A stretch of DNA of 46,402 nt from Hellea sp. (GTDB lineage: Bacteria > Pseudomonadota > Alphaproteobacteria > Caulobacterales > Maricaulaceae). Location of the stretch: NCBI GenBank assembly GCA_013002305.1, contig JABDKG010000078.1:1-46402 (forward strand), written 5' to 3'. Positions 1-46,402 of the stretch are shown piece by piece (the first letter of the stretch is position 1; each line of letters starts with the position of its first letter). The notes beneath the pieces were generated by a model. That model made no database searches, was not told the DNA's origin, and saw nothing but the letters and a program-made list of their open reading frames with translations. The position numbers were made by a program, and so were the translations under genes.

Positions 1-257
1 CCATCGACAGTAATTTCGCCGTTATGACCGTGATGGCTATCAATGATCGACGTCGATACAGCCATTTGAGTGAATATGCCGATCAGACCGTCAACATCAA
101 AACTGCCCAGCGGCGGAAAATCGATCACCGCGTCCGGCGCAAAACAATACCGGACAGCCTCGACATCTTTGCGGTCGCAGGCATTGAGGTAACGCGCCTT
201 AAGCCGCCTGATATCGCTTTCCGCTTCTAGGCGCGCAAGGCGCTGTTCTATTGACAT
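1..257 (-). CDS. SnoaL-like (NTF2-fold) protein, 3' part outside the window
   Basis: Reading the minus strand from an ATG at 257 gives an open frame to the window edge that begins MSIEQRLARLEAESDIRRLK and continues with RYLNACDRKDVEAVRYCFAPDA. This N-terminal helix followed by a 'cycle of the day, area of damage' motif is typical of SnoaL-like NTF2-fold proteins, which act as small hydratases, isomerases or hydroxylase partners in polyketide, steroid and aromatic catabolism. Only about 85 residues are visible, so catalytic residues cannot be checked. A candidate promoter (TTGACC, 17-bp gap, TAATTT) and a palindromic operator lie directly upstream. The same operator appears in front of the TetR and CoA-transferase operons, which suggests co-regulation. 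The exact reaction is unknown. Confidence 0.8.
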   Translation of the reverse strand, partial: MSIEQRLARLEAESDIRRLKARYLNACDRKDVEAVRYCFAPDAVIDFPPLGSFDVDGLIGIFTQMAVSTSIIDSHHGHNGEITVD

Positions 258-275
258 ATGAAATCCTGTATAGCG

Positions 276-296
276 TTTCCGAACGAGGTTCGGAAA
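276..296. promoter_or_regulatory. TetR-type operator, site 1
   Basis: A perfect 21-bp palindrome: half-sites TTTCCGAAC and GTTCGGAAA around a GAG centre. It overlaps the -10 hexamer of the candidate SnoaL promoter. The same core occurs at 9411-9431 and 20345-20365. It lies about 77 bp upstream of the chosen sulfatase start, so it might also affect that gene. Confidence 0.75.
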
Positions 297-322
297 TTAG
301 GTCTTGCTGATGTGGGGGTCAA
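294..322 (-). promoter_or_regulatory. candidate sigma70-type promoter of the SnoaL gene
   Basis: On the minus strand a -35 element TTGACC (317-322) and a -10 element TAATTT (294-299) are separated by 17 bp. The -10 directly abuts the CCGAAC half of operator site 1, the same geometry as at sites 2 and 3. Confidence 0.5.
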
Positions 323-372
323 GTGGCAAGCTGAAACTTATAAGATTATTCAGAAAAAAATTGAGGGTTGGG

Positions 373-1974
373 GTGAAGCGCTTATTCTTATCGACGATTG
401 CGGCGACGCTATTCCTAACGGCCTGCGGCGGACCCGCGGAAGGCGATATGAGCGCTTCTGAGCCCGATACACCCAAAATAGACGTGACGACCCAAACGTC
501 AACTGAAACGGCCCGTAAACCCGTCTCAGCGTCAACAAATCAGCCCAACATCCTTATAATTGTCGCCGATGATCTGGGCTGGGCGGACCTTGGCTTTCGC
601 GGCAGTGATATTCAGACGCCCAATATTGACCGGCTCGCCGCGCAGGGTATTCATCTAGAGCGCTTTTATGTCATGCCGATTTGTACGCCGACCCGCTCGG
701 CACTCATGACGGCGCGGGACCCGATGAAATTGGGCTCGGCCTATGCCGGTTTTCAGCCCTGGCAAAACGGCGGCGTCGCGCCGCAAGAGCGTTTCATGCC
801 GCAGGATTTTCAGTCCGCAGGCTACCAGACCGCGATGATCGGCAAGTGGCATCTTGGCCATACGACCGAGCCATTAGTGCCTAATTCGCGCGGCTTTGAT
901 CACTTTTTCGGACATCTAAACACGCAGGTCGATTATTATAATTACACCGTCGCGAGCGGTTATGATCTGCAGGAAAACGGCACGTCAGTGCAGCGTGATG
1001 GCACGTATGCGACCGATGTTCACGGTGACGAAACTGTGCGCTATATCACCGATATTCGCGACCCGGATAAACCGTTTTTTGCCTATGTACCTTTCCTGGC
1101 GCCGCACTCACCGATGCAGGCGCCCGAGGCGTTAAAGGCCAAATATCCGGATCGCAAAGACCGGCCCTTTACGCAAAAAACCTATGCCGCCATGGTCGAC
1201 AGTCTGGATCACAATGTCGGTAAAATAATGGACGCGCTCGACGCGCAGGGCATCGCGGACAACACCATCGTGCTGTTCTTTTCAGACAATGGCGGACTGG
1301 CCGCCTTTGGCGCCGATAATAGCCCCTATCGCGGCGGCAAGCTTGAGACCTTCGAGGGCGGCGTTCGGGTCGGCGGCATACTGCGCTGGCCGGCCCAGAT
1401 CGAGGCCGGGCAAGCCAGTGATGCAGTCGTGTCCGTGCTGGATTTATATCCATCGCTAGCCGCGGCGGCCGGAGTCGACATGTCCGTCGAAAAGCCGATT
1501 GACGGGCAGAACCGATGGGCCGAAATGTCGGGCAAGTCGTCCGAGATCCGCGACGGCGATCTCTATTTTGCCTCCAACTCGCCGATGTTTAACCGCTATC
1601 ATGTCAGCGTGATGGAAGCGCGGTGGAAGCTGGTGCAGATCATAGATCACCAGCAGACATCAACCGATGTTGAGACCTATCTCTTTGATATTATTGAAGA
1701 TCCGACGGAGACGAATAACCTTGCCGATGCCCATCCGGATGAGGTTGCAAGGCTCGCTGATAAGATTCGTGTATGGCGGGCCCAGCACCCGATTAACGGC
1801 GTGAGGGTGGCCTTAGCGCCGCATCCGGGCTGGCGCGCGCCGCTCGATTATGCCGAGTCCGTCATGCCATCGAGCGAGCTACAAACCGGCCAGTTTGACA
1901 GCTATGTCAAAGGCATGCGGGCGCAAATATTGCAGCAGCGCCACGGCGATAAAGGAAAAATTGTCTATGACTAG
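373..1974 (+). CDS. type I sulfatase, predicted lipoprotein
   Basis: A 533-residue sulfatase of the formylglycine-dependent alkaline-phosphatase superfamily, which hydrolyses sulfate esters in the envelope or periplasm. Visible motifs (numbered from the GTG at 373) are the metal ligands D66-D67 in DDLGW, the signature C104-T-P-T-R whose Cys becomes formylglycine, GKWHLG at 157-162, and D305-N306 in SDNGG. The GTG at 373 is chosen because it gives a compact lipoprotein signal (VKRLFLSTIAATLFLTAC, lipobox LTAC) and has a GAGGG ribosome site at 363-367. A TTG at 304 and an ATG at 310 are longer alternatives that would put a non-signal extension in front. Its 3' end overlaps the next gene by 8 bp, so the two are probably co-translated. 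The substrate is not readable; arylsulfatase-like folds act on aryl, sugar or steroid sulfates. Confidence 0.9.
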   Translation: MKRLFLSTIAATLFLTACGGPAEGDMSASEPDTPKIDVTTQTSTETARKPVSASTNQPNILIIVADDLGWADLGFRGSDIQTPNIDRLAAQGIHLERFYVMPICTPTRSALMTARDPMKLGSAYAGFQPWQNGGVAPQERFMPQDFQSAGYQTAMIGKWHLGHTTEPLVPNSRGFDHFFGHLNTQVDYYNYTVASGYDLQENGTSVQRDGTYATDVHGDETVRYITDIRDPDKPFFAYVPFLAPHSPMQAPEALKAKYPDRKDRPFTQKTYAAMVDSLDHNVGKIMDALDAQGIADNTIVLFFSDNGGLAAFGADNSPYRGGKLETFEGGVRVGGILRWPAQIEAGQASDAVVSVLDLYPSLAAAAGVDMSVEKPIDGQNRWAEMSGKSSEIRDGDLYFASNSPMFNRYHVSVMEARWKLVQIIDHQQTSTDVETYLFDIIEDPTETNNLADAHPDEVARLADKIRVWRAQHPINGVRVALAPHPGWRAPLDYAESVMPSSELQTGQFDSYVKGMRAQILQQRHGDKGKIVYD

Positions 1975-3379
1975 AGTGCTCAAATGGCTGATTGCCTCAA
2001 TCCTGCTATTCGCCCTTTTGGTCGGGCTTATCTTATTGGTCTCGCCCAAAGCGCGCAAAGCCGCGCAGCTTAAAGCGCTGGATAAAATCGGAGACGTGGC
2101 GACCGACAAGATGGCGTCCAATCCGGATGCCGAAGGCACGGTCGCGGCCGATTTCATCAACATCCCGATCGAGGCCCGCGAAATCGGCCCCGATATTTAT
2201 CAGGCAACGGGTGTGGGCAATGCGCATATGATCAAAACAGATGAAGGGCATATCATTTTTGACACCGGCCTTCCAACCCAGGTGGTCAAGCAGATCAACG
2301 CGCTCAAACCCTATATGGATGACCTCGAGCCGACCCATATTGTCGTCTCCCATTCTCATGCTGATCACTCGGGCGGAGTCAAAGCCTGGTACACAAAAGG
2401 CATGGATATCGTTGCGCATGAAGAGTTTGAAGAAGAGCAGCGTTACCTGACAGAACTGCAGGATTATCAATGGTTTAGAAACAGAACCTTATTTCCCTTT
2501 ATGCCGGAAAAGCCGCCGACGATGGGCCTGATTGCCTATGGCGGGATCGAGCCGACGATGCGGGTTAGAAATGGTGAGCCGCTCAAATTTACCCAAGGCG
2601 GTCGGGACTTTGAATTCCACGCGCTGCCCGGCGCCGAGGGCAATGATAATCTCGTGCTTTGGATGCCAAAAGAGCGGATGTTATTTGCCGGAGATTTCTT
2701 CGGGCCGATCTTCCCGCAATTCCCGAATGTGTTCACCATGCGCGGTGAAAAGATCCGCAAACCCATTGAATATGTGCAATCGCTCGAGGTGATTATGGAG
2801 CTGGATCCGCTGATAATTGTGCCGAGCCACCGCAATCCGGTAACCGACAAAAACACCATAGATGAGGGGCTTCGGCGCATGCACGGCGCGACCAAATTTG
2901 TCCATGACGCGGTCGTTGCGGGCATGAATGAGGGCAAGACGCTCGAGCAGCTCATGGTCGAAATTAGCCTGCCGGAATCGCTCGATCTGTCACAAGAGCA
3001 CGGCAAAGTGTCCTGGGCCGTTAAATCGATCTGGGAATATTATATGACTTGGTTCCATTTTGATAAGACGACCGAGCTTTATCACGTGCCGAGAGACGCG
3101 GTGAACGCTGATATTATTGAGCTGGCAGGCGCCGAAAATCTGGTCGCCAAAGCGCGCGGATATATGGACGGCGGCGAGCCGCTCAAGGCGCTGCATCTGC
3201 TCGATATTGCCGGCGCATCGGGCGGCGATGAGGCGCTGATCCTGCGCGAAGGTGCGCTCGAAACATTGCTCGCCGAGGCAAAATCGACGACCAATAACAG
3301 CTATGAGATTTACTGGCTCGAATATCGTCTGCGCGACACCAGAGAACGGCTCAACCCGCTAGAAAACGCGCCCGAATAG
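1967..3379 (+). CDS. metallo-beta-lactamase-fold hydrolase, alkylsulfatase-like (SdsA/BDS1 type)
   Basis: A 470-residue protein with an N-terminal membrane anchor (about residues 4-26, rich in Leu, Ile and Val). An MBL domain carries the zinc motif H129-S-H131-A-D133-H134. A C-terminal helical region containing WAVKSIWEYYMTWFH resembles the alkylsulfatase dimerisation domain. Classical secondary-alkylsulfatases are longer (about 650 residues) because of an SCP2-like C-terminal domain; that domain is missing here. Start ATG 1967 has AAAGGA at 1951-1956 and overlaps the sulfatase. Inference: two unrelated sulfate-ester hydrolases act together to desulfate a hydrophobic substrate at the cell surface. 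A generic MBL hydrolase of another ester cannot be excluded. Confidence 0.85.
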   Translation: MTRVLKWLIASILLFALLVGLILLVSPKARKAAQLKALDKIGDVATDKMASNPDAEGTVAADFINIPIEAREIGPDIYQATGVGNAHMIKTDEGHIIFDTGLPTQVVKQINALKPYMDDLEPTHIVVSHSHADHSGGVKAWYTKGMDIVAHEEFEEEQRYLTELQDYQWFRNRTLFPFMPEKPPTMGLIAYGGIEPTMRVRNGEPLKFTQGGRDFEFHALPGAEGNDNLVLWMPKERMLFAGDFFGPIFPQFPNVFTMRGEKIRKPIEYVQSLEVIMELDPLIIVPSHRNPVTDKNTIDEGLRRMHGATKFVHDAVVAGMNEGKTLEQLMVEISLPESLDLSQEHGKVSWAVKSIWEYYMTWFHFDKTTELYHVPRDAVNADIIELAGAENLVAKARGYMDGGEPLKALHLLDIAGASGGDEALILREGALETLLAEAKSTTNNSYEIYWLEYRLRDTRERLNPLENAPE

Positions 3380-3482
3380 ACTATTTTCACCCCAGAAATC
3401 AGATGTTCTACGGGGATTGACCACGGATTGCGCTCTGTTCCGCGCCGGAACGTGGGGTTTGCGAGGCTTAGACGCAGGCCAT

Positions 3483-3515
3483 AAAAAAACCCCGCATGGT
3501 AAAAACCATACGGGG
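3483..3515 (-). terminator. rho-independent terminator of the cold-shock gene
   Basis: On the minus strand, stem CCCCGTATGG/CCATGCGGGG (3490-3515, one G-T wobble) with a 6-nt loop is followed by seven T (3483-3489). It lies about 40 bp past the csp stop codon. Confidence 0.85.
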
Positions 3516-3556
3516 CTAATTCTCAATTGCCGAAAACGGCTTTGAATGTATCAGGC

Positions 3557-3772
3557 TTAAGCCATCGCAATTTTGTCGACGGCAGTTTTGCCAGAGCGAT
3601 CATTAATCGCTGTGGTAAATTCAACCTTGTCGCCTTCATTGAGGCTGTTCAGTCCGCCGCGCTCAAGCGCAGTTACGTGGACAAAAACATCGTCGCCGCT
3701 TTCAGGCTGTATAAAGCCGAAGCCTTTGGCTGAGTTGAAAAATTTAACAGTTCCTGTTTTCATATCTGACAT
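3557..3772 (-). CDS. cold-shock protein, CspA family
   Basis: A 71-residue single-domain cold-shock protein (RNA chaperone). It shows RNP1-like KGFGFI and RNP2-like DVFVHV motifs in the order expected for an OB fold, with the N-terminal GTVKFFN strand. The start at ATG 3772 ([12 protein letters not shown]) is chosen because AAAGGA stands 6-7 nt upstream and homologues begin there; an in-frame upstream extension to 3856 is not protein-like. The transcript probably has a long 5' leader and ends at the hairpin at 3483-3515. It is a housekeeping gene, unrelated to its catabolic neighbours. Confidence 0.95.
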
Positions 3773-3980
3773 GTTTATTCCTTTCACGTCATTGTGTCCT
3801 GCCACCAAAATGGGGCAGGGATTAAAGTCGAAGTGGTAAGAAAAATTCAGTGTCATACACGCCGGGATCCGATATTCGGAGCTGGCATGGGTAGTAGCCG
3901 GATACTCTGGCCAAATTCGATAAGGGTCATATAGGGCGGGTTTTTAGATATGCAAGACAATAAAACGGAAATGGCATGCC

Positions 3981-4083
3981 GTAGGGTGCATGAAGCAAAG
4001 CATAATGCACCAAAATTTCAACCGCTTGCCTGCCGACCACAGAGCCATGGTGCATTACGGCCTGCAGCCTCCATGCACCCTAC
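3981..4083. repeat. long imperfect inverted repeat (GTAGGGTGCAT...ATGCACCCTAC)
   Basis: Left arm 3981-4011 begins GTAGGGTGCATG and ends ATGCACC. Right arm 4049-4083 begins GGTGCAT and ends CATGCACCCTAC. The arms are imperfect reverse complements with about 37 bp between them. It carries no coding sequence and looks like a dispersed non-autonomous element, different from the CCGCTCA palindromes. The stretch 3773-3980 otherwise holds only the csp leader and upstream DNA. Confidence 0.7.
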
Positions 4084-4130
4084 AATGGGCACCGAACTTG
4101 GTAAATCCGCCATCTCTCTCTCCACACCCC

Positions 4131-4252
4131 ACTCATCCCGGCCGGACACCGCGTGGGAAGGCCGGGATCCACGCTAAAGTTCGGTTTGTTCGAATCTAGA
4201 AAGAACGGGCTTCAATCCGAGCGTGGACCCCGCTCGACAGCGGGGTGAGCGG
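4131..4252. repeat. palindromic repeat pair (forward 4131-4174, inverted 4221-4252)
   Basis: The forward unit reads CTCATCCCGGCC...GGCCGGGATCCACGC. The inverted unit reads GCGTGGACCCCGC...GCGGGGTGAGCGG. Each unit has its own hairpin and the two face each other across a 46-bp spacer. This is the first of about twenty such units in the window. Confidence 0.8.
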
Positions 4253-4307
4253 AATTGTTTATATTTGATAGCAAGCGTAGTACGGATTTATTCGGTGCAC
4301 TTAATAA

Positions 4308-4802
4308 TTAAACCCGCTCTTTGCCCGTATCGACCTCCGCCTCCGGCTTCTTCCATGGCCTGGAGACCAGCTTCGTCATCCAGCTCAGATCGGCGAAAAG
4401 CGACGCGGGTTGATCATCCTTTCGCGGTCCGCCGGCGAGGTGGGAGAGGGCGTGGCGTACCGGCTTGCCGGCTTCGTTGACCGCGACAAATGTGATGCGG
4501 TCAATCTTGACGATCTCCCGGCCCGAGACCTTGTCGCGCACCGTACACGAGACGGTCAGGGACGGCCGCCTGACCTCGACCGTCTCAACCCCGATTTCAA
4601 TTACATCACCCAGATAGGCCGGAGATTTAAAATTAATCTCCGACATGGATTTCGTTATGATCGATTTGGTCTGCATCTGACAGGCGCAATAAATGCCGCA
4701 TTCCTCATCAATCCACGATAAAAGACGGCCGCCAAATAGCGTATTCTGGCAGTTCAAATCGGCGGGTTTGACCGCTTTGCGTGTGCGAAATATCAGGCTC
4801 AT
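4308..4802 (-). CDS. acyl-CoA thioesterase, hotdog fold
   Basis: A 164-residue hotdog-fold thioesterase of the YciA/cytosolic acyl-CoA hydrolase type, which cleaves acyl-CoA to free acid and CoA. The N-terminal half holds the characteristic N20-TLFGG-RLLSW-ID32 segment (Asn and Asp are the usual catalytic pair). The second half has the strands EIGVETVEVRRPSLTVSC and RITFVAVNEAGKP typical of the fold. Start ATG 4802 is supported by AAAGGAG a few bases upstream. The last 30 residues (after LAGGPRKDD) are a low-complexity tail. It stands alone, facing away from the csp gene, and may recycle CoA generally rather than belong to the steroid-like cluster. Confidence 0.88.
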   Translation of the reverse strand: MSLIFRTRKAVKPADLNCQNTLFGGRLLSWIDEECGIYCACQMQTKSIITKSMSEINFKSPAYLGDVIEIGVETVEVRRPSLTVSCTVRDKVSGREIVKIDRITFVAVNEAGKPVRHALSHLAGGPRKDDQPASLFADLSWMTKLVSRPWKKPEAEVDTGKERV

Positions 4803-4944
4803 TGGCTTAGTCTCCTTTGCAGGTCTCTACGGTTTTTTTGATTGCGGGTTTAACCAAAATCGGGTGATCGGTAGAAGATTGCCAGCGTCAGATGAATTTC
4901 CGGGCGGTTGCGGTGGTCAGTGATCAAGATTTGGACGCCCCGAT

Positions 4945-4976
4945 CCCCGCTCATACCGCTGAAAAGCGGTATCCAG
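4945..4976 (+). repeat. palindromic repeat unit, forward
   Basis: CCCCGCTCATACCGCT, then GAAA, then AGCGGTATCCAG: the same family as 4131-4174 with a changed stem sequence that keeps pairing. It sits at the left end of PD40 fragment 1. The rest of 4803-4986 holds nothing I can recognise. Confidence 0.75.
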
Positions 4977-4986
4977 ATGTTCATCA

Positions 4987-5283
4987 GCGCTGGGCCCGCC
5001 GCCCCAAGATGAATCCTACGTGATTTGGGATAGCCGAAGAAACGTCAGATATGGCACATCCGACCTCTATATCAGCTACCGCGCGCCAGGCGGCGACTAG
5101 GGTCCCGCCATCAATATGGGCGACACCATAAATACCGCGGCGGCCGAAAATTATCCGAGCGTCTCACCCGACGGAAAATTCCTCTTCTTTGACCGGCGTT
5201 TACCTGCCGATGAAAACGGCGAAAAACCGGTCGATATCTACTGGGCCGATGCGAAGATTATTGAGGAACTTAGGGGGGAGTGA
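4987..5283 (+). pseudogene. PD40 (WD40-like) beta-propeller fragment, copy 1
   Basis: The frame ending with TGA at 5281-5283 encodes a propeller-like tail: SYVIWDSRRN, then GTSDLYISYR, then NMGDTINTAAAENYPSVSPD, GKFLFFDRR and DIYWADAKIIEEL. These are PD40 repeat signatures of secreted TolB-like proteins. It has no start and an in-frame TAG at 5098-5100, so it is a remnant. The final 231 bp (5053-5283) align without gaps to 6777-7007. Palindromic repeats flank it on both sides. No intact parent gene is in the window. Confidence 0.8.
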
Positions 5284-5314
5284 TGGGTGTGGCGAAATCC
5301 GCCATCTCCCCACA

Positions 5315-5418
5315 CCCCGCTCATACCGCCGAAGGGCGGGATCCAGGTGTTATAAATCTGTCCCGGCCAACCCGCTCTGGAAAACTGGACTCCGCTCTGC
5401 AGCGAAGTGTGCGGGGTG
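5315..5418. repeat. palindromic repeat pair (forward 5315-5347, inverted 5384-5418)
   Basis: The forward unit CCCCGCTCATACCGCC...GGGCGGGATCCAGG faces the inverted unit CTGGACTCCGCTCTGC...GTGCGGGG. The spacer shares sequence with the spacer of the pair at 7030-7128, which marks both as parts of one duplicated module. Confidence 0.75.
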
Positions 5419-5580
5419 TAGAATAATATTTTTTAAAGCCAGTGCATTGAGCCAAGCGAAATCCGCCATCTCTTTTGATATGAATGACTTTTGAATTCCG
5501 CGCCTGTTCAGCGGCGCATTTGGGGCTTTGCCCTCTATACTACAGGCCGAATTAACCCGGAGTACTTGGTGAGATAGGAA
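5417..5580 (+). repeat. module segment A, copy 1
   Basis: A non-coding segment containing ATAATATTTTTTAAAGCCAG, then CCGCCATCTCTTTTGATATG and TTTTGAATTCCG. It recurs at 6676-6776 (truncated at its left side) and 7131-7318. Its right end (CCGGAGTACTTGGT) also matches the end of copy 3, just before the stop codon of a minus-strand orphan gene in each case. Confidence 0.7.
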
Positions 5581-5635
5581 AAATTCCCGAATGTTTGAAA
5601 AATACGGTTATCGCGAGATTCCACTCGGCAAACTA

Positions 5636-6391
5636 TTAGCTTCGTTCAATCAAAAACTTGATATTGTAGTCATGCCCGCTATCCGCATTAAATTCGTACT
5701 TTTTTGTTCCGTCTCTAAAGTAAAGTTCAATCCCATTTGTCGCATTATTCATTCGGAAATTTATTCGTGATGTCTTTGGATGCGGCTCTACAGCAACACA
5801 AATTGCAATTGCACCTAAATAATAATCATCTATGGCAATTTCGTCTTTCGAAAACTCGAGAAATGCGATAATTGCAAATGCCCAAAGTAACCCAGCAAGT
5901 CCTCCAGAACTAATTAGAAGCAGCCAACCTGCAACGGATGTTGCTATCACAGCAGCGATTAGTGCTCCAAGCATGGCACCTGTGCCCAACGATAATAGAC
6001 CTAAAATGGATTGTGCGATAGCCTTACCTCCGCCTCGATAGGAAAACGGCCATATCGGTATTCGCTGTGACAAATCCTTCCGCTCATTCGCTTTTCCGAC
6101 ACGATCTACAAAATAGACACTTCCGCAGACTTTGTGTTCATCATCGCATTCACCTTGGAAAACGATATTGTCAGGGTCTTGCCATAGTTTTCCCCTGTAC
6201 CCGGTATTGATTTGCTTATCTAAAGAAACATGGGTGATATCTTCTATGATAATTGGGTCTTGGACATTGATAGGACTTGGCGGCTGTGCGACGCATTTCA
6301 GCGTACTAATGAAATAAAGATCGTCGGGCCGTAATGCAGTTGCAGTCTTGGTGCATATAACATGATAGATTGATATTTTTATGCGTCCCAT
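5636..6391 (-). CDS. hypothetical protein with two membrane segments
   Basis: A 251-residue protein I do not recognise. The N-terminal 110 residues are soluble-looking. Residues about 125-185 hold two hydrophobic stretches separated by glycines (ILGLLSLGTGAMLGALIAAV and the region GLLWAFAIIAFLEF). The C-terminal 60 residues look like beta strands. Base composition is visibly AT-richer than the catabolic genes, and codon choice differs, which suggests acquisition. Its 3' end abuts module segment A copy 1. No clear ribosome site stands before ATG 6391, so a downstream start is possible. It has no partner gene in an operon. Confidence 0.6.
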   Translation of the reverse strand: MGRIKISIYHVICTKTATALRPDDLYFISTLKCVAQPPSPINVQDPIIIEDITHVSLDKQINTGYRGKLWQDPDNIVFQGECDDEHKVCGSVYFVDRVGKANERKDLSQRIPIWPFSYRGGGKAIAQSILGLLSLGTGAMLGALIAAVIATSVAGWLLLISSGGLAGLLWAFAIIAFLEFSKDEIAIDDYYLGAIAICVAVEPHPKTSRINFRMNNATNGIELYFRDGTKKYEFNADSGHDYNIKFLIERS

Positions 6392-6490
6392 TGTCGACTC
6401 ATAGCATGTTTTAGGCTAAATTCACACATAATTTTGATTGAACCATATAGCCTCGCACTATCGCTATCACTTCGATAATTTGAAGTAAAT

Positions 6491-6586
6491 TCAAGCAAGG
6501 TTTTTTGTATTTTGGGATTCTTGAGCGTCAGAATTGGCGCACCCGAGTAGGGCGAATATTAGGGCAAAACCGAGAATCGATCGCAT
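6491..6586 (-). CDS. possible tiny lipoprotein or gene remnant
   Basis: The minus strand from ATG 6586 encodes 31 residues: MRSILGFALIFALLGC, then ANSDAQESQNTKNLA and stop. The first 16 residues form a good lipoprotein signal with lipobox LLGC. There is no obvious ribosome site. It may be the severed 5' end of a secreted protein, left next to the repeat module, rather than a functional gene. The rest of 6392-6626 is AT-rich and shows nothing else. Confidence 0.3.
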   Translation of the reverse strand: MRSILGFALIFALLGCANSDAQESQNTKNLA

Positions 6587-6626
6587 AGAGCGTTGGTAAT
6601 ATAATTCGTAAGTATTTGGCTAGCAA

Positions 6627-6675
6627 GCGTATGGCGGATTCCCGCCTGCGCGCGGTGTCCGGCGGGGATGAGCGG
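6627..6675 (-). repeat. palindromic repeat unit, inverted
   Basis: GCGTATGGCGGATTCCCGCC, then a longer loop, then GGCGGGGATGAGCGG. It is a member of the CCGCTCA family in inverted orientation, without a forward partner on its left. Confidence 0.65.
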
Positions 6676-6776
6676 AAAGCGACGCGAACTCCGCCATCTC
6701 TTTTGATATGAATGATTTTTGAATTCCGCACCTGATCAATGGCGCATTTCGGGCTTTGCCCCCTACACTCCTAACA
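6676..6776 (+). repeat. module segment A, copy 2 (partial)
   Basis: Repeats CCGCCATCTCTTTTGATATG, then TTTTTGAATTCCG, GATCAATGGCGCATTTCG and GGCTTTGCCC from segment A. It joins directly to PD40 fragment 2 at 6777. Confidence 0.7.
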
Positions 6777-7007
6777 GGCACATCCGACCTCTATATCAGC
6801 TACCGCGCCGCCGATGGCGCCTGGGGCCCCGCCATCAATATGGGCGACACCATAAACACCTCGGCAGCCGAAAATTACCCGAGCGTCTCACCCGACGGAA
6901 AATTCATCTTCTTTGACCGGCGGAGCAATGAACGGGTCAACGGCGAAAAACCCGTCGATATCTACTGGGCCGATGCGAGGGTTATTGAAGAGTTGAGGAG
7001 GGAGTAA
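6777..7007 (+). pseudogene. PD40 beta-propeller fragment, copy 2
   Basis: Encodes GTSDLYISYRAADGAWGPAI, then the NMGDTINTSAAENYPSVSPD segment, and ends DIYWADARVIEELRRE at TAA 7005-7007. It has the same length as 5053-5283 and strong similarity to it, but no internal stop. Two short stretches differ (around the TAG of copy 1 and after FFDRR). It lacks any start or propeller N-terminus, so it is a C-terminal remnant. An ATG at 6756 opens the frame but the residues before GTSD are segment A sequence. Confidence 0.78.
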
Positions 7008-7029
7008 TTCCTCCATCCATCCAAACCAA

Positions 7030-7128
7030 CCCGCTCATCCCGGCGAAGGCCGGGATCCAGGTTTTCTAAATCTGACCCAGCCAACCCGCTCGGGAAAACT
7101 GGACCCCGCTTTTCAGCGGGGTGAGCGG
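7030..7128. repeat. palindromic repeat pair (forward 7030-7061, inverted 7099-7128)
   Basis: The forward unit CCCGCTCATCCCGGCG...CCGGGATCCAGG faces the inverted unit CTGGACCCCGC...GCGGGGTGAGCGG. It follows PD40 fragment 2 exactly as the pair at 5315-5418 follows fragment 1. Confidence 0.8.
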
Positions 7129-7130
7129 GG

Positions 7131-7318
7131 TGTGGAATAATATTTTTTAAAGCCAGCGGATAGAGCGACGCGAAATCCGCCATCTCTTTTGATATGAATG
7201 ATTTTTGAATTCTGCGCTTGATCAATGGCGTATATTGCGCATTGCCCATTCCGCGTATCTCGTCGAGCGCGGGAATCGGCCTAGGTTATTAAGGTGAATC
7301 CGGGGTGCTTGGTAGGAA
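7131..7318 (+). repeat. module segment A, copy 3
   Basis: Matches 5417-5580: AATAATATTTTTTAAAGCCAG in two parts, CCGCCATCTCTTTTGATATG, TTTTTGAATTCTG and a right end CCGGGGTGCTTGGTAGGAAT. It stops at the 3' end of the next minus-strand gene. Confidence 0.7.
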
Positions 7319-8050
7319 TTACAGCCAACTATAAGAAATTTCATTCATTTCGTTTTTCAATTCTTCAGCAAGTTGAATTTGAGTTTGGTCTTCAATCATT
7401 GCCGCATGCAAACTTGATCCCAACAGGGTCGCTCCCGCCATCATCATGAGGTGTGATCTTTTTGAAAGCTTAGTCAGTTCTTCTTGTTGTTCTGAACCAC
7501 TGCCATCAGCGGCACTAATTCCGCTCATTATCGATAAGCCTGTGACATGTGCTGAAACACCCGAGAGCCTGCGATGAAAACCATAAAGTTGGGGCACCTG
7601 TCCGTTTTCGGCTAGTTTCTTCCAATTTAGGCGCGCGAGATTTTCTCCCTGAGGCAGCGAATCTCGAACCTCGCGAACAAAGGCCTCCTGGTCCTTTATT
7701 AAGTCATCTCCGCCATCTTGCCGATGTGTTTTTATCTGTCCTAAAACTGTTTTTGCTGCATCTCTTCGCATTAATTCCACAAAATCTTCTCGCAAACTGT
7801 AATTTGCAGCAATGCATATTGCGGCCTCAATTCCAGACCGAAGGACAATTTCGGCTTCAAGAAGCAATTCATTGTTGTGCAGCAAGGTATATCCGCGATG
7901 GTTACTCCAAAGTCGTCTAAACAGCATAACGGAAAACATTTTTGGATCCCGGTTTAGCCCGGTTAATTTAAAAGATGATTTTCTTAGCGAATCGCTGAGG
8001 CGGGTAATCTTGTCATAAATTGCCCTTTCGTCGTCTGTGATCTCCGTCAT
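7319..8050 (-). CDS. hypothetical protein, resembles DUF5677
   Basis: A 243-residue, mainly helical protein. The stretch FRRLWSNHRGYTLLHNNELL followed by EAEIVLRSGIEAAICIAANY resembles DUF5677-type proteins, which have no established function and are often found in mobile or defence-rich regions. No transmembrane segment or catalytic motif is visible. It is an orphan, AT-richer than the catabolic genes, and its 3' end abuts the repeat module, as does the hypothetical gene at 5636-6391. Start ATG 8050 has no strong ribosome site. The family call is tentative. Confidence 0.6.
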   Translation of the reverse strand: MTEITDDERAIYDKITRLSDSLRKSSFKLTGLNRDPKMFSVMLFRRLWSNHRGYTLLHNNELLLEAEIVLRSGIEAAICIAANYSLREDFVELMRRDAAKTVLGQIKTHRQDGGDDLIKDQEAFVREVRDSLPQGENLARLNWKKLAENGQVPQLYGFHRRLSGVSAHVTGLSIMSGISAADGSGSEQQEELTKLSKRSHLMMMAGATLLGSSLHAAMIEDQTQIQLAEELKNEMNEISYSWL

Positions 8051-8105
8051 TTGGTTTCCGGTCTAATCAGCTGCAGGTCCATTATGAAATTGAAACTCTC
8101 GGAAT

Positions 8106-9020
8106 TTATAATCGGATTCCCTTAACCCCCGCAACCCAATCCCCAATCGCGTCCGTCAACCCCCCAATACTCGAGAACGCCATATGGTTATGCCCGGTGT
8201 TTTCCAGGATCATCAACTGCGTCGAGGGCGCATTGACATAATCCTTTGGCACATCTTTCGGCGGTATCCCCAAATCATGATCGCCGAAGGCGAAAAAGAG
8301 GGGGATATCAAGGCTTTCGACTTCTGTTTTGAAACTGCCGCGGAGCATGCTCATCATGCCGCCGGCGGCGAAAAGCTTGCATGTGTTTTGGCGAAGGTCT
8401 TCGGTTAGCTCTTCGGTTTCGCCCCCGAAAAGTATGGATTTTCCGCTCGGGCCGCCGCCGGGCGAGCCGGGGAATTCGGCGCCGAATTTGGCGAGGGTCA
8501 GCGCCTTAAGATCGCGCGCGATATCGGCTTCGCGGTTTTTATATTTCAGCTCGTCTTCGCTCAGGCCCCAGTCGAGGCCGCCGGCGCTGCTACCCAGAAG
8601 CGCCATGGCTTTGAACGGCCTGTGACGGCCCTGAACCAGCGTTGCCATCATCCCGCCCATGGAGTGGCCGATACCGATCACCTCGCGCTCAGTCATTTCA
8701 GCTTGGGCTGGCCACTCTGCGTCGATAAAGGAGCTTAGCGCCCAGTTGATATAGTCGGCCGAGACGCGCGGACTTAGAAACCCGTGGTTTTCGGGCAGGA
8801 GGTTCGTCCCCGTGCCTGGGTGATCCATGGTGATGACATCAAACCCTTTGGCCATCATGCGATCCGCGAAACTATAGTCCGGCGCAAGATCAAAAAACCC
8901 GCGCGCCGCGCCGCCGCCGGGCAGGCAGAATAATAATGGTTTGTCTGTGGGTTTGTCCGCTTTATAGAGCAGGGCTTCGAGGCGAATATTTTCAAAGGTC
9001 GCTTCGAGGGTTCTGGGCAT
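8106..9020 (-). CDS. alpha/beta hydrolase
   Basis: A 304-residue alpha/beta-hydrolase fold enzyme. The oxyanion-hole strand is CLPGGGAARGFF (32-43) and the nucleophile elbow is GIGHSMGGM with S120. An acid candidate lies in FGDHD, and the catalytic His in ENTGHNHMAF near the C-terminus. The fold covers esterases, thioesterases and C-C hydrolases, and the substrate cannot be read. It lies 20 bp downstream of the ferredoxin gene in the same direction, so the two are probably one transcript from the promoter at operator site 2. Inference: it hydrolyses an ester or ring-cleavage product in the cluster's pathway. Confidence 0.88.
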   Translation of the reverse strand: MPRTLEATFENIRLEALLYKADKPTDKPLLFCLPGGGAARGFFDLAPDYSFADRMMAKGFDVITMDHPGTGTNLLPENHGFLSPRVSADYINWALSSFIDAEWPAQAEMTEREVIGIGHSMGGMMATLVQGRHRPFKAMALLGSSAGGLDWGLSEDELKYKNREADIARDLKALTLAKFGAEFPGSPGGGPSGKSILFGGETEELTEDLRQNTCKLFAAGGMMSMLRGSFKTEVESLDIPLFFAFGDHDLGIPPKDVPKDYVNAPSTQLMILENTGHNHMAFSSIGGLTDAIGDWVAGVKGIRL

Positions 9021-9040
9021 GGGCGCGGTCTTACGCTTCT

Positions 9041-9355
9041 TTAGGCTTCGGGCGCGATTTCAATGGCGCAGCCATCATGCCGCGCTTCGACCGTCATCTG
9101 GCAGCACAGGCGCGAGCCATCTTTGATCTCGACAAAATCCTCCAGGCTTTCGAGCATATAGCCTTCATCCTCGGTTCGTTCTCCGGCCAGCGAGGCATCC
9201 TCAAAATAGACATGGCAAGTGCCGCAGCTCGCCGCGCCGCCGCAGGTCGCCTCGACCAGAAGGGCGTTATTGAGCGCCTGCATCAATATGGTGCCATCGG
9301 GGGCTTCAACATCTTTGGTCTCGCCGCCCTGCGTTGTGACTTTAAAGGTCGCCAT
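9041..9355 (-). CDS. [2Fe-2S] ferredoxin
   Basis: A 104-residue ferredoxin with cluster ligands C38, C44 and C47 (CGGAASCGTC) and a fourth Cys at 84 or 85 (LCCQM), the adrenodoxin/putidaredoxin pattern used to feed class I P450s. The start at ATG 9355 (MATFKV) is preferred because GAGG lies 8 nt upstream; an ATG at 9367 would add four residues. It is transcribed divergently from the CoA-transferase operon across operator site 2. Its likely clients are the P450 at 21078 and perhaps the Rieske oxygenase at 22491. No ferredoxin reductase gene is in the window, so one must come from elsewhere. Confidence 0.93.
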   Translation of the reverse strand: MATFKVTTQGGETKDVEAPDGTILMQALNNALLVEATCGGAASCGTCHVYFEDASLAGERTEDEGYMLESLEDFVEIKDGSRLCCQMTVEARHDGCAIEIAPEA

Positions 9356-9385
9356 GCTTTTCCTCATAATTTTACGCCTTTTAGC

Positions 9386-9413
9386 TTGACTAAGAGGCTT
9401 TTAAAAGTATTTT
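9386..9413 (+). promoter_or_regulatory. candidate promoter of the CoA-transferase operon
   Basis: TTGACT (9386-9391), 16-bp gap, TATTTT (9408-9413). The -10 overlaps the left end of operator site 2 and is followed directly by CCGAA. Confidence 0.55.
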
Positions 9414-9431
9414 CCGAATGACGTTCGGAAA
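9411..9431. promoter_or_regulatory. TetR-type operator, site 2
   Basis: Half-sites TTTCCGAAT and GTTCGGAAA around GAC, with one mismatch from perfect symmetry. It sits between the divergent ferredoxin and CoA-transferase operons, so a bound repressor would cover both promoters. Confidence 0.75.
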
Positions 9432-9435
9432 GTCC

Positions 9436-9464
9436 CTATATGAGCTTTTCGAGCCTATAATCAA
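9436..9464 (-). promoter_or_regulatory. candidate promoter of the ferredoxin-hydrolase operon
   Basis: On the minus strand TTGATT (9459-9464), 17-bp gap, ATATAG (9436-9441). The -10 is weak. Transcription would start inside or next to operator site 2. Confidence 0.4.
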
Positions 9465-9490
9465 GGCCCAAAATACATAAGGGGACAAAT

Positions 9491-11902
9491 ATGTCAGGTG
9501 TCATGGATGGATTAAAGGTTCTCGACCTGTCCTGGGGTATAGCTGGCCCGTTGACCGGCATGCTGCTCGCCGATCACGGCGCTGATGTCACCCGGATCGA
9601 ACGCCCCCAGGGTGATCCGTTTAAAGGGCTATTGGGATATAAAGTCTGGCACCGCGGCAAGAAAAACGCCGTGATGGACCTCAAAGACCCGTCCGATCTG
9701 ACGCTATTCAAGAAACTGGTTGCCGAGGCCGATGTGTTGATCGAGAGCATGTCGCCGGGCAAGACCGCTGATCTGGCCATAGACTATGAAACTCTGGCCA
9801 AAATTAATCCGCGCCTCGTCTATGTCTCGATCACCGGTTACGGCGATGATGATGACCGGCGCGGCTATGACGCGCTGGTCGCGGCAAGCTCCGGCTTGCA
9901 GCATGAACAGCGCGGCTGGCCCGAAGGGGCGCTCTACCATATGGCAGGCCGCGAAGACCCGTTCGCCGATGCCGCCGAGATTGACCCGGATTGGGTGCAA
10001 GGCGCGAACCGTGAAGGCCCGCTCCATGTCGCCTCCAAATGGCCATCTATGGGCGCGTTTTTCTCAGCCTCTGCGGGACTGGCGGCGGCTTTGTTCGCGC
10101 GTGAGAAAACAGGACGGGGCCAGAAAGTCTCGACATCTTTGATGCAGGGCGCGATGGCCTGCGGGTCCGGTGTTTGGCAACGGGCCGATGATATCGACGC
10201 GCAAGGCTTTAACACGTGGATCATGGGCGCGAGCTCTCCTAAGGGGCATTTCAAATGCAAAGACGGCGGCTGGATCCACAACTGGGTGCCAAACCCCCGC
10301 TTTATCCTAGAGGCCTCGCGCGGTGACGAGATCAACGCCACGCCGGACCTGACGGTTCAAAACGACCCGGATCGTTTCGGCATTGGCCCGGAAGAGCTGC
10401 TGGTCATGGCGCATTACCAGCCGATCCTCGCCGATGCGTTCAAGAAATTCTCACAGGCCGAATGGGTCGAGGCCGGCGCGATCGGCAATGTCACGATCCA
10501 GCCCTGCCGCTCAATTGAAGACAGTTTGACCGATCCGCTCTTGCTTGATGATGGCTGCGTCGCAACCGTCGATGATCCGGAGCTCGGCCCGATCAATCAG
10601 GTCGGCATCACCTATAAAATGGGCAACTCCCAAGGCAAAATTCAGGGCCCAACGCGCGCCACCGGCGCCGATACGGACGCGGTCAAAGCCCACGCCGCCT
10701 CTCTGCCCGATATAGAAGCCCATAAAGTGCACGCCAAGCCAACCGGCAAGGGCGCGCTGGACGGTATTCGCGTGCTCGATCTTGGCCTCGCCATTGCCGG
10801 GCCCTTTGGATGTCAGCTTCTGGCCGATATGGGCGCGGAAGTGATCAAGATGAACACGCTGTGGGATGCCTATTGGCACAAGACCCATATCGCGGCCATG
10901 GCCAACCGGAGCAAGCGCAGCTTTGCTGTTATGCTCAAACATCCCAAGGGCATGGAAGCGCTCAAGAAGGTCATCGCGACCTGCGATGTGGTGCAGCATA
11001 ATATGCGCTATCCCGCGACGACGCGTCTGGGCCTTGATTATGACAGTTTGAAAAAAGAATTTCCGCGCCTGATCTATTGTCACTCGCGCGGCTTTGAAGA
11101 CGGTCCGCGTAAGAACCTGCCGGGCAATGATCAGACCGGCGCTTGCCTATCGGGCATTCAGCACGAAGACGGCGCGCTCTATCATGAAAGCGGACACCCG
11201 CTCTGGGCGCTGACCTCGCTCGGCGATACCGGCAATGGCTTTCTGACAGCCGTCGGCATCTGCAACGCTCTGATGGAGCGCGAGCGCACAGGCAAAGGCC
11301 AGTTTGTTGATACGTCGATTGTGAATGCTTGTCTGTTAAGTTCGAGCTATGCTGTGGCCAAACCAGACGGTTCCCGCGTCGACCGGCCCGTTCTCAATCC
11401 GGACCAGACCGGCTATGGCGATTATTACCGCCTCTATAGATGTGCCGACAATGTCTGGATTCAAATTGCGGCGATTACGGACGCGCACCGCAAGGCGTTT
11501 GACGCGCTGACCGGCCCGGACAAAATCGGCGTTTTTGCCGGCGGGCCATCGGCCGAATTAATGGCGGATCTGATGCAGGCCGGAATTCCCGCCGCCATTT
11601 CCGACGGCGAAGCCTCTCGGCGTCTACACGACAATAAAAAATATCGCGAGCGCAATTGGACCGTGGCCTATCAGGATCGCTATGTCGGCAATCTTGAGCA
11701 AATCGGCCTGACTTATGACCTTTCGGATACGCCAGGCGTGATCCAGTCAGCTCCGCTGATCGTCGGTGATTGTACCAAAGCCATCCTCGAAGAAATCGGC
11801 TATAGTGAGGAAGAGATTTTAGAGATGGCCAATACAACCGCCATTCTCTGTGATCCGCCACTGCCGGGCCAAAAAGAAATGAAGAATCCGTGGGGCTTAT
11901 GA
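9491..11902 (+). CDS. tandem class III (CaiB/BaiF) CoA-transferase, two fused domains
   Basis: An 803-residue protein with two family III CoA-transferase domains, about residues 5-395 and 412-800. Each starts with a GLKVLDL or GIRVLDL strand followed by AGP. In domain 2 the catalytic Asp is present (LGD579TGNG, 21 residues before TGKGQ). In domain 1 the equivalent position is Ser186 (KWPS186MG), so that half is probably non-catalytic or structural. The arrangement recalls DddD, the DMSP CoA-transferase/lyase, but no DMSP genes are nearby. Start ATG 9491 has AAGGGGA upstream. It is first in a plus-strand run with DUF35, thiolase, ligase and a second CoA-transferase, and probably activates or exchanges a carboxylic acid intermediate as its CoA ester. 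The stop codon lies inside a large hairpin. Confidence 0.9.
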   Translation: MSGVMDGLKVLDLSWGIAGPLTGMLLADHGADVTRIERPQGDPFKGLLGYKVWHRGKKNAVMDLKDPSDLTLFKKLVAEADVLIESMSPGKTADLAIDYETLAKINPRLVYVSITGYGDDDDRRGYDALVAASSGLQHEQRGWPEGALYHMAGREDPFADAAEIDPDWVQGANREGPLHVASKWPSMGAFFSASAGLAAALFAREKTGRGQKVSTSLMQGAMACGSGVWQRADDIDAQGFNTWIMGASSPKGHFKCKDGGWIHNWVPNPRFILEASRGDEINATPDLTVQNDPDRFGIGPEELLVMAHYQPILADAFKKFSQAEWVEAGAIGNVTIQPCRSIEDSLTDPLLLDDGCVATVDDPELGPINQVGITYKMGNSQGKIQGPTRATGADTDAVKAHAASLPDIEAHKVHAKPTGKGALDGIRVLDLGLAIAGPFGCQLLADMGAEVIKMNTLWDAYWHKTHIAAMANRSKRSFAVMLKHPKGMEALKKVIATCDVVQHNMRYPATTRLGLDYDSLKKEFPRLIYCHSRGFEDGPRKNLPGNDQTGACLSGIQHEDGALYHESGHPLWALTSLGDTGNGFLTAVGICNALMERERTGKGQFVDTSIVNACLLSSSYAVAKPDGSRVDRPVLNPDQTGYGDYYRLYRCADNVWIQIAAITDAHRKAFDALTGPDKIGVFAGGPSAELMADLMQAGIPAAISDGEASRRLHDNKKYRERNWTVAYQDRYVGNLEQIGLTYDLSDTPGVIQSAPLIVGDCTKAILEEIGYSEEEILEMANTTAILCDPPLPGQKEMKNPWGL

Positions 11903-11964
11903 TGCCACAAAATTGGTCCGGGGGACCAATTGGCATCATAAGCCGAAATCAAACCTGATTTCGG
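11894..11964 (+). promoter_or_regulatory. two consecutive intercistronic hairpins
   Basis: Hairpin 1: arms GGCTTATGATGCC (11894-11906) and GGCATCATAAGCC (11932-11944) enclose AATTGGTCC/GGACCAATT (11911-11931) with a GGG loop and a 4-nt ACAA bulge; it includes the CoA-transferase stop codon. Hairpin 2: CCGAAATCA/TGATTTCGG (11943-11964) with an AACC loop. No T-tract follows, so it is more likely an mRNA-processing, stabilising or attenuating element than a simple terminator. Confidence 0.65.
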
Positions 11965-11983
11965 ACAATCAAAGAAGAGACAA

Positions 11984-12418
11984 ATGAACGACACAACAGA
12001 AAAAAAGAATCGTCCTATGCGACCTGATCCGATCCCGCGGATCGATAGCAACTTTTTCTGGGACGCCTGCAAGCGCGGGGAATTTGTTGTCCAGAAGTGT
12101 GAGCCCTGTAACAAGCTCTGGCATCCGCCGCGCGCGCTTTGCCCTGTCTGTCACTCGTCCGAGAAAACCGAAGCCAAATTATCCGGCAAAGGCACCGTCA
12201 TGTCCTGGTGCCGGCAAGTTAGGCCGGCCTCATTTCTGTTCGCCGAAAGCCCCTGGGTTATTCTGGTTGAGCTCGATGAAGGTGTCCGCATGGTCTCCAA
12301 TCTCGAAGGCGAAGACGCCCCTGAGTTTGGCATGCGCGTAACCGTTGATTTTGCTGAAACATCAGGCGGCAAAGCTGTGCCTGTTTTTAGAGCCCTAGAA
12401 ACAGGGGAGGCCGGATAA
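11984..12418 (+). CDS. Zn-ribbon/OB-fold protein (DUF35, ChsH2 C-domain-like)
   Basis: A 144-residue DUF35 protein. A rubredoxin-like zinc ribbon with C39, C42, C53 and C56 (KCEPCNKLWHPPRALCPVC) is followed by an OB-fold of about 80 residues. In steroid side-chain degradation, DUF35 domains bind and activate the SCP-x/Ltp2-type aldolase that releases a short acyl-CoA. The next gene is such a thiolase-like protein, and its start overlaps this stop by one base, so the pair is very likely a complex. No hot-dog (MaoC-like) domain is fused here, unlike ChsH2. Confidence 0.9.
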   Translation: MNDTTEKKNRPMRPDPIPRIDSNFFWDACKRGEFVVQKCEPCNKLWHPPRALCPVCHSSEKTEAKLSGKGTVMSWCRQVRPASFLFAESPWVILVELDEGVRMVSNLEGEDAPEFGMRVTVDFAETSGGKAVPVFRALETGEAG

Positions 12419-13581
12419 TGGTCGCGGAATCACAACGAGCCTGTATCGTCGGCATTGGCCAGACCGAATTTTCCAAAGCGTCCGGCCGCTCAGAGCAGCA
12501 ACTCGCCGCCGAAGCTGTCGTCGCCGCCTGCCAAGATGCCGGCCTATCGCCGCACGATATTGACGGATTTACGACATTTGCGATCGACAAATCCGACGAG
12601 ATTGATTTGATGCGGTCCGTCGGCGCGCGCGATATCAATTACACCACACGCCTGCCGCAAGGCGGGGCCGCCTCTGTTGCGACTTTGGTGCACGCCAAAA
12701 ACGCGGTCGAGTCCGGCATGTGTGATTATTTCATCATTTGGCGCGCCATGAACGAGCGCAGCCAATACCGCTTCGGCCAACCCTCGGTCAGCCTATCACC
12801 CGACGCCCATAGCTCGACCTTTATGGAATGGTGTTTCCCGTTTGGCGCGCAGACGCCGGCGGCCTGGGAAGCGCTATCTTGTGGCCACTATATGAACACT
12901 TACGGCGTTACGTCCGAAGACCTTGGCCAAATATCCGTGACATTCCGCAAGGCCGCCGCGACCAATCCTAATGCGTTTTTCTATGGCAAGCCGATCACGC
13001 TTGCCGATCATCAAGACAGCCGCTGGATTGTCGAGCCGTGGTTTAGATTGCTTGATTGCTGTCAGGAATCCGACGGTGGCTGCGCGATCCTGATTACGAC
13101 TCGCGAACGCGCGAAAAACCTCAAGCAAAAGCCTGTGCCGATATTTGGGGCGGAATATTCCATGCTGTTCAATCACGAGATTATTTCCGACTTTTACGAA
13201 GGTGATTTGCTGCATAATGATCTCGCGATCCGCGCGACCGAGAAACTGGTCAATGCCTGCGGGATCGCGCCCAAAGACACCAAGGTCGCGATGATCTATG
13301 ATAATTTCACGCCGCAGGTTTTGCGCCAGCTCGAAGGCTTCGGCTATTGCGGACTTGGCGAAGCCAAGGATTATGTCGCTGATGGCAATTTGGAGCTGGG
13401 CGGCGCAACGCCGCTCTCGCCAAATGGCGGGCTTATTGGCGAAGCTTATATTCATGGTATAAACAATATCACAGAAGGTGTTCGGCAAATGCGCGGGACC
13501 GCCGCCAACCAGATCAAGGACGCGGAAACCGCCTTTATCGGCTCCGGCGTGGCCGGCGCGATCATCGGCAAAGCAGAATAA
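12418..13581 (+). CDS. thiolase-superfamily lipid-transfer/aldolase protein (SCP-x/Ltp2-like)
   Basis: A 387-residue thiolase-fold protein starting ACIVGIGQTEFSK, the usual opening of SCP-x/Ltp-type members. The segment where biosynthetic and degradative thiolases carry their nucleophilic Cys reads GGAASVATLV here, without Cys, as in Ltp2-type retro-aldolases. The C-terminal part keeps the NPNGG-like turn as SPNGGLIGEAYIHG. Known Ltp2 enzymes cleave a 17-hydroxy-20-carboxyl-CoA steroid side chain to a ketone plus propionyl-CoA, together with a DUF35 partner. The overlapping DUF35 gene supports that mechanism. The substrate is inferred, not shown. Confidence 0.9.
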   Translation: MVAESQRACIVGIGQTEFSKASGRSEQQLAAEAVVAACQDAGLSPHDIDGFTTFAIDKSDEIDLMRSVGARDINYTTRLPQGGAASVATLVHAKNAVESGMCDYFIIWRAMNERSQYRFGQPSVSLSPDAHSSTFMEWCFPFGAQTPAAWEALSCGHYMNTYGVTSEDLGQISVTFRKAAATNPNAFFYGKPITLADHQDSRWIVEPWFRLLDCCQESDGGCAILITTRERAKNLKQKPVPIFGAEYSMLFNHEIISDFYEGDLLHNDLAIRATEKLVNACGIAPKDTKVAMIYDNFTPQVLRQLEGFGYCGLGEAKDYVADGNLELGGATPLSPNGGLIGEAYIHGINNITEGVRQMRGTAANQIKDAETAFIGSGVAGAIIGKAE

Positions 13582-13591
13582 AGAGGACGAT

Positions 13592-13897
13592 ATGGGACAG
13601 ATTTACAAACCCGGGACAAAGCTTTCGAGCACAGTCTGCAAAACGCAGATCATGGTGCTGCGCGCCCCGGCTGAAGAGCTCGAAATCACCTGCGGCGGCG
13701 CGCCGATGCAGGTCGGTGATCCAGCCGAGCTTGGCGACATGACGGGCGAAAATTTCGGCACGCTGGTCGGTAAACGCTACACCGATGAGGCCGAGAGCAT
13801 GGAGTTTTTATGTACGCGCGGCGGCGACGGGTCTGTTGGTGTTGGCGGTTATGTCATTGATGTGAAAGCGGCGAAGAAGCTTCCGAGTTCGGACTAA
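13592..13897 (+). CDS. conserved small protein of unknown function
   Basis: A 101-residue protein starting at ATG 13592 behind AAGAGGA, 10 bp after the thiolase stop. It has Cys residues in STVCKTQ, ITCGGAPM and FLCTRGGDG and no signal peptide. The pattern TQIMVLRAP...CGGAPM resembles small proteins I have seen next to acyl-CoA ligase genes in actinobacterial catabolic clusters, but I know no function. Three spaced Cys could bind metal or serve structure. Position argues for a role in the CoA-ester pathway. Confidence 0.75.
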   Translation: MGQIYKPGTKLSSTVCKTQIMVLRAPAEELEITCGGAPMQVGDPAELGDMTGENFGTLVGKRYTDEAESMEFLCTRGGDGSVGVGGYVIDVKAAKKLPSSD

Positions 13898-13932
13898 TAT
13901 TTCAGATTATGAATTCAATATGTATTAAAATT

Positions 13933-14024
13933 CCGCTCACCCCGCTGAAGAGCGGGGTCCACGGATTTCAACAAATCTCAGTCAAGAACAGTGCGTGGAT
14001 CCCGCCCTGCGGCGGGATGAGCGG
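13933..14024. repeat. palindromic repeat pair (forward 13933-13964, inverted 13993-14024)
   Basis: The forward unit CCGCTCACCCCGCTG...GGGGTCCACGG faces GCGTGGATCCCGCC...GGCGGGATGAGCGG across 28 bp. It sits inside the operon between the small protein and the ligase, and its right end runs into the ligase leader. Confidence 0.85.
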
Positions 14025-14037
14025 AGTTTATTAGAAC

Positions 14038-15489
14038 ATGAATATCCACCTCATTCTTCAAATGGCCGCCGATGCCATGGGGCACCGCGAGGCGATTGTC
14101 GCGGGTAAGACGCGCCTGACTTTTGAAGAATTGGGGCGAGCAGCCAAGGTCGTGGCAAGTCATATTCATACCGGAGAGCGAGTCGGATATTTTACCGAAA
14201 ATCATCAGGTCATGCCCGCGGCTCTATTCGGCGCCGCTCTGGCCGGGACACAATTTGTGCCGATGAATTACCGTCTGTCATCGGATCAGATAGAGGCTCA
14301 ACTTGCCCGCATCGCCCCGGCGGTCGTGATCACAGACCGCGATATGCATGTCGACAATATCCGTGATATCCTGCCCGTCGACGCCTTAACCGGCGATCAT
14401 TATGAAGGCGAAGCTCCGGATGTTGACGGCGGCGTTGCCGTAGAACTATTCACCAGCGGCACGACCGGCGAGCCTAAATCCGCCATCCTCAAACATGATA
14501 ATCTCATGGCCTATATTTTCGGCACGGTCGAATTTATGTCCGCAGAAGAAAACGAAGCAGCGCTGCTTGCCGTGCCGCCCTATCACATCGCCGGGATTGC
14601 AGCTGTTCTCAGCTCCACCTATGCCGGCCGGAAAATGGTGCAGTTGCCCCATTTTACCGCCGAAGCCTGGATTGATCTGGCCAAGCGCGAGAATGTGACC
14701 AATGCTTTTCTAGTACCGACCATGCTCCAGCGCATTGTCGAACTCGCTGGCGAAGACCTTGACCTACCGCTTCTCAAAAATGTCGCCTATGGCGGCGGGA
14801 AGATGCCGCGCCAGACCATCGAAGCGGCGATGAAACTTCTGCCACACGTTAATTTCACCAATGCTTATGGCTTAACCGAAACCAGCGCCACAATCTGTAT
14901 GCTCGGCCCCGATGATCACCGAGAGGCTTTCACTTCTAAAGATCCGGCGATTAAGCGCCGTCTTGGTTCAGCCGGCATGCCGATACCATCAATCGAGCTT
15001 CAAATCCGCTCGGAAGAGGGCGCGCTTTGCGGCGCCGAGGAGACAGGCCTCGTCTGGGTGCGCGGCGATCAAGTCAGCGGCGAGTATAAAGGGCTTGGCT
15101 CACAGCTCGACGCAGACGGTTGGTTCCTGACCAAAGACCGCGGCTTTGTCGATGCGGGCGGCTATCTCTTTATCGATGGCCGGGCCGATGATGTCATTGT
15201 GCGCGGCGGCGAGAATATTTCGCCCGGCGAGATCGAAGATGTCGTCCGCGCTCATGCCGCTATCAAAGACGTCGCCGCCGTCGCCGTCGCTGATGTCGAA
15301 TGGGGCGAAGCGGTGGGCCTCGCCGTGGTTTGTACCGGCGATATTTCAGATGACGAGATTTGTGCCATGGTCAAATCCCAATTAAGGTCTTCGCGGCTGC
15401 CGTCTGTGATTCACCGTATGGATGAGCTGCCTTATAACGAAACAGGAAAGTTACTCCGCCGTGTCATCCGGGACCAGCTTGCAAACTAA
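14038..15489 (+). CDS. AMP-forming acyl-CoA ligase
   Basis: A 483-residue ANL-superfamily ligase that adenylates a carboxylic acid and transfers it to CoA. Motifs seen: P-loop-like FTSGTTGEPKSAIL near residue 140, YGLTETSAT near 280, the hinge region DRGFVDAGGYLFIDGRADD, GGENISPGEIE, and the C-terminal lysine in NETGKLLRR. Length is slightly short for FadD-type enzymes (500-550) because the N-terminal lead is compact. Start ATG 14038; the nearest purine-rich site (GGAG at 14022-14025) belongs to the palindromic repeat and is 12 nt away, so initiation may be weak. The next CoA-transferase overlaps its 3' end. Confidence 0.9.
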   Translation: MNIHLILQMAADAMGHREAIVAGKTRLTFEELGRAAKVVASHIHTGERVGYFTENHQVMPAALFGAALAGTQFVPMNYRLSSDQIEAQLARIAPAVVITDRDMHVDNIRDILPVDALTGDHYEGEAPDVDGGVAVELFTSGTTGEPKSAILKHDNLMAYIFGTVEFMSAEENEAALLAVPPYHIAGIAAVLSSTYAGRKMVQLPHFTAEAWIDLAKRENVTNAFLVPTMLQRIVELAGEDLDLPLLKNVAYGGGKMPRQTIEAAMKLLPHVNFTNAYGLTETSATICMLGPDDHREAFTSKDPAIKRRLGSAGMPIPSIELQIRSEEGALCGAEETGLVWVRGDQVSGEYKGLGSQLDADGWFLTKDRGFVDAGGYLFIDGRADDVIVRGGENISPGEIEDVVRAHAAIKDVAAVAVADVEWGEAVGLAVVCTGDISDDEICAMVKSQLRSSRLPSVIHRMDELPYNETGKLLRRVIRDQLAN

Positions 15490-16747
15490 TCACGCGGCCA
15501 ATTACGCCAATGAGCTTCTCTCGTCCTTGAGCCGTAGCGAGCGCGTCGATCAGCTTTCCGATCATCCGGCGATTGCCTATAAACGATCGGGTCTGCTCAA
15601 GACCACTGGATTGGTGCTGCCAAGCCCGCTCGCGGCGCATGCGGACGGCGCGCTGATGGCGCTCAAAGCGATTGCCGGAGACAAGCCGGGGCTGCCTGTA
15701 AACGGGTCTTTGTTATTAGGGGAACGGGCGCGGCTTCGCCGAACGATGCGCAAAGGCCGCATGTGTGCCGGGGGTTATGGCCGATTGTTGGATAGTTTTG
15801 ACGGCCGGATCGCGCTTAACCTCGTGCGAGACGATGATTGGGATCTGGTGCCCGCCTGGCTCGAAGATTATGTCACCGATTGGAACGGGATCGTCGCCAA
15901 AGTCGGTGGTATAAATACCGATTATTTGGTCGCACGCGCCGCTGAAATCGGGCTCGCTGTCGCCAAAGAAGAACTGCCGGATCGACCTGATGGGTGGTTC
16001 ACTTCTCAAACATTTGAAAAAGCGAAGCCGGAGAAAACGCCCTTGATTGCGGACCTGTCCGGCCTTTGGGCGGGACCACTCGCGTCCAGCCTTCTGATGC
16101 GGCTTGGCGCGAGCGTCATTAAGGTCGAAGGTCCCAACCGGCCCGATGGGATGCGCAACGGACATGCCGGCTTTTACAAACTGATCAATGCCGGAAAGTC
16201 CTGTCTCGCCTTTGACTTTAAATCCGATGCCGGGCTGGCGGGCCTGAAGGACTTGCTGGAGCGCGCCGATATTGTCATCGAAGCGTCGAGGCCCCGCGCC
16301 TTTGAACAGCTCGGCATTGTCGCTGAGGATTATACCATCCGAAAGCCCGGCAAAGTCTGGGCCCGGCTGACCGCCTATGGCCGGGATGCAAACCGGATCG
16401 GGTTTGGCGATGATATCGCGATTTCAGCCGGAACGTCCGCGATCATGAATGCCGCACACGGCAAACCCTGTTTTGTCGGGGACGCGATCGCTGATCCGGT
16501 CAATGGACTTCATCTGGCGCTCGCGATTTGGGCCCGTTATCAGCAAGGCGGCGGTGCCGTGATCGATATGTCGATGCGCGATACGCTCAGATACGCGCTC
16601 GGGGATTTAGGTGATTTGAAATCTACGGCGGAAGAATGGTCGGATATTGCTGGTGCGGATATCTCGCCGCTCTATCCGATGCGCCGAACAAGCAGGCGGG
16701 TTCATGAACTGGGAGAGGATAACCCATTTATCCTTCGGGGCGTATGA
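15461..16747 (+). CDS. class III CoA-transferase with rearranged domain order
   Basis: A 428-residue CaiB/BaiF-family protein in unusual order. The first 180 residues contain GRLLDSFDGRIALNLV followed by DDDWDLVPAWLE, which resembles the small domain that normally follows the core. The large domain begins only later (IADLSGLWAGPLASSLLMRL) and carries the catalytic Asp in FVGDAIAD. This looks like a permuted member, a type I also recall from actinobacteria. GTG 15461 is chosen as start because AGGAAAG stands 10 nt before it; TTG 15479 is possible, and longer frames run into the ligase. It overlaps the ligase by 29 bp. The two proteins probably handle the same acid. Confidence 0.82.
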   Translation: MSSGTSLQTNHAANYANELLSSLSRSERVDQLSDHPAIAYKRSGLLKTTGLVLPSPLAAHADGALMALKAIAGDKPGLPVNGSLLLGERARLRRTMRKGRMCAGGYGRLLDSFDGRIALNLVRDDDWDLVPAWLEDYVTDWNGIVAKVGGINTDYLVARAAEIGLAVAKEELPDRPDGWFTSQTFEKAKPEKTPLIADLSGLWAGPLASSLLMRLGASVIKVEGPNRPDGMRNGHAGFYKLINAGKSCLAFDFKSDAGLAGLKDLLERADIVIEASRPRAFEQLGIVAEDYTIRKPGKVWARLTAYGRDANRIGFGDDIAISAGTSAIMNAAHGKPCFVGDAIADPVNGLHLALAIWARYQQGGGAVIDMSMRDTLRYALGDLGDLKSTAEEWSDIAGADISPLYPMRRTSRRVHELGEDNPFILRGV

Positions 16748-16773
16748 CGACCAACCCCTCATCCATCCGACTG

Positions 16774-16867
16774 TTCCGACGAAAGTCGGAATCCAGTCTG
16801 GTCAAAAATCGCAGGGCTGCGTCGAGTTTGGAAAAACTGGATCCCAAATCAAGTTTGGGACAATCGG
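16774..16867. repeat. palindromic repeat pair, diverged (forward 16774-16796, inverted 16837-16867)
   Basis: Forward TTCCGACGAAAGTCGGAATCCAG and inverted CTGGATCCCAAATC...GTTTGGGACAATCGG. The stems have changed but still pair. Ends match the CTGGATCC variant seen at 44630-44659. Confidence 0.65.
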
Positions 16868-16900
16868 AGTGGTGGGGGTTGTTTTTGACCCATAAGAAAT

Positions 16901-17017
16901 CCGCTCATTCCCGCGCAGGCGGGAATCTAAACAGCTTTCAGAAATGGGATAAGCGTCCGAAATGCCAGGTAAAATTCTCGACGGGTTCAAATCCCCGTCT
17001 TCTCGGGGATGAGCGGA
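16901..17017. repeat. palindromic repeat pair (forward 16901-16928, inverted 16991-17017)
   Basis: Forward CCGCTCATTCCCGCGCAGGC...GGGAATC and inverted ATCCCCGTCTTCTCGGGGAT followed by GAGCGGA. The right end supplies GGAGGG (17015-17020), a good ribosome site for the GTG at 17025. Confidence 0.75.
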
Positions 17018-17024
17018 GGGTGTC

Positions 17025-18293
17025 GTGTTAATCCGCAACGCCGAAGTTGACGGACAGATCATGGATGTCCGGACCAATGGTAAAATCATCACCGAGATTG
17101 CGCCGCACCTCGAAGGAGTTGCCGACATAGACGGAAAAGGCGGCGCGCTTCTGCCCGGTCTTCACGATCATCACATCCACCTCAACGCGACGGCAGCGGC
17201 GATGAATTCGATGCGCTGCGGGCCGCCGGAAGTGATGACCGAAGATGATTTGATCAAGGCGCTCGATCAGCCAGGTGAAGGCTTCCTGCGCGGCGTAGGA
17301 TACCACCATAGCGTGGCCGGCGAGATCAACCGCGACTGGCTCGATGCCAATGGCCCGGATCGGCCGGTGCGGATACAACACCGCAGCGGACGGCTGTGGA
17401 TTCTCAACAGCCGCGCGATGGATGAGCTCGGCATTAAAGAGCCCAAAGACGGGCGGCTTTATGACAGTGATCATATTATTCGCCGCAGCGGTTTTCCCGA
17501 TTTAACGCCCCTGATCAAACGCCTGCGCAGCTATGGCATTGTGGGCGTGACCGAGGTGACGCCGTCCAATGGCATAGCCGAGTTTGAAAACTATCTCGAG
17601 CAGGCGGGTGATCTCAACCTGTCGATTATGGGCAAGGCGGAGCTAACCGGTGTGAGCCATCCAAGGCGAGGGCATCTCAAACTCCATTATCATGATCACG
17701 ACTTGCCAGCGCTGGCGGATTTGGCCCGTGTAATTGGCACGGCGCATGATGCGGGTCGTGCGATCGCAGCCCATTGTGTCACCCGCGCTGAGCTGATGAT
17801 GACGCTCGCGGCGATTGAGAAAGCAGGGCCGATCGATCGCGACCGGATTGAGCATGCGGCCATCGCCGATGAGGCCGCGATAGAGTGGATGCAGCGCCTC
17901 GGCGTCATCGTCGTGACCCAGCCTAATTTCATCGCCGAGCGGCGAGCAGCCTATCTCAAAGATGTGCCGGAGGCTGACCATCCCCATCTCTGGCGGCTCA
18001 AATCATTCTTGGGCGCCGGATTACCGCTCGCTGCCGGCAGCGACGCCCCCTTCGGCGACCCCAATCCCTGGGCCGCCATGGCCGCCGCCGTTAAACGGCC
18101 TAAGGGGTTTGAGGCGGAGTCAATCACGCCGGAAGAGGCACTGGCGCTTTATACGAAACCAGCGGAAGATGCAGGCGGTGAGCCGAGGAGAGTGGCGGTT
18201 GGAGAGCCTGCAGATTTGATATTGCTGGACCGGGGGTGGGACGAGGCGCGGAAGGATTTGGGTGAGGTTAAAATGGTTTCCTTCACCTCCTAA
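17025..18293 (+). CDS. amidohydrolase, YtcJ-like
   Basis: A 422-residue metal-dependent amidohydrolase. Metal-site candidates are the HDHHIHL motif near residue 47, a His in AAHCVTRAE, IEHAA, and the Asp in AAGSDAPFG. YtcJ-type members act on N-acyl or cyclic amide and lactone-like bonds, and the substrate here is unknown. The GTG start at 17025 is preceded at 4 nt by GGAGGG, which lies at the edge of a palindromic repeat. It follows the second CoA-transferase after a 277-bp repeat-filled gap, so whether it is co-transcribed is uncertain. It may open a lactone or lactam in the pathway. Confidence 0.87.
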   Translation: MLIRNAEVDGQIMDVRTNGKIITEIAPHLEGVADIDGKGGALLPGLHDHHIHLNATAAAMNSMRCGPPEVMTEDDLIKALDQPGEGFLRGVGYHHSVAGEINRDWLDANGPDRPVRIQHRSGRLWILNSRAMDELGIKEPKDGRLYDSDHIIRRSGFPDLTPLIKRLRSYGIVGVTEVTPSNGIAEFENYLEQAGDLNLSIMGKAELTGVSHPRRGHLKLHYHDHDLPALADLARVIGTAHDAGRAIAAHCVTRAELMMTLAAIEKAGPIDRDRIEHAAIADEAAIEWMQRLGVIVVTQPNFIAERRAAYLKDVPEADHPHLWRLKSFLGAGLPLAAGSDAPFGDPNPWAAMAAAVKRPKGFEAESITPEEALALYTKPAEDAGGEPRRVAVGEPADLILLDRGWDEARKDLGEVKMVSFTS

Positions 18294-18678
18294 ACCTCCG
18301 CTCATCCCGCCGTAGGGCGGGATCCACGCGATGTTTCAAGCAGGCGTCATATTGCTTTGGAAATGCCTCGGGGTCCGGTAAAGGCCAATATGGAACTCGG
18401 TGCAAATCTAGCCAAAGGGGATTGAATGCCTCAATCAGATTGAGTTTCCATTGCCGGTTCCAATTTTTTATTTGCCGCTCTCTTACAAATGCCTCATGCC
18501 GTGATCCGAATGGCTCAAACCAGACCAGATGTTTGAGACCGTATTTTTGCGAAAAACCTTCAAATTCGCCGTGAATGTGCTGTTCCATTCTATATCCAAT
18601 ATTATCCGTATGCCCCGTGTAGAGCGCGCCGAGTTTGTGATTGGTGATAATATAGGTCCAGAAGGTGAGAACAGTCAT
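18283..18678 (-). CDS. GIY-YIG nuclease domain protein 1
   Basis: A 131-residue single-domain GIY-YIG protein (UPF0213/YhbQ-like). The GIY...YIG pair reads YIITN...LYTG (9-22). R30 is the catalytic-Arg candidate, and the Glu lies in RERQIKNW (66-73). WKLNLIE follows. The last ~18 residues are read from the flanking palindromic repeat, so the ancestral protein probably ended near PLPDP. It lies between a forward repeat (18298-18330) and an inverted repeat (18692-18723), so it fills the spacer of a repeat pair. A homologue with the same placement is at 44254-44589. No ribosome site is obvious. Possible roles are mobility or maintenance of the repeats, or a general DNA-repair nuclease. Confidence 0.85.
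   Translation of the reverse strand: MTVLTFWTYIITNHKLGALYTGHTDNIGYRMEQHIHGEFEGFSQKYGLKHLVWFEPFGSRHEAFVRERQIKNWNRQWKLNLIEAFNPLWLDLHRVPYWPLPDPEAFPKQYDACLKHRVDPALRRDERRFRR
18298..18330 (+). repeat. palindromic repeat unit, forward, left flank of GIY-YIG gene 1
   Basis: CCGCTCATCCCGCCG, then TAGGG, then CGGGATCCACGCG. It encodes the last residues (VDPALRRDER) of the GIY-YIG reading frame on the other strand. Confidence 0.85.
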
Positions 18679-18691
18679 ATTGTAAAGCTAG

Positions 18692-18723
18692 GCGTGGGTC
18701 CCGCCCTGCGGCGGGATGAGCGG
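18692..18723 (-). repeat. palindromic repeat unit, inverted, right flank of GIY-YIG gene 1
   Basis: GCGTGGGTCCCGCCC, then TGC, then GGCGGGATGAGCGG. It is a near-exact reverse complement of 18298-18330. Confidence 0.85.
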
Positions 18724-18803
18724 AATTTAGATTTTTTAACATTATATCGAATTGGAACATATAGTGAACGTAAGCGGAATTTGGTGCCGGATCAATTAAA
18801 ACT

Positions 18804-18835
18804 TCGCTCACCCCGCTGGCGAGCGGGGCCCACGC
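18804..18835 (+). repeat. palindromic repeat unit, forward
   Basis: TCGCTCACCCCGCTGG, then CGAGCGGGGCCCACGC. An extra unit to the right of GIY-YIG gene 1. Between it and 18723 lies GGAACATATAGTGAAC, which resembles a palindrome upstream of GIY-YIG gene 2. Confidence 0.75.
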
Positions 18836-18839
18836 CCAT

Positions 18840-18959
18840 ATGTTCGATTTCTCTATTTCCAGTTTGCAGGTGCTCCCGCATGGGCGTGAATTCCAGCTGA
18901 CGTTTTACGAGTGGGTGGAATTAGCACATGAATTAGTCAGAGAAATTATAAAGACCTGA
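18840..18959 (+). pseudogene. possible 39-residue gene remnant
   Basis: From ATG 18840 the frame encodes a 39-residue protein-like sequence (MFDFSISSLQVLPHGREF, then QLTFYEWVELAHELVREI) ending at TGA 18957-18959. It begins directly after a palindromic repeat and has no ribosome site, so it may be the tail of a gene cut by repeat insertion. I do not recognise a family. Confidence 0.3.
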
Positions 18960-19355
18960 TGCTCGAGCAAATGGGGTGATTAATTTGAGTGAACTAGAGT
19001 TTTTGTACCAAATTATATAGGTATAATCCCATTCTTCAGAAATCATACATTCTAACTCTGGAATGATATAGCTAGAAAACTCGGAGCTCTCTTTATTCAT
19101 TGAGGTTTCGTAGTCGCTAAAGGTTTCAGATATAATTGTTGGAAATTCGATTGTTTGTGTTTCGAAATCTACCTTTCCGACTTTGTACTTTGAGGAAATG
19201 GCAAGAATCATGGTGTTGAATTTTGACCATTCCGCTTCCGATACTTCATCCAGTTTGTCGAGATTTTTCTTGCCCAACCATCCATCCCAAAGCGAAATGA
19301 ATTCCTTCTTGAATTCTGGTTGCGGTTCATTTTTGATAAAATAGTTTTTATACAT
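18933..19355 (-). CDS. hypothetical protein, AT-rich
   Basis: A 140-residue soluble protein with no family I recognise. It is rich in Glu, Ser, Lys and aromatic residues (KKEFISLWDGWLGKK, PELECMISEEWDYTYIIWY). Start ATG 19355 has GAGG seven bases upstream and overlaps the 3' end of the crotonase gene by 8 bp; an ATG at 19367 is possible. Its base composition is clearly AT-richer than the crotonase it is coupled to, which suggests a late arrival. It looks like an orphan cargo gene next to the palindromic-repeat cluster. Confidence 0.6.
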   Translation of the reverse strand: MYKNYFIKNEPQPEFKKEFISLWDGWLGKKNLDKLDEVSEAEWSKFNTMILAISSKYKVGKVDFETQTIEFPTIISETFSDYETSMNKESSEFSSYIIPELECMISEEWDYTYIIWYKNSSSLKLITPFARASGLYNFSD

Positions 19356-20319
19356 ATACGACCTCATCCACTAGACCCCAATCCATCGCTGTCTTAACCG
19401 AAACCTTTTCCATGCTCAGCGCCATGTAACCCGTCCTTTGCCGTCCGATGCGATGGCTGAGCGCGACGGTTCCTCCGGCCCCGGGGATTAATCCGTATTT
19501 CAGCTCCGGCAGTTGGAACCATGCTTTCTCAGACGCCGTCACTTGTTTCGCAAATCCGCAAATCTCTGCGCCGGCTCCAATGGCGGCGCCATTGACGTGG
19601 ATGTGGAGGCGGTCGGATAATTGCGCTAATCGCGTGGCAGGTAGTCTTATACTCCTAATCCAATGCGCGGTTGCCGGGTCGGTGACTTCTCCGAATTCCT
19701 GGATCGCGCCGCCAATGGAGAAGGTCTTGCCGTTTCCGGTAAGTTCAACGCGCTGGATGCCGTCATTGATCAGGGCCATGTCGAGGATTTCGCATAGGGC
19801 GTCGCGGACTTCGGTGCCGATGGCGTTGTAGTTCTTCGGGCGGTTGATGCGAATATGGAGCGTATCGCCATCAATATCGGAAATGATTGGCGGGCCGGGT
19901 TCAGCGATGAGCCTGCCGCCTTCGTATGATTTAAGCCAGGCCATAAACTCCGGGCCTTGCTGCACGGTTCCGTAGGCCAGACTTTCCATGGTCAGGGCCT
20001 TATCCATAGGCAGGCCTTCAATGGCGCGCAGGTGCTGCACCAGCGTCATAGCGGTGATGGGCGCGGCTTCGATATTATTTGTGATAATGTCCAGTTTTTT
20101 ATCGGTTTCGAGCACCACATCACAAGCGCTTGCGGCCAGCCCGTCGCCGATTCCGATGACCGGGCAGGGCAAACGGGAAAGCCAATTATTTAATGATCCG
20201 TTTGAACCGCTAAGATCAAACGCCAGAAACGGGTGATTGGTCTGAGGGCCGAAGGCCTCTAGCGGCAGGCATGATGCCTGTAAAGCGCCGGTTTCGGCAA
20301 ATGTGAGCGCGTTTTTCAT
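19348..20319 (-). CDS. enoyl-CoA hydratase/isomerase family protein, possibly permuted
   Basis: A 323-residue crotonase-superfamily protein. The C-terminal half is a recognisable crotonase core: IRINRPKNYNAIGTEV, FSIGGAIQEFG (oxyanion region), HVNGAAIGAGAEICGFA and LPELKYGLIPGAGGT. It ends right after WGLVDEVVYV, where ordinary crotonases continue for about 80 residues. Those tail features (APITAMTLVQHLRAI, ESLAYGTVQQGPEFMAWL) appear instead in the N-terminal half, which suggests a circular permutation. ATG 20319 is chosen as start; the frame is open to 20370 but that would cross operator site 3. It is divergent from tetR. It is presumed to hydrate or isomerise a CoA ester in the pathway. Confidence 0.8.
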   Translation of the reverse strand: MKNALTFAETGALQASCLPLEAFGPQTNHPFLAFDLSGSNGSLNNWLSRLPCPVIGIGDGLAASACDVVLETDKKLDIITNNIEAAPITAMTLVQHLRAIEGLPMDKALTMESLAYGTVQQGPEFMAWLKSYEGGRLIAEPGPPIISDIDGDTLHIRINRPKNYNAIGTEVRDALCEILDMALINDGIQRVELTGNGKTFSIGGAIQEFGEVTDPATAHWIRSIRLPATRLAQLSDRLHIHVNGAAIGAGAEICGFAKQVTASEKAWFQLPELKYGLIPGAGGTVALSHRIGRQRTGYMALSMEKVSVKTAMDWGLVDEVVYV

Positions 20320-20347
20320 TGACTTTGATCTTATCATAGATGAATAT
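20319..20347 (+). promoter_or_regulatory. candidate promoter of the tetR-P450 operon
   Basis: TTGACT (20319-20324), 17-bp gap, GAATAT (20342-20347). The -10 is weak but directly abuts CCGAAC of operator site 3, the same geometry as sites 1 and 2. Confidence 0.4.
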
Positions 20348-20365
20348 CCGAACAACGTTCGGAAA
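20345..20365. promoter_or_regulatory. TetR-type operator, site 3
   Basis: Half-sites TATCCGAAC and GTTCGGAAA around AAC. It lies between the divergent crotonase and tetR genes, 23 bp before the tetR start, which is where an autoregulatory TetR operator is expected. Confidence 0.8.
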
Positions 20366-20388
20366 GTCAAATTGAAAGGGTTTTTCGT

Positions 20389-21078
20389 TTGGAAGCAGAG
20401 CCAAAAACAGCCTCATATGGTCGCCCGCGTCTTCTCACCCATGAGGAGATATTAGGCGGCGCTGTCGAGCTCGGCCTTGAAAATGTCACGATGAAGAAGC
20501 TTTCAAGCCACCTTGGTGTGGGAACGGCGACGCTTTACCAATATTTTGACAGCCGCAAGGCGCTGATGCGCGCGGCCGCAGTTTACGCGCTCTCCGATGT
20601 GTCTCTTCCGGAAGACACAGGGCAGCATTGGTCCATGATGGCGCGCGATTATGTGCTCGGTCTGATGGATTTACTGGCCAATAATCCAACATATATAAAT
20701 TCCATGAGCCCGACCGATTTCGGCTTTGAAGTCCATTTTAAACTGGTCGAGCCGTTTTTGGCCGGGATGAATAAACGCGGTATCGCGCCCAAAGACGCGA
20801 TGCGCTTGTTCAATTCGATCGGCATTATCGCTTATGGCGGCGCGGTTGAGACGGTGCGGCAGCGCGAATTTGAGTTTCAGGACGAGACGATGGATGTCGT
20901 GGCGCGGCGGCAATTTGCGCGCCTCGACGTCAAGGAATTCCCGCACTTACGGGAGGCGCTCGACGAATTTACCCAAACGCCCGAACAAAAGGTCAGCGGT
21001 TTGATGCGGTCGGCGTTTAGCGCATTTGCCCGCTATGTCGGCATGGATGACGAGAAATTATTTGAAGAGGCAGCCTGA
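20389..21078 (+). CDS. TetR/AcrR-family transcriptional regulator
   Basis: A 229-residue TetR-family protein. The N-terminal DNA-binding domain has the helix-turn-helix MKKLSSHLGVGTATLYQYFD (35-54). The remaining 170 residues form the helical ligand domain, likely sensing a pathway intermediate such as an acyl-CoA or steroid. Start is TTG 20389 with GAAAGGG eight bases upstream; no ATG fits before the HTH. It overlaps the P450 gene by one base (TGATG). Operator site 3 lies immediately upstream and copies stand before two other transcription units, which makes this the candidate repressor of the regulon. Confidence 0.92.
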   Translation: MEAEPKTASYGRPRLLTHEEILGGAVELGLENVTMKKLSSHLGVGTATLYQYFDSRKALMRAAAVYALSDVSLPEDTGQHWSMMARDYVLGLMDLLANNPTYINSMSPTDFGFEVHFKLVEPFLAGMNKRGIAPKDAMRLFNSIGIIAYGGAVETVRQREFEFQDETMDVVARRQFARLDVKEFPHLREALDEFTQTPEQKVSGLMRSAFSAFARYVGMDDEKLFEEAA

Positions 21079-22475
21079 TGGTCGCAGCAATTGAAGCCAA
21101 TGACACAAAAAATATTCCGGACGTCAAAGGGATTCCTTTTGTCGGCAATACATTTGAGATGGGCAAAGATCCGGCGGCGTTTTTCGTGCGCTGTTACAAA
21201 GATTACGGGCCCGTCTACCGGGTCAATGTTTTTGGCCGGAAGCAATATGTTATCGCCGGCGCAGAAGCCGCGAAATTCATGTCGACAAAAGCCGGCCGGG
21301 AAGGGCTGCGCTCGAAGGAGTTTTGGGATGATTTCGTCAATCATTTCGGCGCGTCAAAAACCCTGACTCAGATTGACGGCGAAGATCATCGCCGGATGCG
21401 CGCGATAATGCGGGCGGGATTTTCCCGCGAAGCCGCAACAGGGCAATATCATAAAATCTCGCATTTTATTGATGAATCGATCGAGCGGGACTGGAAGCCC
21501 GGCGAAGAAACGCCGGTCCTCGAAGCGTTTCAATATATGATTGTTCAGGTCATTGGCGAGCTGATGAGCGGGGAAGCGCCGCTCGAATATGTCAAAGATA
21601 TTAGAACCAATATTTTGTTTCTTTTGCTGGTCTTAGTCGCGAGAGTTAAACCAAAATGGTATCTGAAAAGCCCGAAATTCAAGAAAGCCAGCAAGCGCGT
21701 TGACGAGCTTGGCCAGAAAACCGTCGACCGGTTTATGAAACATGCCGAAGACGGAACCTTACCGAAGAACCTGCTCGGCGATATTATGCGCGCTCACATT
21801 GATGATCCGGAATTTGTCCAGAAACGCGATCTCGCGGTTCTGCTGACGGGCCCCTATGTGGCGGGTCTGGATACGGTCGCCAATACGGTTTCCGGCGCGG
21901 TTTACGGCATTCTTAAAACACCGGGCGTGCTTGAAAAAGTTCAGGCGGAAGCCGACGCGCTCTACGCTAAAGGGACTGTCACATCGATGGATGTCCGTAA
22001 CCTTGATTACATTCAGGGCTGTATTAAAGAGTCGATGCGGATCTGGCCGGTGGCTGTTGGACAAATGCGCACGACCACTAAAGAGATCGAATTTGAGGGT
22101 TATAAAATTCCGGCCGAAGAAATGCTAATTATCGGAACGTCAGTGCCGCATTATCTCGAAGAAAACTTTCCAAATCCGCTGGCCTATGATCCAGAGCGCT
22201 ATAGCGATGAGCGCAAAGAACATATGGTTCCGGGCGCTTATTCGCCATTTGGGCGGGGCCCGCATACATGTCTGGGGCAAAACCTGGCAGAAGTCTTGAT
22301 GGGCATGCTGATCTCGCGGCTGTTCCACCGTCTCGATCTGGCGCTTGAGAGCCCGAATTACGAGCTTAAGACCAAATCATTCCCGACGCCCGGTCCAGCG
22401 ATGAGCTTTAAAGTCAAAGTCCTGGGCGAACGCAACCCCGCACAGGCGCTAACCCCTGAAGTTTTAGAAGATTAA
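21078..22475 (+). CDS. cytochrome P450
   Basis: A 465-residue P450 monooxygenase. Motifs: I-helix VAGLDTVANT, K-helix ESMR in CIKESMRIWP, and the heme loop SPFGRGPHTCLG with C398 as iron ligand. Length and opening (GIPFVGNTFEMGKDPAAFF) resemble sterol- and isoprenoid-type P450s more than the 400-residue soluble camphor type, but no family number can be assigned by eye. It is coupled to tetR by a one-base overlap and followed 16 bp later by the Rieske oxygenase. The [2Fe-2S] ferredoxin at 9041 is the probable electron donor. Inferred role: hydroxylation of a polycyclic or terpenoid substrate. Confidence 0.95.
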   Translation: MVAAIEANDTKNIPDVKGIPFVGNTFEMGKDPAAFFVRCYKDYGPVYRVNVFGRKQYVIAGAEAAKFMSTKAGREGLRSKEFWDDFVNHFGASKTLTQIDGEDHRRMRAIMRAGFSREAATGQYHKISHFIDESIERDWKPGEETPVLEAFQYMIVQVIGELMSGEAPLEYVKDIRTNILFLLLVLVARVKPKWYLKSPKFKKASKRVDELGQKTVDRFMKHAEDGTLPKNLLGDIMRAHIDDPEFVQKRDLAVLLTGPYVAGLDTVANTVSGAVYGILKTPGVLEKVQAEADALYAKGTVTSMDVRNLDYIQGCIKESMRIWPVAVGQMRTTTKEIEFEGYKIPAEEMLIIGTSVPHYLEENFPNPLAYDPERYSDERKEHMVPGAYSPFGRGPHTCLGQNLAEVLMGMLISRLFHRLDLALESPNYELKTKSFPTPGPAMSFKVKVLGERNPAQALTPEVLED

Positions 22476-22490
22476 GAGCAGGAGATAATC

Positions 22491-23513
22491 ATGAACGCAC
22501 AAGTCGATAAAGACCATATCCAAACCGGCGAGGAGCTGGAACGTTGCCCATTCCCGATACCTTATGGCTGGTATTGCGTACACTTCTCGCACGAAATTGC
22601 ACCGGGCGAGATTAAAATTGAAAAAGTATTCGGCAAGGAATGGGTCCTGTTTCGGGGCGAAAACGGCGCCGTTGGCATGACAGATCCCTATTGTCCGCAC
22701 CTCGGGGCTCACCTCGGCCATGGCGGTACGGTTCAGGGCGATAATATTCGCTGCCCGTTTCACCATTGGCAATTTAACACTGAGGGCTGGTGTAAAGAAA
22801 TACCCTACGGCAAGGTTATGCCCGGGATTTGCAAGAAAAAGCCTGTCCTCAAAGCTCTGCCCGTTGTTGAAAAATACGGCGCGATCTGGGCCTGGTATCA
22901 TCCTGAGGGGGAAGAGCCGAAATGGGAAATTCCGGCCTATGATGAATTTGAAAATCCCGATGATCATGTTGAGACTAAATTCCATTGCTGGGATATCGGG
23001 ACCTGTATTCAGGAAATGGGCGAAAATTCAGTCGATACCCCGCACCTCAAGTTCCTGCACGGCGCGCCGATTATCCCGGACGTTGAAGCGAAAGCCGAAG
23101 GCCATATTTGGCACTATGATATTATGGATGGCTATATTGTCGGGGCCTCGCAAGGGCCGGGCCTGGCGCCGAACTGGCACTCCAAAGGTGACGTCAAAAT
23201 GCTGATGTTTGCCATGCCGACGCCCGTGGATGAGGAAATGTCGCGGGTCCGCATGATGTTTAGCTGGAAAAAATATCCGGAAGGATCAGAGGAGGCGGCG
23301 ACAGCCCATCACCTCTATTTGCACTCGATAGGCGACGCAGAAGGTGAAGAATCCGCCGGGTTTGAATCTGTTGATCTGATTGTCTGGGATAATAAGAAAT
23401 ATCGTCCAAAGCCGCTACTGTGTGACGGCGATGGCCCGATCCTGAAATGGCGCAAATATTTCCGTCAGTTCTATGTTGGTCTGGACGAAAATGATCCAAC
23501 GATAGCGATGTAA
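22491..23513 (+). CDS. Rieske non-heme iron oxygenase (KshA/DAF-36-like)
   Basis: A 340-residue Rieske oxygenase alpha subunit. The Rieske cluster is C68-P-H70 with C88-P-F-H91. The mononuclear iron site reads ENSVD182TPH185LKFLH190, matching D-x2-H-x4-H. No beta subunit gene is present, as in the single-component-terminal KshA, cholesterol 7-desaturase (DAF-36/Neverland) and related enzymes. That family relation, with the neighbouring P450, suggests attack on a steroid-like ring. A reductase is missing from the window. The ATG at 22491 has AGGAG a few bases upstream. Confidence 0.93.
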   Translation: MNAQVDKDHIQTGEELERCPFPIPYGWYCVHFSHEIAPGEIKIEKVFGKEWVLFRGENGAVGMTDPYCPHLGAHLGHGGTVQGDNIRCPFHHWQFNTEGWCKEIPYGKVMPGICKKKPVLKALPVVEKYGAIWAWYHPEGEEPKWEIPAYDEFENPDDHVETKFHCWDIGTCIQEMGENSVDTPHLKFLHGAPIIPDVEAKAEGHIWHYDIMDGYIVGASQGPGLAPNWHSKGDVKMLMFAMPTPVDEEMSRVRMMFSWKKYPEGSEEAATAHHLYLHSIGDAEGEESAGFESVDLIVWDNKKYRPKPLLCDGDGPILKWRKYFRQFYVGLDENDPTIAM

Positions 23514-23515
23514 TT

Positions 23516-24304
23516 ATGGGTCGTCTTTCTGGAAAAATTGCCATTGTCACGGGCGCTGCCCGCGGCATGGGCGAGGCGACCGCGCGCCTGTTCGCGAGTG
23601 AGGGTGCGACTGTCGTACTCACGGATGTAATGGATGAGCTCGGCGCAACCGTCGCCAAGGATATTGGCGGCTCTGCGAGCTTTTACAAACATGATGTCTC
23701 GTCCGATGAAAATTGGGCCGAGGTCGTTGGTAAGGTTGTCGAGGCTCACGGCACAGTTGACGCTCTGATCAATAATGCCGGCCTTGTGCATTTCACGCCG
23801 ATTGAACATTTCAATCCTGATGATGCCGGGAAAATATTTGGCGTCAACACGGTTGGTCCCATGCTCGGCGCAAAACATGTTGCGCCGGCGATGAAGGCAG
23901 CCGGTAAGGGCTCTATTGTTAATATCAGCTCGGTCGACGGGCTGCGCGGCTGTAACGGTTTGACGCTTTATACGGCCAGTAAATGGGCACTTCGCGGCCT
24001 GACAAAATCGCTCGCCTATGAGCTGGGAACGTCCGGCATTCGGGTCAATTCGATCCATCCGGGCGGAGTCAATACGCCGATGGGAAATTCGCGCGACCTA
24101 CCGCCGGATCAGCTCGCCATGGCGTTTCGGCGCGTGCCTTTGCAACGCATTGGTGAGCCGGATGAGATCGCAAATGCGTCTTTATTCCTCGCCAGTGACG
24201 AGTCGAGCTATATTACCGGCGCTGAGCTGGCCGTCGATGGCGGCTGGGGTGCGGGCTATTTTCAGCCTGTCTTGCCCGGAGCGCCGGAAGGCTTGCCGCC
24301 ATAG
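23516..24304 (+). CDS. short-chain dehydrogenase/reductase
   Basis: A 262-residue classical SDR: cofactor loop TGAARGMGEA (12-21), NNAG near 85, catalytic Ser in NISSVDG, and YTASK. An acidic residue (D39 in LTDVMDE) after the second strand favours NAD(H). The closest type by eye is the 3-alpha/20-beta hydroxysteroid dehydrogenase and FabG-like group. It starts two bases after the Rieske stop, so it is in the tetR-P450 operon. It probably oxidises the alcohol formed by the oxygenases. Confidence 0.92.
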   Translation: MGRLSGKIAIVTGAARGMGEATARLFASEGATVVLTDVMDELGATVAKDIGGSASFYKHDVSSDENWAEVVGKVVEAHGTVDALINNAGLVHFTPIEHFNPDDAGKIFGVNTVGPMLGAKHVAPAMKAAGKGSIVNISSVDGLRGCNGLTLYTASKWALRGLTKSLAYELGTSGIRVNSIHPGGVNTPMGNSRDLPPDQLAMAFRRVPLQRIGEPDEIANASLFLASDESSYITGAELAVDGGWGAGYFQPVLPGAPEGLPP

Positions 24305-24342
24305 CGCGATAATCCGGCCTTAGAAATTCAGGGGAGAAAAAA

Positions 24343-25239
24343 TTGGAAGACGGAAAACCCAGTCAGACGGCCCTGTTGGTCGCGATGTTGCGTGCCCGGC
24401 ATTATATGGATGAACCGGAGCCCAAAATCCTGCGCGACAGCCTCGCGGCAACGCTTGCCGGAGCGCCCGGTGAGGCGCATGTTCACGGGTATCTGGATCA
24501 GATACACACGGCATTTTCGGGGCTTAGCGACGCCGAAACGGCGACATTATTTGTGCGCCAGCTGGAACATTCGGTCTGTATACGTCAACGCCTCCTCGAA
24601 GAAGAGCTGGCCATAGCCAAAGCGGCCGGCGCAACTCAATTGGTCGTACTGGGGGCTGGACTGGACTCCACCGCCTATCGCGAATTTGATCTTTGTGACG
24701 GGCTAACCGTGTTCGAGGTTGATCATCCGGCGTCGCAGAAATGGAAGCAAATGCGTCTGGTCGATAGCGGCGTCGATATTCCCGACAATGTTTCCTATGT
24801 GCCGTTTGATTTTGAAAATACGACACTCGCCGATGCGCTCGAAGCGGGCGGCGTATCCCGAGACGAAATTACCGTGTTTTCCTGGATGGGCGTGCAAATG
24901 TATCTGACAGACGACGCGGTCAAAGGCACACTTGCCGTCATGGCCGGATTTCCGCCCGGTAGTTTTGTCGTGATGGATTTTATTCAGCCGGATTATGATA
25001 CGGCATCGAAAACCGAGATCAATTCGGTTGAGGACCTTCGCAAAATTGTTTCGAAAATGAGCGAGCCGTTCAAAAGTCAATATTCGACCCAAGAGCTGGC
25101 CGCGCGTTTTGCGAAAGCCGGGTTCTCGTCCAGCGAATTTCCAACCGTCGGAGAGTTCGCCGACCGTTATTTGGGCGGCGATAAAGCCCGGCTGCAAATG
25201 ACACCGGGCGCGCAATATCTGGCGATCGGCCGTGTCTAA
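24343..25239 (+). CDS. SAM-dependent methyltransferase (LCMT-like, TIGR00027 type)
   Basis: A 298-residue class I methyltransferase of the leucine-carboxyl-methyltransferase-like family. The SAM-binding motif is LVVLGAGLDSTAYR, followed by the acidic loop VFEVDHPASQKWK and a later SWMGVQMYL. Members often methylate carboxyl or hydroxyl groups of small molecules. Start is TTG 24343 with GGGGAG nine bases upstream. It is last in the tetR-P450 operon, 38 bp after the SDR. Its role in a degradative cluster is unclear; it may mask an acid or detoxify an intermediate. Confidence 0.88.
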   Translation: MEDGKPSQTALLVAMLRARHYMDEPEPKILRDSLAATLAGAPGEAHVHGYLDQIHTAFSGLSDAETATLFVRQLEHSVCIRQRLLEEELAIAKAAGATQLVVLGAGLDSTAYREFDLCDGLTVFEVDHPASQKWKQMRLVDSGVDIPDNVSYVPFDFENTTLADALEAGGVSRDEITVFSWMGVQMYLTDDAVKGTLAVMAGFPPGSFVVMDFIQPDYDTASKTEINSVEDLRKIVSKMSEPFKSQYSTQELAARFAKAGFSSSEFPTVGEFADRYLGGDKARLQMTPGAQYLAIGRV

Positions 25240-25271
25240 GGCCACTGATCCCAGCGACTTGGTAGCGAGCG

Positions 25272-25844
25272 CTATTGTCTCTCCGGATTTACGCCTGTCC
25301 AAGTCTCATCGACATATTTTTTAATCGCGGCATTATCTGTTTTAAGGTCACCGGTTAGCGGGAAGAGGCGGTCGAGAACGACTTTTTTCTTGGGCCCGTC
25401 AAAGGCGCAAATGAAAACCGGGACGTTGGCGGCGTAGGCGGCGCGCAAATAGCCGGTTTTATACTGGCCGACTTTCGACCGCGTGCCTTCGGGCGGAAAG
25501 CCGACGCAGACTTTCTCTTCGGTTTCAAACAGTGTCCCCAGCTGGTCGACGACATTTTTACCATTGCTGCGGTCAACCGGATAACCGCCGAGAGCGCGAA
25601 AAAACGGCCCCATGGGCCAGAAAAACCATTCTTTTTTGATCAAAAACGTATATTTAAACCCGCTCGCGAGCATCGCTAATGACGCGGAAATCGCATCCCA
25701 ATTCGAGGTGTGAGGCACGCCGATAATGACGAATTTTGGCTCGTCGGGCATGCGCCCGACAAGTTTCCAGCCCGTAAGCTTAAGCCCAAGAGACCCAATC
25801 GCGCGAGACACAGCGTTTCCCATACGCGGAGACTGTTCACTCAT
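25272..25844 (-). CDS. lysophospholipid acyltransferase-family protein (PlsC-like)
   Basis: A 190-residue glycerolipid acyltransferase-like protein. The catalytic H-x4-D box reads PHTSNWD and the acceptor/CoA box reads FPPEGTR. An amphipathic stretch (WFFWPMGPFFRALGG) follows the first box. The ATG at 25844 gives a typical N-terminus; a GTG at 25871 with AGAAGAG just upstream would add nine residues. It points toward the methyltransferase, so the two are convergent with a 32-bp gap that shows no strong terminator. It may transfer acyl groups to a lysolipid or other small acceptor. It is not obviously part of either regulon. Confidence 0.85.
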   Translation of the reverse strand: MSEQSPRMGNAVSRAIGSLGLKLTGWKLVGRMPDEPKFVIIGVPHTSNWDAISASLAMLASGFKYTFLIKKEWFFWPMGPFFRALGGYPVDRSNGKNVVDQLGTLFETEEKVCVGFPPEGTRSKVGQYKTGYLRAAYAANVPVFICAFDGPKKKVVLDRLFPLTGDLKTDNAAIKKYVDETWTGVNPERQ

Positions 25845-25931
25845 ATGGGGATTGTTATATTTCAAAATCACAACTCTTCTTATAATTTGAAGAGCGTATT
25901 AATTCCCGATAATTAGGTGTTCAATACTAAA

Positions 25932-28001
25932 CTATTTATGCCCGTCATGCCCTTCACCCTCAGCCGGTAATACCTCCGTCAATCCCGGTGTAAACCAGAT
26001 CGGAGAGCTCCAGGCTATTTCGCGGATCATTTCGGGTTGATCATTGGCGCAGCCTTGGGGGCGGGTGGCCTCATCGACGGCGGCGCATTGGGCAGCGCTC
26101 CATCTTGAGCGCTCGGGCTCGACGGCGCGGAGGTAGTAATAGGTCGGCAGGGCGGGATCGTAGTCCAGGTCCTCGTAAATGCCGCAATACGAATTGCCTC
26201 TGCCAGACGCGAGGTCCAGCACTTTGGTGTGCTTATGGCCCTCAGGGGAGAGCCAGCCTTTGACGAGCTGTAGCTTTTCCAGCGGCCGCGACATGGGGTC
26301 GGATGTGGCTTGCAAAAGCAGTTTAAACGGATGATCCTGCGCCGGGAGTTTTGAGCCCATGGGTGTGCCTTGGCTATAGGCCAGTTCCAGCCAATTTTCC
26401 TGCTGACAGATATTGTCATCAAACTGACCGGCAAAGAAGCGCGGCTCGATCCGCGGGCCGGAAGTGGCGAAGGCTTCGCGTCGCTTCATCGATTGGAAAA
26501 TAGCGTCGCGGGAGTTCTCTACCGCGTAAACCCCGGCAAGGCCGCCGGGATTGCTGACGAGGCGGTTATGCCGCCCGAGACTCGCAGAACCCAGACGGCC
26601 TTCAAGATCGGCTTCATAGGCGATGTGTCCGGCCCATTGGTCTTCATCAACCTGTCCCGAGGTGGAGATATGGGTGTCGGTGCTGCCGATAAACCCAAAC
26701 TCGAACGGATTGGCTGCGCCGCCGGCTTCAACCGCCATGCCTTCCAGCAAAGCGCCGCGCGCAAAATCGCGGGAGGACAGGCAGAAGCCTTTATAAAGAT
26801 TGTCTTTGGGATCGAGATGTTCGTCTGTGCAGTCCGGGCTTTTTGATTTGAACAGTTTTGGCAGTTTGGTCGTCGTATCGGCGGCTTTTTCGACCTTACC
26901 GAATTGCCGGAGCGCTTCAACGTCGCAGAGCTCGTCAATATCGCCGAGGATATCCGCCGCGCCGTTAATGCACTCCGATGCGCCCTTGTGCTGCACGATC
27001 TCGGCGAGCCGGTCATAGGCGTTGCGATGCGCCCGGTAGGCCATTTGGGTTTCCATGGAAAACCCATCGATATCACGCGGGTTAAAGGCGTTGCCGCCGG
27101 AAATATTGGAATTATGCGGGATCGAAATCACGTCGCAATTTTCAAGTCCGGTGCGGCATTCTTTTTCATACCCAGCAAGCAGTTGATGGGTGAGGGGGTG
27201 AGAGACATGGTGCAGGGGCCGCTCGGGCACATCGGCGTTTCGGAATATCGTATTGCGGTGCATGTGCTGCGCCCCCGGCGCGCGGGTATATTCATAGCCG
27301 ATAAAACTGGTGAACGTGCAATCGGCGGAGCGGTCATAGGCCTGTTCCGCCGCGTCGATCGTCTGTTGCCAGACCAGCAATTCTGCCTCCGCGCAGTCCG
27401 CACCATCTTCGCTGCATACATTTGTTTTTCGCTTGGGCACCACCTCAGAATTCATCCGCATCAGCTCGGACACGCCGCTCTCGCCGCCTTTGCGGAACTT
27501 CTGGCATGACTTGCTTTCATAGCCGGGATAGGCGCCTTTGGTCCGGCAGATATAGCCCTCGCCGAAGGTCTCGGCATGATCGGTGACCGAGGCAAAATCG
27601 AGCGGTCGATCAAGGCGAAGCCTGCGCTGCGGCTCGCCAGCGGGCGTCGGAATATCAATCTCCTCACCCTTGGCAAAGCGGTAAACATCCGCCGGGTAAG
27701 TCCGCGTGCCGTCCGGATAGGCATCAGCGGACAGCGCCGTATGAATATGAAGATCACCCCACATCGCCTTTTTGGCCGGATATTGCGCGCGGCACGGCGC
27801 TCGGCTTTCGGTGTAGGCGAGGCCAGGCTGATAGCCAAAGGCGTAACGTTCCGGCGCAGATTTAGGTGAGGTGGGGGCTGTGATTTCGACGGTTTTGTCG
27901 ATCGAGTGTTTGGTGATGCTTGACAGGAATTTATAGGTGATGAACAGGCCAATGATCAGCAGCAATAGCCCTAAGAAAAATAACTTGAGAAACTTAATCA
28001 T
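25932..28001 (-). CDS. DUF3604 protein 1 (PHP-like hydrolase), membrane-anchored
   Basis: A 689-residue DUF3604 protein. An N-terminal membrane segment (about residues 4-26) is followed by a PHP-like metal-site opening WGDLHIHTALSADAYPDGTR and DFASVTDHAETF. Later motifs are IPHNSNISGGNAF, GFIGSTDTHIST and EAFATSGPR, typical of the family. Function is not established; the fold suggests a metal-dependent hydrolase acting in the periplasm. Its start overlaps the OYE stop by 4 bp (ATGA), so they form an operon. A second member is encoded at 36428-38356 in the same regulon. It belongs to the TACGCA-motif group. Confidence 0.9.
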   Translation of the reverse strand: MIKFLKLFFLGLLLLIIGLFITYKFLSSITKHSIDKTVEITAPTSPKSAPERYAFGYQPGLAYTESRAPCRAQYPAKKAMWGDLHIHTALSADAYPDGTRTYPADVYRFAKGEEIDIPTPAGEPQRRLRLDRPLDFASVTDHAETFGEGYICRTKGAYPGYESKSCQKFRKGGESGVSELMRMNSEVVPKRKTNVCSEDGADCAEAELLVWQQTIDAAEQAYDRSADCTFTSFIGYEYTRAPGAQHMHRNTIFRNADVPERPLHHVSHPLTHQLLAGYEKECRTGLENCDVISIPHNSNISGGNAFNPRDIDGFSMETQMAYRAHRNAYDRLAEIVQHKGASECINGAADILGDIDELCDVEALRQFGKVEKAADTTTKLPKLFKSKSPDCTDEHLDPKDNLYKGFCLSSRDFARGALLEGMAVEAGGAANPFEFGFIGSTDTHISTSGQVDEDQWAGHIAYEADLEGRLGSASLGRHNRLVSNPGGLAGVYAVENSRDAIFQSMKRREAFATSGPRIEPRFFAGQFDDNICQQENWLELAYSQGTPMGSKLPAQDHPFKLLLQATSDPMSRPLEKLQLVKGWLSPEGHKHTKVLDLASGRGNSYCGIYEDLDYDPALPTYYYLRAVEPERSRWSAAQCAAVDEATRPQGCANDQPEMIREIAWSSPIWFTPGLTEVLPAEGEGHDGHK

Positions 28002-29224
28002 CCCGAAGCGCGTACCAGATTAAGCGCACCGTCATGGCCGCGCTTTCCGCCGGGCTCAACACAGCTTGTTCCGCCCGGCGTATACATCATGACGACACAT
28101 TTATTGCAGGCGGTACAGCCCGTTCCAGACGTCGCGCCGTTTTTGAGGTCATTGATCAGGTTCGGATCAAATATCAGTGCCCGGCCTAGGCCTAGCGCGT
28201 CAAAGCCATTACCCATAACCCGGTTGATATTCTCCATCGACTGAACCCCGCCAAGATAGCATAGCGGCATCTTTACGGCGTCCCGTATCTGCTGGGCCGG
28301 ATCGATGGAATAGAGCTGCGAAAACTCTTTATCCGGTTCTTTGCTTTTGGGCTGCATCATCATGCCGATCCGCACGATTAGGTTCTTCGGTGCTGTTCCA
28401 GTTGCGGGCAGAGGATTGCCGAACATAGTATCAATCGACTCGACGTTGAGACCGTTTGAGAGCTGTGCCATATGGGCACCGGTGGCCTCAAGGATTTTCG
28501 CGATTTCGATGCCTTCGGTAACGGTGTTGCCGCCTTTTTTGCCGTCAGTCTGGCTATATTTCACCGTGACCGCCATGTCATTGCCCACGGCGTCGAGCAC
28601 TTTGGAGAGCACTTCGGCCGGGAACTTCATGCGGTTTTGGATCGTCCCGCCAAATTCGTCTTTGCGAGAGTTATAAAACGGCGTGATGAACTGCGAGAGC
28701 AGATAGCCATGTCCCATATGGATCTCGACCGCATCGAACCCGGATTCTTGAGCGAGGCGTGCTGCGTTGACGAACTCGGCGGCAATCCGGTCCATGTCGT
28801 CCCGGTCCATTTTCTTCTTAAAATAGCGTCCGGTCATGACGCCGAATTTGTTAAACCCGCCATTGGCCGAGATCGGCTTCATGGATGAGAAATCCTTAGG
28901 CAGGAACGTAAACGCGCCGGCATGAGTGATCTGCGCCTGCGCCGCCGCGCCGTGTTTATGGACGCCGTTGGTCAGAACTTTGAAGTCGGGCACGGTTTCG
29001 GCAGAGAGGTGTGCTTGATCGACAAAGGTCTGGCCGTCTTTGGATGTGGCACAATAAGCGACCGTCGACATGGCCGCGCCGCCTTTGGCCATATACTCAT
29101 GAAACATGGCAAGGCCTTTGGTTACCAGACCGCCCTTGCACATACCTTCATTCGTCGCCGCTTTGATAAAGCGGTTTCGCAGTTTCAAAGGGCCGATGGT
29201 AAGGGGCGTAAATGCAGTGTTCAT
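27998..29224 (-). CDS. Old-yellow-enzyme-family NADH:flavin oxidoreductase
   Basis: A 408-residue FMN-dependent TIM-barrel reductase. It has the signature HMGHGYLLSQFITPFYNSRK followed by DEFGG, a KAATNEGM segment in the first strand, and a Cys-rich tail GTGCTACNKCVVMMYTPGG reminiscent of the Fe-S region of 2,4-dienoyl-CoA reductases. The C-terminal FAD/NAD domain of those longer enzymes is absent. OYE members reduce alpha,beta-unsaturated ketones and steroid enones. It is transcribed divergently from the MFS gene across a region with repeated TGCGTA/TACGCA motifs, and upstream of DUF3604 protein 1. Confidence 0.9.
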   Translation of the reverse strand: MNTAFTPLTIGPLKLRNRFIKAATNEGMCKGGLVTKGLAMFHEYMAKGGAAMSTVAYCATSKDGQTFVDQAHLSAETVPDFKVLTNGVHKHGAAAQAQITHAGAFTFLPKDFSSMKPISANGGFNKFGVMTGRYFKKKMDRDDMDRIAAEFVNAARLAQESGFDAVEIHMGHGYLLSQFITPFYNSRKDEFGGTIQNRMKFPAEVLSKVLDAVGNDMAVTVKYSQTDGKKGGNTVTEGIEIAKILEATGAHMAQLSNGLNVESIDTMFGNPLPATGTAPKNLIVRIGMMMQPKSKEPDKEFSQLYSIDPAQQIRDAVKMPLCYLGGVQSMENINRVMGNGFDALGLGRALIFDPNLINDLKNGATSGTGCTACNKCVVMMYTPGGTSCVEPGGKRGHDGALNLVRASG

Positions 29225-29263
29225 GGCAAAGAATTAGCACCAATCCGGTAGAGCTTCTACGGC

Positions 29264-29360
29264 TGATGCGCAATATTTTGCGAATTTTTTGATGATTTAG
29301 ATTGTTTTGCGCCGCGAAATACGCGTAATGCGTAGCAGATGAGCCTAAATACTACGCAGC
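29264..29360. promoter_or_regulatory. candidate Lrp-type binding region 1 (OYE/MFS)
   Basis: Contains ATGCGCAATATTTTGCGAAT (about 29265-29285), AATACGCGTAATGCGTAGCA (about 29318-29337) and AATACTACGCAGCATGC (29348-29364). The last is inside the first codons of the MFS gene. Spacing of copies along AT-rich DNA fits Lrp/AsnC-type cooperative binding. Confidence 0.5.
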
Positions 29361-30643
29361 ATGCAAAAACCACAAGCCCGGAAAGAGGCTATGCTTGGTT
29401 CGTCCTGTTTATGCTGACCCTTCTATATTTAATGAATTATGCCGATCGTACGGTCGCATCTGCGCTCATTGAAAAAATCAAACTGACCTATGATGTCGGC
29501 GACACATATATGGGCTTTGTTATTGGGCCGGCCTTTGCATTTGTCTATTGCGTCGCGGCTATTCCCATCGCCAGATTTGCTGACCGGAGAAACCGCATAA
29601 AAATCATCGCGTTAGGCGCCGTTGTTTGGAGTGTATTCACCGTTCTGTCTGGGATGGCTAACACGCCGGGGCAATTTGCAGCGGCGCGGTTTGGAGTTGG
29701 TGTCGGCGAGGCCGCTTTCCTGGCGCCGGCCTATTCGGTATTATCGGATTACTTCCCGCCGAAGAAGCGGGGGCTGGCCTTTGCGGTCCTGAACCTTGGG
29801 GTTTATTTTGGTGTTCTTGTTGGCGGAATTGGCGGCGCGCAATTGGCCGCGAGCTATGATTGGCAATGGGCGTTTATTATCTTGGGCGCGCCCGGTTTTA
29901 TTTTTGCTTTGGCGACGTTTCTTCTGGTCAAAGAACCTAAGCGTGGTCGACTGGATGATAATGCGGGGGCGAATTTGGAAGAGGAAACCGTTTTTAAAGA
30001 CGTATTTGCACTATTGTGGCGGCAACAGAGTTTTCGTTTTCTGACTTACGCCGCCGTTCTTGGCGGGTTTGCCGCTGTCTCCTTTGGCACTTGGGCTATC
30101 CCGTTATTTGAGCGCATTTTTGAAATTTCGAATGAAGAAGCGACGACGCGCTATTTTCTCACGACTGTTGGCGCCAGTATTTTAGGGGTCTTGGCAATGG
30201 GGTATCTTTGTGACCGGGGTAGTAAGTCCGATCCCAGAGCGCCGTACCGTTATTCTTCACTCGGGTTTTTGGGCTTTTCACTCATCGCAATCGCAATTTG
30301 TTTCATGTCCGACGTCAACATTGCGACCGCTCTGGTTTTCCCGGCAGCCCTATTAGGGGCTGGCTGGGTGGTTGCCGTTCAAGCGGCGCTGCAAGATCTT
30401 GTGCCCGCTGAGCACCGCGCCACGGCGACGGCGATTTGGGCCTTTGCCCTGACTTTTGCGGGGCTGGTTATTGGCGTATTATTTGTTGGCGTCTTCAATG
30501 ATTTTCTCTGGGAAACCTATGGAGCTCGGGCAATCCGTTATTCCATGGCCTTGACCTTGTCTGTCGCCATTCCGGCGGCCTGGTATATTTACCGCGCCGG
30601 CGCGACAGCCGAAGCCGATCGCATCGCGCTGAGCGAGGCCTAA
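29339..30643 (+). CDS. MFS transporter (spinster-like)
   Basis: A 434-residue major facilitator protein with about twelve hydrophobic segments. The opening YLMNYADRTVASALIEKIK and the loop RFADRRNRIK are typical of MFS motif A, and it resembles the spinster group seen next to catabolic genes. A long charged loop (GRLDDNAGANLEEETV) separates the two halves. Start ATG 29339 lies inside the regulatory region and lacks a clear ribosome site. It probably imports the pathway substrate over the inner membrane, after the TonB receptor takes it through the outer membrane. The two genes are convergent. Confidence 0.9.
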   Translation: MSLNTTQHAKTTSPERGYAWFVLFMLTLLYLMNYADRTVASALIEKIKLTYDVGDTYMGFVIGPAFAFVYCVAAIPIARFADRRNRIKIIALGAVVWSVFTVLSGMANTPGQFAAARFGVGVGEAAFLAPAYSVLSDYFPPKKRGLAFAVLNLGVYFGVLVGGIGGAQLAASYDWQWAFIILGAPGFIFALATFLLVKEPKRGRLDDNAGANLEEETVFKDVFALLWRQQSFRFLTYAAVLGGFAAVSFGTWAIPLFERIFEISNEEATTRYFLTTVGASILGVLAMGYLCDRGSKSDPRAPYRYSSLGFLGFSLIAIAICFMSDVNIATALVFPAALLGAGWVVAVQAALQDLVPAEHRATATAIWAFALTFAGLVIGVLFVGVFNDFLWETYGARAIRYSMALTLSVAIPAAWYIYRAGATAEADRIALSEA

Positions 30644-30650
30644 ACTCCCG

Positions 30651-30677
30651 TAAAAAAACGGCGCATGGAGCGCCGTT
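30651..30677 (-). terminator. rho-independent terminator of the TonB-receptor gene
   Basis: On the minus strand stem ACGGCGC/GCGCCGT (30658-30676) with a 5-nt loop is followed by seven T (30652-30658). It may also end MFS transcripts in the other direction. Confidence 0.8.
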
Positions 30678-30709
30678 CAATTTACCGCCATCAGGTCCAG
30701 TGGAGGCCT

Positions 30710-32992
30710 CTAGTCAAAACTAATCCCCAGCGTCGCGCCATATGTGCGCGGCGGGCCGAAATAGCCATTGGTGAGGCTGCCAAAGCCCGGGCCAAAATCG
30801 ATAAAGTTGGCGAGATATTCTTCGTCGCCCAGGTTCTTAACCCAAAGCGCCAGCTCGACATCCTGATCCGCGACTGGAATGTCAGACCAGGCTATCCGCG
30901 CATCAAACAAGGTGCGCGCATCGGCTTCTGTATTAAATGCCTGTTGAGGTGCTGTTGGCGTCAGGGAGTAGGGGAAGGTGAAATATTTAGACGAGTGATT
31001 GGCATCACCTGTGAGCGTGACAGTGCCCCGGTCGTCTTGCATTACCTCCCAATCAAATCCGGCGGAGAACGTCGTTTTGGGCGCATGCGGGAAGGCTCGG
31101 TCATCTTTGACATCTGTGCCAAATTCAATGAACTCTTTATATTCCGGATCCAGCAGTCCCAGTGTGCCGCGAAGCGTGAACGTGTCCGTGGCTTGGAACA
31201 TGGTTTCAAATTCGAGACCCTTGATCTCGGCAGAACCAGCATTTCGAATGTCCGAAGCAGCAGCGCCTTGCGCCGTGAAGACTGAGAGCTGCATGTCCCT
31301 GTGTTTGTTAAAAAACGCTGTTGCATTAAACATCAAACGGTTATCCGCAAGCATGGTCTTGGCGCCAATCTCAAAAGAGTCGACCTTTTCGGAATTATAA
31401 GGACGCAGAGTTTCGGCAACCGATCCTGCCTCTCCGTTGAAACCGCCGCTCTTAAATCCTTGAGCATATTTTGCGTAAAGATTGACCTGGTCACTAGCCT
31501 CAAAATTGACCGAGACTTGCGGGGATAAATCATCAAATTTGGTTTCGCCGGTCGTGCCGGCCGGGACAAATGGCGTGAAGTTTGGCAGGCCCATGAACCG
31601 AACCGCGATATTGGTCCGGTCAATGGTCTTTTCTTCTTCCGTATAGCGAAGTCCGCCAGAGACCGTTAGGTTGTCGGCGATTGCAAAATCAACATTGGCG
31701 AAGGCTGCTATTGCGTCGGTTTCAAAGCCATATTGCGAGTCGAAGATACTCGCATTGCCGAAGAAAGTCTGCGGATTGATCGTGTAGCCTTTATCGGAGA
31801 AATAATATCCGCCGACGACATAGGCAATGTCGCCGCTCTCACCCGCCAGCTGAAGTTCCTGACTGAAACTGTCATAGTCGGATTGGCGCTCAGTATGGGC
31901 CAGCGGCAAGGGTGAGCCATCCAAATCCAGCGAGTCTTTCCACGACATGTCCCGTATCGACGTTATGGATTTAACTTCGCCGATATCCGTATCGAGCGTT
32001 GCTGTAAAATTATGCCCGCTGACGAAGCTCTTCTCGAACACAGGGCCGTCAATGGACGCGGTAAATTGCCGGTCCGCATTTGTGTATAGATCAAGCGGGA
32101 AGCCGAAATATTGTCCGGGAGCGCCGGGAAAACCCAGGTAAAACGGCGAAGCCGGGTCAAATATATTGCCCTGACCGACGCTGACAATTTGCGAGAACAC
32201 CGGATTTTGATCGGCTTGGCTGTAATCATAGGTATAATCCAGAGTCAGATTTTCGCTAAGATCTGCAGCAAGCGCAACCATGAAGGAGAGTTTATCGGCG
32301 TTATCCAGTTCGGTAACCGTTGACGGGCCGGCGGCGAAGACGCCCGGAAGCGGATTGGGAACGACGTCGATAAATCCATCACGTTCCTCGTAAAGGGCTG
32401 AAACTTTGGCTCGGACCGGGCCGAGCTGCCCGAAATTGACAGTGCCTTTGGCGAGCTTGGCATTGTAATTGCCAAAGCCGACTTTAAGCTTGCCATTAGC
32501 ATCCTCAGTTGGTCTCGCGGTCACGATATTAATCGCGCCAGCCAAAGTATTCCGGCCATACAGCGTGCCTTGAGGCCCGCGTAGGACTTCGATCCGCTCA
32601 ATATCAGCGACATCAAAAACGGAGCCCTGTGTTTTTCCGATATAGGAGCCGTTAAGATACATGCCGACAGTCGGTTCCCACGTCAGGGCCGGGTTGATCG
32701 TGACGCCGCCGCGAATGGATATTTGCGCGCCGGTGGTATTCCCGGGGGTATTTTCAATCTTAACATTGGGCGCGAGGCTCGAGAGGGATTTGATCGAGGT
32801 AATATTCCGACTTTCAATATAGACCTTGTCGACCGCTGTTACGGCAATTGGAACATCCTGCAGATTTTGCTCCCGTTTTTGGGCGGTCACGACAATTTCG
32901 TCAAGTTGGGCCTGAGCCAGACTCGGGATCATTAATCCTGCGCTAAGTGCCAAAATCGAAGTTGCGCTGCGTAAGCTGAGAAAACGGTACAT
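30710..32992 (-). CDS. TonB-dependent outer-membrane receptor
   Basis: A 760-residue receptor. A signal peptide (ends ..PSLAQAQ, about residue 29) is followed by a TonB box (LDEIVVTAQKRE). The plug domain has IRGG, VEVLRGPQGTLYGRNTLAGA and INIVTARP. A long beta-barrel with many aromatic strands ends GATLGISFD. Such receptors import large or hydrophobic ligands other than siderophores in alphaproteobacteria. It is divergent from the acyl-CoA ligase over a 147-bp region holding three TGCGTA/TACGCA motifs, and ends at a clear terminator. Presumed role: uptake of the substrate of the second regulon. Confidence 0.95.
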   Translation of the reverse strand: MYRFLSLRSATSILALSAGLMIPSLAQAQLDEIVVTAQKREQNLQDVPIAVTAVDKVYIESRNITSIKSLSSLAPNVKIENTPGNTTGAQISIRGGVTINPALTWEPTVGMYLNGSYIGKTQGSVFDVADIERIEVLRGPQGTLYGRNTLAGAINIVTARPTEDANGKLKVGFGNYNAKLAKGTVNFGQLGPVRAKVSALYEERDGFIDVVPNPLPGVFAAGPSTVTELDNADKLSFMVALAADLSENLTLDYTYDYSQADQNPVFSQIVSVGQGNIFDPASPFYLGFPGAPGQYFGFPLDLYTNADRQFTASIDGPVFEKSFVSGHNFTATLDTDIGEVKSITSIRDMSWKDSLDLDGSPLPLAHTERQSDYDSFSQELQLAGESGDIAYVVGGYYFSDKGYTINPQTFFGNASIFDSQYGFETDAIAAFANVDFAIADNLTVSGGLRYTEEEKTIDRTNIAVRFMGLPNFTPFVPAGTTGETKFDDLSPQVSVNFEASDQVNLYAKYAQGFKSGGFNGEAGSVAETLRPYNSEKVDSFEIGAKTMLADNRLMFNATAFFNKHRDMQLSVFTAQGAAASDIRNAGSAEIKGLEFETMFQATDTFTLRGTLGLLDPEYKEFIEFGTDVKDDRAFPHAPKTTFSAGFDWEVMQDDRGTVTLTGDANHSSKYFTFPYSLTPTAPQQAFNTEADARTLFDARIAWSDIPVADQDVELALWVKNLGDEEYLANFIDFGPGFGSLTNGYFGPPRTYGATLGISFD

Positions 32993-33033
32993 TTTTAAGC
33001 CCCTATATTTATCTAAAGCACGTCAATCCATAA

Positions 33034-33118
33034 TATAATTTGCGTAGAAAAGAAAGCGTTCTGATACGCATAATAGCTATATTGGGCGGTTGAATAGCGG
33101 TTTTGCGTAGTATATGAC
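33034..33118. promoter_or_regulatory. candidate Lrp-type binding region 2 (TonB receptor/ligase)
   Basis: Three copies: TTTGCGTAGAAAAG (33040-33053), TGATACGCATAAT (33062-33074) and TTTTGCGTAGTATATG (33101-33116), in a divergent promoter region. The intervals are about 22 and 39 bp. Confidence 0.55.
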
Positions 33119-33139
33119 TAAAAAAAATACGATTGTTAC

Positions 33140-34777
33140 ATGAAGCAAGCTGATCCTATCATCGATTCCCTGATGTCTCCGGGCGCCCCTTTCGAGGTCG
33201 CTCGGAGCGGCGCTTTTCGCGTTTTTAAAAATGCGCCCCAGAACATCATCCAAACCCTGCAACGGTCTCGCAGCTTCGGAGATCTGGATTTCATCGTCGC
33301 CGGCAATCAGCGACTGACCTATGCGCAGTTTTTTGACCGCGCAGACGCGCTGGCCGGCCATTTGATAAATGATTGCCATATCCAGCCCGGTCAATCAGTC
33401 GCCATATGTATGCAAAATTCGCCCGAATGGATGATTGGATTTGTTGCAATCCAGCTTGCGGGCGGCGTCGCCGTCTTGGTCAATAGCCGGGGTACGGGCG
33501 AGGTTATGAAAGCGGCGATCGACGACGCCGATACGGTTTTGGTTTTAGCCGATCAAAAACGCGCCAACACATTAAGCGGCGCAGGACTGGGGATTCCCGT
33601 CATATTAAATACGGATTATGCGTCTGACATAACCGCCTATAAGGCGCCGGAGCGTACGTCTGAAGATATTGCCGCTATGATGTTTACCAGCGGAACAACG
33701 GGCAGGGCCAAGGCGGCGGCTTTGTCCCACCGCGCTCTGGTTCACGGCGTCATGAATACGCAAATGGCTATGGTCGCGATCTTCCAGAAAATGGCGGCGG
33801 ATTACGGAATTGAAATCGAGACGTTACGCCAGCAAATGCCGCAATCCTGTTCGCTTTTGGCTTTCCCATTGTTTCACACATCCGGCTGTAGCGCTGTGTT
33901 TTTAACGTCAATGTCCACAGGCGGAAAACTGGTTTTAATGGACCGTTGGGATGGTAGTAAAGCGCTCGAACTTATTGAAAAAGAACGAGTATCGACTTTT
34001 GGCGGTGTTCCGGCCATGTATTGGGATATGTTCGACTCGCCCGATTATGACAAACGAGACCTATCCAGCCTAAAAGCCTTGTCCTGCGGCGGGCAAGCTT
34101 TGCCACTAAACCTGCAAAAAGAAATCAAAACCCGATTTCCCCAAGGTTTTATCGGAGCCGGTTACGGTATGACCGAAATGAGCGGGGCGGTTTCGCAGGC
34201 CAACGGCGCGGCATTTCTGGCTAACCCAGAAGCCTCGGGCCAAATTCTGCCGATGACGGATGTAAAAATCGTTGATGAGGAGGGCGCCGAATTAGCGCAA
34301 GGCGAGGTTGGTGAAATCTGGACCAAGGGCGCCACGATGATGAGCGCCTATTACGGCAATCCCGGAGAAACCGCAAAGGCCTTTGCCGATGGTTGGTATA
34401 AAACGGGCGATGTCGGGCGCGTCGATGAGAACGGCTATATTTATGTGGTGGATCGTAAGACCGACATGGTGATTTCCGGCGGAGAGAATATTTACTGCGC
34501 CGAGGTCGAGCAGGCGCTGGGCAAACATCCGGCAGTGCAAGCCGTGACAACGTTTGGCGTCCCTGACGATCGTATGGGAGAAAGATTGGTGGCGGCTTAC
34601 CAAATCGCGGGTAATTCAATCTCGCGCGACGATCTTTTGGCTTTTGCCAAAGCCAATCTCGCCGCCTATAAAGTGCCAACTGACATCATGATTATGGGCA
34701 GGCCCTTTGAGCTCAATGCCATGGGAAAAGTTCAAAAACAAAAAGTGCGGGCTAAATATTTAAAGGGGAATGGCTAG
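33140..34777 (+). CDS. AMP-forming acyl-CoA ligase (second)
   Basis: A 545-residue ANL-family ligase. Motifs: AAMMFTSGTTGRAKAAALSH, GYGMTEMSG, the hinge GWYKTGDVGRVDENGYIYVV, DRKTDMVISGGENIY, and C-terminal NAMGKVQKQK containing the catalytic Lys. It is full length for a medium- or long-chain, or bulky-acid, CoA ligase. It begins a four-gene operon: its stop overlaps the next GTG by one base. The start ATG 33140 lies about 25 bp after the last TGCGTA motif. It probably activates the acid made from the substrate imported by the TonB receptor. Confidence 0.93.
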   Translation: MKQADPIIDSLMSPGAPFEVARSGAFRVFKNAPQNIIQTLQRSRSFGDLDFIVAGNQRLTYAQFFDRADALAGHLINDCHIQPGQSVAICMQNSPEWMIGFVAIQLAGGVAVLVNSRGTGEVMKAAIDDADTVLVLADQKRANTLSGAGLGIPVILNTDYASDITAYKAPERTSEDIAAMMFTSGTTGRAKAAALSHRALVHGVMNTQMAMVAIFQKMAADYGIEIETLRQQMPQSCSLLAFPLFHTSGCSAVFLTSMSTGGKLVLMDRWDGSKALELIEKERVSTFGGVPAMYWDMFDSPDYDKRDLSSLKALSCGGQALPLNLQKEIKTRFPQGFIGAGYGMTEMSGAVSQANGAAFLANPEASGQILPMTDVKIVDEEGAELAQGEVGEIWTKGATMMSAYYGNPGETAKAFADGWYKTGDVGRVDENGYIYVVDRKTDMVISGGENIYCAEVEQALGKHPAVQAVTTFGVPDDRMGERLVAAYQIAGNSISRDDLLAFAKANLAAYKVPTDIMIMGRPFELNAMGKVQKQKVRAKYLKGNG

Positions 34778-35646
34778 TGGGCTTTCCAAAAGACATAGGC
34801 GTTATCGATTGCATGATGGGTATCCCGACCCATGCCGACCGTTCGGCTTGGTATGAGAGTTTTCGGCCGCTGCTGAACGATCAACAAAGCCGCGACATGT
34901 TTAAAATGCCGGCTCAGTATATGTTCAAGGATATTCCCGAGAACACCGCCAATGTGTCCGATTTCGTCAAATGGACCGTCGAGCAGATGGACAAACATAA
35001 TATTGAAAAGGCCATGGTCGGCTTTAACGAGGACGATACGTCTATTCGCGCTAAGGAAGACTATCCGGACAGGTTCTTTTTTGATGTACCGTGCAATCCC
35101 GGAAACGGTATGGATGAAGTGCGGCGTGTAAAACGTCTGCACCAAGATTTCGGGATTAGCGCCATCAGCGTATTTCCGGCCGGGACGGTTCCGCAGGTCG
35201 CTATCAATGATGCGCGCATGTATCCGCTTTATGCCGCCTGTGTCGAGCTTGATATTCCGATCTGCCTGAATGTTGGTGTGCCCGGGCCGCGAATTCCGAT
35301 GCACACGCAAAAGGTTGAACATCTGGATGAGGTTTGCTGGTTCTTCCCTGAGCTAAAAATCGTCATGCGTCACGGGGCCGAGCCTTGGGAGAAACTGGCG
35401 ATGAAGCTGATGCTGAAATATCCTAATCTCTATTATTCTACGTCGGCATTTGCGCCAAAACATTACCCAAAAGCGATCATCGATTATGCCAATAGCCGCG
35501 GCAGCGATAAAATCATCTATGCTGGCTATTTTCCAATGGGATTGAGCCTAGACCGGATTTTCAAGGACCTGGAAAATGTCCCGCTCAAGGACGATGTCTG
35601 GCCTAAGTTTTTGCGCGAAAATGCAAAGAGGGTCTTCGGCGTTTAG
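34777..35646 (+). CDS. amidohydrolase_2-family protein lacking the usual metal ligands
   Basis: A 289-residue TIM-barrel amidohydrolase_2-type protein starting at GTG 34777 (MGFPKDIGVIDCMMGIPTH). The usual N-terminal HxH is replaced by C-M-M and the late Asp of the SDxP motif by AGYFPMG. Only MRHGAEPW keeps a His. I recall the same degenerate form in actinobacterial and sphingomonad clusters, so it is a stable family rather than decay. It may be a non-metal decarboxylase/hydratase or a structural partner. It is translationally coupled to both neighbours by one-base overlaps. Confidence 0.85.
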   Translation: MGFPKDIGVIDCMMGIPTHADRSAWYESFRPLLNDQQSRDMFKMPAQYMFKDIPENTANVSDFVKWTVEQMDKHNIEKAMVGFNEDDTSIRAKEDYPDRFFFDVPCNPGNGMDEVRRVKRLHQDFGISAISVFPAGTVPQVAINDARMYPLYAACVELDIPICLNVGVPGPRIPMHTQKVEHLDEVCWFFPELKIVMRHGAEPWEKLAMKLMLKYPNLYYSTSAFAPKHYPKAIIDYANSRGSDKIIYAGYFPMGLSLDRIFKDLENVPLKDDVWPKFLRENAKRVFGV

Positions 35647-36416
35647 TGTCTGATCAAATTCTCATATCACAAGAAAATGCGGTCACGCGAATCACGCTCA
35701 ACCGGCCCAAGCAGATGAATTCGATCACGCCGGAAATGCACGCGGCGCTCGATCAAGCCTTTGACGCGTTTGCCGCGGATGAGGATCAGCTCATTGCCGT
35801 TATAACGGGAATGGGCGACAAAGCCTTTTGCGCCGGGAGCGATCTCAAATCCGGGCTTGGAGTTGATTATCCTGAGGGCGGATATGCGGGTATTGGCAAG
35901 CGTTTTGATCTGAACAAGCCGGTCATCGCTATGGTCAACGGTATTGCGCTCGGCGGCGGGTTTGAGCTGGCACTGGCCTGTGATTTGATCATCGCGTCAT
36001 CAACCGCGAGTTTTGGTCTGCCCGAGCCATTGGTGGGCGCGGTCGCGCTGGGCGGCGGATTGCACCGGTTGCCGCGCCAGATAGGCCTTAAGCCGGCCAT
36101 GGAAATCATTCTGACGTCGCGCCGCGTCAGCGCTAAACGCGGCAAGAAACTCGGCTTTGTCAACGCAGTCGCCGCGCCGGAACATCTGAAGACTTTGACC
36201 AAAGCCTATTGCGACATGATTTTAAAAGGCGCGCCCGGCGCTATCGAGGCCTCGAAGGCCGTGGTCAACCGCAGCCTCGGCGAGCCGGATCTTGAAACAG
36301 CTATGAGCAATCAGGACGATTATCCTGAATATGTAAATTGGAAAAATAGCGAGGATGCCATGGAAGGCATCAATGCATTTATCGAAAAAAGACCGCCCGT
36401 TTGGAAAGGGCGATAG
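35646..36416 (+). CDS. enoyl-CoA hydratase/isomerase
   Basis: A 256-residue standard crotonase. Oxyanion-hole segment AFCAGSDLKSG, second Gly at ALGGGFELAL, and Glu candidates in GGFELA and LPEPLVGAVALGGG. It ends with the usual AFIEKRPPVWKGR tail, unlike the rearranged crotonase at 19348-20319. GTG start 35646 overlaps the previous stop by one base. It probably hydrates the enoyl-CoA formed after activation by the ligase at 33140. It resembles carnitinyl-CoA dehydratase/EchA types. Confidence 0.93.
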   Translation: MSDQILISQENAVTRITLNRPKQMNSITPEMHAALDQAFDAFAADEDQLIAVITGMGDKAFCAGSDLKSGLGVDYPEGGYAGIGKRFDLNKPVIAMVNGIALGGGFELALACDLIIASSTASFGLPEPLVGAVALGGGLHRLPRQIGLKPAMEIILTSRRVSAKRGKKLGFVNAVAAPEHLKTLTKAYCDMILKGAPGAIEASKAVVNRSLGEPDLETAMSNQDDYPEYVNWKNSEDAMEGINAFIEKRPPVWKGR

Positions 36417-36427
36417 AGGGAACCATT

Positions 36428-38356
36428 ATGAAAAAACTACTATTAGGGGTTGGCGTATTGGCTTTGATAGGTGGCGCGGCATATTATTATAAATTTGTGA
36501 TGTCAGAGCGCGTTATCTATGAGGTGGAAGACGTTGATCGCCCCAAAATCGACATTCCAGAGAACCCAACCATGAGTGCCTATTTTGGCGATCTCCATGT
36601 CCATACGCGTAATTCGTTTGACGCCTTTATTACAGGGACAAGAACGACCGCCGATGACGCCTATCGCTTTGCCAAAGGCGAAGCTATCGACAATGGTGCC
36701 GGCGATCAGATCAAAATATCGGGGCCGCCGCTCGATTTTTACGGCGTAACGGACCACGGAGAATATATGGGCGTCATCGCTGCCATGGATCCGCGGACCA
36801 GCCGGGACCCGCTTCGGAAAACAGCGACGGCCAAGTCAATTTTTGGTCTGGGCGGCGGATCACGTGACGACCGAATGAATGCGTTTATGCATATCGGCAC
36901 GACGATCGTCACCGGCGAGGAAATTGAGGATATTTACGACCGGGAATTTATTGACAGTGCCTGGGCGTTTAACGTCAATGCTGCTGAGAAACATTACGAA
37001 CCCGGAACGTTCACAACGTTTGCGGCCTATGAATATACGCAGATGAATATTATTGGTGAAATAGATGACAATCTCGGGGCGACAAATTTACACCGAAATG
37101 TCGTGTTTCGCGACAAAGCGCCAAAACGTCTATTCTCGACACTGGATTCTACTAATCCCGAAGACTTGTGGGCGTGGATGAACGGTGTCCGAAATGACGG
37201 CATGGACGTTCTTGCTATCCCGCACAATTCTAATGGCTCCAACGGACAAATGTTCGCTACCGCCATGACCAATGGCGACGCATTTACCCAAGAATATGCG
37301 GTCAACCGGATGGTCAATGAACCCATTGTAGAAATGACACAGATTAAAGGAACGTCCGAAACCCACCCGCTTCTTTCACCCGAAGACGAATTTGCGGATC
37401 ACGAGCTTTACGAAATACTCGTCGGTATGCCGACAGAAGCCGATAAAGTGCCCGGCAGTTTCGTCCGTCAATCGCTGGCAATCGGTATGCGGTTTGAAGA
37501 AGAGCTCGGGGTCAACCCGTATCAATTTGGATTTATCGGTTCGTCCGATACGCATGTCAGTGCGCCGTCACTTTCCGAAGAAGAGCATTTCGGGAAGTTC
37601 TCCCATGATCTGGAACTTACCAATCGCGGCTCTGTTCCGCCGGACGGTGCAAAAGAATGGAGCAATAGTGAAGCTGATGAAACTGATCTGATTTTTATAT
37701 CGGGGGGTCAATACGGTGCCTCCGGTTTGGCTGGTGTCTGGGCTGAGGCCAATACGCGGGAACATCTTTTCGACGCCATGCGCCGCAAAGAGACATTCGC
37801 GACATCAGGCCCGCGCTCAAAGGCCCGCTTTTTTGCCGGAGATTATCCGCTACATGATGTCTATGACGATTATTTCGATTTAAAATCTTTGTATGCTGAC
37901 GGTGTCCCGATGGGGGGGAATATTACAGGCGGTGAAAGCTCACCGACTTTTGTCGCCTGGGCGGTACAGGATCCGAGCGGAACGCCGCTTCAGCGCATGC
38001 AAATCATCAAAGTCTGGTCGGAAGGCGATCAAAATATGGAAGCAATTTATGACGTGGCCTGTTCTGGCGGCGCGCTGCCCGACCCGGTGACCAATCGCTG
38101 CCCGGACAATGGTTCTAGCGTCGATCTTTCGACCTGTGCCACGACCGCCGGGAGCGGTTCTGCTGAGCTGAAAGCTATGTGGCAGGACCCGTCCTATCAA
38201 CAAGGTCAACGCGTGGCCTATTATGTTCGCGCGATAGAAAATCCGAAGTGCCGCTGGAGTACATGGGATGCGGTCCGTAATGGTACGCCTCCCAATCCGG
38301 ATATGAAAGCGACCGTGACAGACCGGGTGTGGACGTCGGCTATCTGGGTGCAGTAG
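36428..38356 (+). CDS. DUF3604 protein 2 (PHP-like hydrolase), membrane-anchored
   Basis: A 642-residue DUF3604 protein paralogous to the one at 25932-28001. Start ATG 36428 has GAGGGA upstream and gives a signal anchor (KKLLLGVGVLALIGGAAYYY). Family motifs: YFGDLHVHTRNSFDA, VTDHGEYMG, IPHNSNGSNG, GFIGSSDTHVS and ETFATSGPR. Near the C-terminus four Cys (CSGG, RCPDN, STCATT, PKCRW) may form disulfides in the periplasm, also seen in paralogue 1. Function is unknown. Two copies in one regulon suggest different steps or two substrates. Confidence 0.9.
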   Translation: MKKLLLGVGVLALIGGAAYYYKFVMSERVIYEVEDVDRPKIDIPENPTMSAYFGDLHVHTRNSFDAFITGTRTTADDAYRFAKGEAIDNGAGDQIKISGPPLDFYGVTDHGEYMGVIAAMDPRTSRDPLRKTATAKSIFGLGGGSRDDRMNAFMHIGTTIVTGEEIEDIYDREFIDSAWAFNVNAAEKHYEPGTFTTFAAYEYTQMNIIGEIDDNLGATNLHRNVVFRDKAPKRLFSTLDSTNPEDLWAWMNGVRNDGMDVLAIPHNSNGSNGQMFATAMTNGDAFTQEYAVNRMVNEPIVEMTQIKGTSETHPLLSPEDEFADHELYEILVGMPTEADKVPGSFVRQSLAIGMRFEEELGVNPYQFGFIGSSDTHVSAPSLSEEEHFGKFSHDLELTNRGSVPPDGAKEWSNSEADETDLIFISGGQYGASGLAGVWAEANTREHLFDAMRRKETFATSGPRSKARFFAGDYPLHDVYDDYFDLKSLYADGVPMGGNITGGESSPTFVAWAVQDPSGTPLQRMQIIKVWSEGDQNMEAIYDVACSGGALPDPVTNRCPDNGSSVDLSTCATTAGSGSAELKAMWQDPSYQQGQRVAYYVRAIENPKCRWSTWDAVRNGTPPNPDMKATVTDRVWTSAIWVQ

Positions 38357-38452
38357 AAGCTAAAATCCAGTAACTTGGCTTGCCACTCCGCGCGAGCCAG
38401 TTCGGCCCGGCAATTTAAAACGATAAAAGAAAAATTGATTACGAGAACGCCT

Positions 38453-38597
38453 TTTATGCGATTAAGCAATTATCGACGACCATCGCGATGCATGGTCGAT
38501 AAAAATACGCATTTCAAAGGTTTTTAGGGCTGACAATTGCCGTTCTGCGTAGTAAAGAGGGGTGAAAATTACGCACTTTATGATCCGAGGGGGATCA
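38453..38597 (+). promoter_or_regulatory. candidate Lrp-type binding region 3 and hairpin before the lrp pair
   Basis: Copies: TTTTATGCGATTAAG (38453), AAAATACGCATTTC (38502), TTCTGCGTAGTAAAG (38543) and AAATTACGCACTTTATG (38566), followed by a small palindrome TGATCC-GAGGG-GGATCA (38581-38597). The 280-bp gap after DUF3604 protein 2 holds no gene. The layout fits autoregulation. Confidence 0.5.
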
Positions 38598-38636
38598 CGA
38601 CGCGTCGTTTGGGTGAAATGAAAGTTGGGGCAATCC

Positions 38637-39101
38637 ATGTCTGATACCGAGTTTGAGTTTTCTGATCTTGATCTGAAAATCATCGATATTCTGAAAAAAG
38701 ATGGCCGGACCAGCAATCATAATATTGCGGATATGACGGGTGTGACAACCAATGTCATCGCCACGCGTATTCGCCGGATGGAGAAAGCCAAGGCAATGAA
38801 AATTGTCGCTGTGTCCGACTTTGCGACCTATAATTTTGATGTGCTGCTCCCGATCGGTGTCGATGTGAAAGGCCGCCGCGCCAATGACGTTGCAGAAGAC
38901 CTCGCCAAGCTTGACGAAGTTGCCAGTGTGCAGCTTGTCGCCGGAAAACATGACATTGAAATTCTGGTGACCTTGCCCGGGCTCGAGCAGATGGGCAGCT
39001 TCCTGATGGAAAAACTTTCGAAAGTGAAAGGCGTGCGCAATCTCGATGCCGCGATCGCCGTCGATATTATCAAATTCGACTTTGACGTGGCGCCAATCTG
39101 A
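38637..39101 (+). CDS. Lrp/AsnC-family regulator 1
   Basis: A 154-residue Lrp/AsnC regulator. The HTH domain begins SDLDLKIIDILKKDGR and includes NHNIADMTGVTTNVIATRI. The RAM/ligand domain has LLPIGVDVKG and VQLVAGKHDIEILV. The ATG at 38637 is chosen; an upstream TTG (38625) adds only four residues. Its stop and the next start overlap by one base (TGATG). Lrp proteins bind degenerate sites cooperatively, often sensing amino acids or other small acids. Site region 3 is directly upstream. Confidence 0.92.
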   Translation: MSDTEFEFSDLDLKIIDILKKDGRTSNHNIADMTGVTTNVIATRIRRMEKAKAMKIVAVSDFATYNFDVLLPIGVDVKGRRANDVAEDLAKLDEVASVQLVAGKHDIEILVTLPGLEQMGSFLMEKLSKVKGVRNLDAAIAVDIIKFDFDVAPI

Positions 39102-39568
39102 TGACTGAATACAGAATTGACGACCTTGATCAGCAGATCATAGAGCTACTATCAACCGATGCGCGGCTCTCTAACCGGAAGATCGCCAGCGAACTTGGTT
39201 TTACAGAGGGCACGATCCGCTCGCGGGTAAAAAGGCTGGAAGAAGAAAACTTCATTCGTTTCACTGCGGTCACCAACATGTCCCATTTGGATAGGCCGCA
39301 GCTTGCCTATATCGGTATTCATGCTGAACAGGCACAGATTAGGAGCCTCGCCAAGGCGGTTGCGAAAATTCCCGAGATTAACGGCGTCATCATTTTGCTG
39401 GGCCGGTTTGATATATTGGCAATTGGTCTGTTTGAAGGCCTGACTGAAGTCCACCGTGTCGCAAGTAATCAAATTCTTGATCTACCGGGCGTTCGCCATG
39501 TCGAAACGACCGTCGCCGTCGACGTAGTCAAATATAATAATAGGCTGGCAAAAATTATTGTCGGCTGA
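39101..39568 (+). CDS. Lrp/AsnC-family regulator 2
   Basis: A 155-residue Lrp/AsnC regulator: HTH DDLDQQIIELLSTDARLSNR and KIASELGFTEGTIRSRVKR, then the RAM domain with AYIGIHAEQ and ILLGRFDILAIG. It is clearly diverged from regulator 1 (different helix-3 residues), so the pair is not a recent duplicate. The tight coupling suggests equimolar synthesis and possibly hetero-oligomers. Its stop abuts the stop of the convergent flavoprotein gene with no gap, so no terminator fits between them. Confidence 0.92.
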   Translation: MTEYRIDDLDQQIIELLSTDARLSNRKIASELGFTEGTIRSRVKRLEEENFIRFTAVTNMSHLDRPQLAYIGIHAEQAQIRSLAKAVAKIPEINGVIILLGRFDILAIGLFEGLTEVHRVASNQILDLPGVRHVETTVAVDVVKYNNRLAKIIVG

Positions 39569-41260
39569 TTACTTGCCCATGGATCGCGCCGCCCGGCGGC
39601 CGGAATAAATTCCGTCTGCGATCGATAATCCGCTGAGATAATTCCACGAGGCGATCCCGATAGCGTTGCGCCCGGCGGCATAGAGGCCCTTTACGGGTTT
39701 GCCTTTTTCATTAAGAACGCTGCCGGTTTTTTCATCCACCTTCAAGCCTCCGAGCGTTAAAGCCGGGCAGGGAAACAGCTTGGCAGAAAGCCCAATATTA
39801 ATCGCGATATAAGGCGGGCTGCCGATCCGGGCGATGTCATCCGTGGTTTTGTGGTGGGGATCTGAGCCATCTTCACCATGAGTGTTATATTTCGTAATTT
39901 GCGCTTCCAGCACGTCAGCAGGAACTTTTATTTTCTCTGCTAACGCTTTGATTGTCTTTCCCTTTTTTGTGCCAAAACGGGCGTTAAGCTGTGCCAGTTG
40001 TCGCTGGAAATCGAGCGCCTTGTCGCCGCTGACATCTTCAAGCGCTTGTTTAAGCAAGGGTTTGTCGAGGATTAACCAAGCTTCGCCGTCCTGGTTTTCG
40101 ACCATCTCCACACCCAGTGTCGCGCCGTAGACCATTTCATTGATAAAACGCTCGCCTTTCTGATTAACGATCAGACCTTTGGCAAAGGATAGCGGCGGAT
40201 TGATAAAGCGCCACGCGGTCATTCTGTCCATATTCCCGATCGCGCCGCCGGCGGTTTGGCCGAGACGGATACCGGAGCCATTATCGCCGTCGGTTCCAAG
40301 CGGATAAGCGCGCATATATTTAGGCGCATAATGGCCCAGCATTTTCGAGTTAAACACGAAGCCGCCGGAGGAGAGCAGCACACCCTTTTTGGCGCGAATA
40401 TATATCGACTTGCGACCTTCTTCGAGCTTTGAGGCTTTCTTCAGCATTTTGATCGCGCGCTTCAGAATGAATTTTGATCCCGGAATAATCGGCGGGAACT
40501 TCATCATCAAATTATGCGCTTTGTTACGCAGCTTGATATAATTTTCTTTTTGCTCCGGATCATCAAATTGCAGAACGTGCAGCCCGATAACCTTGCACTT
40601 ACTGTCGAGCACAATTTGTCGGGCTTCGCTATAATCCATAAACGTCATGCCGTTTGCGACTGCGCTTGCTTTCAGAGGGTGGTAAAATGCCCCGCCCAGA
40701 TTAGTCGCCTTTTTGCTTTGTTCGAAAGGGGCATAGCCCCGATGTCCGCGTGCGGCCGGTTTGGCTTTGGCTTTATAGTTGGGGATCAACGTATTGTCCG
40801 AATGATAAAGAAAATAGGTTGGGCCCGGGAAAGAGGTCTTATGCGGCCACAAGGTCGGGCGCATATCGACATTATGGCCGATCATCCAATCAATGGTGTC
40901 GGCGCTGCGATCACAAAAATCCTTCAGACAGGCGTCGGAAACAATATCGCCGACTTCCAATTTGAGGTAGTTGAACATGTTTTTGGGCGTGTCTTTGACG
41001 CCGGCTTCTTTCTGGATCTGGGTTCCGCCGCCGGCATAGATTACTCCGCCGCTGGCTTTGGTCGCGCCGCCGCCTTCAAACTTATCGACCGCGATCACCG
41101 AGCTTCCAAGCTCGAGTGATTGCAAGGCGCACGCCACGCCGGCGCCGCCAAGCCCGACGACCAGAACATCGGTCTCGTGGTCCCAATCTATGTCAGCAAT
41201 TTTGTCGACTTTAATTGCGGCTTCGACGAAAGAATGCCAGTTTTTATCTTGAGGGGTCAT
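39569..41260 (-). CDS. FAD-dependent dehydrogenase, KstD/fumarate-reductase-like
   Basis: A 563-residue flavoprotein of the fumarate reductase/3-ketosteroid-delta-1-dehydrogenase group. The FAD motif VLVVGLGGAGVACALQSLE (33-51) is followed by GGGATKASGGVIYAGGGTQ, a segment typical of KstD-like enzymes. A late ALTLGGLKVDEKTG and GLYAAGRNAIG follow. By eye it could dehydrogenate a ketosteroid ring or reduce an alkene; the substrate is not readable. It is divergent from the SDR gene, with TACGCA-type motifs between them. It is convergent with lrp2. Confidence 0.88.
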   Translation of the reverse strand: MTPQDKNWHSFVEAAIKVDKIADIDWDHETDVLVVGLGGAGVACALQSLELGSSVIAVDKFEGGGATKASGGVIYAGGGTQIQKEAGVKDTPKNMFNYLKLEVGDIVSDACLKDFCDRSADTIDWMIGHNVDMRPTLWPHKTSFPGPTYFLYHSDNTLIPNYKAKAKPAARGHRGYAPFEQSKKATNLGGAFYHPLKASAVANGMTFMDYSEARQIVLDSKCKVIGLHVLQFDDPEQKENYIKLRNKAHNLMMKFPPIIPGSKFILKRAIKMLKKASKLEEGRKSIYIRAKKGVLLSSGGFVFNSKMLGHYAPKYMRAYPLGTDGDNGSGIRLGQTAGGAIGNMDRMTAWRFINPPLSFAKGLIVNQKGERFINEMVYGATLGVEMVENQDGEAWLILDKPLLKQALEDVSGDKALDFQRQLAQLNARFGTKKGKTIKALAEKIKVPADVLEAQITKYNTHGEDGSDPHHKTTDDIARIGSPPYIAINIGLSAKLFPCPALTLGGLKVDEKTGSVLNEKGKPVKGLYAAGRNAIGIASWNYLSGLSIADGIYSGRRAARSMGK

Positions 41261-41285
41261 ATCGCAATTCGTTGTGATTAGAGCG

Positions 41286-41362
41286 TTTTACTACGCAGTT
41301 TGATAGTTTCTGCTCCAAAATTGCACAAAATACGTAGAAAATCCAAGAAAATATTGCGCACT
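41286..41362. promoter_or_regulatory. candidate Lrp-type binding region 4 (flavoprotein/SDR)
   Basis: Copies: TTTTACTACGCAGTTTG (41286-41302), AAAATACGTAGAAAAT (41327-41342) and ATATTGCGCACTT (41351-41363). It is the same motif as regions 1-3 in a divergent promoter region of 144 bp. Confidence 0.55.
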
Positions 41363-41404
41363 TCGGTAAATTTGTTAGACAAAAAGAAAACGGCGGAGGA
41401 ATGA

Positions 41405-42277
41405 ATGGCAGAGCCAAAAATTGCACTTGTAACAGGCGCCAGTCGCGGCGCGGGAAAGGGTATCGCGCTCGGCCTCGCAGAAAAAGGCATGACGGTCTAT
41501 GTCACGGGCCGGACCAAAACTGTTGGCACGGATAAAGGCTGGCACGGCACCGTATTGCCGGGTTCTGTTGCCGAGACCGCGCAGCTCTGCACGGAAGCCG
41601 GCGGCAAGGGTATTGCTGTAATATGTGACAGCGCCGATGATGCTGCGGTCGCCAAATTGTTTGAACAAATTATGGAAGAGCAGGGACGGCTCGATATTCT
41701 GGTCAACAATGCCACCTACATTCATCATCAATTGATTGAGCCCAAACCGTTTTGGGAAAAGGAACTGGCTGCGCAGAAAATACTCGATGTCGGGTTGCGC
41801 TCTGCTTATGTCGCGAGTTGGCATGCGGCCAAGATCATGGCCAAACAAAAATCCGGACTGATTGCCTTTGGCTCCTCCTTTGGCGGAACGTGCTATATGC
41901 ACGGCGCGGCTTATGGCGCGCAAAAGGCTGGCGTAGATAAATTCGCCCATGATATGTCAGTCGATCTGGAGGACTATAATGTTCAGGCGGTGTCGATCTG
42001 GATGGGCCCGCTTAAAACCGAGCGCGCCTCAGAGGCCGCCGAAGTGCATCCTGAGCAATATGAAGAGCTAATGAAAGTGGCCGAGCGGCCGCAATTTACC
42101 GGCCATATTATCCATGCCATCGCCTCTGACCCGAAAGCTCAGGAACTTTCCGGTAAGGTTCACATCGGCGCGGAGATTGCCAAACGTTACGGCCTTACCG
42201 ACGAGGGCCGTGAGCCTCCGTCCTACCGCGAAATGCTCGGTGATCCTCCGAGCTTTAATCCGGCCAAAGTCTATTAG
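41405..42277 (+). CDS. short-chain dehydrogenase (DHRS1-like)
   Basis: A 290-residue SDR. Cofactor loop TGASRGAGKGIALGL, NNATY, a Ser pair in FGSSFGG, and the catalytic YGAQKAG. The long C-terminal part (PSYREMLGDPPSF) is as in DHRS1-type SDRs. Start ATG 41405 has GGCGGAGGA directly upstream; an overlapping ATG at 41401 is out of frame. It is presumably an alcohol/ketone step of the second pathway. The next lipoprotein gene overlaps its 3' end. Confidence 0.92.
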   Translation: MAEPKIALVTGASRGAGKGIALGLAEKGMTVYVTGRTKTVGTDKGWHGTVLPGSVAETAQLCTEAGGKGIAVICDSADDAAVAKLFEQIMEEQGRLDILVNNATYIHHQLIEPKPFWEKELAAQKILDVGLRSAYVASWHAAKIMAKQKSGLIAFGSSFGGTCYMHGAAYGAQKAGVDKFAHDMSVDLEDYNVQAVSIWMGPLKTERASEAAEVHPEQYEELMKVAERPQFTGHIIHAIASDPKAQELSGKVHIGAEIAKRYGLTDEGREPPSYREMLGDPPSFNPAKVY

Positions 42278-43427
42278 AGTTATCGCCAAATATCTGGCGT
42301 TTGCGGCGGCCGCGCTGGCCTTATCCGGCTGTAAGCAAGGCGTTGACGCCTGGAATGAAGCGCCGGTCGATCACAACAAAGCTAAATATGAAAAGCTGCC
42401 GCTTCCGGCATTTCCGGACTATCCCGCGCCTCAAATGCAGCTCAGCGCTGGCGATAGCGGCGTAATCTATTTTTCGACCAAAAGCCCTTATGATTTTAGC
42501 CGCGTCTTGCACGGCTATGACACTGCACCTGACACGACAGGCAAGGGGACTTTGGTCCTTCCGGACGGGGCGAGCCCGGATAGTCCGGTTCCGGCGATGG
42601 TTATTTTGCACGGCTCCGGCGGTATCGCTGACGGCCGCGAATTTACATATGCTGAGCTATTTGCCGATAACGGCATTGCCAGCTTTGTTGTCGATTATTA
42701 TGCGCCGCGCGGCGTCACCGAAGAAACGCCCTATGTCATGAAAACCATGGCCACGACCGAGGTCGATATCATTGCCGACGCCTATAGCGCGCTTAAAATA
42801 ATCGGAACCCATCCGGCGATTGATGCCAGCCGCATCGGCGTCACAGGATATTCCTATGGCGGCATGGCAACCCGCTACGCGCTGGATATCAGAATCAAGG
42901 AGATCATGGCGCCTGATATCCCGCCCTTTGCGCTGCACATGGATTTATACGGACCTTGCCACCAAGATACCGGGTCATGGCGGACAACCGGCGCGCCTTA
43001 TTTGGCGATTTACGGAGATGCCGATAACTCCGTCGATCCGGAGACGTGTTCGGATGTGCAGGATTTCCTCGGCGTTGGCGGAAGCGAGGTCGAATCCCAC
43101 ATCATTGCCGGGGCCGGCCATGCCTGGGAAAATTCGGCACCCAAAGGCAAATTTGGACAGGCCTATATTCGCGGCTGCGAATTCTCATGGCATCCGGAAA
43201 CCGGTATCTTTATGGTCAACGGCAAATCCGGTGAGTTCCAACCCGAACCTGATATGACCCGCGAAGAGCGCGCCTTTGTCCGAAGTAAACTCGGCAGTCT
43301 CGCCGGCGGCTGCATCGGCATGGGCTACACAGCCGGCAATGACCCGGCGGCAGATGCTGAGAGTAAGGCCTGGCAGCTCGACTTTATGAAACGGCATTTT
43401 AATTTGAGTATTACCGATAAACAATAA
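42240..43427 (+). CDS. dienelactone-hydrolase-like alpha/beta hydrolase, lipoprotein
   Basis: A 395-residue hydrolase. A signal peptide with lipobox LALSGC (..AKYLAFAAAALALSGC) precedes the alpha/beta-hydrolase domain: VILHGSGG, the nucleophile loop GYSYGGM, the acid in YGDADNS and the His in GAGHAWE. GTG 42240 gives a 31-residue lipoprotein signal and overlaps the SDR by 38 bp. The frame is open to ATG 42114, but that extension lies inside the SDR gene and is not protein-like. No good ribosome site is visible, so translational coupling is likely. It probably hydrolyses an ester or lactone in the periplasm. Confidence 0.82.
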   Translation: MILRALIRPKSIRVIAKYLAFAAAALALSGCKQGVDAWNEAPVDHNKAKYEKLPLPAFPDYPAPQMQLSAGDSGVIYFSTKSPYDFSRVLHGYDTAPDTTGKGTLVLPDGASPDSPVPAMVILHGSGGIADGREFTYAELFADNGIASFVVDYYAPRGVTEETPYVMKTMATTEVDIIADAYSALKIIGTHPAIDASRIGVTGYSYGGMATRYALDIRIKEIMAPDIPPFALHMDLYGPCHQDTGSWRTTGAPYLAIYGDADNSVDPETCSDVQDFLGVGGSEVESHIIAGAGHAWENSAPKGKFGQAYIRGCEFSWHPETGIFMVNGKSGEFQPEPDMTREERAFVRSKLGSLAGGCIGMGYTAGNDPAADAESKAWQLDFMKRHFNLSITDKQ

Positions 43428-43486
43428 AACATTTGCGTTAATCAATAATTGTTCCTATGCTCCTCCCATATTCAGGGGAGATAGAC

Positions 43487-44191
43487 ATGACGGAGTCCGT
43501 AACGTTTAACATCGACAAGACCGCGCGAGCCGCCGGATGGGCGCTCCTAGGGAGTATTGTCGTCGGAATTCTGGGCGCAGTTTTCGTTGCCAAAGATATT
43601 GATATCAATATGAGCGCCGACATAGTCGGAACCGCAGAAGCCATGCTTGACGCGGAGACGCGCCTTATGGCCAAAGCCTATCTCGGATTGCTGACTTTCG
43701 CGTTGGCGCTTCTGACCTCAATTGGGCTCTATTTGATCCTTAAAACCCGGGGTCAATTGCTCGCCGCGTGGAGCCTGCTGGTTGCCCTTGGCGGAGCGGT
43801 TTTGGTTCTTCTCGGGTCGGTTTACGCCATGAACGCTGCGCAAATTGGCGGCAATGAAGCCTTTGAAACTTTGGCCAGCGCAGAACAGCGCCATCTATTA
43901 GCCGGTTTGCAGACAACGTCGGATTACACATCATTCCATCTGGGTCTAGTTTTATCATCTTCCGGCAATGCCGGGTTTTTCTATCTGTTCCTGAAGTCCG
44001 GTCTGATCCCGAAAATTATCGCCGGTTGGGGGTTATTCGCATCGCTATTCGTTGCCGTGATGATTGTGGCCCGGGACTTCATTCCGGCGCTCGGGCATAA
44101 TGGAATCACGGCGACGTTCATGGTGTCTAACCTGATCGCGATACTGGCAACGGGATTTTACCTAGCGATTAAAGGCGTGCGGACGGGTTAA
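43487..44191 (+). CDS. DUF4386 membrane protein
   Basis: A 234-residue integral membrane protein with about six hydrophobic segments (WALLGSIVVGILGAVFVA; LGLLTFALALLTSIGLYLIL; LVALGGAVLVLLGSVYA; GLVLSSSGNAGFFYLFL; GWGLFASLFVAVMIVA; SNLIAILATGFYLAI). This layout and the SAD..GTAEAM and FHLGL segments match DUF4386 proteins, which have no known function. Start ATG 43487 has GGGGAG upstream. It is 59 bp after the hydrolase, so it may share its transcript. I see no link to catalysis. Confidence 0.82.
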   Translation: MTESVTFNIDKTARAAGWALLGSIVVGILGAVFVAKDIDINMSADIVGTAEAMLDAETRLMAKAYLGLLTFALALLTSIGLYLILKTRGQLLAAWSLLVALGGAVLVLLGSVYAMNAAQIGGNEAFETLASAEQRHLLAGLQTTSDYTSFHLGLVLSSSGNAGFFYLFLKSGLIPKIIAGWGLFASLFVAVMIVARDFIPALGHNGITATFMVSNLIAILATGFYLAIKGVRTG

Positions 44192-44253
44192 TTTGAAGGG
44201 TATTTCCCAAACTAAAAGCCTGTCATCCCGGAAATGCTCGAGCATCGAATCAG

Positions 44254-44589
44254 CTACCGAGAAATGACTGCGTGCAAAATATCTAGATGACAAGGTTCCG
44301 GGAGCGGCCAACAAGGCAAAATTGAAATATCTAGCCAATCTGGATTGTCCATTTCAATAAGATTTAATTTCCAATCCCGCCGCCAGTTTTTAATTTGGCG
44401 TTCGCGCGTGAGTGCGGTTTCTCTTGTTTCATGTTTTTCAAACCACACAAGTCGATGACAATTATATTTAGCGGAAAACCCTCTAAACGTTTTTTGTTGA
44501 TGCTGAATCATCCGTTTAGCGAGATCGTCGGTTTGACCCGTGTAGAGTGTCCCATTGCGTTTGTTGGTGACAATGTAGACATAGAACAT
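44254..44589 (-). CDS. GIY-YIG nuclease domain protein 2
   Basis: A 111-residue GIY-YIG protein homologous to 18283-18678: YIVTN...LYTG, an Arg (AKRM), and RERQIKNWRRDWKLNLIE with the Glu. It lacks the repeat-encoded tail of copy 1. It lies between a degenerate forward-type sequence (TGTCATCCCGG near 44221) and an inverted palindromic unit (44630-44659), again the spacer position of a repeat pair. A palindrome GAACATATAATGTTC (44596-44610) stands 7-21 bp upstream and could be an operator. No strong ribosome site is visible. Confidence 0.85.
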   Translation of the reverse strand: MFYVYIVTNKRNGTLYTGQTDDLAKRMIQHQQKTFRGFSAKYNCHRLVWFEKHETRETALTRERQIKNWRRDWKLNLIEMDNPDWLDISILPCWPLPEPCHLDILHAVISR

Positions 44590-44629
44590 ATAGCGAACAT
44601 ATAATGTTCCTGACGGAAAATCAAGCTAA

Positions 44630-44659
44630 CTGGATCCCGACTTTCGTCGGGACGTACGG
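44630..44659 (-). repeat. palindromic repeat unit, inverted, upstream of GIY-YIG gene 2
   Basis: CTGGATCCCGAC, then TTTC, then GTCGGGACGTACGG. The stem pairs perfectly, and the outer end is diverged from the GAGCGG consensus. Confidence 0.75.
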
Positions 44660-44748
44660 AGGGTGAGGGGTGTTGTGGGGAAAGATTTGAGTGGTTAACA
44701 CACGCATGTCCAATGGGATTGAACTTGCAAACATCTTACCCCAGCCTC

Positions 44749-44865
44749 CCGATTGTCCCGACGAAAGTCGGGATCCAGTATTACCTATTCAACCTAATAT
44801 TACAGATATGAAATTCCACATCTGAGCCACGGACTAGATCCGCGCCTGAACGGGCATGAACGGAG
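44749..44865. repeat. palindromic repeat pair (forward 44749-44778, inverted 44831-44865)
   Basis: Forward CCGATTGTCCCGAC...GTCGGGATCCAG faces inverted GGACTAGATCCGCG...CGGGCATGAACGGAG. Together with 44630-44659 these units fill most of 44590-44903; the remainder of that stretch holds nothing recognisable. Confidence 0.7.
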
Positions 44866-44903
44866 TGTAGGGGTTTGTAAAGAATTGAGAGCCGTGGCAG
44901 AAC

Positions 44904-45299
44904 ATGATGATGCATTTGCCATGGTCAAAGTTGGAAAAACATTTTCGCGAGGCGGCCGAATATATGCCTGAGAGTGCATACATGCATGAAGCTATGGCTG
45001 ATTTGTGCCAGTGGATCGGCAAAAGTGAATTGGGGCCAATTTTATTCGGAGGTCAATCAATGCACAGTCTTTGTATTCTGCAAACTGAAGAAGTGTATAT
45101 AAAGCTCAATATGTCTTATTTGCGAATATCGCCCCTATTCAAAGAACATTTGATAGAATTTAGATTTTTGGATTCAGGAGTTGAAGACAAACAATGGTCA
45201 CGAATTGAAGCGCCGAGAGCCGATCATCTGATCAAGAGATTGATTGGATTTACGAAACAAATTGGTTGGGTCAACAATACGATCCTACTGGAATATTAA
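44904..45299 (+). CDS. hypothetical protein
   Basis: A 131-residue soluble protein (SKLEKHFREAAEYMPESAYM at the start, and a C-terminal KRLIGFTKQIGWVNNTILLEY) with no family I recognise. Start is one of three consecutive-frame ATGs (44904, 44907, 44910); no strong ribosome site is present. AT-rich composition and position right of a palindrome pair suggest an accessory gene like 5636-6391 and 18933-19355. It is followed 15 bp later by the DUF885 gene, which has its own ribosome site. Confidence 0.55.
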   Translation: MMMHLPWSKLEKHFREAAEYMPESAYMHEAMADLCQWIGKSELGPILFGGQSMHSLCILQTEEVYIKLNMSYLRISPLFKEHLIEFRFLDSGVEDKQWSRIEAPRADHLIKRLIGFTKQIGWVNNTILLEY

Positions 45300-45314
45300 G
45301 AATAGGAATCAATC

Positions 45315-46402
45315 ATGCCCATTTCTCGCCGTACTCTTATGCAATCGTCTGCTGCCTTGGCGGCAACGGGAGCAGTGGCAGCTTGTAAGCCCGGTGACGC
45401 CGTTAAATCCGCGCCTGACCTAGCGGACTACACGACCGATCTGCTCAATGACGCGGTTGATCTGATCCTCAACTCATACCCGGAGAGCGCGTCGTCTGCC
45501 GGGCTGGATACGGGTGATCGCAAACATCTTAAATCAAAACTCACGGACCGGTCACAGGCCGGGCAGGACAAGATCGCAGGTGACGTTCGGGCCTTGGTCA
45601 AGCGCTTGCAGAAGGTTGACACGAGCGGGCTGGACGCAGACGCGGCGCTCAATGTCGATGTTGTCAAAACAATATTCGAAACGACGGCGTACGGGTTTGA
45701 TTTTCCTTATGGGGATATCGCACAGGTGAATTACAATTGGTCCTATCGCAACAGCCCCTATGCCGTGGCACAGAACACCGGTGCGTTTACGGAAATTCCG
45801 AGCTTCCTCGATAGTTCTCATAAGATTGAAACCGCTGAGGATGCCGATGCTTATCTGATGCGGATGAATGCCTATGCTGACCAGCTCGACGGCGAGACCG
45901 AGCGCACAAAAGACTTTGGCGGGCAGGGTGTTATCCTGCCGGACTTTTTGCTGACAAAGACACTGGGTCAGCTCAAAGGTGCCTTAGCGAAAGACCCAAC
46001 CACTTGGGGCATTGTCACCGGGTTAGCCGGTAAGACCGAGAACATGGCGATGGATTATGGCGCAGACGCCGCCGTCCTTGCTCGCGAAAAACTTGTCCCT
46101 GCCATGCAGCGTCAAGTCGCCGTTCTCGAAGATCAGGCGGCTCGCGCAACATCAGATGCTGGTGTCTGGGCCAAACCGCGCGGTGATGAATATTACGACT
46201 GGAATATTCGCGCCTCGACCACAACAAAAATGAGCGCCGATGAAATTCACCAAATGGGCCTGGATGAACTGGCCGAGCTACAGGGCCGGATGGAACCGAT
46301 CCTGCAATCAATCGGCTACACCAAAGGCTCCGTCGGCGCGCGCATGACGGCACTGGCTGAAGACCCGCGCTATCATTTCGCCGATGGCGATGCGGGGCGG
46401 CA
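45315..46402 (+). CDS. DUF885 family lipoprotein, 3' end outside the window
   Basis: At least 362 residues of a DUF885 protein. Start ATG 45315 has AGGAA upstream. The N-terminus carries a twin-arginine-like SRRTLMQSS and a lipobox region ATGAVAAC, so export as a lipoprotein is likely. The mature part has a helical DUF885 pattern: LILNSYPESASSAGLD, VNYNWSYRNSPYAVAQ, FLDSSHKIETAEDADAYLMR and YYDWNIRAST. Family members are putative metallopeptidases with the HExxH helix further downstream than this window reaches, so activity cannot be checked. It is not tied to either regulon. Confidence 0.88.
   Translation, partial: MPISRRTLMQSSAALAATGAVAACKPGDAVKSAPDLADYTTDLLNDAVDLILNSYPESASSAGLDTGDRKHLKSKLTDRSQAGQDKIAGDVRALVKRLQKVDTSGLDADAALNVDVVKTIFETTAYGFDFPYGDIAQVNYNWSYRNSPYAVAQNTGAFTEIPSFLDSSHKIETAEDADAYLMRMNAYADQLDGETERTKDFGGQGVILPDFLLTKTLGQLKGALAKDPTTWGIVTGLAGKTENMAMDYGADAAVLAREKLVPAMQRQVAVLEDQAARATSDAGVWAKPRGDEYYDWNIRASTTTKMSADEIHQMGLDELAELQGRMEPILQSIGYTKGSVGARMTALAEDPRYHFADGDAGR

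Follow-up and report, generated by a model that had tools for sequence, protein, structure and literature searches.

Small GIY-YIG nuclease genes framed by polar hairpin repeats: a probable dedicated enzyme for a REP-like repeat family

The window, by which is meant the whole stretch of 46,402 nucleotides analysed here (Hellea sp., assembly GCA_013002305.1, contig JABDKG010000078.1), contains two small GIY-YIG genes and 17 copies of a hairpin repeat unit, as found with R1, a covariance model of the unit built on 18 units of the window genome. These features are listed below, with the R1 score of each unit in bits.

4128 to 4174, plus strand: facing pair A, left unit (26.9 bits)
4221 to 4253, minus strand: facing pair A, right unit (46.4 bits)
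4946 to 4978, plus strand: single unit (47.0 bits)
5316 to 5348, plus strand: facing pair B, left unit (48.1 bits)
5383 to 5415, minus strand: facing pair B, right unit (42.6 bits)
7030 to 7062, plus strand: facing pair C, left unit (51.7 bits)
7097 to 7129, minus strand: facing pair C, right unit (49.7 bits)
13932 to 13964, plus strand: facing pair D, left unit (48.1 bits)
13993 to 14025, minus strand: facing pair D, right unit (51.5 bits)
16766 to 16798, plus strand: single diverged unit (27.4 bits)
16900 to 16932, plus strand: facing pair E, left unit (44.0 bits)
16985 to 17017, minus strand: facing pair E, right unit (37.2 bits)
18283 to 18678, minus strand: GIY-YIG gene 1 (P0001, 131 aa; Pfam PF01541, E=1.1e-12), conserved family core at 18403-18663
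18297 to 18329, plus strand: unit 3' of gene 1 and facing it, overlapping the end of the ORF (50.6 bits)
18692 to 18724, minus strand: unit 5' of gene 1 and facing it (48.8 bits)
18803 to 18835, plus strand: further unit beyond gene 1 (39.4 bits)
44221 to 44231, plus strand: 3' of gene 2, what may be the stump of a lost unit, TGTCATCCCGG (seen by eye; not found by R1)
44254 to 44589, minus strand: GIY-YIG gene 2 (P0002, 111 aa; Pfam PF01541, E=2.5e-18), conserved family core at 44326-44586
44628 to 44660, minus strand: unit at the 5' side of gene 2 (41.4 bits)
44748 to 44780, plus strand: unit farther out, 5' of gene 2 (29.4 bits)

The preliminary description had placed both GIY-YIG genes inside facing pairs of repeats. 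Gene 1 is indeed enclosed in this manner, between the units at 18297-18329 (+) and 18692-18724 (-), but gene 2, whose intact units all lie 5' of it, is flanked and not enclosed; a better second enclosed copy is found outside the window, on contig C86, where the core of a third gene (420-680) lies between units at 317-349 (+) and 723-755 (-). A fourth small GIY-YIG gene (C40) is accompanied by two units, both 3' of the gene. All four small GIY-YIG genes of the genome adjoin a repeat, which uvrC does not, and the chance of finding a unit within 400 bp is approximately 0.034 per gene, or 1.4e-6 for four out of four. It had also been correctly recognized that the repeat encodes the C-terminus of gene 1, whose last residues are repeat-coded because its ORF passes through the unit at 18297-18329; since gene 2 ends without a repeat, this arrangement looks incidental, and was dropped as a meaningful feature.

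The motif CCGCTCA occurs 22 times in the window, versus 7.66 occurrences expected, a count that was reached in none of 100 shuffles. As represented by R1 (18 units), the repeat consists of an 8-bp stem and a 4-base loop, with pairing in 96.5% of 144 cells versus 77.2% in shuffles, and with a covariation score that none of 500 shuffles reached. Across the 2.94-Mb genome the model detects at least 87 units at E<0.05, including the 17 of the window; this number is a floor, because only 150 of 1245 first-look candidates were scored. Sixty-four of those 87 form 32 facing pairs with their CCGCTCA ends outward, against 5 neighbour pairs of the opposite arrangement and 2 on the same strand, counted within 150 bp, and the spacers of the facing pairs (28-90 bp in all) fall in 31 of 32 cases within the 28-62 bp first reported. 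The initial impression of about twenty units, mostly in facing pairs, therefore stands with respect to pairing but not to number, while the TCCACG ending ascribed to the units is only part of the picture: among 14 aligned window units, CCACG closes 6 and CCAG another 6, the last 2 having neither ending, and the tail of the window unit is (T/C)CCA. Where polarity was scored, 293 cases were head-tail, 9 head-head (2 judged genuine) and 2 tail-tail (none judged genuine).

Judged by its sole Pfam match, PF01541, each of the two window proteins is a member of the GIY-YIG superfamily, and neither matches an HUH tyrosine transposase of the IS200/IS605 type. Residues Y5, Y16, R26, H30, E63 and N82 are invariant across 21 proteins. 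The GIY-YIG active site is composed of Tyr, Tyr, Arg, His, Glu and Asn, with roles as in I-TevI and UvrC, and the active-site residues of other GIY-YIG enzymes are in place in this family. The only solved relatives of P0002 found by sequence at E<=0.1 are the UPF0213 GIY-YIG proteins (PDB 1zg2 and 1ywl), to which its likeness is weak (E=0.0029 and 0.064), and no match was found in phages at E<=1e-8.

The association of gene and repeat extends well beyond this genome. Oriented units lie within 350 bp of 32 of 61 same-family genes in 61 related genomes and of 71 of 80 named relatives from several phyla, as compared with none of 18 lower-scoring small GIY-YIG genes (one of which, L051, is a decayed family copy and not a representative of another subfamily) and none of 15 uvrC genes, all 15 with confirmed UvrC Pfam domains; the background density (71 units over 746 kb) amounts to 0.07 per gene. 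Units are found on both sides of the gene in 57 of the 80 named relatives, in which the nearest pair is oriented tails-in in 45 cases and heads-in in 7. When perfect stems of >=8 bp were counted without any repeat model, their density was 2.96/kb near the genes versus 0.25/kb far from them, and 3.30/kb versus 0.46/kb in a second comparison. The remaining 29 of the 61 family genes in related genomes have no oriented unit within 350 bp, and some of these are accompanied by other hairpins. The proposed check for enrichment of homologues next to repeats thus came out strongly positive among relatives and across phyla, often with the gene between facing repeats, and with zero counts in both GIY-YIG controls. 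Around the gene stand polar hairpin units with their tails mostly towards it, the other units are dispersed, mostly as facing pairs, and, as in a REPtron, the enzyme gene is flanked by inverted REPs of the family that it supposedly mobilises.

Gene subtype and hairpin flavour match in cis and, with exceptions, in trans. The F1 flavour has a stem and loop of 8/4 and the F2 flavour of 9/5. Protein distance and edit distance between units in cis are correlated over 103 loci (Mantel r=0.556; best of 2000 permutations, 0.202), as they are in 19 within-genome pairs (Spearman 0.77); since a cis correlation is expected for anything co-inherited, these correlations indicate linkage and not recognition. 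In the trans test, for which gene-adjacent units were removed, kinship was ignored, cut-offs were set after the scores had been seen and the search patterns did not demand pairing, dispersed F1 units were found in 12 of 17 genomes with an S1 gene versus 8 of 44 without (p=1.9e-4, kinship ignored), and dispersed F2 units in 9 of 11 genomes with S2 versus 9 of 50 without (p=1.1e-4, likewise; 8 of 11 versus 8 of 50, p=4.6e-4, after removal of two non-hairpin single hits in G018 and G046). The crossed tests gave p=0.11 for S1-F2 and p=1 for S2-F1; when at least 3 dispersed units were demanded, the matched values weakened to 0.0028 and 0.0046, with 0.076 for S1-F2. Among the exceptions, G050 has no family match at E<=1e-15 yet displays 27 pattern hits (14 F1 and 13 F2), G001 has no S1 gene yet 32 F1 hits, and G031 has no gene over the S2 cut yet 39 F2 hits.

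Gene and units are also gained or lost together, as one head-to-head cassette. Some genomes of a Brevundimonas-like genus carry a head-to-head unit-gene-unit cassette between dnaN and recF and others lack it; in 20 gene-less dnaN-recF sites R1 detects no unit at all, and cassette-only matches elsewhere (8 among the matches listed) all start within 5 bp of a unit head. In the Sphingobium plasmids TYG64 and TYG74 the gene-less site carries a single composite double-headed palindrome, where filled relatives carry unit-gene-unit. The empty sites could be deletions, and neither a target-site duplication nor a dated insertion was established at the cassette sites. For the window genes themselves, 10 genomes of their own genus yielded no clean empty site. 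Orthologues of the amidohydrolase to the left of gene 1 occur in G007 and G001 at 78% identity, and G001 also has an orthologue, at 64%, of the DUF4386 gene to the left of gene 2; the 1 kb downstream of these three contains no GIY-YIG gene, which, with the far side either no longer syntenic or outside the comparison, says only that the window gene positions are not conserved. For Rhizobium plasmids, the matches listed include no clean empty site. The dnaN-recF gap of the same Brevundimonas-like genus holds other palindromic inserts as well, and is therefore a permissive site.

In the gonococcus, a homologue with 54% identity to family member L068 lies in a dRS3-like array of 11 exact ATTCCC-N8-GGGAAT repeats spread over 6.3 kb, and R1, built from units of the window genome, detects the gonococcal repeats. 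This homologue may be the published Ssn, one of a group reportedly of site-specific single-stranded nucleases associated with NTS repeats in Neisseria; the Ssn family is reported to carry out sequence-specific cleavage of single-stranded DNA only. Ssn and the window family share a small GIY-YIG protein, which in the Neisseria member sits among many-copy repeats; unlike the Ssn/NTS system, the window repeats display a CCGCTCA head and facing pairs, one of them around a gene, and single-strand cutting by the window protein is only putative. The window nuclease is probably dedicated to hairpin REPs and probably of the Ssn family. A literature search found no published link of GIY-YIG genes to REPs or of Ssn to them, but its coverage stopped short of the Ssn paper, so that it provides no evidence of novelty.

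The excerpted text of a 2013 survey (PMC3733652) states that the CGTC-tagged REP superfamily, which includes dRS3 of Neisseria, is not associated with transposase genes and "apparently lack a dedicated transposase"; for every family its Table 1 lists a stem of 8-9 bp, a loop of 4-5 bases and a tail of 3 bp, and HH dimers are said to predominate. The window units are similar in being short palindromes, tagged at one end by unpaired bases, and in the predominance of dimers, and their dimensions match (8-bp stem, 4-base loop, (T/C)CCA tail), although their tag reads GCTC instead of CGTC; many relatives carry CGTCA-hairpin-TCCA where window units read GCTCA. In setting the 32 facing pairs beside the HH dimers of that survey, it should be noted that its 'head' end may differ from the naming used here. 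Apart from the letters of the tag, the repeats fit the CGTC-tagged REP superfamily, for which the excerpted text names no dedicated gene; the GIY-YIG gene is the probable partner of units of the window type. The parallel with REPs and RAYTs drawn in the preliminary description, with a different enzyme class, is therefore apt: as excerpted, the literature on RAYT/GTAG REPs (REPtrons, PMC3733652; REPINs, PMC3116915) likewise describes a nuclease gene framed by inverted REPs, and dispersed paired REPs that are likely non-autonomous derivatives (PMC3733652), but the RAYT is an HUH tyrosine transposase, while the window enzyme is a GIY-YIG protein, with another tag and no known joining activity.

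On balance, we favour the reading that hairpin units and small GIY-YIG gene make up a single system, a REP/REPIN-like family with its own dedicated nuclease. Because gene type and hairpin type go together, the nuclease is likely the dedicated enzyme of a large repeat family left unpaired by the 2013 survey. The protein would recognise hairpins of its own flavour, most likely as they fold in single-stranded DNA (the lagging-strand template, incoming transformation DNA or transcription bubbles), and would cut at or beside them; the cassette would represent the autonomous copy, and gene-less facing pairs its non-autonomous derivatives. Since GIY-YIG enzymes cut by hydrolysis and, to our knowledge, do not rejoin ends, spread would proceed via cutting followed by host repair or recombination. 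As for the early suggestion that the nuclease may mobilise or maintain the repeats, gene and units are gained or lost together and gene type predicts dispersed type, but units also occur without a detected gene, as in G050; from sequence, mobilisation is plausible but unproven. The question is directly testable, because there is now a concrete candidate gene with flavour-matched partners, which some sister genomes carry at defined sites and others lack. A broader proposition, put forward tentatively, is that CGTC/dRS3 hairpins constitute a second superfamily of REPIN-like selfish elements in many phyla, whose autonomous form would be a head-to-head cassette with a GIY-YIG single-strand nuclease, and which would multiply as hairpins are cut and the host repairs the break, and not by an HUH transposase, with each subtype serving its own flavour. 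The present data connect REPs, dRS3 and small GIY-YIG proteins as one system, from which candidate pairs of nuclease and hairpin could be catalogued for cutting single strands at specific sequences.

The alternative that survives best, which we nevertheless regard as unlikely, is that the enzyme is a site-specific single-strand nuclease without mobility (Ssn), cutting the repeats to tune DNA uptake or recombination, with the repeats as host-serving sites among which the gene arose or was copied. The Neisseria homologue within its dRS3-like array, the reported Ssn/NTS work, and the co-variation of gene type and flavour would all agree with this, but the facing-pair frame and the joint gain or loss of the gene and both units look like a selfish cassette, and the 64 genome units in close facing pairs have no gene between them. 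Homing, in which the nuclease would act as free-standing homing endonucleases do, cutting unit-bearing or empty alleles into which homologous repair would then copy the cassette, is a mode for which GIY-YIG enzymes are the classic nucleases, but here it appears distinctly improbable: filled sites keep two complete hairpins and, were the hairpin the target, would still be open to cutting, the gene-less dnaN-recF sites contain no R1 unit, and the composite palindrome of the Sphingobium plasmids, which is suggestive only, would also be left by deletion between two units. That insertion-tolerant intergenic spots passively gather both repeats and small genes is very improbable, even with so permissive a gap as dnaN-recF, given the matching of flavours in cis and in trans and the zero counts at lower-scoring small GIY-YIG and uvrC genes; coincidence and a shared hotspot were rejected on these two controls. 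Least credible of all is that the hairpins serve the small gene as transcription terminators or as stabilisers of its RNA, a reading that their GC-rich character and position at gene ends might invite, but which was rejected on polarity counts, with units found on both sides in fixed polarity and in gene-less pairs as well.

Small genes of one GIY-YIG nuclease family are associated with a polar hairpin repeat, show a prevailing polarity of the units around them, match those units in flavour, and are gained or lost jointly with them. Two such genes lie in the window:

18283-18678, minus strand: GIY-YIG gene 1 (the copy at 18.4 kb)
44254-44589, minus strand: GIY-YIG gene 2 (the copy at 44.3 kb)

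The repeat unit is a hairpin with a (C/T)CCGCTC head, a stem of 8 bp, a loop of four bases and a tail usually reading CCAC or CCAG. In a gap-free alignment of 18 units (14 from the window and four from two other contigs of its genome), 96.5% of 144 stem cells were paired, and the stem covariation score was reached by none of 500 shuffles. The covariance model built from this alignment, R1, matched the window's genome at least 99 times at E<=10 (with 150 of 1245 candidates scored), and the matches at E<0.05, at least 87, were counted as genome units. Of these 87, 64 form 32 facing pairs, that is, two units on opposite strands with heads outward, separated by spacers of 28-90 bp. The units are strongly clustered, with few or none on most contigs: 17 fall in the window, which is 46.4 of 2937 kb (binomial P=4e-14), and 19 on contig C97, where a Pfam search of the genome found no PF01541 match. 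A large direct duplication within the window (5053-5541 and 6777-7255), consisting of blocks of 70-221 bp that are 86-91% identical and spaced 1714-1724 bp apart, includes facing pairs B and C.

The five PF01541 matches in this genome correspond to uvrC (a 627-residue frame, its identity confirmed) and four small genes, and R1 units are found close to all four of the latter. The preliminary description had placed both genes of the window inside facing pairs; that arrangement was found for gene 1 and for the gene on contig C86, while gene 2 has two units that both lie 5' of it and the gene on contig C40 has two that both lie 3'. The contig carrying uvrC, C95, has no R1 unit among the matches listed. 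As judged by eye, the C40 gene and its units stand between the two copies of an imperfect direct repeat, each about 37 bp long (about 1415-1450 and 1984-2020 of stretch L002), and the left copy follows the apparent tail of a lost unit; this repeat could be a duplication created on insertion.

For comparison, 61 genomes were searched with PF01541, and from the best matches listed 90 stretches of about 10 kb (shorter at contig ends) were chosen without regard to repeats, comprising every listed match from within the window's genus and some of the others. The two window proteins served as the start of a family HMM, whose 80 matches in these stretches and the window, less one 51-codon fragment, were divided into 61 high-scoring genes (score >=100, both window genes included) and 18 low-scoring genes, at a cut-off chosen after the scores were seen. 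R1 matches (E<=0.0075) lay within 400 bp of 29 of the 61 high-scoring genes vs none of the 18 low-scoring ones; four high-scoring genes, all positive, had contributed units to R1, so that the independent figure is 25 of 57. The background was 14 matches in 627 kb farther from these genes, and no match was found in 15 uvrC stretches (150 kb), all 15 of which contain UvrC domains. Perfect stems of at least 8 bp, scored with no repeat model, occurred at 2.96/kb beside high-scoring genes vs 0.25/kb farther away, and at 0.56 vs 0.27/kb for low-scoring genes; such a stem was nearby in 40/61 vs 5/18. At E<=1e-15, 17 of the 18 low-scoring genes were absent from both family-profile searches (for gene subtypes S1 and S2), and one of the 18, L051, is a decayed family copy.

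A scan of a 21-protein alignment against the genomes of 84,980 species yielded at least 572 relatives, the best 80 of which (the named set) derive from Alpha-, Beta-, Gamma- and Deltaproteobacteria, Nitrospirae, Nitrospinota, Aminicenantes, Elusimicrobia and candidate phyla; two of their loci, L130 and L172, are apparently on the same contigs as L095 and L108 of the first sample. Stems of at least 8 bp occurred at 3.30/kb near these genes vs 0.46/kb far from them, with one nearby in 58 of 80, and one flavour, GTCATTCCCGCGAAAGCGGGAATCCAG, is common to many of the loci. An oriented unit, defined after the stem scans of both sets as TC(A), hairpin, and CCA or CTA, was found within about 350 bp of 71/80 named, 32/61 high-scoring, 0/18 low-scoring and 0/15 uvrC genes, the uvrC stretches containing one, away from the uvrC genes. 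Units lay on both sides of 57 of the 80 named genes, the nearest pair being tails-in at 45 and heads-in at seven, and of 19 of the 61 high-scoring genes (11 and four, respectively). Unit ends were scored as head-tail in 293 cases, head-head in nine and tail-tail in two, of which two head-head and no tail-tail units were judged genuine. An MmeI-like restriction gene and the DISARM gene drmA flank a family member on a Planktothrix plasmid (L223); a hairpin scan of about 1 kb to the left of that member and 1.3 kb to its right found no CGTC-type unit.

Across 103 loci with a unit (32 high-scoring, 71 named), protein distance and unit edit distance were correlated (Mantel r=0.556; maximum of 2000 permutations, 0.202), indicating that gene and unit travel together; within genomes, Spearman's coefficient was 0.77 over 19 non-independent pairs, some of them near duplicates (three G020 genes, two G044 genes). 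Two flavours, F1 (GCTCA type) and F2 (GTCA with a longer stem), were sought in all 61 genomes as fixed patterns that did not demand pairing, and were found in 22 and 18, respectively; reversed control patterns gave no hit in any of the 61. Two profiles, with cut-offs chosen after scores were seen, placed S1 in 17 genomes and S2 in 11. F1 was present in 14/17 S1 genomes vs 8/44 others, and F2 in 9/11 S2 genomes vs 9/50. With gene-adjacent units removed (those of unfetched genes being taken from the listing in G033 and G035, and allowed for in G027), the figures were 12/17 vs 8/44 (p=1.9e-4) and 9/11 vs 9/50 (p=1.1e-4), p-values that ignore phylogeny; the crossed pairs gave p=0.11 (S1-F2) and p=1 (S2-F1). 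The single F2 hits in G018 and G046 are non-hairpins, without which F2 stands at 8/11 vs 8/50 (p=4.6e-4), and requiring at least three dispersed units gave p=0.0028 (F1) and 0.0046 (F2), with 0.076 and 0.48 for the crossed pairs. Exceptions were G001 (32 F1 hits, no S1 gene), G050 (14 F1 and 13 F2 hits, no family match), G031 (39 F2 hits, no gene above the S2 cut-off), and G038 and G042 (11 and 15 F1 hits, no gene above the S1 cut-off). Within the window's genus, four genomes with no family match or a broken one (G002, G005, G008 and G009, three of them only 75-90% complete) had neither F1 nor F2 hits; the G009 gene (contig C64, 19119-19355) has two in-frame stops.

A homologue in the gonococcus has 54% identity to family member L068 and sits among exact ATTCCC-N8-GGGAAT repeats, 11 of them in 6.3 kb, which we take to be the dRS3 form; R1, built from the window's genome only, detects these repeats (best E=1.3e-5). 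The nuclease may recognise the hairpin and cut, and units may spread by repair. A GIY-YIG family termed Ssn was reportedly shown in 2025 to consist of site-specific nucleases acting on single strands, whose target in Neisseria is a repeated sequence. If so, the activity of the enzyme and some of its link to repeats have been published before, and what is new here would be the probable assignment of the repeats to the CGTC-tagged REP superfamily (PMC3733652), the facing-pair frame, the matching of flavours in trans, and the gain and loss of the unit-gene-unit cassette.

Such gain and loss was followed in the genus to which G038 belongs; this is probably Brevundimonas, because a B. albigilva locus (L142) matches G038 closely. 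Positions 3300-4900 of L142, with four candidates scored per genome, matched at least 80 of the 81 genomes of that genus; the flanks are dnaN on the left (Pfam) and, on the right, a RecF/RecN/SMC-domain gene named recF because of its place beside dnaN. Among the matches listed, at least 16 genomes gave a single match spanning the left flank into the cassette. Intervals were read in 10 of these and L142, and in 20 others chosen for mostly short gaps, the remaining 45 genomes being left out. R1 found a facing pair around the gene at each of the 11 filled sites, and no unit at any of the 20 sites without the cassette, where the flanks were 41-163 bp apart in 18 and other inserts of 575 and 541 bp occurred in two; at one of the 20 (G067), a head remnant, TGAGCGG, and a right flank of the filled-site type were seen by eye. 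At least eight cassette-only matches elsewhere in these genomes all begin at query 634-639 (the left head starts at 639), and five of the eight end at 1032-1037 (the right head ends at 1032), which indicates that the unit of gain or loss runs from head to head. Sites without the cassette (L260-L277) often carry other palindromic inserts, such as GGCGAGT runs with inverted copies, and small palindromic elements in general seem to land in this gap.

On Sphingobium plasmids, three aligned filled records carry unit-gene-unit between fnrL and a response regulator, while of four unfilled records two have a single two-headed composite palindrome, a third has an unrelated hairpin, and the fourth has nothing comparable. 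The composite consists of the outer halves of both units joined; the simplest explanation is that a deletion between the units left it as a scar, and the reverse order of events is possible. Units with two heads are otherwise rare. The unannotated GIY-YIG copy on the Sphingobium TYG73 plasmid (L228) is missing one base that its relatives have, and is apparently decaying.
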